A stretch of 64,000 nucleotides of DNA from Porphyridium purpureum (Eukaryota; Rhodophyta; Bangiophyceae; Porphyridiales; Porphyridiaceae): contig VRMN01000010.1 in assembly GCA_008690995.1 (NCBI GenBank), positions 310,001-374,000 of the forward strand, given 5' to 3'. The notes beneath the pieces are model-generated. The model made no database searches. It saw only the letters and a list, made by a program, of their open reading frames with translations, and was not told the DNA's origin. Made by a program: the position numbers and the translations under genes. Of the stretch, positions 1 to 64,000 are shown in pieces. How positions within the stretch are numbered: the stretch's first letter is position 1; each line of letters begins with the position of its first letter.

Positions 1-1503
1 CGACAACAACAACAAGACCATCATCAGCACCAAAATCAAGCGGAACAAGGATGGCATCAGCGCTGGCAACAAGAGATAGAGCAGCGGAACAGGCAGAACG
101 TGATGACCGACCCAGGAAACTTGGATACCCTTTTACCTGCATGGATCATGAGCGAGTCTGCGCGAGATCATCCTCTTCCCGCCCGGGGTCCGTTGGATCC
201 GCAAGCACAGAACGGAACATTACCGTTTGCGCAGTTGAGTGACCATGCCAAGAAGCCAAAATTGCAGAACCCGCCCAAAAAAGTCAAAAAGAGCAGTCGG
301 CCAGGCGCTAGAATATCGGAAGATAATGATCCCGCACGTTCAGTGCTTGGAATACCCGGTGAAGGTGCGGCCAGGCTTCACGCCGATGCTTCCACTTCAG
401 CGCGCGATCAAAAGAGCATGGATAAGCAGCGGCAAAGGATCTCTAGTCATGTGCCAGGTCGTAAACTGTGCCCGGCGTGTACTGAGATATGTCCATCGGC
501 AGTGCGAACGTGCTCTAAATGCGCATACGAATTCCGGCCGCGCACCATAAAGAACGCACGAGCGCGATTGGGTAAGCGTGGGAAAAAGTTCTGTCCAAGC
601 TGTGGTGCAGAAAATGCCGCAGCTTCCTCGCTCTGCAAGGCCTGTGCACATGTCTTTCGAGTCAAGTTGGACGTAAGATCTGCAAAGGCAGCCAAATCCG
701 GGGCGAATGTAGCGGCAAGCAAGCCCGGGCTCAATGTCACGGCCTCAGCCGGTTCCAGTGCCGTCAATCACGACGAGGCGAATTCTCATAACCTCGAGGC
801 CGTTCTGTCGGAGCCGGAGCTTCACTTTGCGGCGATGCGACCCGAGTCGACCGGCCCGATCCATCTACCGACAATGGAAAAGTCAAAGCTGGTAGAAGAG
901 AAGACCAAGCGAAAAAAGTCGCCAGAAAAGGCGAAACCCCCTCTCAAGAAAGCTCGGCATCCACAGCTGCAGAAACGCAAGGACGCTGAGGTGATCGAAC
1001 GGACGTTTGCGATGACTGCCGGCGGCAAAGTGGAAAATACGGGTCCGAGCGCTGATGAGAGGCATCTACCCGAGTGTGAAGGTGCGAGTGTTGTGAGCAA
1101 CGCACTGCCGTATGTGTCAGAGCCTTTGTTCTTCCCTGAGCATTCGAAAAGGAGTAGTGTCAACACCAGTCCTCCTCATCTGCCCAATGGTATAGGTTTT
1201 GGCATTCCGTCCATTTCTGGAGAGCTTCTGAACGGCAGGGATACACTTTCGATCCTGCGCGATGCCCCCTTTGGAAGGCCTTGGGCGAATGGCGGACCAG
1301 GTGCGAGCCTCGACTTTGGGTTTGCGCAGCTGCCGTCGCAAAACGGACAACCCCATGTTGCGCCAAACTCAAATGCTGACGTCGGTGCTGGTCGTCTTGG
1401 GGCGGCGCCCTATTACCTTCCGCCCATCACAACGATGGGATCTGGGTATAGCGAAGCAAGCGGAAGCGACAAAGACGACGAACGGAACGAGAGGATTGCA
1501 TAG
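1..1503 (+). CDS. Zinc-ribbon (UPF0547-like) protein, 5' end outside the window
   Basis: The reading frame is open from base 1 to the stop at 1501-1503, so the gene starts upstream of the window; an internal ATG at 100 is unlikely to be the real start. The visible protein begins with a Gln/His-rich stretch coded by CAA repeats. Two zinc ribbons of C-x2-C...C-x2-C type follow, coded near 463-540 and 589-660, each ending in an aromatic residue after the last Cys pair (C-x-x-C-A-Y-E-F and C-x-x-C-A-H-V-F). This pattern is typical of the UPF0547 family, whose function is not established. The remainder is Lys/Arg-rich and then Ser/Pro/Gly-rich and looks disordered. A nuclear or nucleic-acid-binding role is possible but is only inferred from composition. 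Confidence 0.75.
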   Translation, partial: RQQQQDHHQHQNQAEQGWHQRWQQEIEQRNRQNVMTDPGNLDTLLPAWIMSESARDHPLPARGPLDPQAQNGTLPFAQLSDHAKKPKLQNPPKKVKKSSRPGARISEDNDPARSVLGIPGEGAARLHADASTSARDQKSMDKQRQRISSHVPGRKLCPACTEICPSAVRTCSKCAYEFRPRTIKNARARLGKRGKKFCPSCGAENAAASSLCKACAHVFRVKLDVRSAKAAKSGANVAASKPGLNVTASAGSSAVNHDEANSHNLEAVLSEPELHFAAMRPESTGPIHLPTMEKSKLVEEKTKRKKSPEKAKPPLKKARHPQLQKRKDAEVIERTFAMTAGGKVENTGPSADERHLPECEGASVVSNALPYVSEPLFFPEHSKRSSVNTSPPHLPNGIGFGIPSISGELLNGRDTLSILRDAPFGRPWANGGPGASLDFGFAQLPSQNGQPHVAPNSNADVGAGRLGAAPYYLPPITTMGSGYSEASGSDKDDERNERIA

Positions 1504-1660
1504 AGCAAGCAAGCCAACCATGGCGGGCAGACAGGAGCGTCTGCCAATTCAGACTGAGCGTGATGTACTTTAGGTTCTAGTAAGCGCGAGACTTTTTCTG
1601 CCCATTTGGAGCGTAGCAGACTCTGAACTCGATGTCTGGCATGTTTCAACCCGAAAGGTC

Positions 1661-2434
1661 TCACTTGTTGTAACCAGAGCCCTTGCGGATTTCTGTGGCG
1701 CGGTATATCTGAGACAGTGGCAGGCAAGGGGATGGTAGCAAGTTAGTACGCTGCGCGCATCATAGGTCGCGATACGACAAGAGGGTCATGTTCTGTGCGC
1801 AACACCGAGAGGAAATTAAAAGCAAGACAAAGGGATGGGACCAAGGAAAGACGGAAACGAGAACTGAACGCACCTGTTCGCATATCAAAGCCCTCGCCAT
1901 CTTGTGTGTAAACGTCAACTCACTGAGGCTGAGAAAATGTTGCACGTACTTTCGCTTCGTGCGAGGCGCTGCGGCGTCTTGTTTGATGACGTAAGGCAAG
2001 CCGTCGGCGCCGCCGATGACAAAGGTGATGTGGCTGTTACCCAATTCTGCCCATTTATAGAAAAGTTCAGCAAACTGCGCAGACGAGCCTGGTGCATCCC
2101 CGCATTCGTCTAGCGCAACGACGTACCCGCGCTGCTTGTCGCCGTCCAGCCGCGCAACGAGCGTCTCGTTGTCCTTGATGTAGTCTGCTTTCAGATCCAC
2201 GGCATTGCTTCCGCGCATCCGTGTGGCGTGCTCAGCCACCGGCACCTCCGCCCACGCCTCCTTTGCGCTCTTCTTCCCCACCGTTAGCACCGACACGTGC
2301 ACAAGGCACCGAACGCCGCCGTGACTCGTTGTCCGTGAGGACGCCGTAACGTGCGCGCAGAAGCAGGACGCGCGACGGCAGAAGCTTCCAGAGAGGGTGC
2401 GACCCAAGACAGCGCTGAATGCCACATTGGCCAT
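1661..2434 (-). CDS. rlmH: RlmH-type SPOUT rRNA methyltransferase, organelle-targeted, two exons
   Basis: This encodes a homologue of bacterial RlmH, the SPOUT enzyme that N3-methylates pseudouridine 1915 of 23S rRNA using SAM, so its likely substrate is organellar large-subunit rRNA. Exon 1 (2434-1874) carries the motifs L-D-E-x-G, S-S-x-x-F-A and F-V-I-G-G-A-x-G, then L-S-L-S-x-L-T-F-T-H-K-M-A-R, and ends in E-Q. Exon 2 (1708-1661) supplies I-Y-R-A and a short tail ending Y-N-K, which matches the expected RlmH C-terminus. Splicing gives about 202 residues, against about 155 in bacteria; the extra N-terminal 40-50 residues are Ser/Arg/Ala-rich like a transit peptide. I chose the ATG at 2434 for that reason; an in-frame ATG at 2491 is also possible. 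Confidence 0.85.
1709..1873 (-). other. Spliceosomal intron in the RlmH gene (165 nt)
   Basis: On the minus strand the intron begins GTGCGT after an exon ending CAG and ends in a pyrimidine-rich tract followed by CAG. A perfect TACTAAC branch site lies about 40 nt before the acceptor. Removing it keeps the frame (phase 0) and restores the conserved E-Q-I-Y-R-A motif of RlmH, which reading through the donor would lose. Confidence 0.85.
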
Positions 2435-2518
2435 GGCCGTGCTGAGATCAAACGTGTCGTTGCCGTTCGCGTTCTTCAACGTTGCCGTCAAAACGATTAC
2501 AAGCTTTACTGGGCTGCA

Positions 2519-3541
2519 TCACTTCTGCGAATGGGCTTGAGCCAGAGCGAGCTCTTCGTCGATCTGCGCGAGCCAAAGATTGGAGGTTGCGGAAGCATCG
2601 TTGGAGGTGAGAATGCGCTCTTTGCAGGCTTGAAGGCTGTTGACAAGCTGCGCTTGCGTCTCACGTAGCGATGCGTCGTCCGCAATGCGTCCTCTCGTTT
2701 CGCGAAGCGCCCATGCAACGTTCAATGCAGAAGACACCTGCAGAGACAGGCCGTTTTTCTGCAGAGCGGCTGCATGCCCCATGGCGCTGGCCATGAGCTC
2801 GACCACCCTTTCACAACAAGGCACCGGTTGATGTGGATCAGAGTCAGGCACCGAGTCTATATCTGTCTCGGAAGATATAGCCATCGATTCGCCTTCGGGT
2901 CGGACGTTTTCCCAGACGCACAGTGCCCATGTTGTGCACAGAAGCACGCGGTATTCAGTCATGGTGTCATTTGTCTCACCGTCGACCATCAAAGAATCGA
3001 GCATGTGCAACACGCGCTCGAACCGGCGCATGGCGTCCCGCCAAACACTGGAGGGTGCTCTGCCACTGGTCCACTCCGGGTGATATCGCGCCATGCACGA
3101 GAGTTCTGCGCACTTGAACTCGGCCACAACGGCTTCAAGCCATGGCCTCACGGACTGTTCCTGCTCTTCCAGGACCACGCACGCGCGCGCGTACCGTACG
3201 CACGCAGCTGCATAATTTTTGCCCAGCTTTTCATGCCTCGCTGCAGCTTGCAGCAAGTATTGCACAGCAGCGACCGGCTCCATCCCTCGAACATGCGCTT
3301 CCACGGTTGTCTCAACCTGCGCATTGAGCGCGGTGTCGCGCTCGACGCCGTGCACATCCGCTCCACAGCGCAGACAATCCCGCAGCCGTTCCGCGCACAT
3401 GTGGCAAAACGTGCAGCCGCATGGCGTCACACGAGACGCGTCGAACAGCATTGTCTTGCACAGCGGACACTCATACACACTCGACTGCGTGCCACCGCCA
3501 AAGCCCAGCGGGCACTGCGCCTGCGCGTCCTTCCTCGCCAT
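2519..3541 (-). CDS. NCA1-like RING/helical-repeat protein
   Basis: The predicted protein has 340 residues. Near its N-terminus it reads C-P-L-G-F-G-G-G, followed by a RING-like zinc module (C-x2-C, then P-C-G-C-x-F-C-x2-C, then C-x2-C-G-A-D). This order, with the C-P-(L/I)-G-F-G-G lead-in and the G-A-D close, resembles plant NCA1 (NO CATALASE ACTIVITY 1), a catalase chaperone with a RING-like domain and TPR-type repeats. The usual RING His is replaced by Cys (C-G-C-T-F-C). The rest is helical, with Ala/Leu-rich segments compatible with TPR-like repeats. I chose the ATG at 3541 because upstream codons in this frame overlap the promoter and coding region of the divergent gene at 3737 and look non-conserved. 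A role in catalase folding is inferred from the family only. Confidence 0.65.
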   Translation of the reverse strand: MARKDAQAQCPLGFGGGTQSSVYECPLCKTMLFDASRVTPCGCTFCHMCAERLRDCLRCGADVHGVERDTALNAQVETTVEAHVRGMEPVAAVQYLLQAAARHEKLGKNYAAACVRYARACVVLEEQEQSVRPWLEAVVAEFKCAELSCMARYHPEWTSGRAPSSVWRDAMRRFERVLHMLDSLMVDGETNDTMTEYRVLLCTTWALCVWENVRPEGESMAISSETDIDSVPDSDPHQPVPCCERVVELMASAMGHAAALQKNGLSLQVSSALNVAWALRETRGRIADDASLRETQAQLVNSLQACKERILTSNDASATSNLWLAQIDEELALAQAHSQK

Positions 3542-3736
3542 GGCTCTCTTTGTAGCCAATGCGGTGATCAGACGTCTTTCCGAAGGCTGACGAACGCGCT
3601 CACGCGCGGCTGAACAAGTCGCCTCTGCGCTCTCTCGCTCTCCTGTGAGCAGCTCAAGGCTCAGTCGTCGGGCCTCTACAGCAGGGGAAAGGATTGGCGT
3701 TGGCGTGATGCGCAGACAGAGGCGGTGGTGGGTGGT
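3542..3736. promoter_or_regulatory. Divergent intergenic region between the NCA1-like gene and the array
   Basis: This 195-bp gap separates two genes that point away from each other, so it should hold both promoters. I see no clear TATA box. It marks the left edge of the tandem family array. Confidence 0.3.
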
Positions 3737-4279
3737 ATGAAAGGTCTGTGGGGTCCCTTCTACGCGATACGCATCGGGCGGAACTCGTTTCGCGGCGTGC
3801 TGCTGAAAGAGGATGAGTACCAGTTGATGCTGAAGGGCGAAAAGAACCCGATCGCGAGCATAAAGACGAGGCTGACACAGGCGATTGACTTCTGCCGGAC
3901 GCCGAAAGGCGGCGGCTGCTTGACGTGGTATGCATTTCGACACGGCAAGAAGGGTGCGCGGGGGTTTGTCAAGACGAAGGAAAATCTCGAGATCATCAAG
4001 GAGCGCGTGGATGGACCAATGCTTGAGACACATCTCTTTGCGAACGCAACGCAGGCTATAGTGTTCTGTCAGCAGGCTGGAACATCCAGCAAAGACTGGA
4101 AGAAGTTTGGCAAGTCGATCAACTTTCTTTCACAGAACAAGGACCTTTCTGTTCCAATCATGTGGTCCGAGTTTTGGGTCAAAAATGCCGAGCGAGGCGC
4201 GATTCGCACCGGTCCGATTCCACTAAGCAATCCTTCGCTCATGGAAGCACTCGAGAAAGGCTGGGATTCGGAAGATTGA
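3737..4279 (+). CDS. Single-module HBD protein without a presequence
   Basis: This 180-residue protein is the smallest member and the first in the array. Half A starts at residue 8 (F-Y-A-I-R-I-G-R), with F-R-G-V at about 18-21 and the Q-A-I-D-F-C helix at about 48-53. Half B starts near residue 64 with W-Y-A-F-R-H-G-K-K-G-A-R-G and contains F-A-N-A-T-Q-A-I-V-F-C-Q-Q-A-G-T followed by D-W. The module thus begins almost at the start Met, and no targeting sequence is visible. The frame is open upstream to about 3614 but has no earlier ATG, so either the protein is not targeted or a 5' exon was missed. RNA or hybrid binding is inferred from the fold assignment. Confidence 0.75.
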   Translation: MKGLWGPFYAIRIGRNSFRGVLLKEDEYQLMLKGEKNPIASIKTRLTQAIDFCRTPKGGGCLTWYAFRHGKKGARGFVKTKENLEIIKERVDGPMLETHLFANATQAIVFCQQAGTSSKDWKKFGKSINFLSQNKDLSVPIMWSEFWVKNAERGAIRTGPIPLSNPSLMEALEKGWDSED

Positions 4280-4870
4280 GCGATACTTTCGCGCTCAGCT
4301 GAAGCTTGCAGCTCGCGCTTCGCACAGCAAAAAAACAAAAAGAGAAACAGAAAGAGAGTCAGAGTGGAAAGGTCGCATCGGGCACACGTACACGAGGAAG
4401 TATCGCACGCAACGCAAGTCATGCGCAGGACAGTCATGAAGCACAATGCGGCGTGAATTATTTTGCCGTCCGGTGTGTATCCGTCTTGCTTATGATTCGA
4501 AAAGCGGTCTTCAAGAAGTGCGTCATACGCAGGTAAGGCTATGGCGTGCAGCATACGCGTGCAGTCTTTCACCATAGCCTGTTGTCCTGTAGATCAAAGT
4601 CTCAGAAAGACTGCACTAGCGCTGATTTTAGGAAAATCACGAGACAAATCCAGGGTTAGATGCCAATATCGTCACTCGCTTCCTCCTTTGACACGTCCCC
4701 ATGCTCATACCGCGGCCACATGATCGACTCTGTCGTAGTTGGGTTAAATAAGGATTCTTTCTCAGCACGCCCTTGCCCTTGGCGTCCGTTCGCGACGATT
4801 GCAGTCTGTCTCAGGTGAAGCACGCGCGCGTGCGCGCGCAGCGGTAGCAGGCCTCCGAGCATGCGCGGAC
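4280..4870. other. Intergenic, no feature recognised
   Basis: This 591-bp gap has no supported gene. Its right half contains AT-rich GGGTTAAATAAGG near 4741, about 130 bp before the next ATG, which may be part of a promoter. Confidence 0.3.
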
Positions 4871-6868
4871 ATGTTCCTCTTCCGCTCAGTGCAGCTCGCA
4901 CGAGCTAAACGCCTCGAGTCCCTCTGGGATGGAGCACCTTGGCCTCGGCCGGGCAGCGTCGAGGCCTCGAAGAAACGAGCTTTGAAGAAGTCTGGCAAGC
5001 GCGCAAAGCCTGGGAACGGCTCTGATCCAGGCCATGACGGGATCGCCGGGCCATTCTACGCAGTGCGGATTGGACCGGGCGGCTTCCGGGGCGTCATGCT
5101 CCGGAACGCAGAGTACCAGGCCCTGTTGAGTGTGGTGGTCCCGGCGAGAGGGAAAAAGATCGTGGAGCTGAGCGAAGCGCAGGAATATTACCGAGGCGGA
5201 GACAGGAGAGGAATTCCGCCCAACTTCTTTGCGTTTCGGTATGGGAAGGACGGCGCCAGAGGGGTTGTCGTGGGCCCAAGGCATTTGAGGCATATTCAGA
5301 AACGCGTGTCTTCGCCGAGTTTCCAGGTAGAGGAGTTTGATAACGCAACGCAAGCCATGATTTACTGCCAGCAGGCTGGCACGCCTCTTGAAGATTGGAA
5401 AGATGTCTGCGACTCACTGAAGTACCTGGCCAATAACCCCAGTCTGTACATTCCCAATTTGTGGGCAGACTTTTTGGTGCAGAAGACGTTGACAGGTCTC
5501 CTTCCGCGTGGCCCTCTCGTGCCTCCAGATTTGTCTATGGATCCAGCGTGTCCGTCCGGCGAGCTTCCGGGTTTCATGGATCCCATGTCTGCCAATGCGA
5601 AAGCATTTTGGTGTAGCCCGCCTCTGCCACCTCTCTACTACCCGAAAGTCAACAAGCTTGGGATGGTTTTGGACGAAACGAGGCTTGACCTCGATGCACA
5701 AAAGCGAGGCCCCTTCTACGCGATTCGCTGCGGTCGCGGCTGGTTTCGAGGCGTGGTCCTGAAGAAGGAGGACTACAAAGAACTGCTGCGAGGGGCCAAG
5801 GTTGCGAAGGGACGGAAAGAAGAAACACTGACTGAAGCCCTTGCTTTCTGCCGGAGGCGCAAGCCGCGTGGCAGCCTCACTTTTCATGCGTTCCGATATG
5901 GCAAAAATGGCGCCCGAGGTATCGTCCTTGCGCCGGATACCCTCGAGAAGATAGAGAGACGCGTGGGCTCGCCCTTCTTTCAGACGCAACGATTTCAAAC
6001 CGCAACGCAGGCAATCATCTTTTGTCAGCAAGCCGGTACCTCTTCTGTCGACTGGAGGAAACCCGGCAGAGCCATCCGTTATCTTGCGGACAATCCGAGT
6101 CTGGATGTGCCGAGTTTATGGTCTGACTTCCTAGTCAAGAGTTGGCGAAGACCCACTCTTTCGTGTGGCCCGCTGCCTGTTCACCGCACCGCTCCACCGG
6201 TACGCGCACATCCACCGGATTCTCATGTCGAGCAACAAACAAATGTAGCTGTTGCTGCAGACGCAGAGAGCATGGAAGAAGGGCAGCCACTTGCTCAGGC
6301 CCCGCTTCCGGGGACCGTTGATGAAAATCGAGCAACAGCCCGGTTGACGGACGTTGAGGCACGGGACTTTGCTGAGAAGCTCATGCCTTTAAAGGGCCCC
6401 TTTTATGTCATTCGGCGGGGACAGGGCTCGTTTCGAGGCGTGGTGCTGAGAAAGGACGAGTTCCGAGACATAATGGGAGGGCAAAGGGCTTCTATCGGAC
6501 GACGTATAGACTCGTTCCTCGACGCACTCGCAGAATGCCGAAATCCTAAAGGAGGTTGCCATTTATTCTTTGCCTTTCGATATGGCAAGGATGGCGCGCG
6601 CGGACTTGTCAAGACGAGAGAGAACCTGGAGATAGTGCTCGAGCAAGTATATTCTCCTTCGGTTCAGAAGAGGGTATTCCCAACTGCCACGCAAGCACTG
6701 GTCTTTTGCGAACAGGCCGGCACCAAGTACAAGGATTGGAAACGCCTGGGCAGGTCGGTCCGATTCTTCGTGCAGAATCCGCATCTCCGTACGCCGACTT
6801 TGTGGTCCCGCTACTTCATCAGAAGACCGGGACGAAGCCTTGTCATGACGGGTCCCTCCCTCATATAA
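4871..6868 (+). CDS. Triple-module HBD protein
   Basis: The product has 665 residues with three complete modules beginning near residues 62, 282 and 511. Each ends with the helix containing C-(Q/E)-Q-A-G-T and D-W, followed by a P-x-L-W-x-(D/R)-(F/Y)-(L/F)-(I/V) segment. Linkers of about 60-100 residues are Pro/Ala-rich and look flexible. The N-terminus (M-F-L-F-R-S-V-Q-L-A-R-A-K-R-L) is Arg-rich and could be an organelle presequence, although the usual R-x-I-H-x-S motif is absent. The start is the first in-frame ATG. It is the only member here with three modules, which makes it the best candidate for contacting an extended nucleic acid. Confidence 0.8.
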   Translation: MFLFRSVQLARAKRLESLWDGAPWPRPGSVEASKKRALKKSGKRAKPGNGSDPGHDGIAGPFYAVRIGPGGFRGVMLRNAEYQALLSVVVPARGKKIVELSEAQEYYRGGDRRGIPPNFFAFRYGKDGARGVVVGPRHLRHIQKRVSSPSFQVEEFDNATQAMIYCQQAGTPLEDWKDVCDSLKYLANNPSLYIPNLWADFLVQKTLTGLLPRGPLVPPDLSMDPACPSGELPGFMDPMSANAKAFWCSPPLPPLYYPKVNKLGMVLDETRLDLDAQKRGPFYAIRCGRGWFRGVVLKKEDYKELLRGAKVAKGRKEETLTEALAFCRRRKPRGSLTFHAFRYGKNGARGIVLAPDTLEKIERRVGSPFFQTQRFQTATQAIIFCQQAGTSSVDWRKPGRAIRYLADNPSLDVPSLWSDFLVKSWRRPTLSCGPLPVHRTAPPVRAHPPDSHVEQQTNVAVAADAESMEEGQPLAQAPLPGTVDENRATARLTDVEARDFAEKLMPLKGPFYVIRRGQGSFRGVVLRKDEFRDIMGGQRASIGRRIDSFLDALAECRNPKGGCHLFFAFRYGKDGARGLVKTRENLEIVLEQVYSPSVQKRVFPTATQALVFCEQAGTKYKDWKRLGRSVRFFVQNPHLRTPTLWSRYFIRRPGRSLVMTGPSLI

Positions 6869-7211
6869 ATAGAAACCGATTCTTCTTCCGGTGCACCAGC
6901 GCGCCGTGACTACAGTCCTTCGCAGGTGATCGCTGGCCGACGATGTCACTGTTCTGATCCTTGGCGAAGCGATTCCAATCCTCAGTCCTGCGAGCAGCAA
7001 AGGCACGCAGCCAAAATCGTGTCTTTCATCGAGGGCTGTTGCCTGCGCTGAACCATCATTCACGTGAGTAAAGGGAGAAGCTCCGGTTTTCTCGGGCATT
7101 GCGTAAAGCGCGGAGGCGAGAAGAGCGGTGGGCGCATGCGCAGGGTCCCCTCGTGTGCCGTACTCATTTCCTTCAATCATTCCTTGACGTTTGTTGTACG
7201 TGTGGCGGGCG

Positions 7212-8096
7212 ATGCTGGGGCGCTGTTTGGGCCGGGGACATTACTGGCACGTCGATGTCTTAAGGGGCGTGCTTGACACGCCGCACTGGATACATACGAG
7301 TGCCGTGACGCTGAATCAACCCAGAGTGCGGATCAAATTGAACCCGGATGATTTCCCCAAGCTGGAAAGGGAGAATGATAATCCGTATCATGAGCTGACG
7401 CTCGAAGAGAAACGTGCAAGGGTCCGTACAGAAGACTACGACTTGGGCAAGTTGAAGCTCGTCAACAAGTTTTATGCAATTCGGAAAGGCAAGCACTCGT
7501 TCCGAGGCGTGGTTTTCACGGCAAAGGAGTACGGCTCTTTGGTGCTCGGCATCAAAAATTTCAAAGGCGAACGCGTTGATCACGGTCTAGATAGAGCCAT
7601 CGACTATTGTATGTCCGAGAGGTTCAAGAACCAGAAGCGTTATCCCGCACCACAGTTTGACGCGTTCCGGTATGGCGTCAACGGCGCAAGAGGCATTGTT
7701 GTAAAACCAAACTGTTTTCAGCATGTGCTAGCGCGAGCCGTCTCGCCTCATACAGAGATCGAGTCGTTCCCCACTGCGACGCAAGCGCTGGTGTATTGCG
7801 TCCAGGCCGGCACGCCGTATACAGATTGGGAGGCGCTGGATAGCTCGCTTGTGTTTATGTCATACATGCATCTACAAACGCCAATCTTGTGGTCGAAGTA
7901 CCTGATCATGTACGCGAACAGCGAGCTACCAACCGGCCCGCTCTGTCACCCGGATCCGCCGACGGACAGTTCCACAGTTCAACGGCCCAAGAAAAAGCAG
8001 CCTGCTGTCCTCGAGATCCCGTTTGTGGGCCATGTGCCAGAAGGCTCTGACAGCTCGTCCGGAATTTTTCCGTTGGCCGACCAAGTCGAAGAGTAA
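7212..8096 (+). CDS. Single-module HBD protein with presequence
   Basis: This product has 294 residues. The N-terminal 30 residues form a basic stretch ending in H-W-I-H-T-S-A-V-T-L, a variant of the family presequence motif with His in place of Arg. Half A starts near residue 87 (F-Y-A-I-R-K-G-K), half B near residue 149 (F-D-A-F-R-Y-G). The conserved helix reads Y-C-V-Q-A-G-T-P-Y-T-D-W, with Val in place of Glu. A Lys/Pro-rich tail of about 50 residues follows the module and carries no RNase H-like domain. Confidence 0.8.
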   Translation: MLGRCLGRGHYWHVDVLRGVLDTPHWIHTSAVTLNQPRVRIKLNPDDFPKLERENDNPYHELTLEEKRARVRTEDYDLGKLKLVNKFYAIRKGKHSFRGVVFTAKEYGSLVLGIKNFKGERVDHGLDRAIDYCMSERFKNQKRYPAPQFDAFRYGVNGARGIVVKPNCFQHVLARAVSPHTEIESFPTATQALVYCVQAGTPYTDWEALDSSLVFMSYMHLQTPILWSKYLIMYANSELPTGPLCHPDPPTDSSTVQRPKKKQPAVLEIPFVGHVPEGSDSSSGIFPLADQVEE

Positions 8097-8646
8097 TCGA
8101 GCCGAGGGATTTAGCGCGTCAGATATGGATCGGACCAGACATAGAAGTCTACTCAGCGCTCGGGCAAGCCATTGTATTCCTGTTCAATCGACCCGCAGTG
8201 CGCCTCAAGACGAGCCCCGCGCGCAAACGGTTTCTGACTCTTGGACATGAGCACTAGGCACGATGCTGCCGAGTATCAGGCTGATTCGCGTCTGCGCTTG
8301 TAATAATGCAGCACGAAGAGCAGTGGACAGCGTGGTTCAGTCAGCCTGTGACGCGCAGCACGCCATTGCTCAGCCGAGAGCGTCACCAAGCCCGGACCGA
8401 ACAAGGGACGCCGCGTGTGTACAATATTAAAGTAAATGCATCAAGCCGAGAGCTTTAGCTGGACGAAGAGCGGGTCTGGCATCGCGAGCGCGTGGCAGTG
8501 GTGTTGGATACCACGGCGGTGCGTCTCACTCACTTCGCATCACGCCGCTGCGCGATCTCACGGCGGCCATTTACCACGTCGAGAATCGGATCGCGGAGGC
8601 ACGAGGGTAATGCGGCGTGCGCGTTGTGCGGTGTGCGGCGCCGGTA
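8097..8646. other. Intergenic, no feature recognised
   Basis: No supported gene lies in this 550-bp gap. Shorter empty gaps of the same kind occur at 6869-7211 and 14006-14333. Confidence 0.3.
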
Positions 8647-11304
8647 ATGTTGAAAGGATGCATCGGATATGAGATATTCCGCCGCATCCGTGTTTCCCGC
8701 GAGGTGTTTGATGCGCCGCGATGGATCCATGCTAGCGCCGCGGCGCTCAAGAAGAAAAGATTCTGCAAAGCGCGTGCGGGTGGGTTGAAACCAGACAATC
8801 GTCACGAGGGCACGTTCTATGCGATCCGTGTTGGCCGCGACTTGTTCCGCGGCATCGTGTTGAGACACGATGATTACGTGAACTTGATGCGCGGCGCAAT
8901 GAGTGCTAAAGGTCAATCGTTCCGTTTGGCGTTTGACAAAGCCAAGGAGTATTGTATGTCCGGAAGGGGTGGCGGCGCGCAGCGTTTTTATGCGTTCCGG
9001 TACGGCCTTCATGGCGCACGAGGGATCGCGGTACGCAAGCCAGACTTTCAGCATGCCACGAAACGCGCCAATTCGCCTGCTCTCCAGAAGGAGGTGTTTG
9101 CGACCGCAACGCAAGCGATAGTGTATTGTGAACAGGCCGGTACTCCGTTGACAGACTCGAAAGATCTACGCGCATCACTGCGGTTTCTGACGCAAAACAG
9201 GAATCTGCGCGTGTCAAGTTTGTGGTCGCGATATCTGATCCACGGCGACATGAAGGGCCTTTCGCCCAGTGGCCCATTGTACCATCCAGAATCGCCCATC
9301 GCGGAGACCGAACGCCCAAGAGTTGTTGCAGAATCGGCTGCTCTTTCTCCAGCCGCTCTACCTGCTGAATCTACCACTGACACCGGCATAGGTGCCGCGA
9401 CGGTCGGTGATCCCATCAAGGTGCTGGCGCATGAAACCAGCGCAGTCGCGCGTGCGCTTGATCGTGAAGCGTTGGATGATGCTGTGAGGATATCGCAGTC
9501 TCTGCTTAGTTTCGTGGAAAAGCTGCACAAGCAAGTCTTGGATGCCCGGAACGTGAAAGAGCGAGCGGAAAGGCATCGAAAAACACTAGCAGAAATGGAG
9601 CTCATGGCAAAAGAACGCAGTCGATCCATCCTCGAAGCAACAGGAAATGTCGAAACAGCCCGTAACGCAGAGCGCATTGAGGCGTACATTCAAGGAGAAG
9701 CTTTGCCGCGCGATATGAAGGGCTTCACAGCCGTTGCAATGCTTCACTCAGTCCTTCACTTTAGCGAGAGAGACACGAAGCCGCCGATAGGTGTGGATGC
9801 AAGCCGTCTGTTCGTTTCAAGCGAAGCCGCTTCTATCGCGAGGAATTTCAGCATAGCTGGAAGCACGGACACCGCGAAGAAGACTGGCGATCGGGTTGAA
9901 CTTGAGGCGTTGTTGCTGGCTCTCAACTACTTCATTCTGAGGTATTTGGACACTGGCGAGGAAAGCGTGAAACGAATAGTGCTGAAAACGCGCAGCCGGT
10001 ACTGTCTTTCGCGGTGCAACACGTACTTGCCCAAGTGGCGAGCAAAGGGCTGGCGGATGAGCTACAAAGTGAAACATCAAGACCTTTGGGAGGTTTTCGA
10101 TACGCGACTTTTGATACTGCGGTCTGTTTGTGACGTCTCATTCGAGCTTGGAGCTTTTGATGAGCATGCGTTTCACCATTCCCCCACAGTGGGTGGCGGT
10201 GCAGACTTTGCAACGAGAAGTCTTTGGAGCAGCACATACCGCCAAAGTCTTTCGGAAGTTCTTGTCGATGGCTCATTCAGACTATCGCGGATGGGGCGGG
10301 ACAAGGCAAGGATTGGCGTGTATTTCGGGAGTGATTCGTCGTGTAATGTGGCCGCCGTGTGGCCCATCAGTCTTGTGAAACCCAGGACTTCAATGCAAGT
10401 CGAGGTTCTCGCGGCAATTTGCGGACTGGACCAAATTCTGCGCTACACGCTAGCCGGGTCGCGATCGGTACTGCCTTCGACAGAAGAGGTTGTACTTTAC
10501 ACGGACTTCAATACCACACCAAAATTGATCGCCCAGCTGGATGCGTTATGGGCTGATGACCTCGAAACGAACCCTGGGCATCTGTGGAAATGGACCATGG
10601 GACTTTCTGGTGGACAAAATGGCTTGTACCATTCGCAGAATGAGCTGGAAAATCATGCGAGAGGACTTGGTGAGCGGCCTGGCAGAACTGCGCCGCTTTT
10701 TGATTTGCTGACGCCCTTGTATCTTCGGGTACTTCTCGTGCGATGCTTGCGATGGTTGCAAGTGATGTGGGTACCCCGCGAGTCCAACAAGCATGCTCAT
10801 AAGCTAGCTGGCATTGCAAGTGAACTTACGTACAACCAGCAGAACCAGCGAGTCGTCGATGTTGTGGGCGCTCAGATACAGAACTCCCGTCGCATCGAGC
10901 TGGACCGCAATATCATTGCGTCGCTCCACTGCCATCCACGCCTCGCAGAGATGGTGGCACCCATGCCTGGCGTGGCGCAGGAGCTCGAGAATGCTGACGT
11001 AACAGCTGAGAGCACTGATGATGATGATGAGGATCCAAACGCTGGCTCAGACGGTAGTGCTACGGACCAGGACTTTTGGGTCGCTCCAAAGGAACCGGAA
11101 CCGGTGCTCACGGATTCTGACATGGACACGGATGCAGTGAACGAAGAGCGCGAGCCGTCGAATTCGACCATTGACCCTGATTTTCTGATGAAGGACACAT
11201 GGCAGGCGCGAACGGGTTCCGACATTGAGATGGATGACTCAGATTTGGACTCGGATAGGGACGACCACATGTACTACTTTGAGCACGCGTTTGACTCGGA
11301 CTAA
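8647..11304 (+). CDS. Full-length member: HBD module, pseudo-RNase H1 and RNase H-like domain
   Basis: The 885-residue protein shows the complete family layout. Residues 1-40 form a presequence ending R-W-I-H-A-S-A-A-A-L. Half A starts near 55 and half B near 114. A helical linker covers about 250-340. About 343-503 resembles RNase H1 (E-L-E-A-L-L-L-A-L...Y-C...K-W-R-A-K-G-W...D-L-W), but the first Asp is replaced by Gln (Y-I-Q-G) and the third-motif Asp by Arg (K-T-R-S-R-Y). About 535-725 is a second RNase H fold with V-D-G-S (D541), V-E-V-L-A-A (E586), Y-T-D-F (D620) and V-P-R-E-S-N-K-H-A-H-K-L-A, where H718 sits in place of the fourth Asp. A strongly acidic tail ends the protein. Residual nuclease activity is possible only in the second domain. 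Confidence 0.8.
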   Translation: MLKGCIGYEIFRRIRVSREVFDAPRWIHASAAALKKKRFCKARAGGLKPDNRHEGTFYAIRVGRDLFRGIVLRHDDYVNLMRGAMSAKGQSFRLAFDKAKEYCMSGRGGGAQRFYAFRYGLHGARGIAVRKPDFQHATKRANSPALQKEVFATATQAIVYCEQAGTPLTDSKDLRASLRFLTQNRNLRVSSLWSRYLIHGDMKGLSPSGPLYHPESPIAETERPRVVAESAALSPAALPAESTTDTGIGAATVGDPIKVLAHETSAVARALDREALDDAVRISQSLLSFVEKLHKQVLDARNVKERAERHRKTLAEMELMAKERSRSILEATGNVETARNAERIEAYIQGEALPRDMKGFTAVAMLHSVLHFSERDTKPPIGVDASRLFVSSEAASIARNFSIAGSTDTAKKTGDRVELEALLLALNYFILRYLDTGEESVKRIVLKTRSRYCLSRCNTYLPKWRAKGWRMSYKVKHQDLWEVFDTRLLILRSVCDVSFELGAFDEHAFHHSPTVGGGADFATRSLWSSTYRQSLSEVLVDGSFRLSRMGRDKARIGVYFGSDSSCNVAAVWPISLVKPRTSMQVEVLAAICGLDQILRYTLAGSRSVLPSTEEVVLYTDFNTTPKLIAQLDALWADDLETNPGHLWKWTMGLSGGQNGLYHSQNELENHARGLGERPGRTAPLFDLLTPLYLRVLLVRCLRWLQVMWVPRESNKHAHKLAGIASELTYNQQNQRVVDVVGAQIQNSRRIELDRNIIASLHCHPRLAEMVAPMPGVAQELENADVTAESTDDDDEDPNAGSDGSATDQDFWVAPKEPEPVLTDSDMDTDAVNEEREPSNSTIDPDFLMKDTWQARTGSDIEMDDSDLDSDRDDHMYYFEHAFDSD

Positions 11305-11413
11305 ACGTAAATCTTTTTTGCCGGTAGGGTGCACCTCCCACGCAGCCGTGCGGGTCGTCTGCACGCCGCGCAAAGGGGAGCGCCGGACAGATCTACGGTC
11401 GGCGCTGCCGGCC

Positions 11414-14005
11414 ATGTTGAAATGCGCTGGCAGTAGATGTTTTCGTATTCTCCGCATCACGCGTGCGACCGCACGCCGAGGCATTCACAGCGGGCGCCCG
11501 GAATGGGAAGCGACGCCGGTGGCGCCGGCGTCCGGTCCTCCGCTGGACGGTCCGTTTTACGCGATAGTGAATGGACGTCACCAGTTCCGCGGCGTCGTGT
11601 TGCGCAAGATCGAGGCCGAAGAGCTGGTGAAACGGGATCCGATATCCATGATAGCAGGCCAGATGAGCCCGTTTGCGCACGCGATGCCGACCGAGACGCT
11701 CAAGGAGGCGATCGATTTCTGCTCAGGCGGACGGGGCGCAAATGAATTTTTTGCATTTCGTCACGGGTTGCGCGGTGCACGCGGCATTGTGGTGAAGCCA
11801 AGCGTCTTTTATCGAGTAAGCATGCGGGCGCGGGCGCGCTCGTTCGAGGTTAGAGTCTTTGACAACACGACCCAAGCTCTGATTTTCTGCGAGCAGGCGG
11901 GAACAATGGAGACTGACTGGGAGAGCATGGAGAAAGCCGTCTCCTTCCTGGCTAGAAATCCACAGCTGCATTCGCCCGCGCTGCTGGAGAAATTTGTGGT
12001 CAAGCGAAAGGATGCAAGTCTTCCAAGCGGTCCTCTTCCGATCACCAAAGAACAGATCGATTCCAATCATCAAGGCGCACAACGCTCAGTCGCCGAAAGT
12101 GTGGTCCGATTCCTGACCAGTCGTCCCGTAACCGCTATGGCTCACGAAGTTGTCAGTATTGCTGCGAAGCTTGACGTCCAGCGGCTCAATCAGATTTCCG
12201 ATAAGACACGCGATCTGCTCGGCCTGATGCAGAGGCTTCATGTGACTGCGGTGAGAGCTCTGGAAGCAAAGGCCAGAGAAGAAGATGAACGGCGGACAAG
12301 GGAGTGTGCGCGAAGAGCGCTCGAGGAAGCGTCAATCAAAGCCGATGAGTACCATGCCATACATGCCGAGGCCTACATCCATGGGATGGCTATCGACTGT
12401 TCCGCGACATCGTGCAATGCAGCTGCCGCGCTGTACCTGGTTCAGCACCTTTCTGGCAAGGATGGCATTCGCCCTGTCCACGTGCATGCAACTCGTCTTT
12501 TCGAATCCAGCGAGCACATGGAGCCATGGATGCAATCAAGTGACGACGTGAATCACTTGATACCAAATCGATCCAGCGATCTGCTAGAGGTCGAAGCGCT
12601 TTTATTGACGCTGAACTATTTTATCCTCCACTACCTGGACAATGGAACGTACAGGCTCGAACGTTTGACCTTGAGAACAAAGAGCAAGTACTGTGCGTCG
12701 CGATGCAATACGTACCTCCCAAAGTGGAGGGACAAGGGCTGGAAGATGAGTTACAAGGTGAAGCATCAGGAGCTCTGGCAAGCCGTCGATACTCGACTGC
12801 TGCTTTTGAAATCTCTTTGCGAGGTCACGATCGAGTGGACGTCTTCTGACGATCAACACTGGGATCAAGCGCCTTTTCGCCCTTCGACAAGTGATCTTCG
12901 ATTGCTTTCTGACTGGCTCTGTGAGCAAGACCCGCAAGAAGCTGGCAAAAGAGCGGAAGGCGCTTTGATCCCTGTAAGTGGCCTTGATTTTGCAACCAGA
13001 GGCGTCTGGAGCGATAGTCATACCCAATCCTTCGACTACGTGCATGTTGATGCCTCGCACACTCCAAAGGGACTGAACAGAGCCAAGGCAAGTTTAGGAG
13101 TGCATTTTGGAATCGCAGATTCGCGCAATGTTGCTGCTTTGTGTCCTTCGAACCTGACCGAAGTTGAAGGCTCGTACGGAGTGGAGCTTTTGGCTGCGGC
13201 TTGTGGTCTCGACCAAATTTTGCGCTTCACTTTGGCCGGCTCACCCCATGTGGAGCCAAAGCTAAACGCAGTGACACTGTTTTCTGACTTTCGCCCCTTC
13301 GCAGAGCAACTCGCTGAAATTGATGCTTGCTGGACCGAAGGTTTCGACCTGGCCAAGACAGGGATGTCTCCCTTGTCTGGTCGTTTCTCTGCTATTTGGA
13401 TAGTCATGTATGTGCGCATACTTCTAATACGATACTTTCGACCCTTGATCATCAAGTGGAAGCCCCGCGAGACCAATGAGGCCGCGCACGAGCTTGCGCT
13501 TGTCGGAAAAGATGAAGCATATGACTGCATCCACAACCAGCGCATCGTCAATACGGTGGGTGCGCACGTGCAAAGCACCGAGCATCATGCGCTGGACATG
13601 AAGCTTATTGCATTTCTGCTTCAGATACCAAAGGTCTTTGATGCGACGAGGGAGCATCTAGCCATGTACGGAAGCGAATTGATGACGAGCATGGACTCCT
13701 CGGCTCCATCCAATGACGACAGCGCGATCTTCGATTCTTATCGTCCAGCTCGCGGAAACGAAGCTCTAGCGGGTACTACCATGGACTCCGAAGAGCTTTT
13801 CCACGCTCATGCTCGGTCCGACGACGATGAGCCTGGGGCTGCATCCGACGCAGACTGGAAAGACGACTTCTACTCCTTTCCCGGAGAGACCGAGTCGGAT
13901 GAGTTCACGGACGAATACGGCATGGTGAATGATGAGTCGCCCGCGGATCCTCTAGATGACGATGCGTCCGACATGTGGAGCTATCTGGGCAGGTTCTACG
14001 AGTAG
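11414..14005 (+). CDS. Full-length HBD/RNase H-like member, close relative of its left neighbour
   Basis: This 863-residue protein has the same layout as the gene at 8647. The presequence ends A-R-R-G-I-H-S-G. The module begins near residue 48 (F-Y-A-I-V-N-G-R) with half B near 112. The pseudo-RNase H1 domain starts near 317 (A-Y-I-H-G) and again lacks the acidic residues. The second RNase H fold keeps D546 (H-V-D-A-S), E591 (V-E-L-L-A-A) and D625 (F-S-D-F), and has H692 in P-R-E-T-N-E-A-A-H-E-L-A. Through C-N-T-Y-L-P-K-W-R-x-K-G-W-x-M-S-Y-K-V-K it is nearly identical to its neighbour, which suggests a fairly recent duplication. The C-terminal 150 residues are acidic. The ATG at 11414 follows the neighbour's stop by 109 bp. 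Confidence 0.8.
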   Translation: MLKCAGSRCFRILRITRATARRGIHSGRPEWEATPVAPASGPPLDGPFYAIVNGRHQFRGVVLRKIEAEELVKRDPISMIAGQMSPFAHAMPTETLKEAIDFCSGGRGANEFFAFRHGLRGARGIVVKPSVFYRVSMRARARSFEVRVFDNTTQALIFCEQAGTMETDWESMEKAVSFLARNPQLHSPALLEKFVVKRKDASLPSGPLPITKEQIDSNHQGAQRSVAESVVRFLTSRPVTAMAHEVVSIAAKLDVQRLNQISDKTRDLLGLMQRLHVTAVRALEAKAREEDERRTRECARRALEEASIKADEYHAIHAEAYIHGMAIDCSATSCNAAAALYLVQHLSGKDGIRPVHVHATRLFESSEHMEPWMQSSDDVNHLIPNRSSDLLEVEALLLTLNYFILHYLDNGTYRLERLTLRTKSKYCASRCNTYLPKWRDKGWKMSYKVKHQELWQAVDTRLLLLKSLCEVTIEWTSSDDQHWDQAPFRPSTSDLRLLSDWLCEQDPQEAGKRAEGALIPVSGLDFATRGVWSDSHTQSFDYVHVDASHTPKGLNRAKASLGVHFGIADSRNVAALCPSNLTEVEGSYGVELLAAACGLDQILRFTLAGSPHVEPKLNAVTLFSDFRPFAEQLAEIDACWTEGFDLAKTGMSPLSGRFSAIWIVMYVRILLIRYFRPLIIKWKPRETNEAAHELALVGKDEAYDCIHNQRIVNTVGAHVQSTEHHALDMKLIAFLLQIPKVFDATREHLAMYGSELMTSMDSSAPSNDDSAIFDSYRPARGNEALAGTTMDSEELFHAHARSDDDEPGAASDADWKDDFYSFPGETESDEFTDEYGMVNDESPADPLDDDASDMWSYLGRFYE

Positions 14006-14333
14006 TTTGTTCTGTACTTAGCACAGCGTGGATGCATGCATAAATTGTACGAAGTGTCTTGCACATCACTTGTTTCCACGTCCACCACATGCGTCTTGCC
14101 TTTGCTCTGTCCTCGGTTGGGGCGGTGAAAGACAAGTCACGGTCGCGTTGAGTCAAGCTTTTATGCGCATCGGCGCGCGAGGTTGGCACGGGCGTGGACG
14201 ACGCCTGTCTTCTTCCTGCCTTCAAGAACGCACGCACAACGCGCGCATCGAATGATTGCATCGTAGCGTGGCCCGGTGCACGCCAGGCTGCAGTCTAACG
14301 ACGGGGAAGCGACGCAGTCGACACAGCAACGAG

Positions 14334-16829
14334 ATGCGCAGACATGTGGCGGCGTGCCATTTCGTGGTGGGCCATGCCTCAGGCGTCCGCCGGTGGATAC
14401 ATGGAAGCGCGGTGACGGAGGGAAAGTATCGTCCTGTGCCAGCCAAAGGCACCAACAAGCTTGTGTGGGTGAAACGTGTGTACGGCGAAGGCCACAATCT
14501 GTTGGTGTGGGGGAACAAGTATGGTTTGCCGTTCGCGCCAGTCATCGACGATAATGTTGAAGACTGGCCAATGAACGGAAATGTGCTCATGTTTGGCCCG
14601 CTTTATGCGATATGGAACGGCCGAGACATGTTCCGAGGCATTGTATTCCGATCTTCCGAGTACAGGCGGTTGGTGGACGGTGTTCCTGGTGCCATGGGAC
14701 GACCAAAGGCGACCATCAGAGAAGCAATTTTGCTTTTCCAGACCGTGTGCGACTATCTGGGACATGTGCAGACTCCATTCTATGCTTTTCGGTGCGGTGT
14801 TGGCGGTACAAGAGGCTTTGCGTTCACTCCGCAGCTAGTCAACCGGGCCGATGCTCCCTCGCTACAGACACAAGAGTTCAGCAATGCGACCCAAGCTCTT
14901 GTGTACTGTGAGCAGGCCGGTACAAGCGGAACCGATTGGCTTAGCTTGGAACGATCGGTCCTGTATCTGATGAATAATCAAAGGCTAGACACTCCGACCA
15001 TGATGTCTCAATATTATGTTCATCAAGAAACGGGTGCTCTTCCCAGCGGACCACCAAGCTTAGCCGGTGATGTGAGCGAAGGGCAGCTTAGTTCAAGCGG
15101 AATAAGCGCAGAATCACGAGAAGATCCTGTGGAAGCCGAGGATCCCTTGGATTCGACCAGCGCAGAGCAGGAAGATCGATTGGATCTGACGGGGACTCTG
15201 AGAGTAGCTGATGACGTAGCTCTCTTTGCAAGCAAGCAGAGCGTCAAATTTTGGACAAAGGCGGGGCGCAAGTACAGAGAGCGTCAGATTAAGATTCTCG
15301 GCCAGCAAATTGGACTTGATAGAAACATTCCCGACCTCGCCCGACGACGATCTCGTCGGCTATTTGGAATGATACGCGCGTTGACTGAGGTTGGGGTCGA
15401 CACGTCTCAAGTGAAGCGATTAGAGTCTCGTGTACTGGAGCCGCAGCCCAGCCCGAGTATGGCAGGAGAGCATCCAGACACAGCACGAAAAAATGAACAC
15501 ATGGACGTTTACGTGCAGGGAATTGCCCGAGCGTATGTTAACAACACGTATATGCGAGACATTTTCAGCGTGGAGCCGCATAGCATGTACAATGCAATGG
15601 CCATTATTCAGCTCGTTTGCCATTCTAGGAATGCTGGAGAGCCGGCTACTTGCCCTGCTCCAGACACGACCCAGAATCTAGTTCACCAAAGTGCCGAGGA
15701 CACATTGTCAACTCACAAAGATGACGGCCACACTGCTTTGCATTTGCGCTCACAGGATGAATGCAACGACTCCTTCCGGACAAAGGTAGAGGCAAACAGA
15801 TACGAGGACGCGAGTCGTCTGTTCCGATCGCGCGACGTATTGCCCACTGTAGGGGAAGTGCTCTCCTCATCCAAGAAGCAGAAACTTTTTAATGACCTCT
15901 TGGAGCTGGAAGCGTTTGTTCTGGCGCTGAACTATTTATTATTGCGAGTCGTGAACAGCACGCAAGACTCGTTGAAGAGCATAACGCTGAAGACGCGCAG
16001 CAAGCTTTGCGTGTCTCGATGCACTCGGTGCCTTTCTGCATGGAGCAAGCAAGGGTGGTGCTCGGTTGACAACGTGAAATACAAGGATCTCTGGGAGGCG
16101 ATTGACTCACGATTGAATATTTTGCGAGGGCGTTGTGACGTGTCTATTGAAAGGGACAATCGACTTCCAGATGACCACCGAATGTGCAGCGCTTGTGAAG
16201 AGACGTTATCCACCGGGGAAAGCGCACCCAGAGGTCCCTTCTTTGCGATCTGGAACGGGCGCACTTCGTTCTTTGGAATTGTAATCAGAGCCTGGGAGAT
16301 GAGAGCATTGGGCCAAGGGGTTAAGTTCAAACGCAATCGAGGCGCCAAAGTCCAGTCAGAGAAGAGAATCATTGATGCGGTCAACGTATTGAGCGACAAG
16401 GTTGTGCATGAATCTGGTGAAGTGCCCTGCTTCTATGCTTTTCGAGATGGATTGATGGGAGCGCGTGGATACGCGATATGTCCCGCGGTTTCCAAGGCGA
16501 TTGCACTTCGCGTCGCAGCACCCTCTCTGGAGAAACGGTTGTTCCCGAACGCCACACAAGCCATGGTATTCTGCGAACTTGCCGAAACCAACATGCAGGA
16601 TTGGCACACGCTAGCAGACGCCGTGCTCTTTTTGGTACGTAACCCGCGTCTCAACTCTGTCTCGATGCACAACAAGTACTTTCTCCAGAACAAGAACCAG
16701 AACATTCCGAAAGGGCCCCTTCGCGGCGCGAGTAGAATGCCTGGCGGTGGTGAATCGGCTGCTCGGCATGACATCAAAAGGGCAGACGCGATGTCTGTCG
16801 TCTCGTCTCCACACACTCTAAATGTCTAG
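14334..16829 (+). CDS. Two HBD modules flanking a pseudo-RNase H1 domain
   Basis: This 831-residue protein has an unusual order: presequence (ending R-R-W-I-H-G-S-A-V), first module from about residue 90 (L-Y-A-I-W-N-G-R), pseudo-RNase H1 from about 387 (V-Y-V-Q-G) to about 610, then a second module from about 636 (F-F-A-I-W-N-G-R) to the end. The second RNase H fold of its neighbours is absent, its place taken by a module. The pseudo-RNase H1 has a long insertion between its first strands and the E-L-E-A-F-V-L-A-L helix. The second module has F-C-E-L-A-E-T in place of F-C-E-Q-A-G-T and F-F-G-I in place of F-R-G-I, so it is more diverged. A C-terminal swap by recombination within the array is the simplest explanation. 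Confidence 0.8.
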   Translation: MRRHVAACHFVVGHASGVRRWIHGSAVTEGKYRPVPAKGTNKLVWVKRVYGEGHNLLVWGNKYGLPFAPVIDDNVEDWPMNGNVLMFGPLYAIWNGRDMFRGIVFRSSEYRRLVDGVPGAMGRPKATIREAILLFQTVCDYLGHVQTPFYAFRCGVGGTRGFAFTPQLVNRADAPSLQTQEFSNATQALVYCEQAGTSGTDWLSLERSVLYLMNNQRLDTPTMMSQYYVHQETGALPSGPPSLAGDVSEGQLSSSGISAESREDPVEAEDPLDSTSAEQEDRLDLTGTLRVADDVALFASKQSVKFWTKAGRKYRERQIKILGQQIGLDRNIPDLARRRSRRLFGMIRALTEVGVDTSQVKRLESRVLEPQPSPSMAGEHPDTARKNEHMDVYVQGIARAYVNNTYMRDIFSVEPHSMYNAMAIIQLVCHSRNAGEPATCPAPDTTQNLVHQSAEDTLSTHKDDGHTALHLRSQDECNDSFRTKVEANRYEDASRLFRSRDVLPTVGEVLSSSKKQKLFNDLLELEAFVLALNYLLLRVVNSTQDSLKSITLKTRSKLCVSRCTRCLSAWSKQGWCSVDNVKYKDLWEAIDSRLNILRGRCDVSIERDNRLPDDHRMCSACEETLSTGESAPRGPFFAIWNGRTSFFGIVIRAWEMRALGQGVKFKRNRGAKVQSEKRIIDAVNVLSDKVVHESGEVPCFYAFRDGLMGARGYAICPAVSKAIALRVAAPSLEKRLFPNATQAMVFCELAETNMQDWHTLADAVLFLVRNPRLNSVSMHNKYFLQNKNQNIPKGPLRGASRMPGGGESAARHDIKRADAMSVVSSPHTLNV

Positions 16830-16950
16830 TACTAGGTCTGACCTGTAAAATGTATAGCGGCGCGCTTGCGTCCACTGCACCTTGTCCATGAGAGCAGACG
16901 CAGAAGGCGGACCACGAGTGAAAATAGGGGCGGGAAGGCTTCATGGAAGG

Positions 16951-19722
16951 ATGCACGAGTGGCCGACACGGTGGCGATGGAAAGAATCATTCACTGGCTG
17001 CGCGCGTATGGTATCACAGAGTAAGAAGGTGAGAGAATCCTCCAGAGGTACTTATCGTCGGTTCGAAAGCGCACGGCAATATCATTCGACCGACGGGATT
17101 GGAAGCGAGCGGCAAGATCACTCGACCGATGGGATTGAAAGCGCGCGGCATTATCATTCGAGCTACGGGAATGAAAGCGAGCGGCGATATCGTGCGGCCG
17201 ACGAAATTGAAAACGAGCGGCAGTATTATTCGAATGACGAGTATGAAAAGCCGAGGAAAAGGCTTCCATACTGGTGGAAGATCGAAAAGCGCGCGAAGAT
17301 CGGTCTGGGACCGCGCGTGCAAAACGATGGAACCTCCACTTACGTTGAGGAACAGCTGAATGCGCGAGTGCTGCCTGGAATCGATCCTCTGAAAGGACCC
17401 TTCTACCTGATTCTGGAGGGCCGCGACTCGTTCCGAGGCATTGTGTTTCGCAAGTCCGACCACCTGGCATTCACGCTCAACACGCCGAACGCAGTGGCTC
17501 GGGGAAAGGCGACGCTGAAAGAAGCGACAGCATATTTCCGCACTATAATGGATTATTACGGACCGGCGGCGCCCCACTTCTTTGCTTTCCGGCACGGTGC
17601 AAGTGGTGCAAGAGGATTCGCTCAGAAGCCAGACATTTTCGCTCGCGCCGAAGCGCCAATGCTTCAAAGGCAAGTATTTGACAACGCGAGCCAGGCCCTC
17701 GTTTTCTGTGAGCAAGCTGGAACGGATGGCAACGACTGGCAAACGTTAGAAGACTCTGTGCTTTACATGGCGAGAAATGAACTTCTGCCAAGTGCCTTGT
17801 GGTCCCAATATCATATCTGGAGCGCAGAAATTGCGCTTGCGAGCGGTCCGCTACCTCTTCTAAACCACCCGAGCGTTTGCGTGAATGATCCAGCCCCGCT
17901 TCTTGAACAAATTGCTGCCTCGGCTGTCCGCGGGTCGCGCAGACTTTGGGAGCTTCGGGACTTGATGACATTGGCTGACGAAACAACCACTCATGCGAAA
18001 AGGGAAGACGTAGACACGATAGCTGAACGACTCGGCATTTCGTCGGCGTCGCCTACGTTGCTGGAGGTGATCCAGAGACTCCACCATGTTACTGTTGAAG
18101 GTTTGCACGCAAAATATCAGTTGTTGGTCGAGATGAAAAGGAAAAAGGTTCTGATGGACGAGCTGTCCTATGATGACTCGGAAGGTTTGAGATCGTTAGA
18201 GCGCGTCGTGCTTCGACGAGAGGCACAAAAGAAGGAGCTCATGGCCAATCCTGCGAAAGCACGACACGCCAAGCACATAGATGCGTGCGTGCAGGGCATT
18301 GCCATCGATTATCCAGAGAAAAAGTACACTGCGGCTGCAATGCTGCATATGCAACTCCATTTCGGCGACAGTGAAGGCTTTTCTGCCGAAAGTGTGGACA
18401 CAACTCGTCTGTTTCGATCCAAGGAGGTCGAATCTAGCACAGAATGGCCTCAATGCTGCAATGGCGACGTTGCACAACGGCCTGACGAGACAGTGTCAAG
18501 CAACATCATTCAGCTCGAAGCGCTTGTGCAGGCGCTGGACTATTTTATTTTACGCTATTTGGACTGCGGTGAGCAGTTCATTGAGTCCTTGACGCTGAAA
18601 ACCCCGAGCTCATACTGCGTCACGCGCTGCAAATCGAAGCTGTCTAAATGGAGGCAGAAGAAATGGCAATTGAGTGAAAAAGTGAAGAAGAAGGAGCTCT
18701 GGGAAGCGCTTGACAATCGCCTGCTGATTCTCAAAGGCATTTGTAAGGTCTCCATTGAACTGATGGCCCCTACGGACCACGTCTGGAACACTAGCAAACT
18801 TGAACAGTATTTGTCCGCAACGAAGATCAGGGCGACCACGACGCCCGCGATTGAGAAAGCCGTGGCTGAAGAGGCAAGCACGACAGGGACAGATTTGGGG
18901 CGCATTCCTGATGCCACTCCGAGTAGGGCAGATTTGACTCAGTGCCTTTCGGAGGGCGTAGATGCACACACAGCGAGCGTGTGGAGTGACATGAATCGCG
19001 GAATTTTTAATGAAGTTGAGATCAAGGGATTCTATGGGCGAACATGGTACGATGTCCGCGTCGGCGTGCATTTTGGTACTCACGATGTTCGAAACCTTGC
19101 GGGAATGTGGGTTTTCCGCAAGGCAGATAAATGGACTCCAAACCATGCCGAGCTGCTTGCTGCAGTGTGCTGCTTAGACCAGGTTATCCGCCACACGCTG
19201 GCCGGCTCGCCAACAGCGCTTCCTTGGAATGGCCAGCTCAAAGTGTGGACGGATTTCGATTACCTGCGGGATTCACTTGCTAAAGTGGACGAGGGTTGGA
19301 AGGAAGACTGCCGCGGCAATCCGGGTCAGCTCAAGGCACTGACAGGAACGGACGAGTTCCGCCGCAAATTTTCCAGTCTGTGGACGGCGCTGTACGCGCG
19401 CGTGCTGGTTCTCCGATGCTTGCGACCCATGGAATTTGTTTGGAAATCCAGCAAGCGAAATAAGGATGCTCATACGCTCGCGTCAAGAACGAAGATGATG
19501 CTTGAGTTGAATCAGAGAGTAGTCGAAACCGCTGTAACGCAGGTGTGCAGTCCTGACCGGCTTGCTCGCGACCGTAGCCTCATAGCGTCTTTACACAAGG
19601 TTCCCATTCTGTCGCCGATGTCACCGATCGAAATGCTCGAGTACGTGCGTCAATTGAAACCGGGAGATCACATCGGCGCGCTGGTGCACGAGTTGTTCAG
19701 GACCTCGCGCCCGCCGCAATAA
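16951..19722 (+). CDS. Full-length HBD/RNase H-like member with N-terminal 12-residue repeats
   Basis: The product has about 923 residues from the ATG at 16951; in-frame ATGs at 16888 and 17008 are alternatives. No standard presequence motif is seen. Instead, five 12-residue repeats of the form E-(S/N)-(A/E)-R-x-Y-x-(S/A)-x-(D/Y)-x-(I/N/Y) cover 17065-17244. The module starts near residue 151 (F-Y-L-I-L-E-G-R), with F-D-N-A-S-Q-A-L-V-F-C-E-Q-A-G-T in half B. The pseudo-RNase H1 reads A-C-V-Q-G, then Q-L-E-A-L-V-Q-A-L-D. In the second RNase H fold the first Asp is Lys (K692, I-K-G-F), while E734 (A-E-L-L-A-A), D768 (W-T-D-F) and H841 remain. With its first catalytic Asp lost, this copy should be inactive as a nuclease. 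Confidence 0.75.
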   Translation: MHEWPTRWRWKESFTGCARMVSQSKKVRESSRGTYRRFESARQYHSTDGIGSERQDHSTDGIESARHYHSSYGNESERRYRAADEIENERQYYSNDEYEKPRKRLPYWWKIEKRAKIGLGPRVQNDGTSTYVEEQLNARVLPGIDPLKGPFYLILEGRDSFRGIVFRKSDHLAFTLNTPNAVARGKATLKEATAYFRTIMDYYGPAAPHFFAFRHGASGARGFAQKPDIFARAEAPMLQRQVFDNASQALVFCEQAGTDGNDWQTLEDSVLYMARNELLPSALWSQYHIWSAEIALASGPLPLLNHPSVCVNDPAPLLEQIAASAVRGSRRLWELRDLMTLADETTTHAKREDVDTIAERLGISSASPTLLEVIQRLHHVTVEGLHAKYQLLVEMKRKKVLMDELSYDDSEGLRSLERVVLRREAQKKELMANPAKARHAKHIDACVQGIAIDYPEKKYTAAAMLHMQLHFGDSEGFSAESVDTTRLFRSKEVESSTEWPQCCNGDVAQRPDETVSSNIIQLEALVQALDYFILRYLDCGEQFIESLTLKTPSSYCVTRCKSKLSKWRQKKWQLSEKVKKKELWEALDNRLLILKGICKVSIELMAPTDHVWNTSKLEQYLSATKIRATTTPAIEKAVAEEASTTGTDLGRIPDATPSRADLTQCLSEGVDAHTASVWSDMNRGIFNEVEIKGFYGRTWYDVRVGVHFGTHDVRNLAGMWVFRKADKWTPNHAELLAAVCCLDQVIRHTLAGSPTALPWNGQLKVWTDFDYLRDSLAKVDEGWKEDCRGNPGQLKALTGTDEFRRKFSSLWTALYARVLVLRCLRPMEFVWKSSKRNKDAHTLASRTKMMLELNQRVVETAVTQVCSPDRLARDRSLIASLHKVPILSPMSPIEMLEYVRQLKPGDHIGALVHELFRTSRPPQ
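17065..17244 (+). repeat. Five in-frame 36-bp tandem repeats
   Basis: Five consecutive 36-bp units encode 12-residue repeats rich in Glu, Arg, Tyr, His and Ser inside the gene at 16951. Units begin at 17065, 17101, 17137, 17173 and 17209. The first three are most alike; the last two have drifted. Confidence 0.85.
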
Positions 19723-19831
19723 TCGTCGCCGGCATAGCTGCTCATCGTCAGGTCCGGATGCACTAAACTTCCAACACGCGGTCACACTGTGAACGCTCTT
19801 CGCTGTCTCTCCACATGGCGCCCCGTGTGCG

Positions 19832-20809
19832 ATGCGCATCTTTCTCATCGGCATTCGGGATCCCATGTCGTGTCGCTCTGTTGCCTTGGGAAGTGTCCAG
19901 GGCGGTCGACGTGGACGCACGTGGGCCGCACGCCTTCAGGGCGACTACCCGGACCGGGCATCCAAATGGATTCGTGCGGGCGCCGCGGCGCTCCTCCGAA
20001 ATACGTCGACCTCGCCTCACGCGCCCAGTTGGGATGAGGCGGATGGAGGGAACGGAACAGGGCCCGCTGCGGCCGATGCCACGGCGCAAGCTCCGGTCTT
20101 CGCGATCTGCGGCGGCCGCGACTCGTTTAGAGGCATTGTCATGACAGCGCCAGAATGTGAATCGCTCACCAGTGGGACGTCTGGAGCCGTTGTTGAAACA
20201 CGAAGCGACGTGAAGCAAGCCGCATTGTACCTGCGCGCAGCGGTAAACGCGGCGCAAGAATCGATGTTCTATGGCTTCCGGTACGGACTGAATGGATCGC
20301 GCGGATACACGATCTCACCGGATGTTTTCAAGGCGCTGCTTGAGCGCGTAAACGGGCCGGAAATTGAGAGAAAGGTTTTCAAGAACACGACACAAGCGCT
20401 GGTTTTCTGCGAGCAGGCCGGTACTACTGGAGAAGACTGGCACAAGTTGGAGACGGCGGCTCTGTACTTGCAGAGAAATCCCTTCCTCAGCACACCAAGC
20501 ATGATGGCTGCATACTTTGTTCCGTCGCCGGATGCAGAGCTGTGGAGCGGGCCCTCTGTTGGAATTCTCCACACACAGACCGAAGCAGCTCGACTTCATG
20601 AGCCGGACTCTTTGCATGCCCCCCCGACAATCAATGACTCAATCGTCTCATCTCTGGCGCGCGATATTGTTCGCGACCTGGACGATGCCTCGCTCCATCA
20701 CGCGGTCGGAGTGTCCAGAAAGCTGTATGACATCGCGAGCAAGGTGCATGCTGTCATCTTAGAAGCCCGAGACGCCAAGCGGAGCGAACGAGGGACGGAC
20801 CAAACCTGA
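19832..20809 (+). CDS. Single-module member ending in the helical linker
   Basis: This 325-residue protein starts at the ATG at 19832 (an in-frame ATG at 19865 is also plausible). A basic N-terminus leads to K-W-I-R-A-G-A-A-A-L. The module starts near residue 90 (V-F-A-I-C-G-G-R) and includes F-K-N-T-T-Q-A-L-V-F-C-E-Q-A-G-T. After it comes a helix (L-A-R-D-I-V-R-D-L-D...V-S-R-K-L) that matches the linker preceding the pseudo-RNase H1 domain in the long members. The protein stops just there, so it looks like a long member that lost its C-terminal two thirds. I could not recognise RNase H remnants after the stop. Confidence 0.75.
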   Translation: MRIFLIGIRDPMSCRSVALGSVQGGRRGRTWAARLQGDYPDRASKWIRAGAAALLRNTSTSPHAPSWDEADGGNGTGPAAADATAQAPVFAICGGRDSFRGIVMTAPECESLTSGTSGAVVETRSDVKQAALYLRAAVNAAQESMFYGFRYGLNGSRGYTISPDVFKALLERVNGPEIERKVFKNTTQALVFCEQAGTTGEDWHKLETAALYLQRNPFLSTPSMMAAYFVPSPDAELWSGPSVGILHTQTEAARLHEPDSLHAPPTINDSIVSSLARDIVRDLDDASLHHAVGVSRKLYDIASKVHAVILEARDAKRSERGTDQT

Positions 20810-21302
20810 AACCCTTGTAAACCAGGTCAAATCGGCGTGGAAGAGACTGTGGAGTACGCAATATTGACTTTGTTTTCTGAGGCGTCCTTTATTGATACGG
20901 GAATTTCGTGACTCTCAGCAAAAGCGAGTGATATTGGACAAACAATTCACGCATCTCAGCACAATTGCCAGGACCTGCAAAAAGAAACATTAATCATCGT
21001 ACCTCTCCAGCCGAGAATTGGTCGCAGCGGGAGCAATCCTGCGTGACATTTCGTGCGATCAGCCAAACTGACGCGACGCTGAACCGTGTAAAGAATAGAC
21101 ATCGAGGCTTGTTCGGATTCGCACTCACATGCTTTACGCGACTGCTCGTCGCCTTCCACGCCAAGCTGCTCCGAGTACGTACCCCAAGGCCTCTTGAGAA
21201 ACGTCGGGTCTCGGGGTCTGGCATATAAGCGCAAAGTCAAAATAAGGGGCCGATCTAGCTGAACACGTGCGTGTTGTGTCTCTCAGTGTTCGTCCGCCAC
21301 CC
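20810..21302. other. Intergenic with a TATA-like element
   Basis: This gap follows the truncated member and shows no RNase H remnant by eye. GGCATATAAGC at about 21220-21230 is the best TATA-like element in the window, about 75 bp before the next ATG. Confidence 0.35.
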
Positions 21303-22025
21303 ATGCAGGCGAGGCAGCGAAACGTGGTAGCTTCACTTTATCGCGCGCTCAACTCGGCGCGATGGATTCACGCGTGTGGCATGGTGCCCAAAATGGATTT
21401 CTTTCCTGACCCGAAGCGAAAGAAGCAGCCCATGACCCACGCGAAAAGCGATGCGGAGGCTGATGGGCCAGATGGCGCACAGGATGGCAAGAGCCCAGAG
21501 TTTCCGGATCCATTCTACGTGATCTGGAATGGCGAGGACGCGTTCCGTGGCATCATCTATCGTCGGTACGCGGAGTACGTGGCGTTGGGCGGCACATTGA
21601 GCCTCAGATACATTCGGCATTCGAAGATGATAACGTGGGACGGCGCGTTTGCCTTCTTGCGGTACAAGTATGTGCATCACGGCAAAGGAGAGAATCTGCG
21701 GTTCTTTGCGTTTCGCAACGGCAAGAATGGCACGCGGGGCTACACGGTCTCAATGCACATCTTTCGGGCCGCGCTGAGACAGGCTGACGCTCCGCAGCTG
21801 GAAAAAAGAGCGTTTAGAACCACGACGCAAGCGCTTGTGTTTTGCCAGCAGGCCGGAACTGAAGGCACAGACTGGCAAACGCTGGAAGGCTCTGTCCGCT
21901 TCATGGCGAAACATCCGGCGTTCTGTACACCGAAGCTCGTGAGCGAGTTTCTAATCAGAGCAACCGTCCGGGACAGCGCCGACGACGCGACACGGCGTCA
22001 AGTTACGCGGACTGCACGTGTATGA
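21303..22025 (+). CDS. Single-module HBD protein with presequence
   Basis: The 240-residue product has an Arg/Ala-rich N-terminus ending A-R-W-I-H-A-C-G. The module starts near residue 71 (F-Y-V-I-W-N-G-E), with half B F-F-A-F-R-N-G-K-N-G-T-R-G and F-R-T-T-T-Q-A-L-V-F-C-Q-Q-A-G-T. Half A has a longer loop than most members between the F-R-G-I strand and the helix. The protein ends shortly after the module's closing helix. A TATA-like element lies at about 21223-21228, about 75 bp before the ATG. Confidence 0.78.
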   Translation: MQARQRNVVASLYRALNSARWIHACGMVPKMDFFPDPKRKKQPMTHAKSDAEADGPDGAQDGKSPEFPDPFYVIWNGEDAFRGIIYRRYAEYVALGGTLSLRYIRHSKMITWDGAFAFLRYKYVHHGKGENLRFFAFRNGKNGTRGYTVSMHIFRAALRQADAPQLEKRAFRTTTQALVFCQQAGTEGTDWQTLEGSVRFMAKHPAFCTPKLVSEFLIRATVRDSADDATRRQVTRTARV

Positions 22026-22658
22026 AGGATATTCGAGGACCGCATATAGCGCGGATTTACTGAGCATGCCCCTTGTTGCTGATCCGAGAAGCAAACCCAC
22101 AGGCCAACGAGCGGCAGGGACCGACCGCGGACACTCGGAAGATGTCGGGACTGCCGTATATTGCCATGTGGAGCACCAGAGTTTCGACAGTCTGTGCGGA
22201 TCATTTACACTTGCAGCCGGCCTGCTGCCCCGACTGTCAAGGTCGTCTTGATTCCGTAAACAAGGTGGGAACGGGAGGCGTGTAGGCTGTCGCTCGGCCT
22301 CTCAAAAGACCGTAAAGTCAACGGGTTTCTGCATCGGCAGCGCGTGCGCCACGCCAGCTGGTGCCGAAGACCGAAGATGGTGTCTGTACTGGTCTACTGA
22401 GCGTCCGCAGCACGGACTGCAGCGCCTGGCCGATCCCCTCCATACATGTCGCTTATGTACACGGAGCAGAAATAAACGTTGTGGCATGTCGTTTGTCACT
22501 TGTTCCATGCGTGCCTGTCGTTGCGCGTCTGTGCATCGAGTCAACGTGCGCGCTACGGCATCAAGCACACGCGCGCGCATATGCACATTGCCCGACCTTT
22601 GTGAGTGACGAACGTGGATGCGGCTCGCTGTGGCGGGTCGCCAGCCGCAAACGATTTC
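22026..22658. other. Intergenic, no feature recognised
   Basis: This 633-bp gap between two HBD genes has alternating CG/CA-rich tracts near 22568-22585 but no supported gene. Confidence 0.3.
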
Positions 22659-23729
22659 ATGCGCCATCCGGTGACTGGGCGGCGAGCCATGCGCTCGCTG
22701 GCGAGATGTATCCTGGGCGAGGTGGCTGGTGGCACCTGGCTGGTCGCCACACGGTCGATTCATGCCAGCCCGGCGGCGCTGAAGAAGCCAAAGGGACGCG
22801 GCATCCATGTGGACTTTCAAGCAGATGTGTGGCCGGCGCGCGGCCCGCCCACCGACGGTGCCAGCAATCTTTCGCGCGGGCATGGCGACCAACACTTTGC
22901 GCATAGTGTTCGCGGCCCCTTTTACGCCTTTCGGCACGGACGCGATGACTTCCGTGGCGTGGTTTTGACCTTCAAGGACTTCGAGTCGCTGAGCAAGGGG
23001 GTGAGACGGCCCGACGCACGAAGGGTCGACACATTGGATGTGGCAGTCGCCTTGCTTTCGGAGAATATCGTGAAGCGTCGCTTCTTGGCATTTCGTCACG
23101 GACTGAATGGTGCTCGTGGCATCTTCTTCCATGACCAGCACGCAATGTTGTTGTTGTCAGACTACGAAGCGCCAAAAATGGAAAAGTACCGATTCAATAA
23201 TATGACACAGGCGCTGGTCTTCTGTGAGCAGGCAGAAAGTGGCGCGAAAGATTGGCAAACGCTCGAGAATTCCATCCGCTTTCTGGCCAGGTACCCCGCG
23301 CTGCGCATTCCGAGCATGAATTTTCATTACGTCGTCCGGAGCCCCAGGAAACCCGCGCCATGCGTTCCTTACCTACCCGGTCGAGGACTACGAAAAAGCA
23401 ACGCCCGCGATATGGTGCTGGCGCGTGCTGAATCCGAATTCGTGCGCGCCGCAAAGGATCTTCCACCCGGACAATGGCTGATTGACGTGTTCGAACATGC
23501 CGCCCCGACTCTGGCAGAATGTGACTGCGGCAAGAGGCTCGACCGCGAGCACCGCAAAATGTGGAAGGCAAAACATGATCTCCAGCGATCCAACGCAGGC
23601 GGCTCGGCTGGAAACAGTATGGACGCTGCATTCGACACGCAGTCAGATAGTGACTGGGACTTTCCAATGAACCCTGAGGAGTCGGACTCTGGCGGGGACT
23701 CAGGAAGCCCATACCCGTGCAGCGACTGA
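22659..23729 (+). CDS. Single-module HBD protein with acidic tail
   Basis: The product has 356 residues. The presequence contains M-R-S-L-A-R-C-I-L-G and ends T-R-S-I-H-A-S-P-A-A-L; the second in-frame ATG at 22689 gives an equally good presequence. A W-P pair lies just before the module, which begins near residue 88 (F-Y-A-F-R-H-G-R-D-D-F-R-G). Half B reads F-L-A-F-R-H-G-L-N-G-A-R-G and F-N-N-M-T-Q-A-L-V-F-C-E-Q-A-E-S. About 130 residues follow, ending in a Ser/Asp/Glu-rich tail. No RNase H-like domain is present. Confidence 0.8.
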   Translation: MRHPVTGRRAMRSLARCILGEVAGGTWLVATRSIHASPAALKKPKGRGIHVDFQADVWPARGPPTDGASNLSRGHGDQHFAHSVRGPFYAFRHGRDDFRGVVLTFKDFESLSKGVRRPDARRVDTLDVAVALLSENIVKRRFLAFRHGLNGARGIFFHDQHAMLLLSDYEAPKMEKYRFNNMTQALVFCEQAESGAKDWQTLENSIRFLARYPALRIPSMNFHYVVRSPRKPAPCVPYLPGRGLRKSNARDMVLARAESEFVRAAKDLPPGQWLIDVFEHAAPTLAECDCGKRLDREHRKMWKAKHDLQRSNAGGSAGNSMDAAFDTQSDSDWDFPMNPEESDSGGDSGSPYPCSD

Positions 23730-24243
23730 TATGCTCGCTCTGTGAAAGCATTTAACCTGCGACATGAAACAAATTCGCATCAAGCAGCGACCGGAGCAGC
23801 TGAGCTCGATGCGTTAAAGCATGGACAACTACAGAGCCATCGCATCATAACGCAGATGCAGGTATGAAGTGAATCTGGAACACGCTCTTCTGCCGATACA
23901 TCTGTCGCTCTTCGCTCTTCGCTCTTCTCTCTCTCTCTCTCTCTCAGAGCTTGAGCGACACCCAGAACAGACAAGAGCCGAGAATGCCATTACGCCACGC
24001 ATTACACTTCTAATAAAACAGGGTCGTTTACATATAAACATGACACATGGATGCACGGGAGGACAGACATGGCTGCATTTTTCGCGTTTTGGATTTTTTT
24101 TTTTTTGGGTGTGAACGGGTTGAAGGAGCGAGACGGAAGACGACGCGCCTGTCGCAACTGAGCGCCACGGCGGTGAAGAACGGAGGAGTCCGGAAGCGCG
24201 TACGCGCTGTGCCACCGTCGATTGCGCGTAATTGGTGTGGGTC
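23730..24243. other. Intergenic with a CT microsatellite and a T run
   Basis: A CT dinucleotide run lies at 23927-23945 and thirteen T residues at 24094-24106. No gene is supported in this 514-bp gap. Confidence 0.6.
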
Positions 24244-25515
24244 ATGGAGGTTTTGTCGCAGGCGCGGAAGCGTCGTCCAGCTGGCGAGGAGGAGGAGGAC
24301 AACGACGCGGAACGTGCGTTGCGGCATGAGCTGCTCGAGGCAAGCGGTGCTCAAGTGGAAGCGAGGAAGAAGTACAAGCGCGTAGCAGAGGTAGATGTTC
24401 GTGTGGATGGACGTGAGCACGCGCGGAGTGTGTTTGCAGATGTGTCGCGGATAGAGGACGCGGGCAGGGACAGACTGGATGATGAATGTCTGTCTGTGGC
24501 TGGACAGTGTGCCGTTCCCGCCGCGGGTGTACGAAATGCACCGGACGCTGCGGGCCTTCGCGTGGAGCTCTCAAAAGAAGCGTTGCACGCTGAAGCGTTC
24601 GCGGGTAGTGGCGTCGACGTGCAGGTGCAATCAGGACACAGGGTGTGGCGTCCGAACCAGATCGAAACGAACGAGCAGGCACCGTCTGCTGTGCTTCTGG
24701 ACACTGCGCGCACACAAGAGGCGCTGGTCTCTGATGCAGTGGTTCCACGTGAAGAGGCTACGAATGAAAAGTTTTCGAACGCACAGACCCACAGCGCTGA
24801 CGCGTGCCGACAAAGACAGAACGAAGTGCAGTTTGACGCCAACTCTGCTTCGAGACCAGCTAGAACTCGTAAGAAGAGCGACACCAAACACCGCCTGCAA
24901 GCAAACCAGCATGAGGAAATCCTGACTAATGCTGCGCTGAAAGCGCTTCGTGCCGGCTCCCAGCCTGTCGCGGTTTCTATCCAGGAATCTTGGAGCGAAA
25001 GCAACGAAGCTTCGGAATCTCGCACCCAGCCAAAGACAGCAGCAGCCCTGCGCAAACGAAAGTCGCGCGCCAAGCTTATGGAAATGCGCGGTATTGAAGC
25101 TATGCGTCGCCAGGAAGCGGAGCAGCGCCGATCTCTGCGAGCGCGGCAAGGAGCAGAAGGTCGCGCACGTGCAGCGGCTGACAAGCGAAACAGGCGGGCT
25201 CAGCAAATGGCTGAGCGTGGTGCAGAGGTAGTGCGCCGGGACGAAGCCAGCAGAAGACGAGCATATCGCGCGAGACAAGACGCGGAGGCTCGGGCCGCCG
25301 AAACTGTACGCAAGCGGGAGTCGCGCGCTAAAAAAGTGTCTGCGTTTGGCCTTGATGCGGTCCGCCGCGAGGAAGCATTGAAGCGCCAGGCACGGCGGCT
25401 GCGACAAGTAGAAGTGCATGGTTTAGAGGCTTTTCGCCGCGCCCAGGCGGAGCAGAAGAAGGCGCAGCGAGCGCGAAAGAAGGAAGAGCAGACCCCGGAA
25501 AGACCTCCGCCATGA
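24244..25515 (+). CDS. Basic coiled-coil repeat protein of unknown function
   Basis: This 423-residue protein is not a member of the HBD family. The N-terminal half is low in recognisable features. From about residue 265 to the end, three and a half copies of a unit of about 40 residues follow one another, each of the form R-K-R-x-S-R-A-K-x-x-x-x-x-G-x-(E/D)-A-(M/V)-R-R-x-E-A-x-x-R-R. The segment is almost purely Arg/Ala/Glu-rich and predicted helical, so it could be a long basic helix or coiled coil binding nucleic acid. Composition alone does not establish this. The start is the first in-frame ATG after an upstream stretch that lacks one. Confidence 0.6.
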   Translation: MEVLSQARKRRPAGEEEEDNDAERALRHELLEASGAQVEARKKYKRVAEVDVRVDGREHARSVFADVSRIEDAGRDRLDDECLSVAGQCAVPAAGVRNAPDAAGLRVELSKEALHAEAFAGSGVDVQVQSGHRVWRPNQIETNEQAPSAVLLDTARTQEALVSDAVVPREEATNEKFSNAQTHSADACRQRQNEVQFDANSASRPARTRKKSDTKHRLQANQHEEILTNAALKALRAGSQPVAVSIQESWSESNEASESRTQPKTAAALRKRKSRAKLMEMRGIEAMRRQEAEQRRSLRARQGAEGRARAAADKRNRRAQQMAERGAEVVRRDEASRRRAYRARQDAEARAAETVRKRESRAKKVSAFGLDAVRREEALKRQARRLRQVEVHGLEAFRRAQAEQKKAQRARKKEEQTPERPPP

Positions 25516-25782
25516 GGAGAGACAGATTTCATTCTCACAAGATACAACAGCACGTTTCGCACATTGTCAAGGCTTCCGGATCTGGCCGATACGCGCTTAT
25601 GATGATGCTCTCGATCTGGAGAGCGCCGCCGACGCCTGAGAAATAAATTTCCGCCCGGGACGTCGTCTGACCTTCCCGCTGTACTGACTCGCTGTGGGTT
25701 CCACGGCTTTCGCCAGCTCTGCGCGTGTACGCGTCTTGCCGCGCTGAGAGGGAGCCCTGCACGTGAGCAGGCGATAAGTGCA

Positions 25783-26472
25783 ATGCTTGCGCGTTGGTAT
25801 TGGCCATTGCTGGTCCGGAAGCACATCGCTGACACGCCGCGCTGGATTCGCGCGCATGCCACTTCACACGGAAAGCGCGAGATTGAACAAGCCGGTCCTC
25901 TCGATGTTGGCGTTGAAGTGTGGCCCGCACAGCCGCAGGATTCGGTGCCGTGTGCGAGCGCGTCGGGTTGGGGCGATGAGGACGACCTGCTCGGGCCGTT
26001 CTTCGCCATCCGGCGCGGTGTGGACAAATTCCGCGGTGTGGTGGTAAGGGAAGGCGAATTCAGATGCTTGCTTCGCCGAGACTCGGAGAATTATGGAAGA
26101 ACGACCAAAACACTCAAGCAGGCGATAGGTTTCTGCCTTGCACCAGGCACGCGAGCAGATCGGTACAGGGAGCCTGCGCACTACATTGGCTTCCGGGGCG
26201 GCGCGGATGGAGCGCGTGGAGTCATCGTCTCCGGCAATGTGGCGAAAGGCGTGTTGGAGCGTGTCAGTGCTCCCACGCTGCAGAAGCTGGCGTTCAGCAA
26301 CATGACACAGGCGCTTCTCTTTTGCGAGCAGGCCGACACGCGAGGCACAGAATGGCAAGGCCTGACCAGTTCGGTGCGCTTTCTGGCCAGGAATCCACGT
26401 CTCAGCACACCACGACTGATAGACCACTTTCTCATTCGAAGCGTGCACGCCCGTTTTCCGCAGGATCCTTAA
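25783..26472 (+). CDS. Single-module HBD protein, compact
   Basis: The product has 229 residues. The N-terminus (L-A-R-W-Y-W-P-L-L-V-R-K) ends in P-R-W-I-R-A-H-A-T and should form a basic amphipathic presequence. The V-W-P element precedes the module, which begins near residue 73 (F-F-A-I-R-R-G-V-D-K-F-R-G). Half B starts Y-I-G-F-R-G-G and has F-S-N-M-T-Q-A-L-L-F-C-E-Q-A-D-T-R-G-T-E-W, with Asp and Glu at two usually Gly and Asp sites. The protein ends right after the closing helix. Confidence 0.8.
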   Translation: MLARWYWPLLVRKHIADTPRWIRAHATSHGKREIEQAGPLDVGVEVWPAQPQDSVPCASASGWGDEDDLLGPFFAIRRGVDKFRGVVVREGEFRCLLRRDSENYGRTTKTLKQAIGFCLAPGTRADRYREPAHYIGFRGGADGARGVIVSGNVAKGVLERVSAPTLQKLAFSNMTQALLFCEQADTRGTEWQGLTSSVRFLARNPRLSTPRLIDHFLIRSVHARFPQDP

Positions 26473-26736
26473 TCCTCGGCGTGTTGTGCGGAAACAACTC
26501 ATCACCACGGATACGAAGCGCGCGCGCGCGCCAGTTCTAGTCCACCCATGGCCTACGTCACGCACGGCGCCATGCAAACGAATGCTGTCTCGCTGCCAAT
26601 CTTTGTGGCTGATGATCAAGCTTGGAGCGAAAGACGCGACCAGAGCAGCAGAGGAGCGAGGCGACCGAGCAAGCGCGTTCTCCGTTGTATGTGGAATGGT
26701 GAGTCTGATAATCGGCGTAGCGTGACGTCGACGTAG

Positions 26737-27282
26737 ATGGTTAGCGCCTGCAGTATGAGCTTGTGGTGCGTGCGGCGCCAGTGGCTTGGAACGGTGGTCG
26801 GCGCTGTCGGTCAGACTGGTGCGTGCCGATGGATGCGCACGAGTGTATTGGTCATGAAGGACAGGTCCTCCGGTCCCACGCCTTTGGATCTATTCAGGAA
26901 GCACTTTGTGGACAAGACCGTGGACGATCTGCAGGAGAGGGCAAACCGCGCGAAGGCGAGTGCCGAAGCCGTGAGGTTGAGACGAGCGAGGAAGAGTGCC
27001 GAAGCCGCCAGGCCGAGCACGAATGAGGAGGATGGAAGGAAGAGGAGGTTGAACGTGGCTGCGGCTGAGGCGCTGGACGAGGATGCAGACGAGGAAGACC
27101 AGGTGACTTTTGAACAGCCAGAATACGACAAGAGGCCGATTCAGCCGAACTTTTTCCCTGAGCTCGACCCGAAAAACCAGCCGCGACGGCGCCGCGGGGA
27201 GTACTGGGAACCGCGACGAGGCCGCGATGGCGACGAGGACTACACTGATTGTTGTGAATTCGACCTGCGAGATCTCAAGTAG
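26737..27282 (+). CDS. N-terminus-only relative of the array, lacking the HBD module
   Basis: This 181-residue protein has a presequence ending C-R-W-M-R-T-S-V-L-V-M-K, very like R-W-M-H-S-S-V-M-V-M-K in the next gene. The following L-D-L-F-R-K-H-F-V-D-K-T-V-D-D-L-Q also parallels that neighbour. Instead of a module, the rest is Arg/Ala/Glu-rich, then Arg-rich with an acidic, Cys-containing C-terminus (D-C-C-E-F-D-L-R-D-L-K). It may derive from a duplicated family gene that lost its module or picked up an unrelated C-terminus. I do not recognise a known family; it could also be an independent mitochondrial protein whose 5' end was copied. Confidence 0.55.
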   Translation: MVSACSMSLWCVRRQWLGTVVGAVGQTGACRWMRTSVLVMKDRSSGPTPLDLFRKHFVDKTVDDLQERANRAKASAEAVRLRRARKSAEAARPSTNEEDGRKRRLNVAAAEALDEDADEEDQVTFEQPEYDKRPIQPNFFPELDPKNQPRRRRGEYWEPRRGRDGDEDYTDCCEFDLRDLK

Positions 27283-27446
27283 CGGCGTTGATGCGGACGT
27301 GTCCCGGTTATAATCGTTGTGAAGAAGCCGCGTCTAGCCTTCATCTCAATAAATCTGAAGTGATATTACGTGCGAGCACCAACAAGGTTGCGTCGTGACC
27401 GGCGCATTCGAGCGCTTGCGCGTTGGCAGCAAGATCCCGCGGCGGC

Positions 27447-28772
27447 ATGTGCTGGCGGGCGGCGACCAGGTCATGGCGATGTGTTTTGTTTCGTGCCAGG
27501 CGTCAGAGCCCCACAGCGAGTGCGAGCGTGGCTGGCGCGACGGCACGTTGGATGCATTCGAGCGTCATGGTGATGAAGGGCGACGAGATTGATGAAAGAC
27601 CTCTGAATCGGTGGGCGCAAAGATACATTGACCACAGGATGGACGAAACGCTGCAAGTAATCGACAAGACTGGCAAGCTCGTGACCAAGGAAAAGCCGAA
27701 AAGGCCCAAGCGGGCGCCCAGGCAGAAGCCGGAGGAGATCAAGAATTGGGACGACATCGAAGGACCGTGGTACGCTATTCGCATCGGGAAAGACAGGTTC
27801 CGTGGGATCGTCTTTGAGCTGGAGGAGTTCAAAGAATTGACCGAAGGCGCGAGAAAATCGTTCGGGCGCAAGTATACCGAGCGGGATGACGACGTCATTT
27901 TAGACGCGCTCGACTTTGTCCGGCATTCGAACACTCGATACACTGAGAAGCAGAAGTGGATGAAAGCGACGCCGCTGTTTTTCGCCTTTCGACACGGCAA
28001 GAATGGTGCTAGAGGTCTCGTGCACAAGCACCAACTGTGGACTATTCTCGAGAAGCGCCCGGAGTTAAATACAAAAACGGTCGAGAAGCGAGCTTTCGAA
28101 AATTGCAATCAAGGGCTGCTCTTCTGTGAGCTTGCAGGAACCGAGAGCAAGGCCTGGACCACCCTCGAAAGATCGCTGCTCTACCTTGCGAAGAATCGGA
28201 GCGTTCACATGACTGAACTTCTCGATCACTACATGATCCGCGAAGAAGAAGATGAGTTACCAACCGGCCCGTTACCTGCCGAGACGCCGGAGCAAGGAGA
28301 AACGGCCAGTGAGAACGACGGTGTTGATACAATGAAGACAGGACACGAAGAGCGAAAAGACGGCGATCCGAAAGACGCGGAGCCTGTAGATCGCGAACGA
28401 AAAAAACGCAAGCCACAAGACCGGGAGCCGGAAGACGAGGAGCCAGAAGACGAGGAGATCAAGAATTTGGTGGTCGGCGGGCCTGTAGACATTCTGGACG
28501 AGAGCAGCTCGGAAGAGCGCCCCATGGGTGACGTGACGGACGATGAGGTAGATTTGCCCAATCCTAACATGCTTGACACAGCTGACGCTCGCAGTGACGA
28601 GGACGATGATGAAATTGATTCTGCGTTGGAGAAACTTATTGACGGTGTAGCACGAAATGCAATCGAGGACTGGCTGAAGGATTTGGAGCTGGACTCATGG
28701 CTAAAGGACGAGAATGTTGACGAAAGTGTCCCGAAAGGAATCGAGGTGCCTGAGAGCTCGAAGTCAAGCTAG
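27447..28772 (+). CDS. Single-module HBD protein with long acidic/charged tail
   Basis: The 441-residue product starts with an Arg-rich presequence ending A-R-W-M-H-S-S-V-M-V-M-K. The module begins near residue 108 with W-Y-A-I-R-I-G-K, Trp replacing the usual Phe, and half B has F-E-N-C-N-Q-G-L-L-F-C-E-L-A-G-T-E-S-K-A-W. About 160 residues follow, first Asp/Glu/Lys/Pro repeats, then a helix D-E-I-D-S-A-L-E-K-L-I-D-G-V-A-R-N that matches one in the gene at 31398. The acidic tail recalls the long members' C-termini. Confidence 0.8.
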   Translation: MCWRAATRSWRCVLFRARRQSPTASASVAGATARWMHSSVMVMKGDEIDERPLNRWAQRYIDHRMDETLQVIDKTGKLVTKEKPKRPKRAPRQKPEEIKNWDDIEGPWYAIRIGKDRFRGIVFELEEFKELTEGARKSFGRKYTERDDDVILDALDFVRHSNTRYTEKQKWMKATPLFFAFRHGKNGARGLVHKHQLWTILEKRPELNTKTVEKRAFENCNQGLLFCELAGTESKAWTTLERSLLYLAKNRSVHMTELLDHYMIREEEDELPTGPLPAETPEQGETASENDGVDTMKTGHEERKDGDPKDAEPVDRERKKRKPQDREPEDEEPEDEEIKNLVVGGPVDILDESSSEERPMGDVTDDEVDLPNPNMLDTADARSDEDDDEIDSALEKLIDGVARNAIEDWLKDLELDSWLKDENVDESVPKGIEVPESSKSS

Positions 28773-29160
28773 CCAACCCTATATTTTCCGTGTTTTCGGT
28801 CCAAGAAGACACGCACAGGTTTGCAGTGTGAGCCGCGTGTTTCAGTGAACACGAACAGAATAGACGGAAAAGTCTTGGACTGCTGAAACGACGTCTTACC
28901 CAAGCGCAAACGCAAGAGCTGCACGTATCCTTTGCCATCGCGATGTGAATCGAGAACAGAGCGTGCGTACACAGTATTTGAGCGATAAAATTGACGATGC
29001 GGTTCTGCTTCGTGGCGGCGGGAGCGCGCCACTACATGCTTGCCACATCATGGTCTTGACCAACAAGCCACCACCAAAACCACCACCATGACAACTGCTA
29101 CCAGTGTCATCAGAGAAAAGGTAGGAAAACGAGCAGCAGCCGCGGCAAATGTTGTAAAGG
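28773..29160. other. Intergenic, no feature recognised
   Basis: No supported gene is found in this 388-bp gap. Confidence 0.3.
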
Positions 29161-30459
29161 ATGGCCAGGTTCGCGCCGCGCTGTGGCCCGTTCGGCGGCA
29201 CTATGTTCCGACGGCTCGCGGCCGTCGCTTTGACCCGCCCGGCCCCACAGAGGCTTGCATGCACGCTGCCGCCTGGATGGGTGCTGGATGAGAAAGAAAG
29301 GCGCATGAAATTCAAGCCGGATTATCAGTCGATTGCGGACGTGCCGTTGTGGCCGGCGCGATCCGAGAAGGACAAACTCAAGTCAGGTGGCTTCGATGAT
29401 CCGCTGCAGGGCCCCTTCTTCGCAATCCGGAAAGGGTTGGATGGATTTCGGGGCGTCGTGGCCAAGAAGGATGTGTGCGAATCGCTGACGAGACACGTGC
29501 CTAGTGCGGACATGAAGATGACGCAAACGCTGCGTCAAGCAATGGATTACGTGCAGAGTTTCCTGAAGAGAGCAACGCCGAACTTTTTCGCGTTCCGGTA
29601 CGGCATTGACGGCGCAAGAGGCTTTACGACGGATCGATACGTCTACTTGGACCTTGTAGAGCGCATCGAGCAGCCTCACTGCGACGCTGAATTTTTCGAG
29701 AAGTACCAGTTTAATAACATGACACAGGCCCTATTGTTCTGCGAACAAGCAGGAACCGAGAAGAAGCATTGGCAGACCTTGGAGCATTCCATTCGGTACT
29801 TTGCGAAGCATTCATCATTGGACATTGTCAACATGATGGATCGATACCTTGTCAGAGCTGGAGAGGACGACCTGAATTACGGCCCTGTCAAGCCGCCAGG
29901 ATCCACACTTTTCCTGGACGAGTTTAAGGCTGAAATGCGAGCCGAAGCCGAGGCTGCTGAACAGGAGATGCTTAGTAAGCTTCCGCCGTTGCCCGACTTG
30001 AACGCTGCCTTTGAGGAGCTCTCGCAAGTGATGAATGCGTCGGATGCTTCGGATGAAGAGCGCGAGCGTAAGCTTGATTCTTTTCTGGTAACTTATGTGC
30101 GCACGGCCTCTCGAAAAGTGCTCATGAAATCGCTCGAAGATCTCGACCAGCTTGCCGTGCATGCATGGGCCCGAAAGGTGATTGAAGAGGATGAAAAGTA
30201 CCAAAAGATGACTGAGAATGCAGAAAAGGAAGACGAGCAAGTCACGCAAGAAATCAACGCTCTTTCTGAACTGTTCGGAGCGCCGCAGGAATTCATTGAA
30301 GAACTGGGCGACGACGCGCCCGAAAAAAATCCAGAAAATTATGCAATCGAGCAAAGTCGAGTCATCGCTGCTCTTGAAGAATCTGAAGTGGCTAAAAAAG
30401 GACAGACGCGAAAAGAACCTATCGAGATCGTCGTAACTGGTCTACTCCATCCGCGGTGA
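29161..30459 (+). CDS. Single-module HBD protein with long helical C-terminus
   Basis: The product has 432 residues. The N-terminus (M-F-R-R-L-A-A-V-A-L-T-R-P from the second in-frame ATG at 29203) looks like a presequence, though the R-x-I-H motif is absent. The L-W-P element precedes the module, which starts near residue 86 (F-F-A-I-R-K-G-L-D-G-F-R-G). Half B contains F-N-N-M-T-Q-A-L-L-F-C-E-Q-A-G-T. The last 180 residues are Glu/Ala/Leu-rich and strongly helical, without RNase H motifs. The stop is about 165 bp from the convergent Tpt1 gene's stop. Confidence 0.8.
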   Translation: MARFAPRCGPFGGTMFRRLAAVALTRPAPQRLACTLPPGWVLDEKERRMKFKPDYQSIADVPLWPARSEKDKLKSGGFDDPLQGPFFAIRKGLDGFRGVVAKKDVCESLTRHVPSADMKMTQTLRQAMDYVQSFLKRATPNFFAFRYGIDGARGFTTDRYVYLDLVERIEQPHCDAEFFEKYQFNNMTQALLFCEQAGTEKKHWQTLEHSIRYFAKHSSLDIVNMMDRYLVRAGEDDLNYGPVKPPGSTLFLDEFKAEMRAEAEAAEQEMLSKLPPLPDLNAAFEELSQVMNASDASDEERERKLDSFLVTYVRTASRKVLMKSLEDLDQLAVHAWARKVIEEDEKYQKMTENAEKEDEQVTQEINALSELFGAPQEFIEELGDDAPEKNPENYAIEQSRVIAALEESEVAKKGQTRKEPIEIVVTGLLHPR

Positions 30460-30623
30460 ATGTGAAGGCCAATAGTGCACCTCGTATTTTCCATGGTTGC
30501 ACCCATCACCAGCATTTGGGGTATCGTACTGACGCATGGAATCACTGCGCCGTGTATGGTGTACAACGACAACCTTGACCGCTTCTCTGGAAGGCTCGCT
30601 GCTTTACTCTTTCTCGGAGAGGG

Positions 30624-31361
30624 CTATTTGTGTGCCGGATGCGTCCCCGGCTCTTCCAGTGAGAGCGGTTCGCCGAGCGGAAGCGTGTGCGCACGGAGGA
30701 AGAGCCGCGTTGGAACAATGCCGGTGTCTTTTTCGCCTGGGCTCAGCACCACGTCATTTGCGCTGAGGAAAAAGGGAATGCCTTCTCTTATGCCGCGCTG
30801 CACGTCAACCCACACGGCCACCTTGCACTGCATACGTATGCCGCTTTTGACCTGGTCATTGCCAGGCAGCGCTGTCGCCATGTGGACGTGTCTTCGGGTC
30901 ATGCGCGAGAGCCCAACTTTGCGTATGTGCTCCCATGCCACCCGCGATGTTCCATGAACGGCCTCCTGAATGCCTGAATCTATCGTGAGACGTGTCAGCA
31001 TGGCGTCATCGTCCAGTCCCGACGCGAGCGTATGGCCCTGTGTGGCACGAATGTAAAGTGGCAGGTCTTGTGTACCTGTGTCGCTCGCTGCAGCTTTCCC
31101 ATCGCCAACCCGCAGCTCGAAGCGTCCCTTCTCATCTGCAGCCACAATTGCGCGGACATCCTCAACACTCACGCCCTTGAAGCGGCGCAGCCGCAGCACC
31201 TGCTCGAGCGGCACAAACCCATCGGGCGTAAGGCAGTGCGCGAGTCCCGCATCGATGACGCCATGACGCAGCAGCTGCGAGAGGTTCTTCGAAAGACGGA
31301 CGTGGTACCCCGGGCGCTTCGCGACCATGTCACTGCCTTGGGAACGCGCGATATCTCGCAT
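30624..31361 (-). CDS. TPT1: tRNA 2'-phosphotransferase (Tpt1/KptA family)
   Basis: Tpt1 moves the 2'-phosphate left at a tRNA splice junction to NAD+, releasing ADP-ribose 1''-2'' cyclic phosphate and nicotinamide. The 245-residue product has the family signatures in order: S-K-N-L-S-Q-L-L-R-H-G, D-G-F-V-P-L-E-Q-V-L near the N-terminus, R-A-T-Q-G-H-T in the middle, then H-G-T-x-x-x-A-W-x-x-I-x-x-x-G-L-S-R-M-x-R-x-H-V-H-M-A. These supply the Arg, His and Arg residues used for phosphate and NAD+ binding. I chose the ATG at 31361; one at 31328 is also possible. It is the only minus-strand gene inside the array. Its substrate would be made by a ligase like the one at 48248. Confidence 0.92.
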   Translation of the reverse strand: MRDIARSQGSDMVAKRPGYHVRLSKNLSQLLRHGVIDAGLAHCLTPDGFVPLEQVLRLRRFKGVSVEDVRAIVAADEKGRFELRVGDGKAAASDTGTQDLPLYIRATQGHTLASGLDDDAMLTRLTIDSGIQEAVHGTSRVAWEHIRKVGLSRMTRRHVHMATALPGNDQVKSGIRMQCKVAVWVDVQRGIREGIPFFLSANDVVLSPGEKDTGIVPTRLFLRAHTLPLGEPLSLEEPGTHPAHK

Positions 31362-31397
31362 CACGGCTCTGTCGTCCGAGCTGGAGCACGTCAACAA
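31362..31397. promoter_or_regulatory. 36-bp spacer between divergent start codons
   Basis: The Tpt1 ATG (31361, minus) and the ATG of the HBD gene at 31398 (plus) are only 36 bp apart, so each gene's promoter and leader must lie at least partly within the other's coding region. A bidirectional promoter is likely. If the Tpt1 start at 31328 is used, the spacer is 69 bp. Confidence 0.45.
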
Positions 31398-32780
31398 ATG
31401 CTTGGCTGGTGGAGGTCGGCAGCACAGAGCGGCTGCCGTGAGCGCATGGGTGTGCAGATTGGTCGGCGCGCTGGAGCGGATGGAGTGCGGCGATCGATTC
31501 ATACCAGCGCAGTGGCGCTGCGGCGGGGAGCCAGCTTTGGATGTGGGTATGGCAGAGGCAACTACCCTCGAGGCGGTAATCCTTCTCCCGCGGTGAAAAG
31601 GGTGACGCAGTGGACTTCGTACGAGCGAGATGAGGATGCTTACGATGGGCCACTGCCCCTGCACGAGCTTCCCGTGTCAAATGTGATTGTCGAGCCGGAC
31701 CCTGAAGGCCCCTTCTTCGCCATTCAAAGCGGGCGAGATGCGTATCGAGGCGTCGTCTTGTCCGAATCTGAGTACAAGGCACTTACGCTCAATGTGGAAG
31801 ACTCGCACGGCAAGGCGTTCCCGCGCATGAAGGACGCGATCCGGTTCGCGTTGAGACATGATGAGAAAAAGTACCAGTACCATGGCCGCTTCCTGGCCTT
31901 TCGACACGGCCTATACGGCGCTCGCGGATACTTGTTCTTGGATCGCGCCTACACGAATATTTTGCCGCGCATCCAGAGTCCCGACATTGAGATGTACCGA
32001 TTCGATAACACCACGCAGGCGCTTCTCTTCTGTGAGCAGGCAGGAACTCCAGATACCGATTGGCACACTCTGGCATCTGCTATTCGGTGGATGGCCAAAT
32101 ACCCGAGTCTTCGTGCACCGCACCTGATGTGGAAGTACCTGATGAGGCACGGAAAGCGCCGTGAGCGCATTCCTAGTGGGCCCTTGGCTGATGGATCTTT
32201 CCCAGAAAGGCCTCAAGAGGACGACGCTTCCGATGAAACTCCGCAGAATAACAGTGCAAACGAATCCGTGCATAAACCTGCGGCGGTAAATCCATGGGAT
32301 GTTGAGATTGACACCAGTTTGGACGACCTGGTGGAGTGCGTTGCACGAAACCAAATGTCGCTCAAGGAGTTGAGCTACAAAACAGCCAAACAAGTACACG
32401 CCTTGCTGCAGAAGCGCGAGCCAACCTTTAAGCTAAGAAGAGAGTCGCTGACGCGTGAGGCGGAGTATGCAAGAGAAGCGGATCGTGAGCGATTGGATCT
32501 GTGGGAAGAAGAACGTCTTGCAAGAGTGAACGAAAAATTAGAACGAAAGCGGCGGATGGAAGCCTGGCGAAAGCTTGCCTCGGAGGGTCGTCTGCCGCGG
32601 AAGCTCAACCCGTACCGGCCTGCACCTCGCAGGCGCGTCGTGCGAAAGTTGGCAAATGAGCGCAGCTCAAAAGAAAGCAGTACGATTCGAGTCGACGACG
32701 CGATTGCGCGCAACACCTTGAACTTGGTGCTGAGCATGCGAAGTACGCTATCAAGCTTGCGAGAAAGCACGGAAGGTTAG
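31398..32780 (+). CDS. Single-module HBD protein with basic helical tail
   Basis: The product has 460 residues. The presequence ends V-R-R-S-I-H-T-S-A-V-A-L-R-R. The module starts near residue 106 (F-F-A-I-Q-S-G-R-D-A-Y-R-G, Tyr replacing Phe in F-R-G), and half B reads F-L-A-F-R-H-G-L-Y-G-A-R-G then F-D-N-T-T-Q-A-L-L-F-C-E-Q-A-G-T. The tail shares E-I-D-x-x-L-x-x-L-x-x-x-V-A-R-N with the gene at 27447, followed by an Arg/Glu-rich helix and a basic Arg/Pro segment. Confidence 0.8.
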   Translation: MLGWWRSAAQSGCRERMGVQIGRRAGADGVRRSIHTSAVALRRGASFGCGYGRGNYPRGGNPSPAVKRVTQWTSYERDEDAYDGPLPLHELPVSNVIVEPDPEGPFFAIQSGRDAYRGVVLSESEYKALTLNVEDSHGKAFPRMKDAIRFALRHDEKKYQYHGRFLAFRHGLYGARGYLFLDRAYTNILPRIQSPDIEMYRFDNTTQALLFCEQAGTPDTDWHTLASAIRWMAKYPSLRAPHLMWKYLMRHGKRRERIPSGPLADGSFPERPQEDDASDETPQNNSANESVHKPAAVNPWDVEIDTSLDDLVECVARNQMSLKELSYKTAKQVHALLQKREPTFKLRRESLTREAEYAREADRERLDLWEEERLARVNEKLERKRRMEAWRKLASEGRLPRKLNPYRPAPRRRVVRKLANERSSKESSTIRVDDAIARNTLNLVLSMRSTLSSLRESTEG

Positions 32781-33882
32781 AGTTTGCCACACTTCATGGG
32801 ACCGAGCCGCCAATTGTTCTGCCTTTTGATTCCGGTTGGATTTGTTCGCCGTTCTACCTCCTTGCAACGGGCCACTGCGTCATGCACGACACGAGCCTTT
32901 GAGAGGTGAGATCTGGTATTCAGGAAGCCCAGGAGACCTTTTGCGCGTGAACACAGTTATGCAGACTGGCAATATCTTGTTTCTTGTCCGAAAGGCGATA
33001 TCGCTGGGCTCCCGCTCTTGGGATCCAAATGTCAGCGCTCACCCGGTCTCTCTAGAAATTTTCGGTTCGCCGGGTGTGTCTCGCATCTTTGCCGCAGCTA
33101 AAAAGCGAAAAGGGCTCGATGGATTATTTGGCGACTTGCTTTTTCGGCCGGCGCATGAACGCGTTTCCCTGACAGTAATGCCGCTCGGCAAGTTGACGAC
33201 TGCCCGGAAGCGGTTGCCCAGGCCACCACAGTGTGCGAGTTGCGAAATGGTCTTGCGAGGATGTGTGAAATCAAAGTGGGTCCGAATGGACGGTGATCAT
33301 GTCATTTGACATTGAAGAGCGACGGGTTTGCTTGCATCGCTTGTGGAACGAGTTACTAGATACAACTCTTTTTTTCCCCGGAGTTCGGCGGCAAAAGACC
33401 CGTTGAAGGTCCCTTTCTCGGATTTCGATGGCTCCGAGCTACAATCCTTGACGAACATCTTTTCGTGGTCAAGTATGGCCGGAGCTTCGCCGCCGCGATG
33501 AGCGATGACGCGCCTCATAAAATGCCGAACCTAGCTCATTCACAACACAAGCCGCCTTTCCATCCGTCATCCAGTCTATCATAAAAATTCTGGAGCGTCA
33601 TTCCGAGAGCAGATGCAGGCTTTGGCGCGGCTCCTCGTGCGTCTCTTGACTTCGCACACGAGGACTTCTCCGTGTAGTTATGCCTTGCGCACACCACGAC
33701 AGTGTCCAGGCGATTTCGTCGTCGTTCCGCTCTCGACCACAGTCTCCTCTTAGGACCCGGTAGCGGATGCGCGCTTCATTCCAACCGAGCCGCCAACCTT
33801 GTGGCACGACGCGAACACGGCGTGAGAGTGTCGAGCAGGCACAACGCCCTGAGGCTTGCGCGGAGACAGACACGCAGGCAGA
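32781..33882. other. Intergenic 1.1 kb, no feature supported
   Basis: An open frame of about 157 codons at 32836-33309 lacks an ATG at its 5' end and any family motif. Short peptide similarities to the module near 33400-33500 (E-G-P-F, V-K-Y-G-R) are too weak to call a relic. Confidence 0.35.
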
Positions 33883-34824
33883 ATGTCTGGATGGAGGCTT
33901 GCGCGGTTGCTTCCTGTCGCGCCACGCGCCGCTCATGCGGTGGAGATTCGTGGGGTGGGATGGCAAGAAAACGTAGCTCATGCGCGCCGATGGATTCATG
34001 CGAGCGCCGTCGCGACGAAGAAGAAGGGAGGGAGCAGGAGGGCGCGGAATGAGAGGAAGCCGAGCAGGGATCTGCCTATTGCAGGCGCGCAAAAGTGGCC
34101 GTGGAATGGTTATCGAGGCATGCAGGATCCCGACCTGGAAGACTCCGAGGCTTCCATCACGCTCAGGGGCCCGTTCCGAGCCATTCGGAGAGGCCGGTTT
34201 GCGTTTCGCGGCATTGTGCTCGATGAGGAAGAGTTTATGACGCTCGCGGGCGGCATAGAGAGACCAGAAGCCGAGAGATTCCACAGCCTCAAGGACGCCA
34301 TTCAGTTCTGTTCCTTGTACACGGAAAAGTCAGTCCGACGATTCTTTGCGTTTCGTCATGGCCTGGACGGCGCACGCGGGCTTTCGGTGGACAAAAAGAT
34401 CTTTCAGGCGCTGATTCAGCGATTCGACTCGCCGACTTGCGAAAAGCTAGAATTCTCAAACATGGTACAACCATTAGTCTTCTGCTTGCAAGCCGGAACG
34501 TACGGTACGGATTGGCACACGCTGGAAGACTCGGTGATTTACATTGCCAAAGAGCGTCTCAAGACCCCGGCCCTGGTCTGCAAGTTTTCGTTCTGGTCCG
34601 CCGAGGCTCCACTGCGGACTGGCTCCAACGAGGTGGCTAGTGCGCCGCCCATGCTGGCCAAGGTGCTTGAATCAGAGCCTTTGGCGAGCTCACATTCCCA
34701 TGCCGAGATCGGTTTCGACACGTCAGACAGCACCGCTCAAACTGCTTCAATACACGCCGACGGCGAAAGGAATAAGGACTCACGCATGCAAAGCACCAGC
34801 GAAGGCGAGCGCGCCGAGGATTAA
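33883..34824 (+). CDS. Single-module HBD protein with presequence
   Basis: The 313-residue product has a presequence ending H-A-R-R-W-I-H-A-S-A-V-A-T-K-K-K. The W-P element (Q-K-W-P-W) precedes the module, which starts near residue 98 with F-R-A-I-R-R-G-R-F-A-F-R-G; the usual Tyr is Arg here. Half B has F-S-N-M-V-Q-P-L-V-F-C-L-Q-A-G-T, with V-Q-P for T-Q-A and Leu for Glu. Similar V-Q-P-L or M-Q-P-L variants occur in the genes at 52297 and 54864. The tail is Ser/Ala/Asp-rich. Confidence 0.8.
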   Translation: MSGWRLARLLPVAPRAAHAVEIRGVGWQENVAHARRWIHASAVATKKKGGSRRARNERKPSRDLPIAGAQKWPWNGYRGMQDPDLEDSEASITLRGPFRAIRRGRFAFRGIVLDEEEFMTLAGGIERPEAERFHSLKDAIQFCSLYTEKSVRRFFAFRHGLDGARGLSVDKKIFQALIQRFDSPTCEKLEFSNMVQPLVFCLQAGTYGTDWHTLEDSVIYIAKERLKTPALVCKFSFWSAEAPLRTGSNEVASAPPMLAKVLESEPLASSHSHAEIGFDTSDSTAQTASIHADGERNKDSRMQSTSEGERAED

Positions 34825-35418
34825 AAGGAAAGGCGAATGTCGCTTGGATGCGGAAGTACTCGAACGGAATGAATTTGCAGCGGATGCGCCACCGACGATC
34901 GAATCATCTGACGCGAAACAGCAGGATGCATTCTGATGAGGCCCTGTATTGTTCAATCTCTGTGCGATCTTTTGGTCTGCTCTTAGCGGTCCTCGCGCGC
35001 ACGATATGGGAACGCCGATTCAACATGACGCGCCATACACCGTGATGCACAGGCACATACACAGACGCACGCACGTGCGCACGCGTTAATTTACCCATGG
35101 AGGCACCAGAGAATGCCGACATTGGCGACGCGGAAGAAGGCTGTAGACACACGCCTACACTCATGCGAGAGCTCGTGTCGCCATAGACATGTCTCCGAGG
35201 CTTTCTGTGTTGCACGGCATCCATCTTGGTCAGCATTTAGTCCATGTAGCTGCGAACAGCCTTGCCAGTACAAGTAAAGCGTCAGAGTTCATCGTTACAT
35301 GCGCGCTGGCTCTTGCCGAGCAGTCTGAGCCAGTGGAGACAGCCGCCGTGCGGTCGAGCTGCCGCCGAGCTGGCTCGCTCGTCGTTGGACGGGAAGACAT
35401 TCATGTGCGCGAAAAAGG
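34825..35418. other. Intergenic, no feature recognised
   Basis: No supported gene lies in this 594-bp gap; a CA/CG-rich tract with repeated CACGCAC-like words lies around 35045-35085. Similar empty gaps are 36184-36666 (483 bp) and 37699-38204 (506 bp). Confidence 0.3.
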
Positions 35419-36183
35419 ATGTCTTGCTGGTTGAGTTGGTCACGACAGAGAGTGACGGGAGTGTCTTTATGCCGCGCAAGAGGAACGGTTGCCGACGCAC
35501 TTGCGCGGTGCTTCTTTGGCGCGCGCGGATGTTTTCATACGAGTGCAGCAGCGTTGAAGACGAAGGACGATAATACTGAACGCCGTCCTCCGGTTGGACA
35601 AACGGGCGCAAGGATTTGGCCCCCACACGACCCGCGTCGTGTGCATCCGGGTGTTCTGGCCGGCGAGTTGAAAGGTCCGTTCTACGCGATCAAGCACGGG
35701 CGAGATAAGATGCGGGGTGTGGTGATAAACAGGGACGACTACATTGCTCTGACAAAAGGAGTGTCAGAATGGAAAGCGCGCAAGACGGAGACAGTGGAAG
35801 AGGCTGCCGCGGAGTTTAATTCTAGCTCAATCAAGCGGCGCTTCTTTGCATTCCGTCATGGCGCGAAAGGCTCCCGTGGGCTCTTGATTCGAGAAGAGGC
35901 CATCAGACATCTCGTGCCGCGCGTTCGAGCCCCGACGCTCGACATGGGACAGTTCAACAATATCACGCAGGCGCTCGTGTTCTGCGAGCAAGCAGGAACG
36001 AATGAAACTCACTGGCAGACGCTAGAAGGCGCGCTCCTTTTTCTGTTGAAGAATCCGGACATGCGCGTCACTGCGTTGATCTCCAAATTCTTGCTCAAGA
36101 CCGGATACTCCCCGCTTCCGCGCGGCCCGTTTCCCGCTGATGCAAGTGATCCGCCGGAGGCAGAGGAGAAACCGTGTAGCTAG
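35419..36183 (+). CDS. Single-module HBD protein, compact
   Basis: This 254-residue protein has a presequence ending G-C-F-H-T-S-A-A-A-L-K, with Gly replacing the usual Arg two residues before the Phe. I-W-P-P precedes the module. Half A starts near residue 88 (F-Y-A-I-K-H-G-R-D-K-M-R-G, Met in place of Phe) and half B reads F-F-A-F-R-H-G-A-K-G-S-R-G with F-N-N-I-T-Q-A-L-V-F-C-E-Q-A-G-T. The protein ends a few residues after the P-R-G-P motif. Confidence 0.8.
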   Translation: MSCWLSWSRQRVTGVSLCRARGTVADALARCFFGARGCFHTSAAALKTKDDNTERRPPVGQTGARIWPPHDPRRVHPGVLAGELKGPFYAIKHGRDKMRGVVINRDDYIALTKGVSEWKARKTETVEEAAAEFNSSSIKRRFFAFRHGAKGSRGLLIREEAIRHLVPRVRAPTLDMGQFNNITQALVFCEQAGTNETHWQTLEGALLFLLKNPDMRVTALISKFLLKTGYSPLPRGPFPADASDPPEAEEKPCS

Positions 36184-36666
36184 CCTGTTCGTCCGGGCCT
36201 TCGTTGTGTACACGACACCCACCGACGACGATGATAGAGGCGTTCCAACAAGCTGCTGCTCCTTACGACGAGCGCGCAAGCGCATCCCAACTGGCTGCTT
36301 TGCTGGGCACTCAAGCATGCGCTTGTCCTGCCATGCGAGGCATTTGATTCGCCGTGGCGCAGTTCAGCAGATGCTGCTGCGCAGAAAAACCGCATTCAGT
36401 CGGCGTGCCTAATCGTTCGACTGACCATAAAGCTGCTGTTTGTCCGCGGACAGAGGATCTAGCCGTGCGGAAACGCCTGAGAGACACTGCGCCGTCATGC
36501 CCTACGCCGTAGCGTAAACGTATGAAGGTAGGCTACCGCATCGCCTTGCATGTCGACCCCATAATCGCGGAAACTCGTTGCCGCGGGCGGTCGTGTACTT
36601 TCCGAGGTTGCGCGATCGCGAACCCTCGAAGGCCGTTGGGCCGTCCCAGTCGCCTCCCCGCAGTGA

Positions 36667-37698
36667 ATGATGTGTTGGTGGCGAACGAGCGGACAGCGTA
36701 TTCGCAACGCGTACTTTGCGGCACTCCAGGCGCGACTAGACACAGCACCGGCTCGAGCGATCCACGCGAGCGCTGCGACGCTGAGAATCAGAAAACACAG
36801 AAAGAAAGGTTTCCAGAAGGGTGGCGGCTTCAATCTGGGCGCGACGGTTTGGTCGGCATATGCGCCAAGTCCTTCGACCAGCCCGGGCGACGAAGAGCCC
36901 GAAGGTCCGTTCTACGCCATTCGCGTGGGGCGGGAAAAGTTTCGCGGCGTGGTGCTGAGAAGTGTGGTGTACGATGCGTTTGTGAAAGACGTGAAAGGGG
37001 TCGAGGCAAAATCGATAGAGACGCTAGAAGAAGCCGTCGCATTCTGCGCCCGGTCAAGTTTAGAGAAACGCGACAAGGCGTGTTCTCGTTTCTTTGCGTT
37101 TAGATATGGCCTGGATGGCGCGCGTCTCATCTCAACCTCGGAAACGGTGTTCAGAAGTATGTTGAAGCGATTCCGCGCACCCGCGCGCGAACTCGCAGAG
37201 TTTAGCAACATGACGCAAGCTCTGGTATTTTGCGAACAGGCCGGCACACTTGCCACAGACTGGCAAACACTCGCGGGCTCGGTCCGATTTGTCGCACGAA
37301 ACCCGAGTCTGGATCAACGCGACATGGAGCGCTTTTATCGAACGCAGTGCACCCGCGGGTCATTACCAACCGGCCCTTGGCCGATGGCACATGACTTGCT
37401 GAAAGCCGTGCGAGCCCAAGCACATGCCCCTATTCGGCCCGGTTTTGTCGGCGGCGAACACAAGCACATTTGGGAGAGTGGCGCTTCATCTGTCAGGCGC
37501 GGGGAAGAAGCAGGCGGAGAGAGCAGTGCAGATCCCGCATGTAGCGGTGAGTCCAAAGTGACCTGCGAACTGGGAAGCGCTCCGAAATCGTCACTCACCG
37601 ACGTTGAGCGTGTGATGCTTGCCGGCCCAGCAAAGAATGCAAAGTGTGGAGATCGGAAGACGCTCGCGCAAGACAACCGTTGCTCTCACAGGTCGTGA
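36667..37698 (+). CDS. Single-module HBD protein with presequence
   Basis: The product has 343 residues and starts with two adjacent ATGs. The presequence ends P-A-R-A-I-H-A-S-A-A-T-L. The module begins near residue 82 (F-Y-A-I-R-V-G-R-E-K-F-R-G). In half B the usual G-A-R-G-I is G-A-R-L-I, and the conserved helix reads F-S-N-M-T-Q-A-L-V-F-C-E-Q-A-G-T. About 115 mostly polar residues follow the module and show no domain I recognise. Confidence 0.8.
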   Translation: MMCWWRTSGQRIRNAYFAALQARLDTAPARAIHASAATLRIRKHRKKGFQKGGGFNLGATVWSAYAPSPSTSPGDEEPEGPFYAIRVGREKFRGVVLRSVVYDAFVKDVKGVEAKSIETLEEAVAFCARSSLEKRDKACSRFFAFRYGLDGARLISTSETVFRSMLKRFRAPARELAEFSNMTQALVFCEQAGTLATDWQTLAGSVRFVARNPSLDQRDMERFYRTQCTRGSLPTGPWPMAHDLLKAVRAQAHAPIRPGFVGGEHKHIWESGASSVRRGEEAGGESSADPACSGESKVTCELGSAPKSSLTDVERVMLAGPAKNAKCGDRKTLAQDNRCSHRS

Positions 37699-38204
37699 TC
37701 TAGGATGCTACTTCTTCGAGTTTTGCCTGGCATCAGCAAGTAGACGCAGGCCCTTGGCCTGTTTCCTAGTGTAGAAAGGTCCTCTGAGATCCACGTGGTG
37801 TCCATCGTATTGTTCGAAGTCCTTTTGGCAGGCGCACGCATCTCGCCATTGGTGGTGCAAATACCGAGTAGAGTCTCTGTGTCGGCGCAGCTTCACATGG
37901 CTGCGCGATTCGCGATGAGGATGGCGAACCGCTTGTCACGTGTATCAGACCCGGCCTTTTGTCCCCAACGCTGCCACTCACGCAATCAATAAAACGCGCA
38001 CAAGGAGTCACGCGCAAATGCACGCGCGAAGAAGAAGAGCGTCCGTGCCTGTGGAAGTGACGATTCGCACTTTGCCGCACGCGAGCTTTGCGTGGCTGCT
38101 GGGTGACCCACGCGTGCGATGCAACTCCGCCGTCGGCGGAAAACTGGACCAGCTTCGTCCGGGGTGAGGATTGTATCGCCCGTCATTGGCGTCGGGACGG
38201 GAAA

Positions 38205-39524
38205 ATGTGTCGATGGCTGTTACCGCTGAAGCGAATGCATGTCGAGTTCGGGACACGTCAGCTTCATGCGAGCGCGGCGTCAGCGAGGATAAAGATCACC
38301 TATGGGAAACAGAAACGTACCGCGGATCCGAAGGGTGGGAAAAGTCCTGCAAAGGTTGGTTCAAAGCGTCCTGCAGCTGTGAACGCTGCGGACAAGGCGA
38401 AGAAAACGACCCGCAAGAAGAAGAACGCTGGGTTTGATTTTGAGCTGAAGGAGTGGCCCGCATTCGGCGAACCGTCGGATAAGCAACCTGTTGCAGAAGA
38501 CAATCTAGAAGGTCCCTTTTACGCCGTGCGTGGGGGCCGGGACTCGTTCCGAGGCGTGGTGCTCAATGTTCTGGATTACAAGGCTTTGGTAGACGATATC
38601 ACATATGCAGAAGGGCGCTCAAAAAAGACGCTGGCCGAAGCGATTGATTGGAGCCTAAAATCCAGGCAGAACAGGAGCACGTGCTCGCAGTTCTTTGCGT
38701 TCCGCAATGGACTCGACGGCGCGCGCGGAATTACAGTGGCCTCTTTGGTTTTAAAAGGGGCGTTGTCGCGCGTGTCCTCGCCATCCCTGGAGAAATTTCG
38801 CTTCTGCAATATGACGCAGGCGCTTGTCTTTTGCCAGCAGGCCGGAACGAGCAACACAGATTGGCACACGTTGGAAGGCTCCGTCCGGTACCTGGCGAAA
38901 CATCCAAATGTATTCACACAGGACTTGGTGGCCGAGTTTGTTGTTCGAAAGGTCCAAGCTGCATTGAGAAAAGGCCGTTTGGACACGCTTCAAAAGCCGT
39001 TCTTCGCGGTACGCGGAGGTGTCGATTCGTTTCGAGGCATTGTTCTGCACAAGAAGCACTACGTGGCCTTGATGGAAATGGCAAGGCGCGCTGAAGGACG
39101 TTCCGTGTCAACGCTCGAGAAAGCAATGGAATTTTGCCTGGCTACGGAGCCGAATGAAAAAGCATGCACGCGCTTCTTTGCCTTCCGCAACGGACTGCAA
39201 GGTGCTCGCGGTATAGCGCTTGACAAGCAAGAGCTCAAGAGTCTGGTCGCGCGTGTCAGAACACCATGGCTTGAAATTTTCAAATTCAACAACATGACGC
39301 AGGCGCTCGTCTTTTGCGAACAAGCCGCAATCAAGGACTCTGACTGGAGCAGCCTGGAGGACTCTGTCCGATACTTGTCCCGACGTCCGAGTCGAAGCAC
39401 GCTTACCTTGATCGCAGAGTTTGTCGTCCGCAAGAATGATGCGCGTCTTGTGAGCCGCCACTTGCTTCTTGGTGGCGAAGCCTTGAGTGCGTTGTCGTCC
39501 GCAAGAATGATGCGCGTCTTGTGA
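38205..39524 (+). CDS. Two-module HBD protein with a tandem duplication at its 3' end
   Basis: The product has 439 residues. The presequence ends T-R-Q-L-H-A-S-A-A-S-A and is followed by a Lys-rich linker. Modules start near residues 105 (F-Y-A-V-R-G-G-R) and 266 (F-F-A-V-R-G-G-V); they are close together and more alike than most pairs, as expected from duplication inside the gene. Module 2 has F-C-E-Q-A-A-I-K-D-S-D-W. The last 13 residues come from a 63-bp direct repeat that reads in a different frame (see the repeat at 39421), so the native C-terminus was probably G-G-E-A. Confidence 0.8.
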   Translation: MCRWLLPLKRMHVEFGTRQLHASAASARIKITYGKQKRTADPKGGKSPAKVGSKRPAAVNAADKAKKTTRKKKNAGFDFELKEWPAFGEPSDKQPVAEDNLEGPFYAVRGGRDSFRGVVLNVLDYKALVDDITYAEGRSKKTLAEAIDWSLKSRQNRSTCSQFFAFRNGLDGARGITVASLVLKGALSRVSSPSLEKFRFCNMTQALVFCQQAGTSNTDWHTLEGSVRYLAKHPNVFTQDLVAEFVVRKVQAALRKGRLDTLQKPFFAVRGGVDSFRGIVLHKKHYVALMEMARRAEGRSVSTLEKAMEFCLATEPNEKACTRFFAFRNGLQGARGIALDKQELKSLVARVRTPWLEIFKFNNMTQALVFCEQAAIKDSDWSSLEDSVRYLSRRPSRSTLTLIAEFVVRKNDARLVSRHLLLGGEALSALSSARMMRVL

Positions 39525-39554
39525 GCCGCCACTTGCTTCTTGGTGGCGAAGCCT
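39421..39554 (+). repeat. 63-bp exact direct repeat, period 71
   Basis: Bases 39421-39483 recur without change at 39492-39554. The copies are separated by 8 bp. Because 71 is not a multiple of three, the second copy is entered in a new frame and the gene now stops at 39522-39524. The original stop appears to be the TGA just after the second copy. The identity of the copies points to a recent event. Confidence 0.9.
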
Positions 39555-39899
39555 GACAGTGCGTGTGGTCATCCATCGCATGCTGTTGTCGCGTCGCGGG
39601 GCCCACGACACGCGAAACCCGTTTGCCTAAGAAGCTGGGCAACAAACACTTCGGCTCGCAGAAGCCCAATTGCACTTCCTTCGCACGGCTACTACCTCAT
39701 GGCGCACTGTCATGGGACGTGCGGGCTCATCCCGCAAGCGCGTAGCGTCGCCTGCTTCTCGTACAAACTTCAAGACAATAAAGCCACAGCAGGCGCAAGT
39801 GACCAGCCCGGAAAAGCTCCAGGCAAGAACCACGGCGCGAGTGTCATTTGCGAGGACCGCAGCGTTCGATCGGACGTGGAGGGAATGGTCTGATGGAGA
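39555..39899. other. Intergenic after the duplicated 3' end
   Basis: Nothing beyond the second repeat copy and the leader of the next gene is recognised in this 345-bp gap. Confidence 0.3.
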
Positions 39900-40610
39900 A
39901 TGATGTCTAGGTTGAGCTCGTTTGCAATCCTTTCGAGCCGCGCGTATGCGCGCCTAGGGGCCGGACGCTCGTTGCACACGAGCGACACGGTGCGCGGGTC
40001 GATGTTCGAACCGAGCCATTTCCCGCCGTCGCCGGAGGAGCTAGAAGCCAGGAAAAAGCCGAAGAAGCCGCGGCGCGACCCGTCGCACTTTCCGATCATT
40101 GCGGGCGCGCAGATGTGGCCAGACAGGCAAATGTCGGACTCGTTTTGGCCAACAGTGGATGAAGGCACGGATCATGAGGAGATCAAAGGTCCGTTCGCCG
40201 CAATTCAAATTGGCGCCGACTGCTTTCGTGGCGTAGTGATGAGCTGGGAAGAGGCGCGCGAGCTCACTGCTGGGTGCAATCGATCGTTTAAGCGTCCGAA
40301 GGACACCTTGAAAGAAGCAATGGAATTTTGCCTGGCTCCTCACAGTCGAGCGTGCACGCACTTTTTCGCCTTTCGGTATGGCTGTGGAGGTGCCCGAGGA
40401 TTCACGACCACGCAGAAACTGCTACACCGCTCAGTTGTGCGAATCAAGTCACCATATATCGAGAAGAAGCAGTTCAACAACACGACGCAGGCGCTGATCT
40501 TTTGCGAGCAGGCCGGAACCGATGACACAGATTGGCACACGCTGGAACGCTCCATCCGGTACTTGGTGCGAAACCCGGACCCGCCGACGCTAGAAATGGT
40601 GCGCAAATAA
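39900..40610 (+). CDS. Single-module HBD protein with a shortened C-terminus
   Basis: The 236-residue product has a presequence ending G-R-S-L-H-T-S-D. A Pro-rich stretch and A-Q-M-W-P precede the module, which begins near residue 99 (F-A-A-I-Q-I-G-A-D-C-F-R-G, with Ala for Tyr). Half B is complete (F-N-N-T-T-Q-A-L-I-F-C-E-Q-A-G-T, D-W). The frame stops at TAA 40608-40610, where other members continue with a (K/R)-(Y/F)-(L/I)-I segment. In the same frame, codons after the stop still read L-I-Y...P-G-P-L-P-A-G-G, the family's usual ending. The TAA therefore looks like a recent nonsense change that removes only the tail; the module itself may still work. Confidence 0.75.
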   Translation: MMSRLSSFAILSSRAYARLGAGRSLHTSDTVRGSMFEPSHFPPSPEELEARKKPKKPRRDPSHFPIIAGAQMWPDRQMSDSFWPTVDEGTDHEEIKGPFAAIQIGADCFRGVVMSWEEARELTAGCNRSFKRPKDTLKEAMEFCLAPHSRACTHFFAFRYGCGGARGFTTTQKLLHRSVVRIKSPYIEKKQFNNTTQALIFCEQAGTDDTDWHTLERSIRYLVRNPDPPTLEMVRK

Positions 40611-41106
40611 TTGATCTATCATCCGTTCCAAAAGATTCGCCCAGGTCCCTTGCCAGCAGGAGGCGAGATTAGTCAGAATCCACTCGATTACGGCACGGAT
40701 TGGAAGAATGGACATGATAACTGATTGACACGGCAGCCCTGAGCCCATCGCTCGCGAACACCATGTCCATGGCCGCCTGCAATTCGTCTCCCTGACGGCA
40801 TTTGGTCCCGGTTTCTGCTTTCGTGTCTGACGGAAGTTTGTTAGGTGTGCGTGTGAGAGATGCGATACAGGTAGACGACGTGTAAACTTGACCCTTAATC
40901 CTTCGCGCTTACGCGCTGCCGGAATTATCGCAGAGCATACTGCAGACCCTCAGAAACTCAGGGTGCCCGTCTCGACACAAGGCCTCGGCCGAGCTTGTGG
41001 CAGGCATTGGCGACACGCGACACAAAGTGGGTACCACAGCACCGGCGGCAAGCAAGGAATGTCGCGCGTCTGACACCTTGCGGTTGTAGTACGTCGTAGA
41101 GCAGGC
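40611..41106. other. Intergenic with leftover family tail codons
   Basis: The first 110 bp or so still read the family's C-terminal motif in the frame of the gene at 39900. The rest shows no feature. Confidence 0.5.
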
Positions 41107-42216
41107 ATGGCGGCGTGTCTTGCGCTACGAGCATGCGTCGATGCCGTCGCGCGGGAAACGCGCGCACTGGGTTGTGTAGCAAGAATGCACCCAGGTGGTT
41201 CGTGGCGACGACAGATTCATTCCAGCGGCTTGGCGTGCAAGAAGATCAACCCGCACGGGAAGTTCGTGTACCAGATCAGACAAGACACGCCATATTGGCC
41301 TCCGCGCATCGAAGGCTTCGAGCCGGTGGATAGCTCGGCGCAGGACGACGGGCCGTTGCCACGAGAACTCCCGGAAAAATTTTACGGGGTTCGGGTCGGG
41401 CGTAGTGGTTTTCGCGGCATTGTGTTGAGGTACATGGAGATGCAGGAGCTGATCCTCAAAGTGCCGCGAGCGCAGCATCGCTCGGAGAAGTCAATTCAGG
41501 CCGCGATCAATTACGTCTTGGCATATGTTCGCAAGGCCTCAAATGTGTTTTTCGCCTTTCGATACGGCCGGGACGGCGCGCGAGGGATCGCGACAAAACA
41601 CTACATTTTCGATGGCATCTTGCCGCGCATTGAAAAGCCCACACTCGAAGCGTTTCAGTTTAACAACGCAACGCAAGCGCTGGTATTCTGCCAGCAGGCG
41701 GGTTCCGTCGACACGCACTGGCAAACCATGGCGAGCTCCGTTCGGTTCCTAGCGAATAATTTGAACCTGAACGTTCCAGAAAGGTATCACCGGCTTTGGG
41801 TCAACGCGGTAGATGCTGACTTTGAGAGCGGACCAGTTCCAAGTGCTTCTCTTAAGGCTGCGAAGCCATCGCCTCCGCCTGTAAAGTACTTGCGGGTGCT
41901 CTCGCCGCCAGAGGAGCGCGAGCGCTTGAGAGCTCGTCGTAGGGCCTTCTTGGTTCTGAAAGATGCCATGGAAGGAGGCGAGCCACTGGAAGCCCCGAGG
42001 TTCACAGATCCGAGCGTTCTGACTGATCGCCTTTTGCCTCGAGAATTGGCGCCAGCATCTGCGGTCGGCGGAACTAGCGGTTATTTAGACAGTGACCCGG
42101 TTGATCCTGCCGCAGGGACGGTACAAAGAAAGGAGCAGGTATCGCGCTCCGTCGAGCGGAAGGTTCAACGTTTAAGAGAAGTCAAACTGCAGACTCCGAC
42201 TCCAGACCCCGACTGA
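41107..42216 (+). CDS. Single-module HBD protein with Arg/Pro-rich tail
   Basis: The product has 369 residues. Its presequence contains R-E-T-R-A-L-G and ends R-R-Q-I-H-S-S-G-L-A-C. Y-W-P-P precedes the module, which starts near residue 92 (F-Y-G-V-R-V-G-R-S-G-F-R-G). Half B reads F-F-A-F-R-Y-G-R-D-G-A-R-G and F-N-N-A-T-Q-A-L-V-F-C-Q-Q-A-G-S. Around 130 residues follow, with an L-S-P-P-E-E-R-E-R-L-R-A-R-R-R helix and a Lys/Arg-rich end. It is the last member before the gene-poor stretch. Confidence 0.8.
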   Translation: MAACLALRACVDAVARETRALGCVARMHPGGSWRRQIHSSGLACKKINPHGKFVYQIRQDTPYWPPRIEGFEPVDSSAQDDGPLPRELPEKFYGVRVGRSGFRGIVLRYMEMQELILKVPRAQHRSEKSIQAAINYVLAYVRKASNVFFAFRYGRDGARGIATKHYIFDGILPRIEKPTLEAFQFNNATQALVFCQQAGSVDTHWQTMASSVRFLANNLNLNVPERYHRLWVNAVDADFESGPVPSASLKAAKPSPPPVKYLRVLSPPEERERLRARRRAFLVLKDAMEGGEPLEAPRFTDPSVLTDRLLPRELAPASAVGGTSGYLDSDPVDPAAGTVQRKEQVSRSVERKVQRLREVKLQTPTPDPD

Positions 42217-43873
42217 CCCCGACCGAGCAGATACGTAGGATGCGAAGTCTCAATGCGAGCTGAATTGCTGCTGCTAGGACAACTTTCAGACCGCACCTCG
42301 AAGTCGCCGCTACAATCTGACGTGGCTTCCTGTGCAGAATTGTTGCAGGCTTGCCACCGGCCGATTGATTTAGATCAAAACGTTGCGACGTTTGGACTTG
42401 CGAGGCAGCAGTGCGAGAAGCGAGGTTTTGCTCTAAAGTAAGATGTTACGAAGCGGCGTGGTGAGGACGTTCTGTCAATGATATGCGATATTGGATCCAA
42501 TTGCCGCGGCCCACGTCTGAAGGTTTGCTCCATTTCCTATGGCATTACAGACCTTCTTTCCGGGGTTTTTGGCTGCCATTTAAAGGATGACGCGTGCACG
42601 CGTCGTACGCTAAACATTCGAAAGGGGTATCACCAAGTATAAGCACAAGCACTCGAGTGGTTACAAAGGAAGAGCCGAATTGCATGCAACTTTGTCGCCT
42701 CACAAACTCTCACACGCGCGCACGTGCACGAGCGCAGACGGAAGCAACGATCACGGAAAAATGTTATTAGCCAAACTTCACCGCAATGCCTGTGATACAC
42801 AGTCTCGGTCCATGCCCTTTTTCACAGAGATAACCAGGCTCGCGTGTTGGCATGGCGACCGTCACGTGAGTGAGCGATTAAACGTGTAGTGTAAACCAGA
42901 CGCTTCTATGGCATTCCGTTTTCCTGTGTCCGCTGCAACGCTTTTTGCCAATTACTGTAGGATGAAATAACCGTGAACAAGACCTTCACCTCATGGCGGG
43001 CAGGAACGCATCGATACACAAACAACTGGTTTTGATGCCATCTCACCAACAAGCCAAGACAACGTTACGCGTGCAACGTGTCACACAAAGCCGCTCAGTC
43101 CTGAGAAGACACATCAGGTCATTTTTCTGGACATTTCACGCTGACAATTCATACCTCTGCGACACGCCAAAAACTGATTCTATGCGAATTTCATCATGCG
43201 CGACAAGACCTTATTGATTGCTGGTTGGGCTCATTCTTTCATTTTGTGGGCCCATTGCGAGGTGTCGTTGCGATAATTCCGGGATGTCTCGCCGAGCATA
43301 TCGTCTAGCAGCGTCCGAGGGAACCAGCTGATTGCCGACCGTCAAGTCTTGTGCCCCGCCATTGGTCCTGTGAAGACTAGCTCACATATTCCATCACGCA
43401 GGTTTGGATCCAACTGCACAAGCTTAGCTGACGATCGTTTGCTCTTCTTTTCTGCTTTATCCTGCGTTCCAACACGGCACAGCTGCATCCAGCTCGCGCG
43501 GCGTCGCGCCATTCTTATTCCATACCCATCACGCCGTGCGTATCCGCTGGTTCCGACGCGCGCCTTCTTCAAGCACCGCGTTTTTCTCTGACAGGCACAC
43601 ACAAGCCAGACAAAGTCGACTATCTGCGTCTGTAGCGTAGGGCGCAGACACATTCGGCAGCATGAGTGGAACAAAGATGAGTCGACGGCAGCCTTTAACT
43701 GCGGCACGGGTGACAGCAGCGGCAACGGCGGCGTCGGCGGCGGGGCGGCAGTTGCGCTTGACAACCACCGCTCAAAGTGTCGCGTGCCGTGCTTTCCAAA
43801 TTTTCCGCGGCGGGTGTACAGCGCAAGATTTTCATATGGTACAGTGATAGGTGTACAGCTTATGAAGTGTACA

Positions 43874-43920
43874 CAACTCGACAACTCGACAACTCGACTT
43901 ATCGACTTATCGACTTATCG
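43874..43920 (+). repeat. 8-bp tandem repeats, two variants in series
   Basis: Three copies of CAACTCGA are followed directly by three copies of CTTATCGA (the last one base short). The two variants share the final TCGA and the 8-bp period, so the second set probably arose from the first by local change and re-amplification. Confidence 0.85.
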
Positions 43921-44014
43921 GTTCCGCTTTTTGAACGTTTGAACGGCGCGACGCATTGGTGGACGCGAGCGACAGAAGAGGAAGCAAGAGAATGAAGGAG
44001 CCTTTCTGCTGCTC

Positions 44015-44037
44015 TGTGTGTGTGTGTGTGTGTGTGT
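44015..44037 (+). repeat. TG dinucleotide microsatellite
   Basis: An uninterrupted run of about eleven TG units lies within the gene-poor stretch. Confidence 0.9.
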
Positions 44038-44083
44038 TTGAGTGTTTGGATATGTCTCTAGACGCAGACATGCAACTCGGCGC

Positions 44084-44280
44084 AGAGTGTATTGCAATTG
44101 AGGTCCTTCGCGCAGGCCGCGCGACAGTGCCAAGTGGAAAAGATATTAGTGTGGTATGTCTGTGTGTGTTGGCCGAGGCATGACGTTCAGCTTAGAGTGT
44201 TTGGTCATTGAGGTCCCGCGCGCGGGCTGCGCGGCAGTGCCAGGTGGAATAGGTATCTTTGTGCTATCTGTGTGATGCGT
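44084..44280 (+). repeat. Two diverged gapless copies of an ~85-bp element, 110-bp spacing
   Basis: The segment from 44084 to about 44170 matches 44194 to about 44280 with a constant offset of 110 bp. Shared blocks include AGAGTGT, CATTGAGGTCC-like and CAGTGCCA(A/G)GTGGAA. Copies differ at many single sites but seem to have no gaps. Both contain a GC-rich inverted-looking core. I do not recognise the element. Confidence 0.65.
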
Positions 44281-45657
44281 CGAGGTTTTGCGGGTTCGCG
44301 GGGAATATCGGCAGGGAAGCGGAGAGTTATCTTCAAGCACGATGATGGTTCCTCACGCGCGAAGCAAAGGTAAATAACTTGTGTGTGGATTAGTGGCCGC
44401 AGTAAAATGGGCACGCAAAGTGCGAGCGCAGCGATGCAATCGAGTACGGTCTGGGTTCATGTGAGATGGCGTGCGTTCTGCATGCAGAATGCGGATTCAG
44501 GCGACAAGTACGGGCCAATTGCAAACGATTGAAAGGATTCAAATCAGTACATACGCCGAAGACTGTGACCTGCGCGACGCTTCTAGAGATGATGCAGTTT
44601 CACCGTTCTCAAGGACACGGTGCTGCAGTTCGCATAGAGGTTATCAGGAATAGAGTGTGCGCGGCAGAGTCGCTTCACGTGCGGCCATGGATTCCTTTCA
44701 CAACTCGGGCGTTTGTAGCTATCCCAAGTGCACAGCAAAGCGCCATGCTCACTGGCCGGATCTTGTGTGCAGCGAAAAATGAAGCTCCAATTGTGGACGT
44801 CATCGTCAGAGGAGCCGCTTTAGAAGGTGACACAAGGAATCCAAGCAGCTAAGTGATCCGCGCAGAAGGTTGGAGGGTTCTTGTTGTTTATCTCCCAGGC
44901 AGTGGATCAGCAATGCTCTGAAAGCTTAAGGCCCGAGCGTGCACCTTTCATTCACAAGTGACGCATCAATAATCACGGATTTCACAAGGCAATCCGACAT
45001 TGGATTCCTGCTGGTTACGCGCAAGGCGGAAGCTCATTCGATACGTGCTTCTTCACATCCCACCCAACCGGCTACAAGCATTCTTTTTCCGGACACCAGA
45101 GCCGTTTGCGTCTACTGCGTGTGACAAGCGCGGTTTCGCGGTTTCGAGCTGCTGTTTGCTTTACCCACGCCGGCTCCAATTGCTGGTGGATGAGTGGTAG
45201 AGTGCCTCTGAGGAATGCTACCCCATCTGCAAATGAGGCTGAGCTATCCACGATGCAGCATCAGAATGGAAGAGATAGGAAACGAGGCCTTGCAAATGCT
45301 CAGCAACACGTTTTGCCAGAGCGCTGTGCTTCTCCTGCGCAGTTTTTGTGATAAAGCCCACCCGAAATTTGGCCCGACAAAGCCTGCAGGACACAAACCT
45401 TGCTACTGCGTGCATCCGGGGCCATGCTCATGCGCGATCTACGTGCGGCACGTCGCACTGACCGACGTTCTCTTGAAGGTCGGTCTCAGATTAGATTACG
45501 TACAAGAGTAGAGCTACGCGATCTTTGTCCTTCGTCATCCGGGACAGCTGCCTTCTCTGGGAACGCACCAGCCACGAACCGAAGCCGACGCCTTCGCGCT
45601 TGACAACGACGGTTTCTCGCTCCTCCGTGAGCTGCCCAAGAAGTTCTCAAAGAGCGC

Positions 45658-47250
45658 ATGGCATTCAAGTCGGCACGGGCCTGGGCGCGCGCGCTCGTCG
45701 ATTGGCGTGAGGCATGTCCGGGCCGACTTGGTGCCCGCAACAGCCGGCGGAGCTTCTCGACTTGTTCCTCAAGTGGTGCGTGGTGGCACCTTGGTGAAAG
45801 GCCCTGGTATGTCGAAGGGAAAGAACGCGACTGGCGGCTGCGATGGCGTACCGAAGCGTCGTATGTGTTTCATGTGATTCGGCGGTTGCAGACAAGTTAT
45901 AAAGGCCCTCCAAAAGACGATTTGATGAACCCTGAACCGTGCACCTTTGTGGACGACAGGCCGCCAATAGACAAATGGCACAAGTACACCGGCGCTGAGG
46001 TCCCAGCTGTCGAAGGCGCTGTCAAGTGGCCGCATGTGAGCACTGATGGTCAAGTTGCAGGGTCACCGGACGCGCTTATTGGCCCATTCTACGCGATCCG
46101 GAAGGGGAAGGATAAGTTTCGGGGCGTGGTCTTGTCCAAGGAGGAGCATACAGAGCTGATGCAGGATGTCAAATTATCGTATGGGCGCAGGTTTCGGACG
46201 CTTCCGGAGGCCATGGCGTTCTGCTTGCAGCATAGCTTGAATTCTTCTCATCGCTTTTTCGCCTTTCGGCATGGCTGTAAAGGAGCTCGCGGGCTGGCAC
46301 GTTCCAAAAAGGTTTTCGTGCAGGTGCTGCCGCGAGTCTCTTCACGCCACATTGAGAAAATGGAGTTCAGCAACATGACGCAGGCGCTCGTCTTTTGTGA
46401 ACAAGCGGGGACTTCAGACACGGAATGGGAGACACTCGAAGGTTCGATAAGGTTTCTTGGCAAAAATCAATTCCACGACGTGGACACGCTCAGTCTGATA
46501 TCAAAGTTCATGATCCGGAATGCCGAACGTGATCTACCCCCAACATGCCCAATCCAAGAGAAGAAAATTCGACCTTTTGGCTTTCTGAATGCGGTCAAAT
46601 GGCCGCACAAGCGTCTCGATGAGGCGGACGAAACCGACAGCTCTACCGATCCCAAAGGTCCATTCTTTGTGGTCCAGCTCGGGCGCGAAAAGTTTCGTGG
46701 CATAGTCCTAAAGGCCACAGAGTATGTGAACTTGATACGCGCTGTGAGGGCTTCCAGTGGAAGCAAGGAGCCCAGGTTCTCTGTAGCTCTCGTCAAGTGC
46801 ATGAATCCAGTACGGACACCAACAAAGCGTGGAGACCACTCTTGGTACATTTTTCTAGCGTTTAGGTATGGGTTGGATGGTGCGCGAGGCATTTTACGAA
46901 CACGGAAGGCCTTCAAAACCGTTATTCTTCGAGTCGAAGCGCGTGGACTCGAAAAGGCAGAGTTCGACAATATGACACAAGCGCTTCTCTTTTGTGAGCA
47001 GGCGGGAACTTTGAACACCGACTGGCAGACGCTGCGCAGCGCGGTCTGCTTTCTGGAGAAAAATCCAGAGGTCGATACGCCGACCATGATTCAAAAATAC
47101 GTCATCAAGAATACAGAAATTGCTATTCCGAGCGGACCAGCTCCGCTCAAGATGAAGGGAAAGGCTCGCAAATTTGATCGAAAGAAAGCTATTCGAAAGA
47201 AGAACGAAGCTTTACAAAGAGAAAGCTCAAAGGTGGCCTTAAGTACGTAA
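45658..47250 (+). CDS. Two-module HBD protein with presequence
   Basis: The product has 530 residues. The N-terminus is Arg/Ala-rich and includes R-N-S-R-R-S-F-S-T-C-S-S-S, a presequence-like cleavage region. An A-V-K-W-P-H element precedes each module (A-V-K-W-P-H-V and A-V-K-W-P-H-K), showing that the duplicated unit included this element. Modules start near residues 144 (F-Y-A-I-R-K-G-K) and 336 (F-F-V-V-Q-L-G-R). Both have F-(S/D)-N-M-T-Q-A-L-(V/L)-F-C-E-Q-A-G-T. The C-terminus is strongly basic (K-F-D-R-K-K-A-I-R-K-K-N). Confidence 0.82.
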   Translation: MAFKSARAWARALVDWREACPGRLGARNSRRSFSTCSSSGAWWHLGERPWYVEGKERDWRLRWRTEASYVFHVIRRLQTSYKGPPKDDLMNPEPCTFVDDRPPIDKWHKYTGAEVPAVEGAVKWPHVSTDGQVAGSPDALIGPFYAIRKGKDKFRGVVLSKEEHTELMQDVKLSYGRRFRTLPEAMAFCLQHSLNSSHRFFAFRHGCKGARGLARSKKVFVQVLPRVSSRHIEKMEFSNMTQALVFCEQAGTSDTEWETLEGSIRFLGKNQFHDVDTLSLISKFMIRNAERDLPPTCPIQEKKIRPFGFLNAVKWPHKRLDEADETDSSTDPKGPFFVVQLGREKFRGIVLKATEYVNLIRAVRASSGSKEPRFSVALVKCMNPVRTPTKRGDHSWYIFLAFRYGLDGARGILRTRKAFKTVILRVEARGLEKAEFDNMTQALLFCEQAGTLNTDWQTLRSAVCFLEKNPEVDTPTMIQKYVIKNTEIAIPSGPAPLKMKGKARKFDRKKAIRKKNEALQRESSKVALST

Positions 47251-48247
47251 AATGCGAAGACATGGTGCTTTCTGTCGTGGCCATCTCGCAAGAGAAAGGC
47301 GTGAAGGACTTGCTTACGAGACGGATATTGTAAATAGCTAGGAGCCAGCTGTGCGACGCGCTGGACTCCAAGGAAGGGTTCCTGCTAGCCGAGGCCCTCG
47401 AGCGAGACCTCGTTCCGGACTACGCACGTTAGGATCTTCCGAACGAGTTTGAATCAGAGAACGGAGCCATGTGATACACAAATCAAAACAGACGTGACCA
47501 TTTTCACAAAAAACAACAATGACAAAAGAAAAAGGACGATCTCGCAGCGTCAGCGGGCGAATGCCAGTCGCCGTTACCGACCAGAGTATCGCGTGACCGG
47601 CACTGCTTCCTGTGTGCAGGTGCATGTTGACATACATGCTTGGCAGAACGCAAGCAGCCAGACACACACTCCTCGTGAGCCGTCTCCGAGCGTGATCGTG
47701 AGTCACAGGCTTTCTACGCAAGTGGTATACGTTCAGGTCCCAAGATCATCTCGTGTCCTTCGTTTTGGGGAAAAAGTACCGTTCGGCCTTGTCGGACTCT
47801 CGAGCTGGCGACTAGCTAGCAGCGCGGCAAGCGAAGCCACGTCCGGCAGACTCCAAAAGACGCGAATGCGTAGCTGACCAACCATCGGGAGCTCAGGACG
47901 CAAGACAACTTAGCAATTAGCGTCAATGGGGACCGCGAAAGACCTGCCTGGCTAACTTTGCATTCTCACGCTCGACCAATTGGGTAAAGGCTCTGTAGTT
48001 CGGGTCTTCGCCACTGTCACAGCGAGACGAGCTAGCTCGTCCGCGTTGGCCCCCTCGAAGCCATTATCTTACACTTGAGTGCTCAGCACACGGGTTCTCC
48101 GCCAACGGCATTCATCCCTGTACCCGCGGCGAGGCCTGCCCTTGAACAGGACGCCGCCGCTCCCAAAGCCATCGCAACTCCGACGGCAAGCGACGACTGC
48201 AGCTTTCGTCCAGAAAAGAACAAAAGGCAACAAGCCGACAGGCCACC
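47251..48247. other. Gene-free stretch upstream of the tRNA ligase
   Basis: This stretch of 997 bp has no frame I can support. The open frame at 47449-47877 has no recognisable motif. The region should contain the 3' untranslated region of the HBD gene and the promoter and leader of the ligase gene. Confidence 0.5.
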
Positions 48248-50845
48248 ATGGAGAGCCGGTCGACAGATTTCGCGTGCACGCAGAGAACAACGCAAGGTGG
48301 GCTTAGCGCATCGGATGCCGGCGAGTTGGGCGCCGTGTTCCAGGCAGCAATCAACATTGAGGAGATCGCGCGATGGCCTGATGAAGATGTGAAGTTCCTT
48401 GGACTAAACACCGAGCGGGTGGACGATGGACGCGCGCCTGCATTCAAGGCGCAGTTTATGGCTGGGCTGAGAGAGAAGGATAGTCATGCTCACGCAATCA
48501 TCGAGGCGGCGCTCAAAAACCATCAGGTGCGTCTTGGCATTGATTTGGAGGCGGCTTATGGGCATACTTGGTTCTACATTCACGTAACAGGTGTCTCGGA
48601 CGCCTCTCTGATCAAGCTCGCTCACGCCTATGGCTTTCCTCGAGGCTTCTGCTTCGTGTCTGTGGACGAGCCGAGTCACGTTGTTGGCAGTGTCGGCTTT
48701 CTGCCCAAGTTTTCAAATGACGAACGCCAGTCAGCGATCGATGCAAATTCTTTCAGGCACGTCACGCGGCTCGAATTTGCGGAGAAGATGTCTGGCTCAC
48801 TTGGTATGCTCGCTGCAATCGAGGTCAACCACATTGCATATCTTTTCTTCTCAGCTAAGAACTCATGCGGCAAATATAGCCGCGAGTTTGCGCGTCTCTT
48901 TTCTGAATGGACTAGGACGCAAAGTGTTTCCCTGCCGAAATTGTGGTCGGCGCTCTTCGAGGAAAACCTGAAGGTCTGCTTCGAGGTCTGTTACAAGTCA
49001 GGCAGCTTTGGCTACCACGGAGCACGGTACAAAACTGAGTTCCCTGTTGCTATTGCAATCGGCAACCCGACTCCACGGGGCGAGACGCTCTTCGCGTGGC
49101 GAACGGCCCAAGAAGCGCAGGCATTTTTCGTCGAGCACAACTTGGCATGCGGTCCGCGCTTTGTGATCGAGGACAAAGAGGCCATTGTGCCGTTTATGCT
49201 GCGTCTCAACGCAGCGCGCGACATGATCGATGCAGTGCAACTGATGCATCTGATCCAGGAATCAAAGGCAGTGCGGGTCATCCCTGGTACGATTGATCAT
49301 GTGCAGTTGACGACCGTTCTCGAGGGACTCGTGCTGTGGATATTCGAGGATGCCAAAGCAAGAATTGTGAAGTTCAAATTCCCAAACTACACCATCATGA
49401 CAATGCTGCTGCGACCACTACTCACGACTGAAAAGCTCGACAAGGCGCCGACCGTACTTCCTGCGGTCTCCCTGGAAGGAGCTGTGCTAGTTCAAGTTTC
49501 GATGGCGATCAACAATTTTGTGGATCGATGGGTCGTTGATCCTAGCAAGCGCGACCATTTCCGCAGCATGGCAGTGCATATTTTGGAGTTTGTCGCTCAA
49601 ATGTCGCCGGAGACGACGATTGACGCCACCAACTACCTCGACCTCGTTGAGCCGCAAAAGCAGGACTTTCAGGACGCCCCAAAGAAGGTAAAATTGGACA
49701 AATATCTTGGCCAGCATGCGAATCTTCTACTTGTCGTTGGCCCGGTAGGTGCAGGCAAGTCAACGCTCCGCAAGTGGCTCCAGAAGGAATTTGGTCTGCC
49801 CGGGCAAGGATTCGACGAGTGCGAGGAGAATTTTCACCCGCGGTCATTCAAAAATACAAAGCTGTGGGGTACGATTGCCTACCTAATTGCTTGTGGGCAG
49901 ACCCCAGTCATTGAGAACGGTGGTGGAGCGTTCATCGGTGACAACGACGCAGAAGCTACTTTTGAACAGGCACTTTCCCGGCATCTTCTCGAGCCCGTGC
50001 GTTTCCAGCCGATCATTCTCATTCCAGACGAACTTCGTCAAGCGTTGGCGGACAACGAAGAACTCGACGCAGTCCTTCATGCCTTTCAGGAACGGACTGA
50101 GCAAGTCGTCAAGATGCGTCGCGATCAGTTGGGCATGTACCAGACCATGGACGACGAGACACTGAGAGAGACATTCTACGGCGCGAATGGCGTCACCACT
50201 CGAAACTTTGCTTCAATGGTTAGAATGGTCAGGCTTGCGCGACAGTCACAATGGCAGGTGATTGGCTATAAACGTGCAGACAAAGGGCAGTTTGGCCTGT
50301 CGGAGCCTCCACGTATCGCTCCGCATCGACCGCTCCGTGCAACGCCGATTACATACGGCTGGAACCTGTCGTACGTTGTAGAAGAGATGCCTGCCCCGAT
50401 ACGTAGCAAGAAAGATCAGGACTGTGACGCCCTTCCGCAGTGTCCTATTATGGTGACCAAGAATGTGCACGCCACAATGGGCTACAACGTTGACCGCGTG
50501 CCAGATGACATCGAACGGCCACAGTTTCCGGACGACCAAATTCCGGCTGTCTGCGTGACTTTCACAATCAAAGGTGGGCAGAGGCGTGGCGGGACGGGTG
50601 AGATCATTGTTCTCCCAGAATCGTTTCCTCGTCGCAGAGACGGCATCACGCCGCACTGCACGTGCTTCACCCCGATCGCCGCGTCGCGCTCTGGTCGCAT
50701 CCTGGAGCTGGATCCTGTAAACCCGCAGCTCGACCCCGAGGCAGATGCAGACCTACTCGGCATTTCGTTTGCAGAGACTCGACGGCCAATAACGCTCACA
50801 CTCGGTGATCTCTACGCCTACTGTCTTGCTCAAAACCTCCCGTAA
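48248..50845 (+). CDS. TRL1: Trl1-type tRNA ligase: ligase, kinase and 2H phosphodiesterase domains
   Basis: This 865-residue protein has the layout of fungal/plant tRNA ligases, which open the 2',3'-cyclic phosphate of a cleaved RNA, phosphorylate the other 5' end and join the two. The N-terminal half is ligase-like: a candidate lysine nucleotidyl site E-K-M-S-G-S-L-G (K180), then L-E-G-L-V-L-W (E359) and K-F-K-F (K375), which fit motifs IV and V. A kinase P-loop, G-P-V-G-A-G-K-S-T, starts at residue 498. Two H-x-T motifs of 2H phosphodiesterases lie at 741 (H-A-T) and 803 (H-C-T). The ligase motif I is K-M-S-G rather than the common K-x-D/N-G, so that assignment is the least sure. The start ATG has an ideal context (GCCACCATGG). 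Its product would be the substrate of the Tpt1 at 30624. Confidence 0.82.
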   Translation: MESRSTDFACTQRTTQGGLSASDAGELGAVFQAAINIEEIARWPDEDVKFLGLNTERVDDGRAPAFKAQFMAGLREKDSHAHAIIEAALKNHQVRLGIDLEAAYGHTWFYIHVTGVSDASLIKLAHAYGFPRGFCFVSVDEPSHVVGSVGFLPKFSNDERQSAIDANSFRHVTRLEFAEKMSGSLGMLAAIEVNHIAYLFFSAKNSCGKYSREFARLFSEWTRTQSVSLPKLWSALFEENLKVCFEVCYKSGSFGYHGARYKTEFPVAIAIGNPTPRGETLFAWRTAQEAQAFFVEHNLACGPRFVIEDKEAIVPFMLRLNAARDMIDAVQLMHLIQESKAVRVIPGTIDHVQLTTVLEGLVLWIFEDAKARIVKFKFPNYTIMTMLLRPLLTTEKLDKAPTVLPAVSLEGAVLVQVSMAINNFVDRWVVDPSKRDHFRSMAVHILEFVAQMSPETTIDATNYLDLVEPQKQDFQDAPKKVKLDKYLGQHANLLLVVGPVGAGKSTLRKWLQKEFGLPGQGFDECEENFHPRSFKNTKLWGTIAYLIACGQTPVIENGGGAFIGDNDAEATFEQALSRHLLEPVRFQPIILIPDELRQALADNEELDAVLHAFQERTEQVVKMRRDQLGMYQTMDDETLRETFYGANGVTTRNFASMVRMVRLARQSQWQVIGYKRADKGQFGLSEPPRIAPHRPLRATPITYGWNLSYVVEEMPAPIRSKKDQDCDALPQCPIMVTKNVHATMGYNVDRVPDDIERPQFPDDQIPAVCVTFTIKGGQRRGGTGEIIVLPESFPRRRDGITPHCTCFTPIAASRSGRILELDPVNPQLDPEADADLLGISFAETRRPITLTLGDLYAYCLAQNLP

Positions 50846-51066
50846 GCAGGTCGAGTCGCGGATCGCATCTCGCTCAATCATTGCGCCCTCTCACGCTTCG
50901 ACGAACTGCGCTTGGTCGTCTGCCGTCCGACGGACTGCTTCGGTTGAAAGCCATGTTTCTGTTTGGTTTCTCTCTGATGAGGATGCGCAGTAATGTAGGT
51001 AAATGCTGAACTCAGCAATTCGAAAACCATGAGACTTTCTTCCTCAACTTTGCTCCCCCTTTCACC

Positions 51067-51082
51067 TTTTTTTTTTTTTTTT
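51067..51082 (+). repeat. Run of 16 T residues
   Basis: A homopolymer T run lies between the ligase gene and the next HBD gene (gap 50846-51355), where no other feature is seen. Confidence 0.9.
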
Positions 51083-51355
51083 ATGCACGAGGCCTAGGAC
51101 GACACGTCGAGCCGCCTCGTGTTGTGTGGATGCACGTGGCGGGCGAGTGAGAACGAGAGAATGATGCAAGAACAGTGCACGAGATTCATCTAGAATCTGC
51201 GCAAATGCAACACCGATGTGCTGCTAGAAGCTCTCTTCTCAGGAGTATTCTTGTGGATGAAAGGCTTGCATCGTCTCTGCTTTACATTGGAGGTAAATTG
51301 ATACCAATTCCGAGTTGGGACTCACAAGTGACTCGGCTGCGAGTCGCAGGGAAGA

Positions 51356-52066
51356 ATGCTTTTGCGGCTGGCACGACATCGTTTCTTGACGCATCGGTCA
51401 CTCCACGACATCCGCGTCGCGGTCGCGACTGGAGTATCGGCGTTGACCCCGGCTGGGTACGTCCACACGTGCGCAGTGGCGCCGAAGGCAAAGACGCTCG
51501 AAGCGGAAGACGACGACGGACCGCGCGTGGGCCCTGGCGGCGCTGTGAAGTGGTCGCATTTGGCTCCTGAAGGAGTGGAAGATGACGACGAGGACGAGCT
51601 GCCTGGCCCGTTCTACGCGATTCGGCATGGGCGTGACAAGTTCCGCGGCGTCGTTGTGCGACCGAAGGAGCATATTGCTCTCATCCAGGGAGTGAAGGAT
51701 TCGTACGGACGCAAGGAAGAGACGCTGGAAAAGGCCATCCGCTCTTATCAGCATCACAGTGACCAATCGTGGCGACGATTCTTCGCCTTCCGGCTCGGCG
51801 GCGCTGAAGGTGTGTCAAGAGGCATTGTCGTGACGCAGCCGACTTGGAAGCTGATAGCAAAGCGCGTAGAGTCGCGGACGCTCGAAAAGGTAGAGTTCAA
51901 CAACATGACTCAAGCGCTGGTGTTCTGCGAACAGGCCGGGACACCGGGCACCGACTGGCACACCCTGGAACGCGCGATCCGGTTTCTAGCGAGGAAACCC
52001 GAGTTGAGTACTCCCGACATGATGGACAAGTACATCATGCGGATTTCCGACTTGTGCCTGTTCTAG
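51356..52066 (+). CDS. Single-module HBD protein, compact
   Basis: The product has 236 residues. The N-terminus is rich in Arg and His (L-L-R-L-A-R-H-R-F-L-T-H-R) and ends A-G-Y-V-H-T-C-A-V-A-P-K. An acidic stretch and A-V-K-W-S-H come next; this is the W-P element with Ser for Pro. The module starts near residue 86 (F-Y-A-I-R-H-G-R-D-K-F-R-G). Half B has an altered strand, F-F-A-F-R-L-G-G-A-E-G-V-S-R-G, with a small insertion. F-N-N-M-T-Q-A-L-V-F-C-E-Q-A-G-T is intact. Confidence 0.8.
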   Translation: MLLRLARHRFLTHRSLHDIRVAVATGVSALTPAGYVHTCAVAPKAKTLEAEDDDGPRVGPGGAVKWSHLAPEGVEDDDEDELPGPFYAIRHGRDKFRGVVVRPKEHIALIQGVKDSYGRKEETLEKAIRSYQHHSDQSWRRFFAFRLGGAEGVSRGIVVTQPTWKLIAKRVESRTLEKVEFNNMTQALVFCEQAGTPGTDWHTLERAIRFLARKPELSTPDMMDKYIMRISDLCLF

Positions 52067-52296
52067 CGCTGCCGCGCCCAGCCTTTCATCGTTCGCTTCT
52101 GTCCGGAACCCAGTAAACACCTTTGTAGCGCGCTCAACGTTGACCTTCCGACCCGTCTTCAACTCTGACGACGAACGCGCGAGAGACTAGAGTGGGACGT
52201 CCCTGGCGACGACCGAGTTTGGGTGTCGACGGAACCAGCGATCCAACGATTTCGGAGAAAGAAGAACGCGGTGAAGCTCCTCGCGCCTGAGCGAGC

Positions 52297-54735
52297 ATGA
52301 CCCGATGGCCAGTCGGATCGAGATGGATACAGCGACCCATCATCATGACACACCGCGCGGTGCACGCAATCGCGTTGCCGAGTGGCTGGCTGCGAGGCAT
52401 GCACTCTTGTGCATTGGCTCTGAAACGAGCGACAAATGGAGCCGTACAGGAGGAAGGGCAAACGCCACATCAGCACATGGATTGGGCCTCTGAATTCGGA
52501 CGCGCCGTGGATGAGGATGGCAAGTCGTCCTCAAGCAGCGACACGGACACGGAGCTGACGACAGGCGGCTCGTCGACCAGGCTGAACAGCAGGCGTGATG
52601 AAGACACCGACGGTTTCCACGGCGAGCAGACAGATGGCCAGCTTGCAGGCAAGAATGTTGAAACAATTGGCGATGATACATCGCATGTAGCCGATGGCGA
52701 TGGCGACGTTGACACGAATACGTTGGCGGCGGGTCCGTTCTATGCCATTCGGTATGGGCGCAACTCATTTCGAGGCGTCGTAAAGGACGTCAACGTTTTT
52801 CTCGAATTGATCCGAGGAGAGAGAAAAACAAGGGTGAAGGCTGGGCTGCAGCCGTCGCTGGAAAGGGCGATGGAGTTCTGTCTCATGGGTCGTCCTGATG
52901 CACCATTGGGGAGTTCTTTTTTCGCGTTTCGCTATGGGAAGAAAGGCGCGCGAGGAATCACAATCACCGAGCGCATGTTTAAAACGATTCTCCCTCGCAT
53001 CGAAGCGCCATCGCTGGAAGTATTTCGGTTCAATAACACAATGCAACCGCTTGTTTTCTGCGAGCAGGCAGGAACCTCGCAAACGGATTGGAAGTCACTG
53101 CGAGCATCGATCTTATTTCTGGCAAAGCCCGAGCCCAAGGTTCCCATTCCCAAATTGCTGTACAAGTACGTGATTAAGAAAGAAACCACCCAACTGCAGA
53201 AAGGACCACCCAATCCTGCTGGTCCCAAGCCTGCGGATACAGAGCATCAGCCTACTACTACGGAAGACACGGCGACCAGCGCGACATCGGCAAATATCGG
53301 CCTTGAAGATGAATCTTTTGTCGAGGCCGTGAATGCATTGGTGGGTGACGTGAGGCAGTTTGCCCAAAGGCTCGATGCCGAAGCGTTGGATCATGTGCTC
53401 GAGATTGTAGGAAAACTGCGCGGCACTGTTGGTGACTTCACAGCTGTCGCGGAACAAGCACTGGAAAAAAGACTGCAGCTCGCAGATGCAAATGTCAGAG
53501 CGCCTATTCCCGTGCACGAGGAAAGTCCGCTAGACCGTGGCTCAGTCGACTCGGACAAGCTTGTGCATGTTGAAAGCCCAAAACCCCTGCTCGTAAGCAG
53601 TGCGAAGCACATTGATGCTTATATTGAAGGCTCTTATGTCGAGTATCCCGACGCGGAGCACAATGCGGTCGCAAAGCTTCGTGTCGCGTATCATTTTGGC
53701 GACATGAGTTCGTCAATCCAGTATCATGTCGGTGAGAAAGCTTTTCGTCTGTTCCAGTCGAGCGACGATGTGCAGACCACTGAGGATCTCGTGGAGCTCG
53801 AAGCACTCGTGCAAGCTCTGAATTATTTCATCGTGCGCTTTTTCGACACTCCCGAGGAGCATGCAATGAAGAGTATGACCTTGAAATCGCGCAGCATGTA
53901 TTGCATTTCCCGGTGCAATGAATTCATTCCAAGGTGGCGACAAGATCGCTGGCGTTTGACGGCTGCTATGCAACATATGGCGCTCTGGTCAGCTTTTGAT
54001 GCCCGGCTGATGTTCGTGGAAGCTTTTTCAACTGTGAAATTTGAGTTGTGGGTCGATGGCGAGCCTGAAACTGACATCAAATCATCGTCTGGGCGTGCAG
54101 CAGGTCCTCGAGTAGGACCTGCCAGCCTTCATGCGTCATCGGGCGGTCAAGGAATGGAACACGAAATGAAAGTGAGTCTTGAGGACGACAACTCGAGCTT
54201 GAGAAGAGCTTGGAGCGTGGGACAACCTGGGCATATTGACAAGGTGCTTGTGGACACAAGGTTCGACGAACACGGGAGGCTAATGGTCCGAGTGTTTTTC
54301 GGTGACGGCGATCCTCGCAACGTTTGCGCGACGTGTTCACTACTACTGTCAGAAGCTTGGAATAAGCGCAAAGCCAGCATGTTCGCGTTAGCGTGCGGCT
54401 TGGACCAAATCTTGCGTCACACATTGGTCAGTTCTCACTCGGCTTTTGCAAAGCAGAGCGATGTGGTCGTCTGTGCGAAGGGTTTGAAAGCTGAAGACGT
54501 AGAATCACATTTGAGAGAGCTATCAACGAGCTTCCCTGCTTTGCGTGTAGCCCTGTCTCTTCGCCTAAGGCTGCTGAAGAAGTTGCGAGGTATCGAGGTG
54601 CTCGAGTTTACAGACCAAGAGAGCGAAATAACAATATCGAACGTGCAGAACGAACGCGTGGTGAGCACGATCCTGTCACAGCTGCGGAGCAGCAAAAGAC
54701 TCGAACTTGACCGTAAGATCCTCGTTGCCATGTAA
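52297..54735 (+). CDS. Full-length HBD/RNase H-like member, second RNase H fold decayed
   Basis: This 812-residue protein begins with a basic stretch ending L-R-G-M-H-S-C-A-L-A-L; the ATG at 52345 is an alternative start. After an acidic, polar linker the module begins near residue 148 (F-Y-A-I-R-Y-G-R-N-S-F-R-G), half B near 208, with F-N-N-T-M-Q-P-L-V-F-C-E-Q-A-G-T. A helical linker leads to the pseudo-RNase H1 from about 437 (A-Y-I-E-G-S, where Glu takes the first Asp's place). The second RNase H fold keeps only D653 (L-V-D-T-R): the Glu position is Met (A-S-M-F-A-L-A), the next Asp is Ala, and the final motif is unrecognisable. The acidic tail of the genes at 8647 and 11414 is missing. 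It should not be a nuclease. Confidence 0.78.
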   Translation: MTRWPVGSRWIQRPIIMTHRAVHAIALPSGWLRGMHSCALALKRATNGAVQEEGQTPHQHMDWASEFGRAVDEDGKSSSSSDTDTELTTGGSSTRLNSRRDEDTDGFHGEQTDGQLAGKNVETIGDDTSHVADGDGDVDTNTLAAGPFYAIRYGRNSFRGVVKDVNVFLELIRGERKTRVKAGLQPSLERAMEFCLMGRPDAPLGSSFFAFRYGKKGARGITITERMFKTILPRIEAPSLEVFRFNNTMQPLVFCEQAGTSQTDWKSLRASILFLAKPEPKVPIPKLLYKYVIKKETTQLQKGPPNPAGPKPADTEHQPTTTEDTATSATSANIGLEDESFVEAVNALVGDVRQFAQRLDAEALDHVLEIVGKLRGTVGDFTAVAEQALEKRLQLADANVRAPIPVHEESPLDRGSVDSDKLVHVESPKPLLVSSAKHIDAYIEGSYVEYPDAEHNAVAKLRVAYHFGDMSSSIQYHVGEKAFRLFQSSDDVQTTEDLVELEALVQALNYFIVRFFDTPEEHAMKSMTLKSRSMYCISRCNEFIPRWRQDRWRLTAAMQHMALWSAFDARLMFVEAFSTVKFELWVDGEPETDIKSSSGRAAGPRVGPASLHASSGGQGMEHEMKVSLEDDNSSLRRAWSVGQPGHIDKVLVDTRFDEHGRLMVRVFFGDGDPRNVCATCSLLLSEAWNKRKASMFALACGLDQILRHTLVSSHSAFAKQSDVVVCAKGLKAEDVESHLRELSTSFPALRVALSLRLRLLKKLRGIEVLEFTDQESEITISNVQNERVVSTILSQLRSSKRLELDRKILVAM

Positions 54736-54863
54736 TCTAGGTGCGCGCGCTGTGTGGAAACCGAGCTTCATCCGTAGTCCACCACGACGGAACAAGACGG
54801 GTTCCCTGAGCTCATGACAATCATTCGAGCATCATAAAGTAAAAACCGCGCGACTTGCTGGAG

Positions 54864-57605
54864 ATGGTCGCGTGGCCCACGAGACACCGATGCACACACT
54901 TTGTTACGCGCCACGTGGTAGAGGCCGGCGGCAAGCCGGCGAGCGGCGTTGAAAAGCAGCGAGCTTTGCACAGCTGCGCGGTTTCGCGGAATGGGAACAG
55001 AGGCCAGCGTCAAAGCGACGCGGAAACAGCGGCTTTCCGCGGTGAAAGGAATAGAAGTGAGCCAAAGCTTGCCGCGGAGCGCACCTCGCCATCCGGGCCG
55101 CCAAGCAAACTGGTCGGTCCGTTTTACGCGATTCGGAATGGTCTCGATTCTTTTCGAGGTGTAGTAATGAGACAAAGTGAGTTTCATGAGCTCAGTGCCA
55201 ACGCGCCCAACGCAGAAACACGAATCGAGCCAGCGCTGGCGCAGGCCATGGAGTATTGTCTTGCGCCAAGTGACAAGGCGCCGGCGACATTTTTCGCATT
55301 CCGCCACGGATTGGACGCTGCACGTGGGATCATGCTTTCGTACGACATCGTCAGACGAGTCCTGCCTCGCGTCCAGACGCCGACGATTGAAAGGTTACAG
55401 TTCTGCAACATGGTGCAACCGTTGGTGTTTTGCCACCAGGCCGACACTGGCGGCACTGACTGGCACTCTCTCGAAGGATCTCTTGGATATTTGGCGCGCC
55501 ATCCGAGTTTGAGCGTTCCTGTGCTGATGTCACAGTTCGTGGTTTGCCAAAGAGATGGCGGCGCTCTCAGTGATTTATTGAAAGAAGACGTGCGACGTCC
55601 TCAATTTTTTGCCTTTCGTCGTGGCTTCTTTGGTGCGCGAGGAGTCGCGATCTCGAAGGAGGTGTTTCAAGGCATCTTGCCCCGGATCAAGTCGCCAACG
55701 CTGGAAACCGCGCGTTTCAACAACCTGGTGCAGCCCTTGGTCTTCTGCGACCAGGCTGCAACCACCAAAACGGATTGGCACACATGGGAGAGGTCTCTTC
55801 GCTGCTTGTCGAGAGACTCGAACCCGGCGATCTTTCGCGATCTGATGTCTGAATATATGGTCAAGCACCCAGAAGTTCAACTTGCAAAGGGTCCGGAGCG
55901 CGCGGAGAGCGAACCAGAAGTAGACGCGCCGTGTGGGCGACGTATGGTGACTGATTCCTTGGCGTCTGCTGTGTACCGCAGGCACGATGCAGCGGACCAG
56001 TATCTGGAATCCACACCTTTGGATCCCAAAGCAGACATAGAACTTATCCGCGTGATGCAAGAGGTAGCTCTGAACCAAGGGCGCGGTGATCGTACGGCGC
56101 CGCATGTCAAGCGCATAGATGCCTACGTGCGAGGGTCCTCGGTTGTCCGGTCCGATGACGCGAACGGGATCGCAATGCTGCTTCTAGATTATCATGTGGA
56201 CGATGAAAAGGGATCCGTCATGCATGCGGGTGCTCGGCGTCTATTTCATTCGACACATGCTTCGTGCCTGGAAAAGGAGTCAAAAGACTCGCAGCGATCG
56301 CCACCGCAAGAGTTTTTGGAGCTCGAAGCGCTCGTGCTAGCCCTGAACTTTTTCATATTGCGCCACCTTGACACAGAAGGGCAGAGCGTCGAGAGATTGA
56401 CGCTCAAGACGCAAAGCTCCTACTGCGTTTCCTGCTGCAATGCATTTCTCCCTAAATGGAGGGAGAAAGATGGACGCATACGTCCTGGTGTCATACCGCG
56501 TCGCCCCAAGACGGGAAAGTCCAAAGCAAAGCGGATCCCGCAGCAAAATATAAAGCAGTGGCGACGGCAGATGAGATCCAAGCGGCGGAAGAGAAGGTTG
56601 GCCGTGTTGAGGCAAATGAGGGATGCCGAAGCACGGTCGAACCCTCTACAAAGACTCTGGGAGGCCATTGACACACGCCTTATGATTTTGAGAGCCTTTT
56701 GCCAGGTGTCTATTGAGCAGTGGGATCCGCGACTAGGCGGCCTAGACCAACGAGCCTTCAGTCTTTCCGGGAAAGGGATGGAGCAGCACGGAATTGCTCT
56801 GTGTGATGACCATGCGAACTCAAAAGCCCGAGAAGGAATCCCCTTCCGTATCGAAGGTTATGATGATGACGTAGATAAGGTTACAAGGAGCCGTTGGAGC
56901 GATTGGAATCCGAACATTGGCAGCATCGATCAGGTACTCGTTGATGCTTGTTATGAACCCAAGCGCGGAAGATCGACAGTAGCCGCGTATGTGGGCGAAA
57001 GGGATACGCGCAACGTTGCCGGCATCTGGACGCTGGACCGCGACTTGGGCCCCCGGGATGAAATTGGATGGGGTTTGCAGCATGCTGAGATGCTTGCCAT
57101 CGTGTGCGGGTTGGACCAGATCCTTCGAAGCACGTTAAGTGGCGCTCGCTGCACCGACTCACAGTTGCGTGGTGCGTTGCTATTGAGTAACTTGACTCAG
57201 GTGCGAGACGGCCTGGAGAATCTGGAAGCTCGCTGGGTCATTGACCTGCGTGAAAATCCAGGTGCCTTGAGAAAAGTCAAGCGCTCTCCGCAATTTGCTG
57301 GAAAGTTTCGCAGTCTGTGGATTGCCATATTTGCGCGCGTACTCCTCATCCGATGCTTCCGACGCGTGCGAGTAGGTTTTCGGGCGCGCGAGAACTTGAT
57401 CCAGGCCACACGACTCGTTGTGTCGACAACCAATGCTGCGCTGGCGTCAAATCAGGGGGTCATTGATGCGCAACTTGAACAGCTCGGGAGTAGGACGCGG
57501 TTAGCGCTGGACTGTGAGCTGATTGCTTCGCTCCACAATGTACACAAACTTCCGGGCTCGCCGCTTCGGTCCGACAACTTCTTCGTGGGCAATAAACACA
57601 AATAG
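54864..57605 (+). CDS. Full-length HBD/RNase H-like member with a half module and a basic insertion
   Basis: The product has 913 residues. The N-terminus ends Q-R-A-L-H-S-C-A-V-S-R. The module starts near residue 87 (F-Y-A-I-R-N-G-L-D-S-F-R-G). A second copy of only half B follows near 248 (F-F-A-F-R-R-G-F-F-G-A-R-G, then F-C-D-Q-A-A-T). The pseudo-RNase H1 domain carries an Arg/Lys/Gln-rich insertion of about 55 residues between K-W-R-E-K and R-L-W-E-A, the site of the basic protrusion in bacterial RNase HI. The second RNase H fold keeps D694 (V-D-A-C) and E742 (A-E-M-L-A), has N776 (L-S-N-L) in place of Asp, and has Thr at the last acidic position. The gene ends 100 bp before the next start codon and is the last array member. 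Confidence 0.78.
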   Translation: MVAWPTRHRCTHFVTRHVVEAGGKPASGVEKQRALHSCAVSRNGNRGQRQSDAETAAFRGERNRSEPKLAAERTSPSGPPSKLVGPFYAIRNGLDSFRGVVMRQSEFHELSANAPNAETRIEPALAQAMEYCLAPSDKAPATFFAFRHGLDAARGIMLSYDIVRRVLPRVQTPTIERLQFCNMVQPLVFCHQADTGGTDWHSLEGSLGYLARHPSLSVPVLMSQFVVCQRDGGALSDLLKEDVRRPQFFAFRRGFFGARGVAISKEVFQGILPRIKSPTLETARFNNLVQPLVFCDQAATTKTDWHTWERSLRCLSRDSNPAIFRDLMSEYMVKHPEVQLAKGPERAESEPEVDAPCGRRMVTDSLASAVYRRHDAADQYLESTPLDPKADIELIRVMQEVALNQGRGDRTAPHVKRIDAYVRGSSVVRSDDANGIAMLLLDYHVDDEKGSVMHAGARRLFHSTHASCLEKESKDSQRSPPQEFLELEALVLALNFFILRHLDTEGQSVERLTLKTQSSYCVSCCNAFLPKWREKDGRIRPGVIPRRPKTGKSKAKRIPQQNIKQWRRQMRSKRRKRRLAVLRQMRDAEARSNPLQRLWEAIDTRLMILRAFCQVSIEQWDPRLGGLDQRAFSLSGKGMEQHGIALCDDHANSKAREGIPFRIEGYDDDVDKVTRSRWSDWNPNIGSIDQVLVDACYEPKRGRSTVAAYVGERDTRNVAGIWTLDRDLGPRDEIGWGLQHAEMLAIVCGLDQILRSTLSGARCTDSQLRGALLLSNLTQVRDGLENLEARWVIDLRENPGALRKVKRSPQFAGKFRSLWIAIFARVLLIRCFRRVRVGFRARENLIQATRLVVSTTNAALASNQGVIDAQLEQLGSRTRLALDCELIASLHNVHKLPGSPLRSDNFFVGNKHK

Positions 57606-57705
57606 ACGTCGAGAGCGACAGGCAAGCGGAATTCGAACAGCAGCAGCGCACGCGCACTGGCGCCATTGCGCGGGACGTTCGCGTTCGCGGACGCGTTGGA
57701 AAGGC

Positions 57706-60700
57706 ATGCTGGCGCCCGGACGCGGCGCTGGTGTGCGCGGCGCTGGCTTGGCGGGTGATCGAGGAGTGTCCATTAACTTGCGGCGGTTGTATAAGACACA
57801 CATCCAGCCGCACGTTTTCGAGCTGCGCACAGAGCTGGCTCGACTGACGCAGCTCCGCATCACGCTCGTGGTCATATCGGTTCTACTAGTGGGGTGGATT
57901 TTGAGTGCTGTGTTTTCACGCGCGCCGGGACTCAACCACACAGTGCGTTCTGACCTCGATCCAAGCAGCAGCAGCAGCAGCAGCGGCAGCAGCAGCAGCA
58001 GCAGCAAAGGCAGCAGCAAAGGCAATGGCGAAAGCATCCGACAAGGGAACGAAAGGGAAGCCTCTCATCGCGCTGATATCCTGGCCGGTCGTGTAGATGT
58101 GCTTGTCGATGTGTCCAAACATGGAAGCGGGCTTTATCGCCAAGACGATGGACGCCTGCAGGCGAACTCAGAGAAGCAGACTGCAGACAAGGATACGCAC
58201 GCGCAAAAAGGGAGAGCCACCGGCATGGACAGTGACAAGCGCGGAAAAAGACCGGCGTACATGAAGAATGCAAATGGTGGCCCGCGATTAGACGAGATCG
58301 ATGATTATGACTTATGGACCATTGCGCATGCTTCGTCCTCCGCATCAAGCGCGGCGGCTTCTTCCAAAAAAGTGGTAGCCTTGGTCGAGCTGCGAAACGT
58401 GCGTCACATGCTTCCCTTCTGGATGTCTGCGCTCGCGATGATTACCGACGCGGTAGTGGCCTTGGACGATGTATCGACGGACGGAACGGTCGAATGGCTG
58501 CTTGAAAACGGTGCTGCATTCGGCATAGAGCGTATTATAGCCAAACGCGAGCCCTGGGTGCTGCGCGAGGAGCTGCGTGATCGCAATTTGTTGCTTCACG
58601 AAGGGCGCCTAGCTCAGGGCTCGCATTTTATTCTGTTAGACTATGATGAAGTTGTGTCATATCCGTGCGCAAAGGACAACATTTTCTTGTCCGTGGTCAA
58701 GGAGCTAAACCCGGGTGAGTTTTTGATTTTGCCTTGGGTGGAACTGTGGCGAACGTCAAGGACGGCTCGCGTCAAGGCCCGTGGCGATGCGCCAGAGTCC
58801 AATTTTCTCAATCGGAAGCAGATTGTTGTGTTCGCAGACATTCCAGGTACCATGTACACCGCAGAAAACACCATGGCGCACACATTCCAGGGCTCAAATG
58901 CGAGTGACCAGCGTACGGGATCGATCCACGTCAGGCGGTGCCCCACATCGATTTGCAACACAGAGCGCTCCGGCATGCATTCGTTTCCCAGTACCGGAAC
59001 GCATGGCCTAGCCAAACCAAAGGCTACTAAAGTGAAGAGCAAGGATGATATTGAGCTGTTTCGCTTAGGCGAGAAAGAGCCCGCGGTGTTTACGCCATCT
59101 TGTGTACTCATCGAAATGCGCTTTATGAGCCTCGAGAACGTCTTGCTCAAGTCAGCATGGTATGAGCTCTTGGAAAAGTACATGGGCAATGCGCGAAGTA
59201 ATACAGCGCACGGAAAAATGATGGACACAGTGCACTTTGCCACGGGCAGCCGTGTGAGCGCACCCGTATACTTGGCGGCGTTTGCCGGTGACCAACTTTT
59301 GCACCCGTACCCAGGCTTCCACGAGGAGCTGTACAAGAACGTTGAGCTGTGGAGAGCCCACGAGTTGTACAATTGGGCATCCTCGTGGGCGGCCCTGTCC
59401 CGATCGAAAACGCCGACTTTGGCATCCAGTGGGTCGGACAAATCAACTACGATGGACCAAACTGAACAGCGCGAGCCACAGGAGCCCGACCAAAGCGCAG
59501 CAACGCCGACTAGCAGCGAAGTATTTTCATTCTTTAGCGGCGGTTCTTCGGTCGTTGACATGATTGACTGGCCGCGGCTTCAAACACATTTACTTCTTGA
59601 GGCTCCCTTCTGGGTGGAGTATAAGCAGAAGACCGAAGAAGCTCTGGGTGCGCGCACGTCAACTAAATTTGTGCCGCGCCACTTTAATGTCCCTCACGGG
59701 CTGCGTGGCGTGCCGCTTCACAAGCTCATTATTGTTGAGAGTCAGGATACTACTGGGAACTTATGGGCAGCCGAGCTGGCGCAGATCCTTTATATCTTGT
59801 CGCTGACGAACCCGAACGCGATGGTGGTCGTCCTGGATGAGGACGACGAGATTGCGCCCGACCATCAGCTCGGCAAAATGATTCATGAGCATGCGGACTG
59901 CGAAGCGTGGTTGAACAGCACTCAGGCGGCGCTGTCGTTTGAAGACCGACGCTTTCGGTACGAACAGCTCATCACGCAGAGAATTCAGGACCGTCGAAAC
60001 GCGCTAGCGACCAACTCTGAGCTCGAGTTGAAGGCGTCGTCACTAGGCAGCAGCGACGCAAGCGGTGGTAATCGTGCATCGGTTTTGAAGAATGACACCG
60101 AGATTGAGAGCAGCACAGCGAATGCGCAACACATAATTGTTATTGATGTTCGTCCAGGGGCGCTCTGTGAGGTGTTAGACGTTGCATACGAGGCGTTCCG
60201 GGACGTGGATATCAAAGTGGTGAAATTGACGCACGGGCCCTCTTCGATCAAGATGTCTTGCAGAGGAAACAGAGAAGATACGAACGCAGCGCCCGCCGGG
60301 TTCGCATCGACCATGCAGTGTTCGAACAGTCTTGCTCGGAGCATTATGGCGTACCCGGCATCTTCGGACCACATTCGACTGGTGAGTGCAACAACTGATT
60401 CATTATTGAGCTTGTTGTCGACCGCCTCGCTCGTGCACATAATCAACGCGACAGTTCTTCCGCCGCTTTGGAGCAGTCTAAGCGAAGTGCACGCCCAGTT
60501 TGAACATTTGCAGGACGCCAACTTGGTCTTTGAGCTAGATTGCAGCGTGTGTGACCGATGGTCCGAACTGCAGGGCCAATTAAGCATCGCAGAGGCATGG
60601 CTTCGCGTTCTGAGGATCTTGGAATGCGTTCACTTGGCGATTCATGAGGCGTATCCGGACGGCGCCGTACCCAGCACTGAATGGAGAGCGGATCAAGAGC

Positions 60701-61722
60701 GCGGCGTGCTTCAGTCGAGAAATGCGAAACGACAAGTACCATCATACCCGCATCTGGCGCGACTCATCTTCAGCCTCAACGTAGGCCGCTCCGGCTCCAA
60801 GTACTTGAGCGGCTTGCTTGGCTCGGTTCAAAACCCAGTGCTTTCCGAGCATGAGGTCGCGTGTCCGAATCGGCTCTGTACGTCTGGCGGTGCGCTTGGC
60901 ATGCAGACGAAGCTGCTGAACGAGTCATTCGGGGAGCGGTCGAGAATCAAACTGCCACTCATCCGCGCGGGGCTGCTTGCCCTGGTTGGCCGCGCGGCAA
61001 AGCTCGAGTCGTGTCTTTCTTCAAACGAAGTCGTTGAAATTTCGTACTGCGAGCTAAGCCATTGCCAGAAACGATGCTACCTGCGTGATGCCGTGTACTC
61101 GGAGACAAATCCGAACTTTAAGAGCTGGTTTTATGACGTGGTCTTTGAGCACTTTGCTCGAAGCGGTCTTGGTTACCAAGTGCAGGTGATCACGCTGCGG
61201 AAGTATATTCCTGCTGTAGTCAAGAGTCTGTATGAAACGGGTTTCTTCACCCAGCGTCGTGGATATACATGGATGGAGACGGCCAATTCGGTGAATGCGC
61301 TGCTTGCGCCGATTGCGCCCGAGGAAAGGCTGGGCCCTGTGGAGAAAATCATTTCGTACGTGCTGAACGCCGAGCTTGTCTTTTCGCATCTGCAGCAGAC
61401 ATACGTTGCACCGCAATTCGCCGTCGAGTTTATGGAGTACCGCTCCGAGTACATCTACTCTGTACCCGGAGCGCTGGAACTGCTCGAAGTGCTGCGCCTG
61501 CAGCGAGGCGCCCACACGCTCCAGCTTGCCGGCAAGATCGTGGACAAGTATGTCGCGAGTGCAGAAGATGTCAAGAAAGTGTACAAACCCATCTCGCTGT
61601 ACGAGGTCGAGCAAAGCGTGTTTGACTACTTCAGCAAATGCGCTCAACTCAACATATCCATTGCGCAGACGGACTTTCCGAACATGGCGCCATTCCCTCG
61701 ATTCGAATACCACCAGTACTAA
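57706..61722 (+). CDS. Type II membrane protein with GT2-like and sulfotransferase-like domains
   Basis: The product has 1338 residues. A short basic cytosolic tail is followed by one membrane segment at about 52-70 (L-R-I-T-L-V-V-I-S-V-L-L-V-G-W-I-L), typical of Golgi type II enzymes, then a Ser-rich stalk coded by CAG repeats. About 221-420 resembles family 2 glycosyltransferases: V-V-A-L-V-E-L-R-N near 221, D-D-V-S-T-D-G-T near 253 and L-D-Y-D-E near 310, the last in the place of the D-x-D metal site. The C-terminal third starts with a P-loop-like L-N-V-G-R-S-G-S-K-Y-L near residue 1023, which resembles the PAPS 5'-phosphosulfate loop of sulfotransferases. A role in making sulfated extracellular polysaccharide is an inference. 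The first in-frame ATG after the preceding gene was taken as the start. Confidence 0.7.
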   Translation: MLAPGRGAGVRGAGLAGDRGVSINLRRLYKTHIQPHVFELRTELARLTQLRITLVVISVLLVGWILSAVFSRAPGLNHTVRSDLDPSSSSSSSGSSSSSSKGSSKGNGESIRQGNEREASHRADILAGRVDVLVDVSKHGSGLYRQDDGRLQANSEKQTADKDTHAQKGRATGMDSDKRGKRPAYMKNANGGPRLDEIDDYDLWTIAHASSSASSAAASSKKVVALVELRNVRHMLPFWMSALAMITDAVVALDDVSTDGTVEWLLENGAAFGIERIIAKREPWVLREELRDRNLLLHEGRLAQGSHFILLDYDEVVSYPCAKDNIFLSVVKELNPGEFLILPWVELWRTSRTARVKARGDAPESNFLNRKQIVVFADIPGTMYTAENTMAHTFQGSNASDQRTGSIHVRRCPTSICNTERSGMHSFPSTGTHGLAKPKATKVKSKDDIELFRLGEKEPAVFTPSCVLIEMRFMSLENVLLKSAWYELLEKYMGNARSNTAHGKMMDTVHFATGSRVSAPVYLAAFAGDQLLHPYPGFHEELYKNVELWRAHELYNWASSWAALSRSKTPTLASSGSDKSTTMDQTEQREPQEPDQSAATPTSSEVFSFFSGGSSVVDMIDWPRLQTHLLLEAPFWVEYKQKTEEALGARTSTKFVPRHFNVPHGLRGVPLHKLIIVESQDTTGNLWAAELAQILYILSLTNPNAMVVVLDEDDEIAPDHQLGKMIHEHADCEAWLNSTQAALSFEDRRFRYEQLITQRIQDRRNALATNSELELKASSLGSSDASGGNRASVLKNDTEIESSTANAQHIIVIDVRPGALCEVLDVAYEAFRDVDIKVVKLTHGPSSIKMSCRGNREDTNAAPAGFASTMQCSNSLARSIMAYPASSDHIRLVSATTDSLLSLLSTASLVHIINATVLPPLWSSLSEVHAQFEHLQDANLVFELDCSVCDRWSELQGQLSIAEAWLRVLRILECVHLAIHEAYPDGAVPSTEWRADQERGVLQSRNAKRQVPSYPHLARLIFSLNVGRSGSKYLSGLLGSVQNPVLSEHEVACPNRLCTSGGALGMQTKLLNESFGERSRIKLPLIRAGLLALVGRAAKLESCLSSNEVVEISYCELSHCQKRCYLRDAVYSETNPNFKSWFYDVVFEHFARSGLGYQVQVITLRKYIPAVVKSLYETGFFTQRRGYTWMETANSVNALLAPIAPEERLGPVEKIISYVLNAELVFSHLQQTYVAPQFAVEFMEYRSEYIYSVPGALELLEVLRLQRGAHTLQLAGKIVDKYVASAEDVKKVYKPISLYEVEQSVFDYFSKCAQLNISIAQTDFPNMAPFPRFEYHQY
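57964..58019 (+). repeat. In-frame AGC repeat coding poly-Ser
   Basis: A nearly pure run of AGC triplets, interrupted by GGC and AAA-GGC, encodes Ser with a few Gly and Lys in the stalk of the glycosyltransferase-like protein. Its length is likely to vary between strains. Confidence 0.9.
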
Positions 61723-62574
61723 CTCTGTCGAATAACGCAAAACGCGATCTCTTCCTCGTGACAATGACTGAAACCAGAATTTTGACGAACGAAAGGACAC
61801 CATCATGGTGTTACCGGCTCGTTGCCCGTCATCAAGCCGCTCTTTTCTTGCCTTCCAGCTCTCCCGCAGACTCTTTGTCTGTCCGCTGCATTCCATTCGG
61901 TGCCCGTCTGCTGCATGCCCGCCATGTCCGGATGTTCGCGCGTGAGAGAGAGTGAGAGAGAAAATGCGCGCGTGCCAAAATGCGCACGTGCCCGTTCGTT
62001 TTGGCCCTTGGTCCTCAGGTCTCGGCCGATGAAACCAACGCGCTCAACAGGCGCTGTCGAAATCGTGCGTGCCTATTCGACTATGTCAACGCAGCAGCAT
62101 GTCCATCTCTGCGCGTGTGCCCTTTGGATTTGGGACGCGGTGAAGATGCGGCATGTGAGCCGCAGTCGTGATGCGGAGGAGGACGGACTGGGAATGCGGC
62201 GCGGCGACTCGCGCGGGGCTCCGTTTGCGCGGCAGTGCAGACAGTCACTTTCAGCGAAAGATGCAACGGTGAGTGCGTGGAAAGCGTGCAGAAGCCGGGG
62301 AGAGAGGCAACACACAACGAAAGGACGGCATGGCGAAGCGTGGCGTCCATGGTTTGAGATGCAAGAGGCAAGGCCACCCTTCAAAGATGTGAACGGACGT
62401 ATGGTCCGTGTATATAACATGCAGCGGGCGATGGGTGCAAGGATGCAGTGGCTTTGATCAGATGCTAAGCGTCAGGTGAGTTGAGGTATAGGAGAGAACC
62501 GCGAGGCCGACTGGAAGCGGACTTCAGTAGTGCAGACGGGAACCCTGAAGACTCGAAAAAGTGCTGAGAATTCT
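61723..62574. other. Intergenic 0.85 kb, no gene supported
   Basis: An open frame at 61822-62457 has no recognisable motif and unusual His/Cys/Arg composition. The region holds short GA-rich tracts near 61945 and should include the promoter of the secreted-protein gene. Confidence 0.4.
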
Positions 62575-63711
62575 ATGATGATGAGGCTCGTGGCTTGCGG
62601 CGTGGCCGTACTGATGGCTTTGTTCTGCATGTGCAGCGCAATGCCCACGAAAACTGATCTTCCGTTGGATATAATGGGCCACGTGGGTTCGATTTGGGAT
62701 TACCCGATTGAGCGCTTCGTGACACTCAAGGAGCTTGGCGACGGGCAGCCGCTCAACGGCCCGTGCGAGGATGTGGAGTTCTCACGTGAACACTTTGCGC
62801 AGTTCCTCGAGCTCGAGGTCGAGAGCTCTTTCTCGAGCGCGCCGGACGATGAGATTAAGGATTTGGTGGCCCACACTGTGATGAAGTTCTGGAAGAGGAC
62901 GGCCATGAATGAGACGCACGTTTGCATCTCAACCAAGCAAATGCAGTCTTACTTCAACCAGCATAGCTTGGAAGGGCGCGAAATGCGCCGCATTGCGACG
63001 GGTGCGAAGACGCCGGCCATGCGCTTTGTTCAGCACATGAAAGAGCAGAAGGACAAAATGATGCTGGAAGAGAACACGACAATGCGCGGGACCGGAGGCT
63101 TGCCCCTCAAGCCGGCATACAATCCAATCTGGCATGAATGGGGCACAACTACGCGCGCTAACGACGTTTGGAAGTGCCAGTCGATGTTCATGTCATACCC
63201 GACTGTGGTGGTGGAGCGCGCCAGCAAGTACGATACACGCTACCCGCACTACTATGAAAAAGGTGACTCGATCTGGGCAGTGCCGCCCAAGTATTGCAAA
63301 CCGTCAGCTTTGTACGGGAGCCGCGAGTGCAAGGTGATCATGAATAACGGCTTTATCCTGCGCTCGATCCCCGGTATCTCGTGCCCTTGGTTCCGGCAGG
63401 CATTCAGCGACTTGGGGTGCCACAGCACCGGATGCGACATGGAGCTGATTTTCAGGCACATGTGCACGTACATTGATGAGTACGGGGTAATCTTCGACTC
63501 GTATGCAGACTCGTTCTGCTACTCCAGCCCAATGAGCCATATCCAGCCGTTCCAGACGCGCAATGCATGCTTCACAGGCTACCAGGTATACTATCTGCTT
63601 GACAACTTGATCTTTGGGTCGTACGAGCAGAACAAGTTTTGGTATGACAACCTGGGCTTCTTCGGTAACATGCTGTCGTTCTACACCCCGTACGAGAGGC
63701 ACTGCGAATAA
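62575..63711 (+). CDS. Secreted protein of unknown family with many cysteines
   Basis: This 378-residue protein starts with three Met and a clear signal peptide (R-L-V-A-C-G-V-A-V-L-M-A-L-F-C-M-C-S-A), probably cleaved after S-A. No further membrane segment follows. The C-terminal half has about a dozen cysteines and many aromatic residues (for example W-H-E-W-G, S-C-P-W-F-R, C-H-S-T-G-C), suggesting disulfide bonds in an extracellular or cell-wall protein. I do not recognise the family. The coding sequence uses the same GC-rich codons as its neighbours. Being next to a putative polysaccharide enzyme hints at a cell-surface role but proves nothing. Confidence 0.7.
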   Translation: MMMRLVACGVAVLMALFCMCSAMPTKTDLPLDIMGHVGSIWDYPIERFVTLKELGDGQPLNGPCEDVEFSREHFAQFLELEVESSFSSAPDDEIKDLVAHTVMKFWKRTAMNETHVCISTKQMQSYFNQHSLEGREMRRIATGAKTPAMRFVQHMKEQKDKMMLEENTTMRGTGGLPLKPAYNPIWHEWGTTTRANDVWKCQSMFMSYPTVVVERASKYDTRYPHYYEKGDSIWAVPPKYCKPSALYGSRECKVIMNNGFILRSIPGISCPWFRQAFSDLGCHSTGCDMELIFRHMCTYIDEYGVIFDSYADSFCYSSPMSHIQPFQTRNACFTGYQVYYLLDNLIFGSYEQNKFWYDNLGFFGNMLSFYTPYERHCE

Positions 63712-64000
63712 GCAGACAAGCTTGGATCGCGTTTCATGACGATGAAAGTCGGCCAGCCTTTGTGCGATTCGGCGACATGGCCGATCACGTTTTCCCCAAT
63801 TTTCTTTTTCTCTTCTTTTCTTTCGCAGTTGTCCATGAGCTCGGGTTGACTGGCTTGTAGTCTTGGAGCCAGACAAACTAAGACAACAAGTGATAGCATG
63901 CGTACCGAGTTTCAAGTAAATTTGTTTTCTGGAAAATGCAGCTTGGTTCGCGTCGGACATGATTCTGCTTCTGCACTCAAAGTTGATTGGGACACATTCT
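63712..64000. other. 3' flank of the secreted-protein gene
   Basis: A pyrimidine-rich tract (TTTTCTTTTTCTCTTCTTTTCTTTCG) at about 63800-63826 is the only notable element before the window ends. Confidence 0.3.

Follow-up and report, generated by a model that had tools for sequence, protein, structure and literature searches.

A tandem array of 24 nuclear genes in the red alga Porphyridium purpureum is almost certainly a family derived from the alga's own RNase H1, as judged from sequence comparisons and a modeled structure. The genes are built from a module of two fused RNase H1-type hybrid-binding domains (HBDs; half A and half B), and some also carry RNase H-like domains (R1 and R2). Our account as a whole, in which these duplicated and decayed RNase H1 derivatives are imported into the mitochondrion and act as diversified RNA-binding factors, is a tentative one, to which we give slightly less than even weight.

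Overall organization of the array

The window is the whole 64,000-nucleotide stretch of DNA that was analyzed. An iterated profile was run against every stop-to-stop open reading frame (ORF) of at least 25 residues on both strands of the window. It found 30 matches to the double-HBD module, of which 29 are full copies and one (55590-55895) has half B alone. All 30 are on the + strand, spread over 24 ORFs, each with an E value below 1e-35, in agreement with the initial annotation of about 29 full modules and a half copy in 24 genes on one strand. The best match in the window outside this set has an E value of 0.11, and therefore the set has a sharp boundary. The array limits given earlier, 3737 and 57605, are also correct, the first being the sole in-frame ATG upstream of the first module and the second the final stop. 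In pairwise comparisons, the full modules (n = 29) are on average 38% identical (range 29-54%). The reading frames are still open and show a codon pattern typical of purifying selection. The genes are as follows ("no motif" indicates that the presequence-like N-terminal motif was not found in the first 80 residues).

Gene 1, 3737..4279, + strand: one module (3758-4216); only 7 residues separate the first ATG from the module, which leaves the true 5' end in doubt.
Gene 2, 4871..6868, + strand: three modules (5054-5515, 5714-6172, 6401-6856); no motif.
Gene 3, 7212..8096, + strand: one module (7470-7940); N-terminal WIHTSA without Arg.
Gene 4, 8647..11304, + strand: presequence-like RWIHASA; module (8815-9276); pseudo-RNase H R1 (9658-10167); RNase H-like R2 (10249-10929), D-E-D readable.
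Gene 5, 11234..14005, + strand: module (11555-12034); R1 (12344-12856); R2 (13031-13621), D-E-D readable; RRGIHSG 80 residues past the first ATG.
Gene 6, 14334..16829, + strand: presequence-like RRWIHGSA; module (14601-15053); R1 (15480-16169); second module (16239-16718).
Gene 7, 16888..19722, + strand: module (17401-17850); R1 (18250-18780); R2 (19006-19596); no motif.
Gene 8, 19832..20809, + strand: one module (20096-20554); no motif; stops within the linker, ahead of where an RNase H domain would begin.
Gene 9, 21303..22025, + strand: presequence-like RWIHACG; module (21513-21971).
Gene 10, 22659..23729, + strand: presequence-like RSIHAS; module (22920-23369).
Gene 11, 25783..26472, + strand: module (25999-26469); no motif.
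Gene 12, 27447..28772, + strand: presequence-like RWMHSS; module (27768-28271).
Gene 13, 29161..30459, + strand: module (29416-29886); no motif.
Gene 14, 31032..32780, + strand: module (31713-32183); RRSIHTSA sits 152 residues past the first ATG, so translation probably begins farther downstream.
Gene 15, 33883..34824, + strand: presequence-like RRWIHASA; module (34174-34623).
Gene 16, 35419..36183, + strand: presequence-like RGCFHTSA; module (35680-36129).
Gene 17, 36667..37698, + strand: presequence-like RAIHASA; module (36910-37377).
Gene 18, 38205..39524, + strand: presequence-like RQLHASA; two modules (38517-38975, 39000-39449).
Gene 19, 39900..40610, + strand: presequence-like RSLHTS; module (40194-40604).
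Gene 20, 41107..42216, + strand: presequence-like RRQIHSSG; module (41380-41835).
Gene 21, 45658..47250, + strand: two modules (46087-46539, 46663-47139); N-terminal RRSFSTCS, without the His motif.
Gene 22, 51356..52066, + strand: module (51611-52045); no motif.
Gene 23, 52297..54735, + strand: presequence-like RGMHSCA; module (52738-53208); R1 (53587-54066); degenerate R2 (54235-54732).
Gene 24, 54864..57605, + strand: presequence-like RALHSCA; module (55122-55556) and half module B (55590-55895); R1 (56094-56738); R2 (56925-57536).

The double-HBD module

The first module of gene 21 was modeled (window 46081-46548), and the beta-beta-alpha-beta-alpha fold of the human HBD was recovered, which supports the initial reading of each module as two fused HBDs. 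The curated PF01693 model matched none of five module proteins at E values up to 10 (modules from 5 of the 24 genes), and a genome search with it (six candidates scored) found only the two RNase H1 genes. The array modules and the P. purpureum RNase H1 have the same five-residue hairpin loop.

The Trp and Lys-Lys grip on the hybrid that characterizes RNase H1 HBDs is not kept intact in half A. The Trp is retained in only one of the 29 half A copies, as compared to 124 of 128 RNase H1 HBDs, and its site is highly variable. The first hybrid-contacting Lys is Lys or Arg in 22 of the 29 copies (124 of 128 in RNase H1) and the second in 11 of 29 (100 of 128). Half B also lacks the Trp and the Lys pair, as judged by eye, yet it is more conserved than half A (8 invariant columns in 30 rows versus 3 in 29 rows). 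Moreover, 25 of the 29 modules are basic, and the mean net charge is +7.5.

The W43A mutation is reported to compromise hybrid binding by the human HBD (PMC10639055). Because the Trp is gone, the modules would no longer be RNase H1-type grips for RNA:DNA hybrids. They may bind structured or double-stranded RNA via the remaining basic face, but the loss could equally signal that nucleic-acid binding has been lost altogether. The modules would then serve to bind proteins, for instance as components of an unusual ribosome or complex in the mitochondrion. The conservation of half B without the HBD residues is consistent with such a structural use, as is the catalytic decay of R1 (see below), but the positive charge of most modules argues against it, and we consider it quite unlikely.

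The RNase H-like domains

An RNase H-type domain (R1) follows the HBD module in 6 of the 24 genes, and a second one (R2) is present in five of these six; the other 18 genes have no RNase H domain. Comparison with RNase H by hhalign gave 98.5% for R1 and 96.6% for R2 (5 genes). The catalytic D-E-D-D of an RNase H1 enzyme was not found in these domains. In R1, the second catalytic Asp is replaced in all six cases (by R, K, P, R, R and Q), and no residue is aligned at the last Asp, so that R1 is inactive as judged by its sequence. In R2, D-E-D is present in two of five domains (genes 4 and 5), with His in the fourth place (by eye; the alignment reached only some of the sites), and at least one of the three is missing from each of the others. 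Of the five R2 domains, the two with D-E-D could still be able to cut.

The closest sequence to R1 is the alga's own RNase H1 in five of the six domains. This enzyme is the top match for only one of the four R2 domains with matches, and the fifth R2 matched nothing. Among PDB profiles, R2 best matches a CDK2-associated protein to which it is unrelated (E 0.30), followed by Rv2228c (3hst_B, E 0.52). The assignment of R2 is weaker than that of R1.

Origin and relatives

No relatives were found outside P. purpureum, one scan of viral contigs included, consistent with the lineage-specific expansion proposed earlier. Within the alga, a multi-HBD gene on C8/C15 (L026, L027) resembles the array in having a chain of half-A-like HBD units (best 51 bits) followed by sequence that aligns to both RNase H-like domains (R2 part, E 1.7e-7), but the A-B unit is not found throughout. 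It consists of overlapping ORFs in different frames, which may reflect introns or breaks, and Pfam RNase_H had no match in the two ORFs scanned.

The PF01693 HBD is named after caulimovirus protein VI, whose HBD-like domain Pfam groups with that of RNase H1, and RNase H is common among retroelements. This background would suit a cast-off of a retroelement or pararetrovirus with HBD and RNase H, as would one sub-threshold match (E 0.0097) of the last part of the gene 4 R2 to RVT_3, itself an RNase H-like family. However, no polymerase, integrase or capsid families were found in the proteins scanned whole, namely the six of the 24 array proteins that bear RNase H domains and eight neighboring ORFs. 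The proximity of R1 to the alga's own RNase H1 and the empty viral-contig scan also speak against this origin, which is extremely improbable. Unlike the protein VI domain, the five module proteins compared with PF01693 did not match it.

N-termini and targeting

The presequence-like motif is present at 13 of the 24 N-termini, which are not 13 independent events because the paralogs partly share it by descent; in the other 11 it is absent from the first 80 residues. As a control, it was found in one of 18 elongation-factor-type ORFs read (L065), and the ORFs taken as EF-Tu and EF-G of the mitochondrion carry motifs of the RRF type rather than that of the array. Many array products are probably targeted to the mitochondrion by an Arg-rich N-terminal presequence.

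Mitochondrial setting and possible functions

The P. purpureum mitogenome is reported to have 46 introns versus 14 intron-encoded proteins and to be roughly threefold larger than any of 81 other red algal mitogenomes compared; the plastid genome is likewise rich in introns (43), and the authors infer that introns expanded in P. purpureum once it had split from P. aerugineum (PMC8742464). The P. aerugineum mitogenome has only 9 introns, and that of P. purpureum contains a large repeat region. The link between intron load and the array is a correlation within one species.

RNase H1 is described as working on hybrids in the mitochondria of both humans and Arabidopsis (PMC6317783, PMC8330923). The array proteins might still bind RNA:DNA hybrids and do the same job, handling R-loops, primers or recombination within a mitogenome rich in repeats. 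Their RNase H1 ancestry, the mostly basic first Lys position and the large mitochondrial repeat region agree with such a role in mtDNA maintenance, but the Trp is gone in 28 of 29 copies, the human W43A result points the other way (PMC10639055), and 24 diverged paralogs would be a large number for a sequence-blind job. We regard this role as unlikely.

A role in keeping mobile group II introns in check for the host is quite improbable. The proteins would target RNA/cDNA intermediates of retrohoming, in an arms race with introns invading the mitochondrion. RNase H1 is reported as a retrohoming host factor in E. coli, where rnhA deletion leaves 11-15% (PMC3636086). The intron expansion after the P. 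aerugineum split is in line with this, and conflict would fit old, diverse tandem arrays, but most members have no RNase H domain. Orthologs of the array genes were not found, and the paralogs are too diverged for positive-selection testing.

In the account that we favor, sequence and predicted structure support an ancestral RNase H1 (HBD and catalytic domain) whose HBD was duplicated to give the fused A-B pair and gained a two-helix tail. In some genes the catalytic domain was doubled and decayed, and 18 genes are without it. The genes multiplied in place with their frames kept open and the codon pattern noted above, and many products probably enter the mitochondrion. Every paralog may have diversified toward its own target, with R1 as a non-catalytic clamp or scaffold. 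Jointly, the proteins would be trans-acting factors for the maturation of the intron-laden mitochondrial transcripts, a role that we consider plausible but put below an even chance.

The PPR, OPR, mTERF and restorer-like PPR proteins form nuclear multigene families, with diversified paralogs and tandem clustering. By analogy, the array would have in common with PPR, OPR and mTERF families a nuclear multigene organization, presumed organelle import and diversified tandem paralogs. Unlike them, it is not an alpha-solenoid and has HBD folds as building blocks. The array might be Porphyridium's own PPR/OPR substitute, consisting of mitochondrial RNA-recognition factors made from duplicated RNase H1 HBDs, with one paralog per group II intron or transcript, the inactive RNase H domains acting as RNA clamps, and the former RNA:DNA-specificity residue as a hypervariable specificity site. 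In this detailed form the proposal is somewhat unlikely.

Eukaryotic RNase H1 shares with the array the HBD fold, tandem HBDs (two in the yeast and Drosophila enzymes, as reported in PMC7657459) and, for six array genes, an RNase H-like domain C-terminal to the HBDs. The array differs in its fused A-B pair with two-helix tail, its 24 tandem genes, the loss of the Trp, the predicted inactivity of R1, and the many members without RNase H.

If our account is correct, a family of organelle RNA factors specific to this lineage would have arisen from a replication and repair enzyme. Plants meet the same problem with PPR proteins and green algae with OPR proteins; here an independent answer would have evolved in a red alga that has few PPR proteins and an outsized mitogenome. 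The 29 re-engineered HBD copies are a natural series that may reveal replacements for the hybrid-binding tryptophan, and the intron link is open to direct comparison between P. purpureum (46 mitochondrial introns) and P. aerugineum (9).

Organization of the array

When all stop-to-stop ORFs in the window with at least 25 aa are searched with an iterated profile, 29 full copies of the module and one half copy are found, located in 24 ORFs, each with an E value below 1e-35. The best match outside this set has an E value of 0.11. The initial annotation of about 29 full modules and a half copy in 24 genes on one strand is confirmed. The array is real, and chance is excluded.

3737..57605, + strand: array of 24 genes
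Gene 2: three modules
Genes 6, 18 and 21: two modules each
Gene 24: one and a half modules
The other nineteen genes: one module each

The module has about 152 residues and was proposed to consist of two fused RNase H1 hybrid-binding domains (HBD, PF01693); this assignment of the fold is right. Half A (FYAIRxGRDxFRGVV) opens the module and is followed by half B (FFAFRxGxxGARG...FxNxTQALVFCEQAGT) and a conserved C-terminal tail (TDWxTLExSxRFLAxNPxLxxPxLxxxY...GP). Half B is the more rigid, with 8 invariant columns (30 rows) as compared to 3 in half A (29 rows), and 25 of the 30 stretches cut as half B share a length of 54 residues.

Other ORFs are found in and beside the array.

1760-2491, - strand: SPOUT methyltransferase (E = 1.1e-17), adjoining the array
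24232-25515, + strand: 427-aa ORF between genes 10 and 11, with internal Arg/Glu/Ala-rich repeats and no Pfam match
26737-27282, + strand: 181-aa ORF between genes 11 and 12, with a gene 12-like start and a presequence-like RWMRTSVLVMK but lacking the module; probably a paralog after module loss
48248-50845, + strand: RNA ligase-like ORF within the array, with a P-loop part and a match to RNA_lig_T4_1 short of the cut-off (E = 0.0012); perhaps a tRNA-splicing ligase

Nucleic-acid contact residues

RNA:DNA binding by the human HBD is compromised by the W43A and KK59/60AA mutations (PMC10639055). Of 128 RNase H1 HBDs, 124 have the Trp residue, as compared to 1 of 29 half A copies, and its former column ranks fourth in variability among the 44 of half A, with 14 residue types. 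The two Lys positions of half A are basic in 22/29 (first) and 11/29 (second) copies, and 25 of the 29 modules have basic character. Classical hybrid binding may have been lost or altered in the modules with a basic, RNA-facing surface kept, and the former Trp site would have turned variable between paralogs.

RNase H-like domains

Six of the 24 genes (4, 5, 6, 7, 23 and 24) contain a first RNase H-like domain (R1) downstream of the module, which the initial annotation overlooked. R1 aligns with RNase H1 catalytic domains in hhalign at 98.5% over 82 columns, and all 45 of its PDB profile matches are RNases H by name (best E = 0.0011). The Pfam RNase_H matches all fall short of the curated cut-off.

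E values of R1 to Pfam RNase_H (all short of the curated cut-off)
Gene 4: 3.1e-5
Gene 5: 0.098
Gene 6: 0.061
Gene 7: 6.8e-5
Gene 23: 0.028
Gene 24: none

A second such domain (R2) is present in five of these genes, gene 6 being the exception (96.6% over 126 columns; twenty shuffles each for R1 and R2 give at most 0.6%). The identity of R2 is less certain than that of R1: its PDB profile matches fall short of significance (3hst_B, E = 0.52).

The second catalytic Asp of R1 is replaced in all six domains (by R, K, P, R, R and Q) and no residue is aligned at the last one, so R1 should be inactive. Inspection by eye finds at least one of the D-E-D set of R2 missing in genes 7, 23 and 24, and the whole set readable in genes 4 and 5, where the fourth place is taken by His. 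Since E. coli RNase HI tolerates a His there, residual activity is possible for R2 of genes 4 and 5.

Origin and related loci

The genome has two ordinary RNases H1 with PF01693 (contig C43, positions 2540917 and 3989140), one annotated 'Ribonuclease H [Porphyridium purpureum]'. Two of its phycobilisome linkers align to chains of 6kgx, an entry named in papers on P. purpureum phycobilisomes, across 342 of 342 and 490 of 490 residues, with no mismatch seen in the alignments. One of the two RNases H1 is the best match of R1 in five of six domains, and of R2 in one of the four with any match, among 121 RNases H1 that were collected by their similarity to one of these enzymes and are not a neutral sample. 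Of the 115 RNase H1 HBDs scored, four (both P. purpureum enzymes and proteins P0004 and P0005) have a hairpin loop of 5 residues and the other 111 one of 3; in half A the loop has 5 residues in 27 of 29 copies. The most similar modules lie nearer each other in the array than by chance (P = 0.0002, same-gene modules included), and module differences at the three codon positions are 0.46, 0.40 and 0.65. Tandem duplication together with purifying selection would be expected to leave such a pattern.

A second cluster is located on the same contig (C22), some 127 kb away from where the array ends.

C22 494-498 kb (locus L025:3598-7016), - strand: three further double-HBD genes

Two of the three share the N-terminal motif of the array, as judged by eye. 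Two protein searches covering 5.77 billion sequences, in which 1900 and 8000 candidates were scored, find the module family solely on C22, where one member is annotated as hypothetical protein FVE85_3676. One scan of viral contigs found no relative.

A further locus occurs on two contigs (C8:381001-391000 and C15:10501-20000) with 99.4% identity over 9.5 kb, reflecting either a duplicate contig or a recent duplication. It contains a chain of HBDs, the best scoring 51 bits against half A, followed by sequence aligning with R1 and R2 (E = 1.7e-7 for the R2-like part), the gene being spread across overlapping frames. The locus looks like an intermediate.

N-terminal segments

The motif R-x-(I/L/M/F/V)-H-x-(S/C/G/A), or a near variant of it, is found within 80 residues of the first ATG in 13 of 24 genes, a count to be read with the motif partly inherited by descent among paralogs. 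Composition shuffles give a mean of 0.53 and a maximum of 5 in 2000, and 1 of 18 control ORFs has the motif. It is absent from genes 1, 2, 7, 8, 11, 13 and 22, and the remaining genes have variations.

Genes 5 and 14: motif deeper than 80 residues
Gene 21: RRSFSTCS instead
Gene 3: motif without the Arg

Basic residues outnumber acidic ones over the first 40 positions in all 24 genes (only 7 residues for gene 1). The motif is similar to the Arg motif of mitochondrial presequences. Putative mitochondrial EF-Tu and EF-G ORFs carry RRF-type motifs rather than that of the array, and an ATP synthase alpha-like ORF has VHASP. The MAFV start is seen in 3 of 4 plastid linker ORFs read and, loosely (MAF), in gene 21 alone of the array. 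A mitochondrial address is probable for many of the array proteins.

Possible role in organelle RNA

The family extends beyond the initial annotation in its RNase H-like domains, its probable mitochondrial address and its lost hybrid-binding residue. Its members are decayed RNase H1 derivatives that may act as RNA-binding factors in mitochondria; this function of the array is a testable inference. The proteins could instead manage hybrids in mtDNA, be purely structural, or control intron retrohoming, which requires RNase H1 in E. coli (PMC3636086).

PMC8742464 gives 46 introns and 14 intron-encoded proteins for the 132 kb P. purpureum mitogenome, 9 and 5 for that of P. aerugineum, and 43 introns for the P. 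purpureum plastid. The number of PPR proteins in a red algal species is reported to be below 10 (PMC13126933), and at least 11 ORFs of the P. purpureum genome have PPR matches. The gap between the many introns and the scarce PPR and intron-encoded proteins would be filled by a family of mitochondrial RNA factors of the alga's own making.
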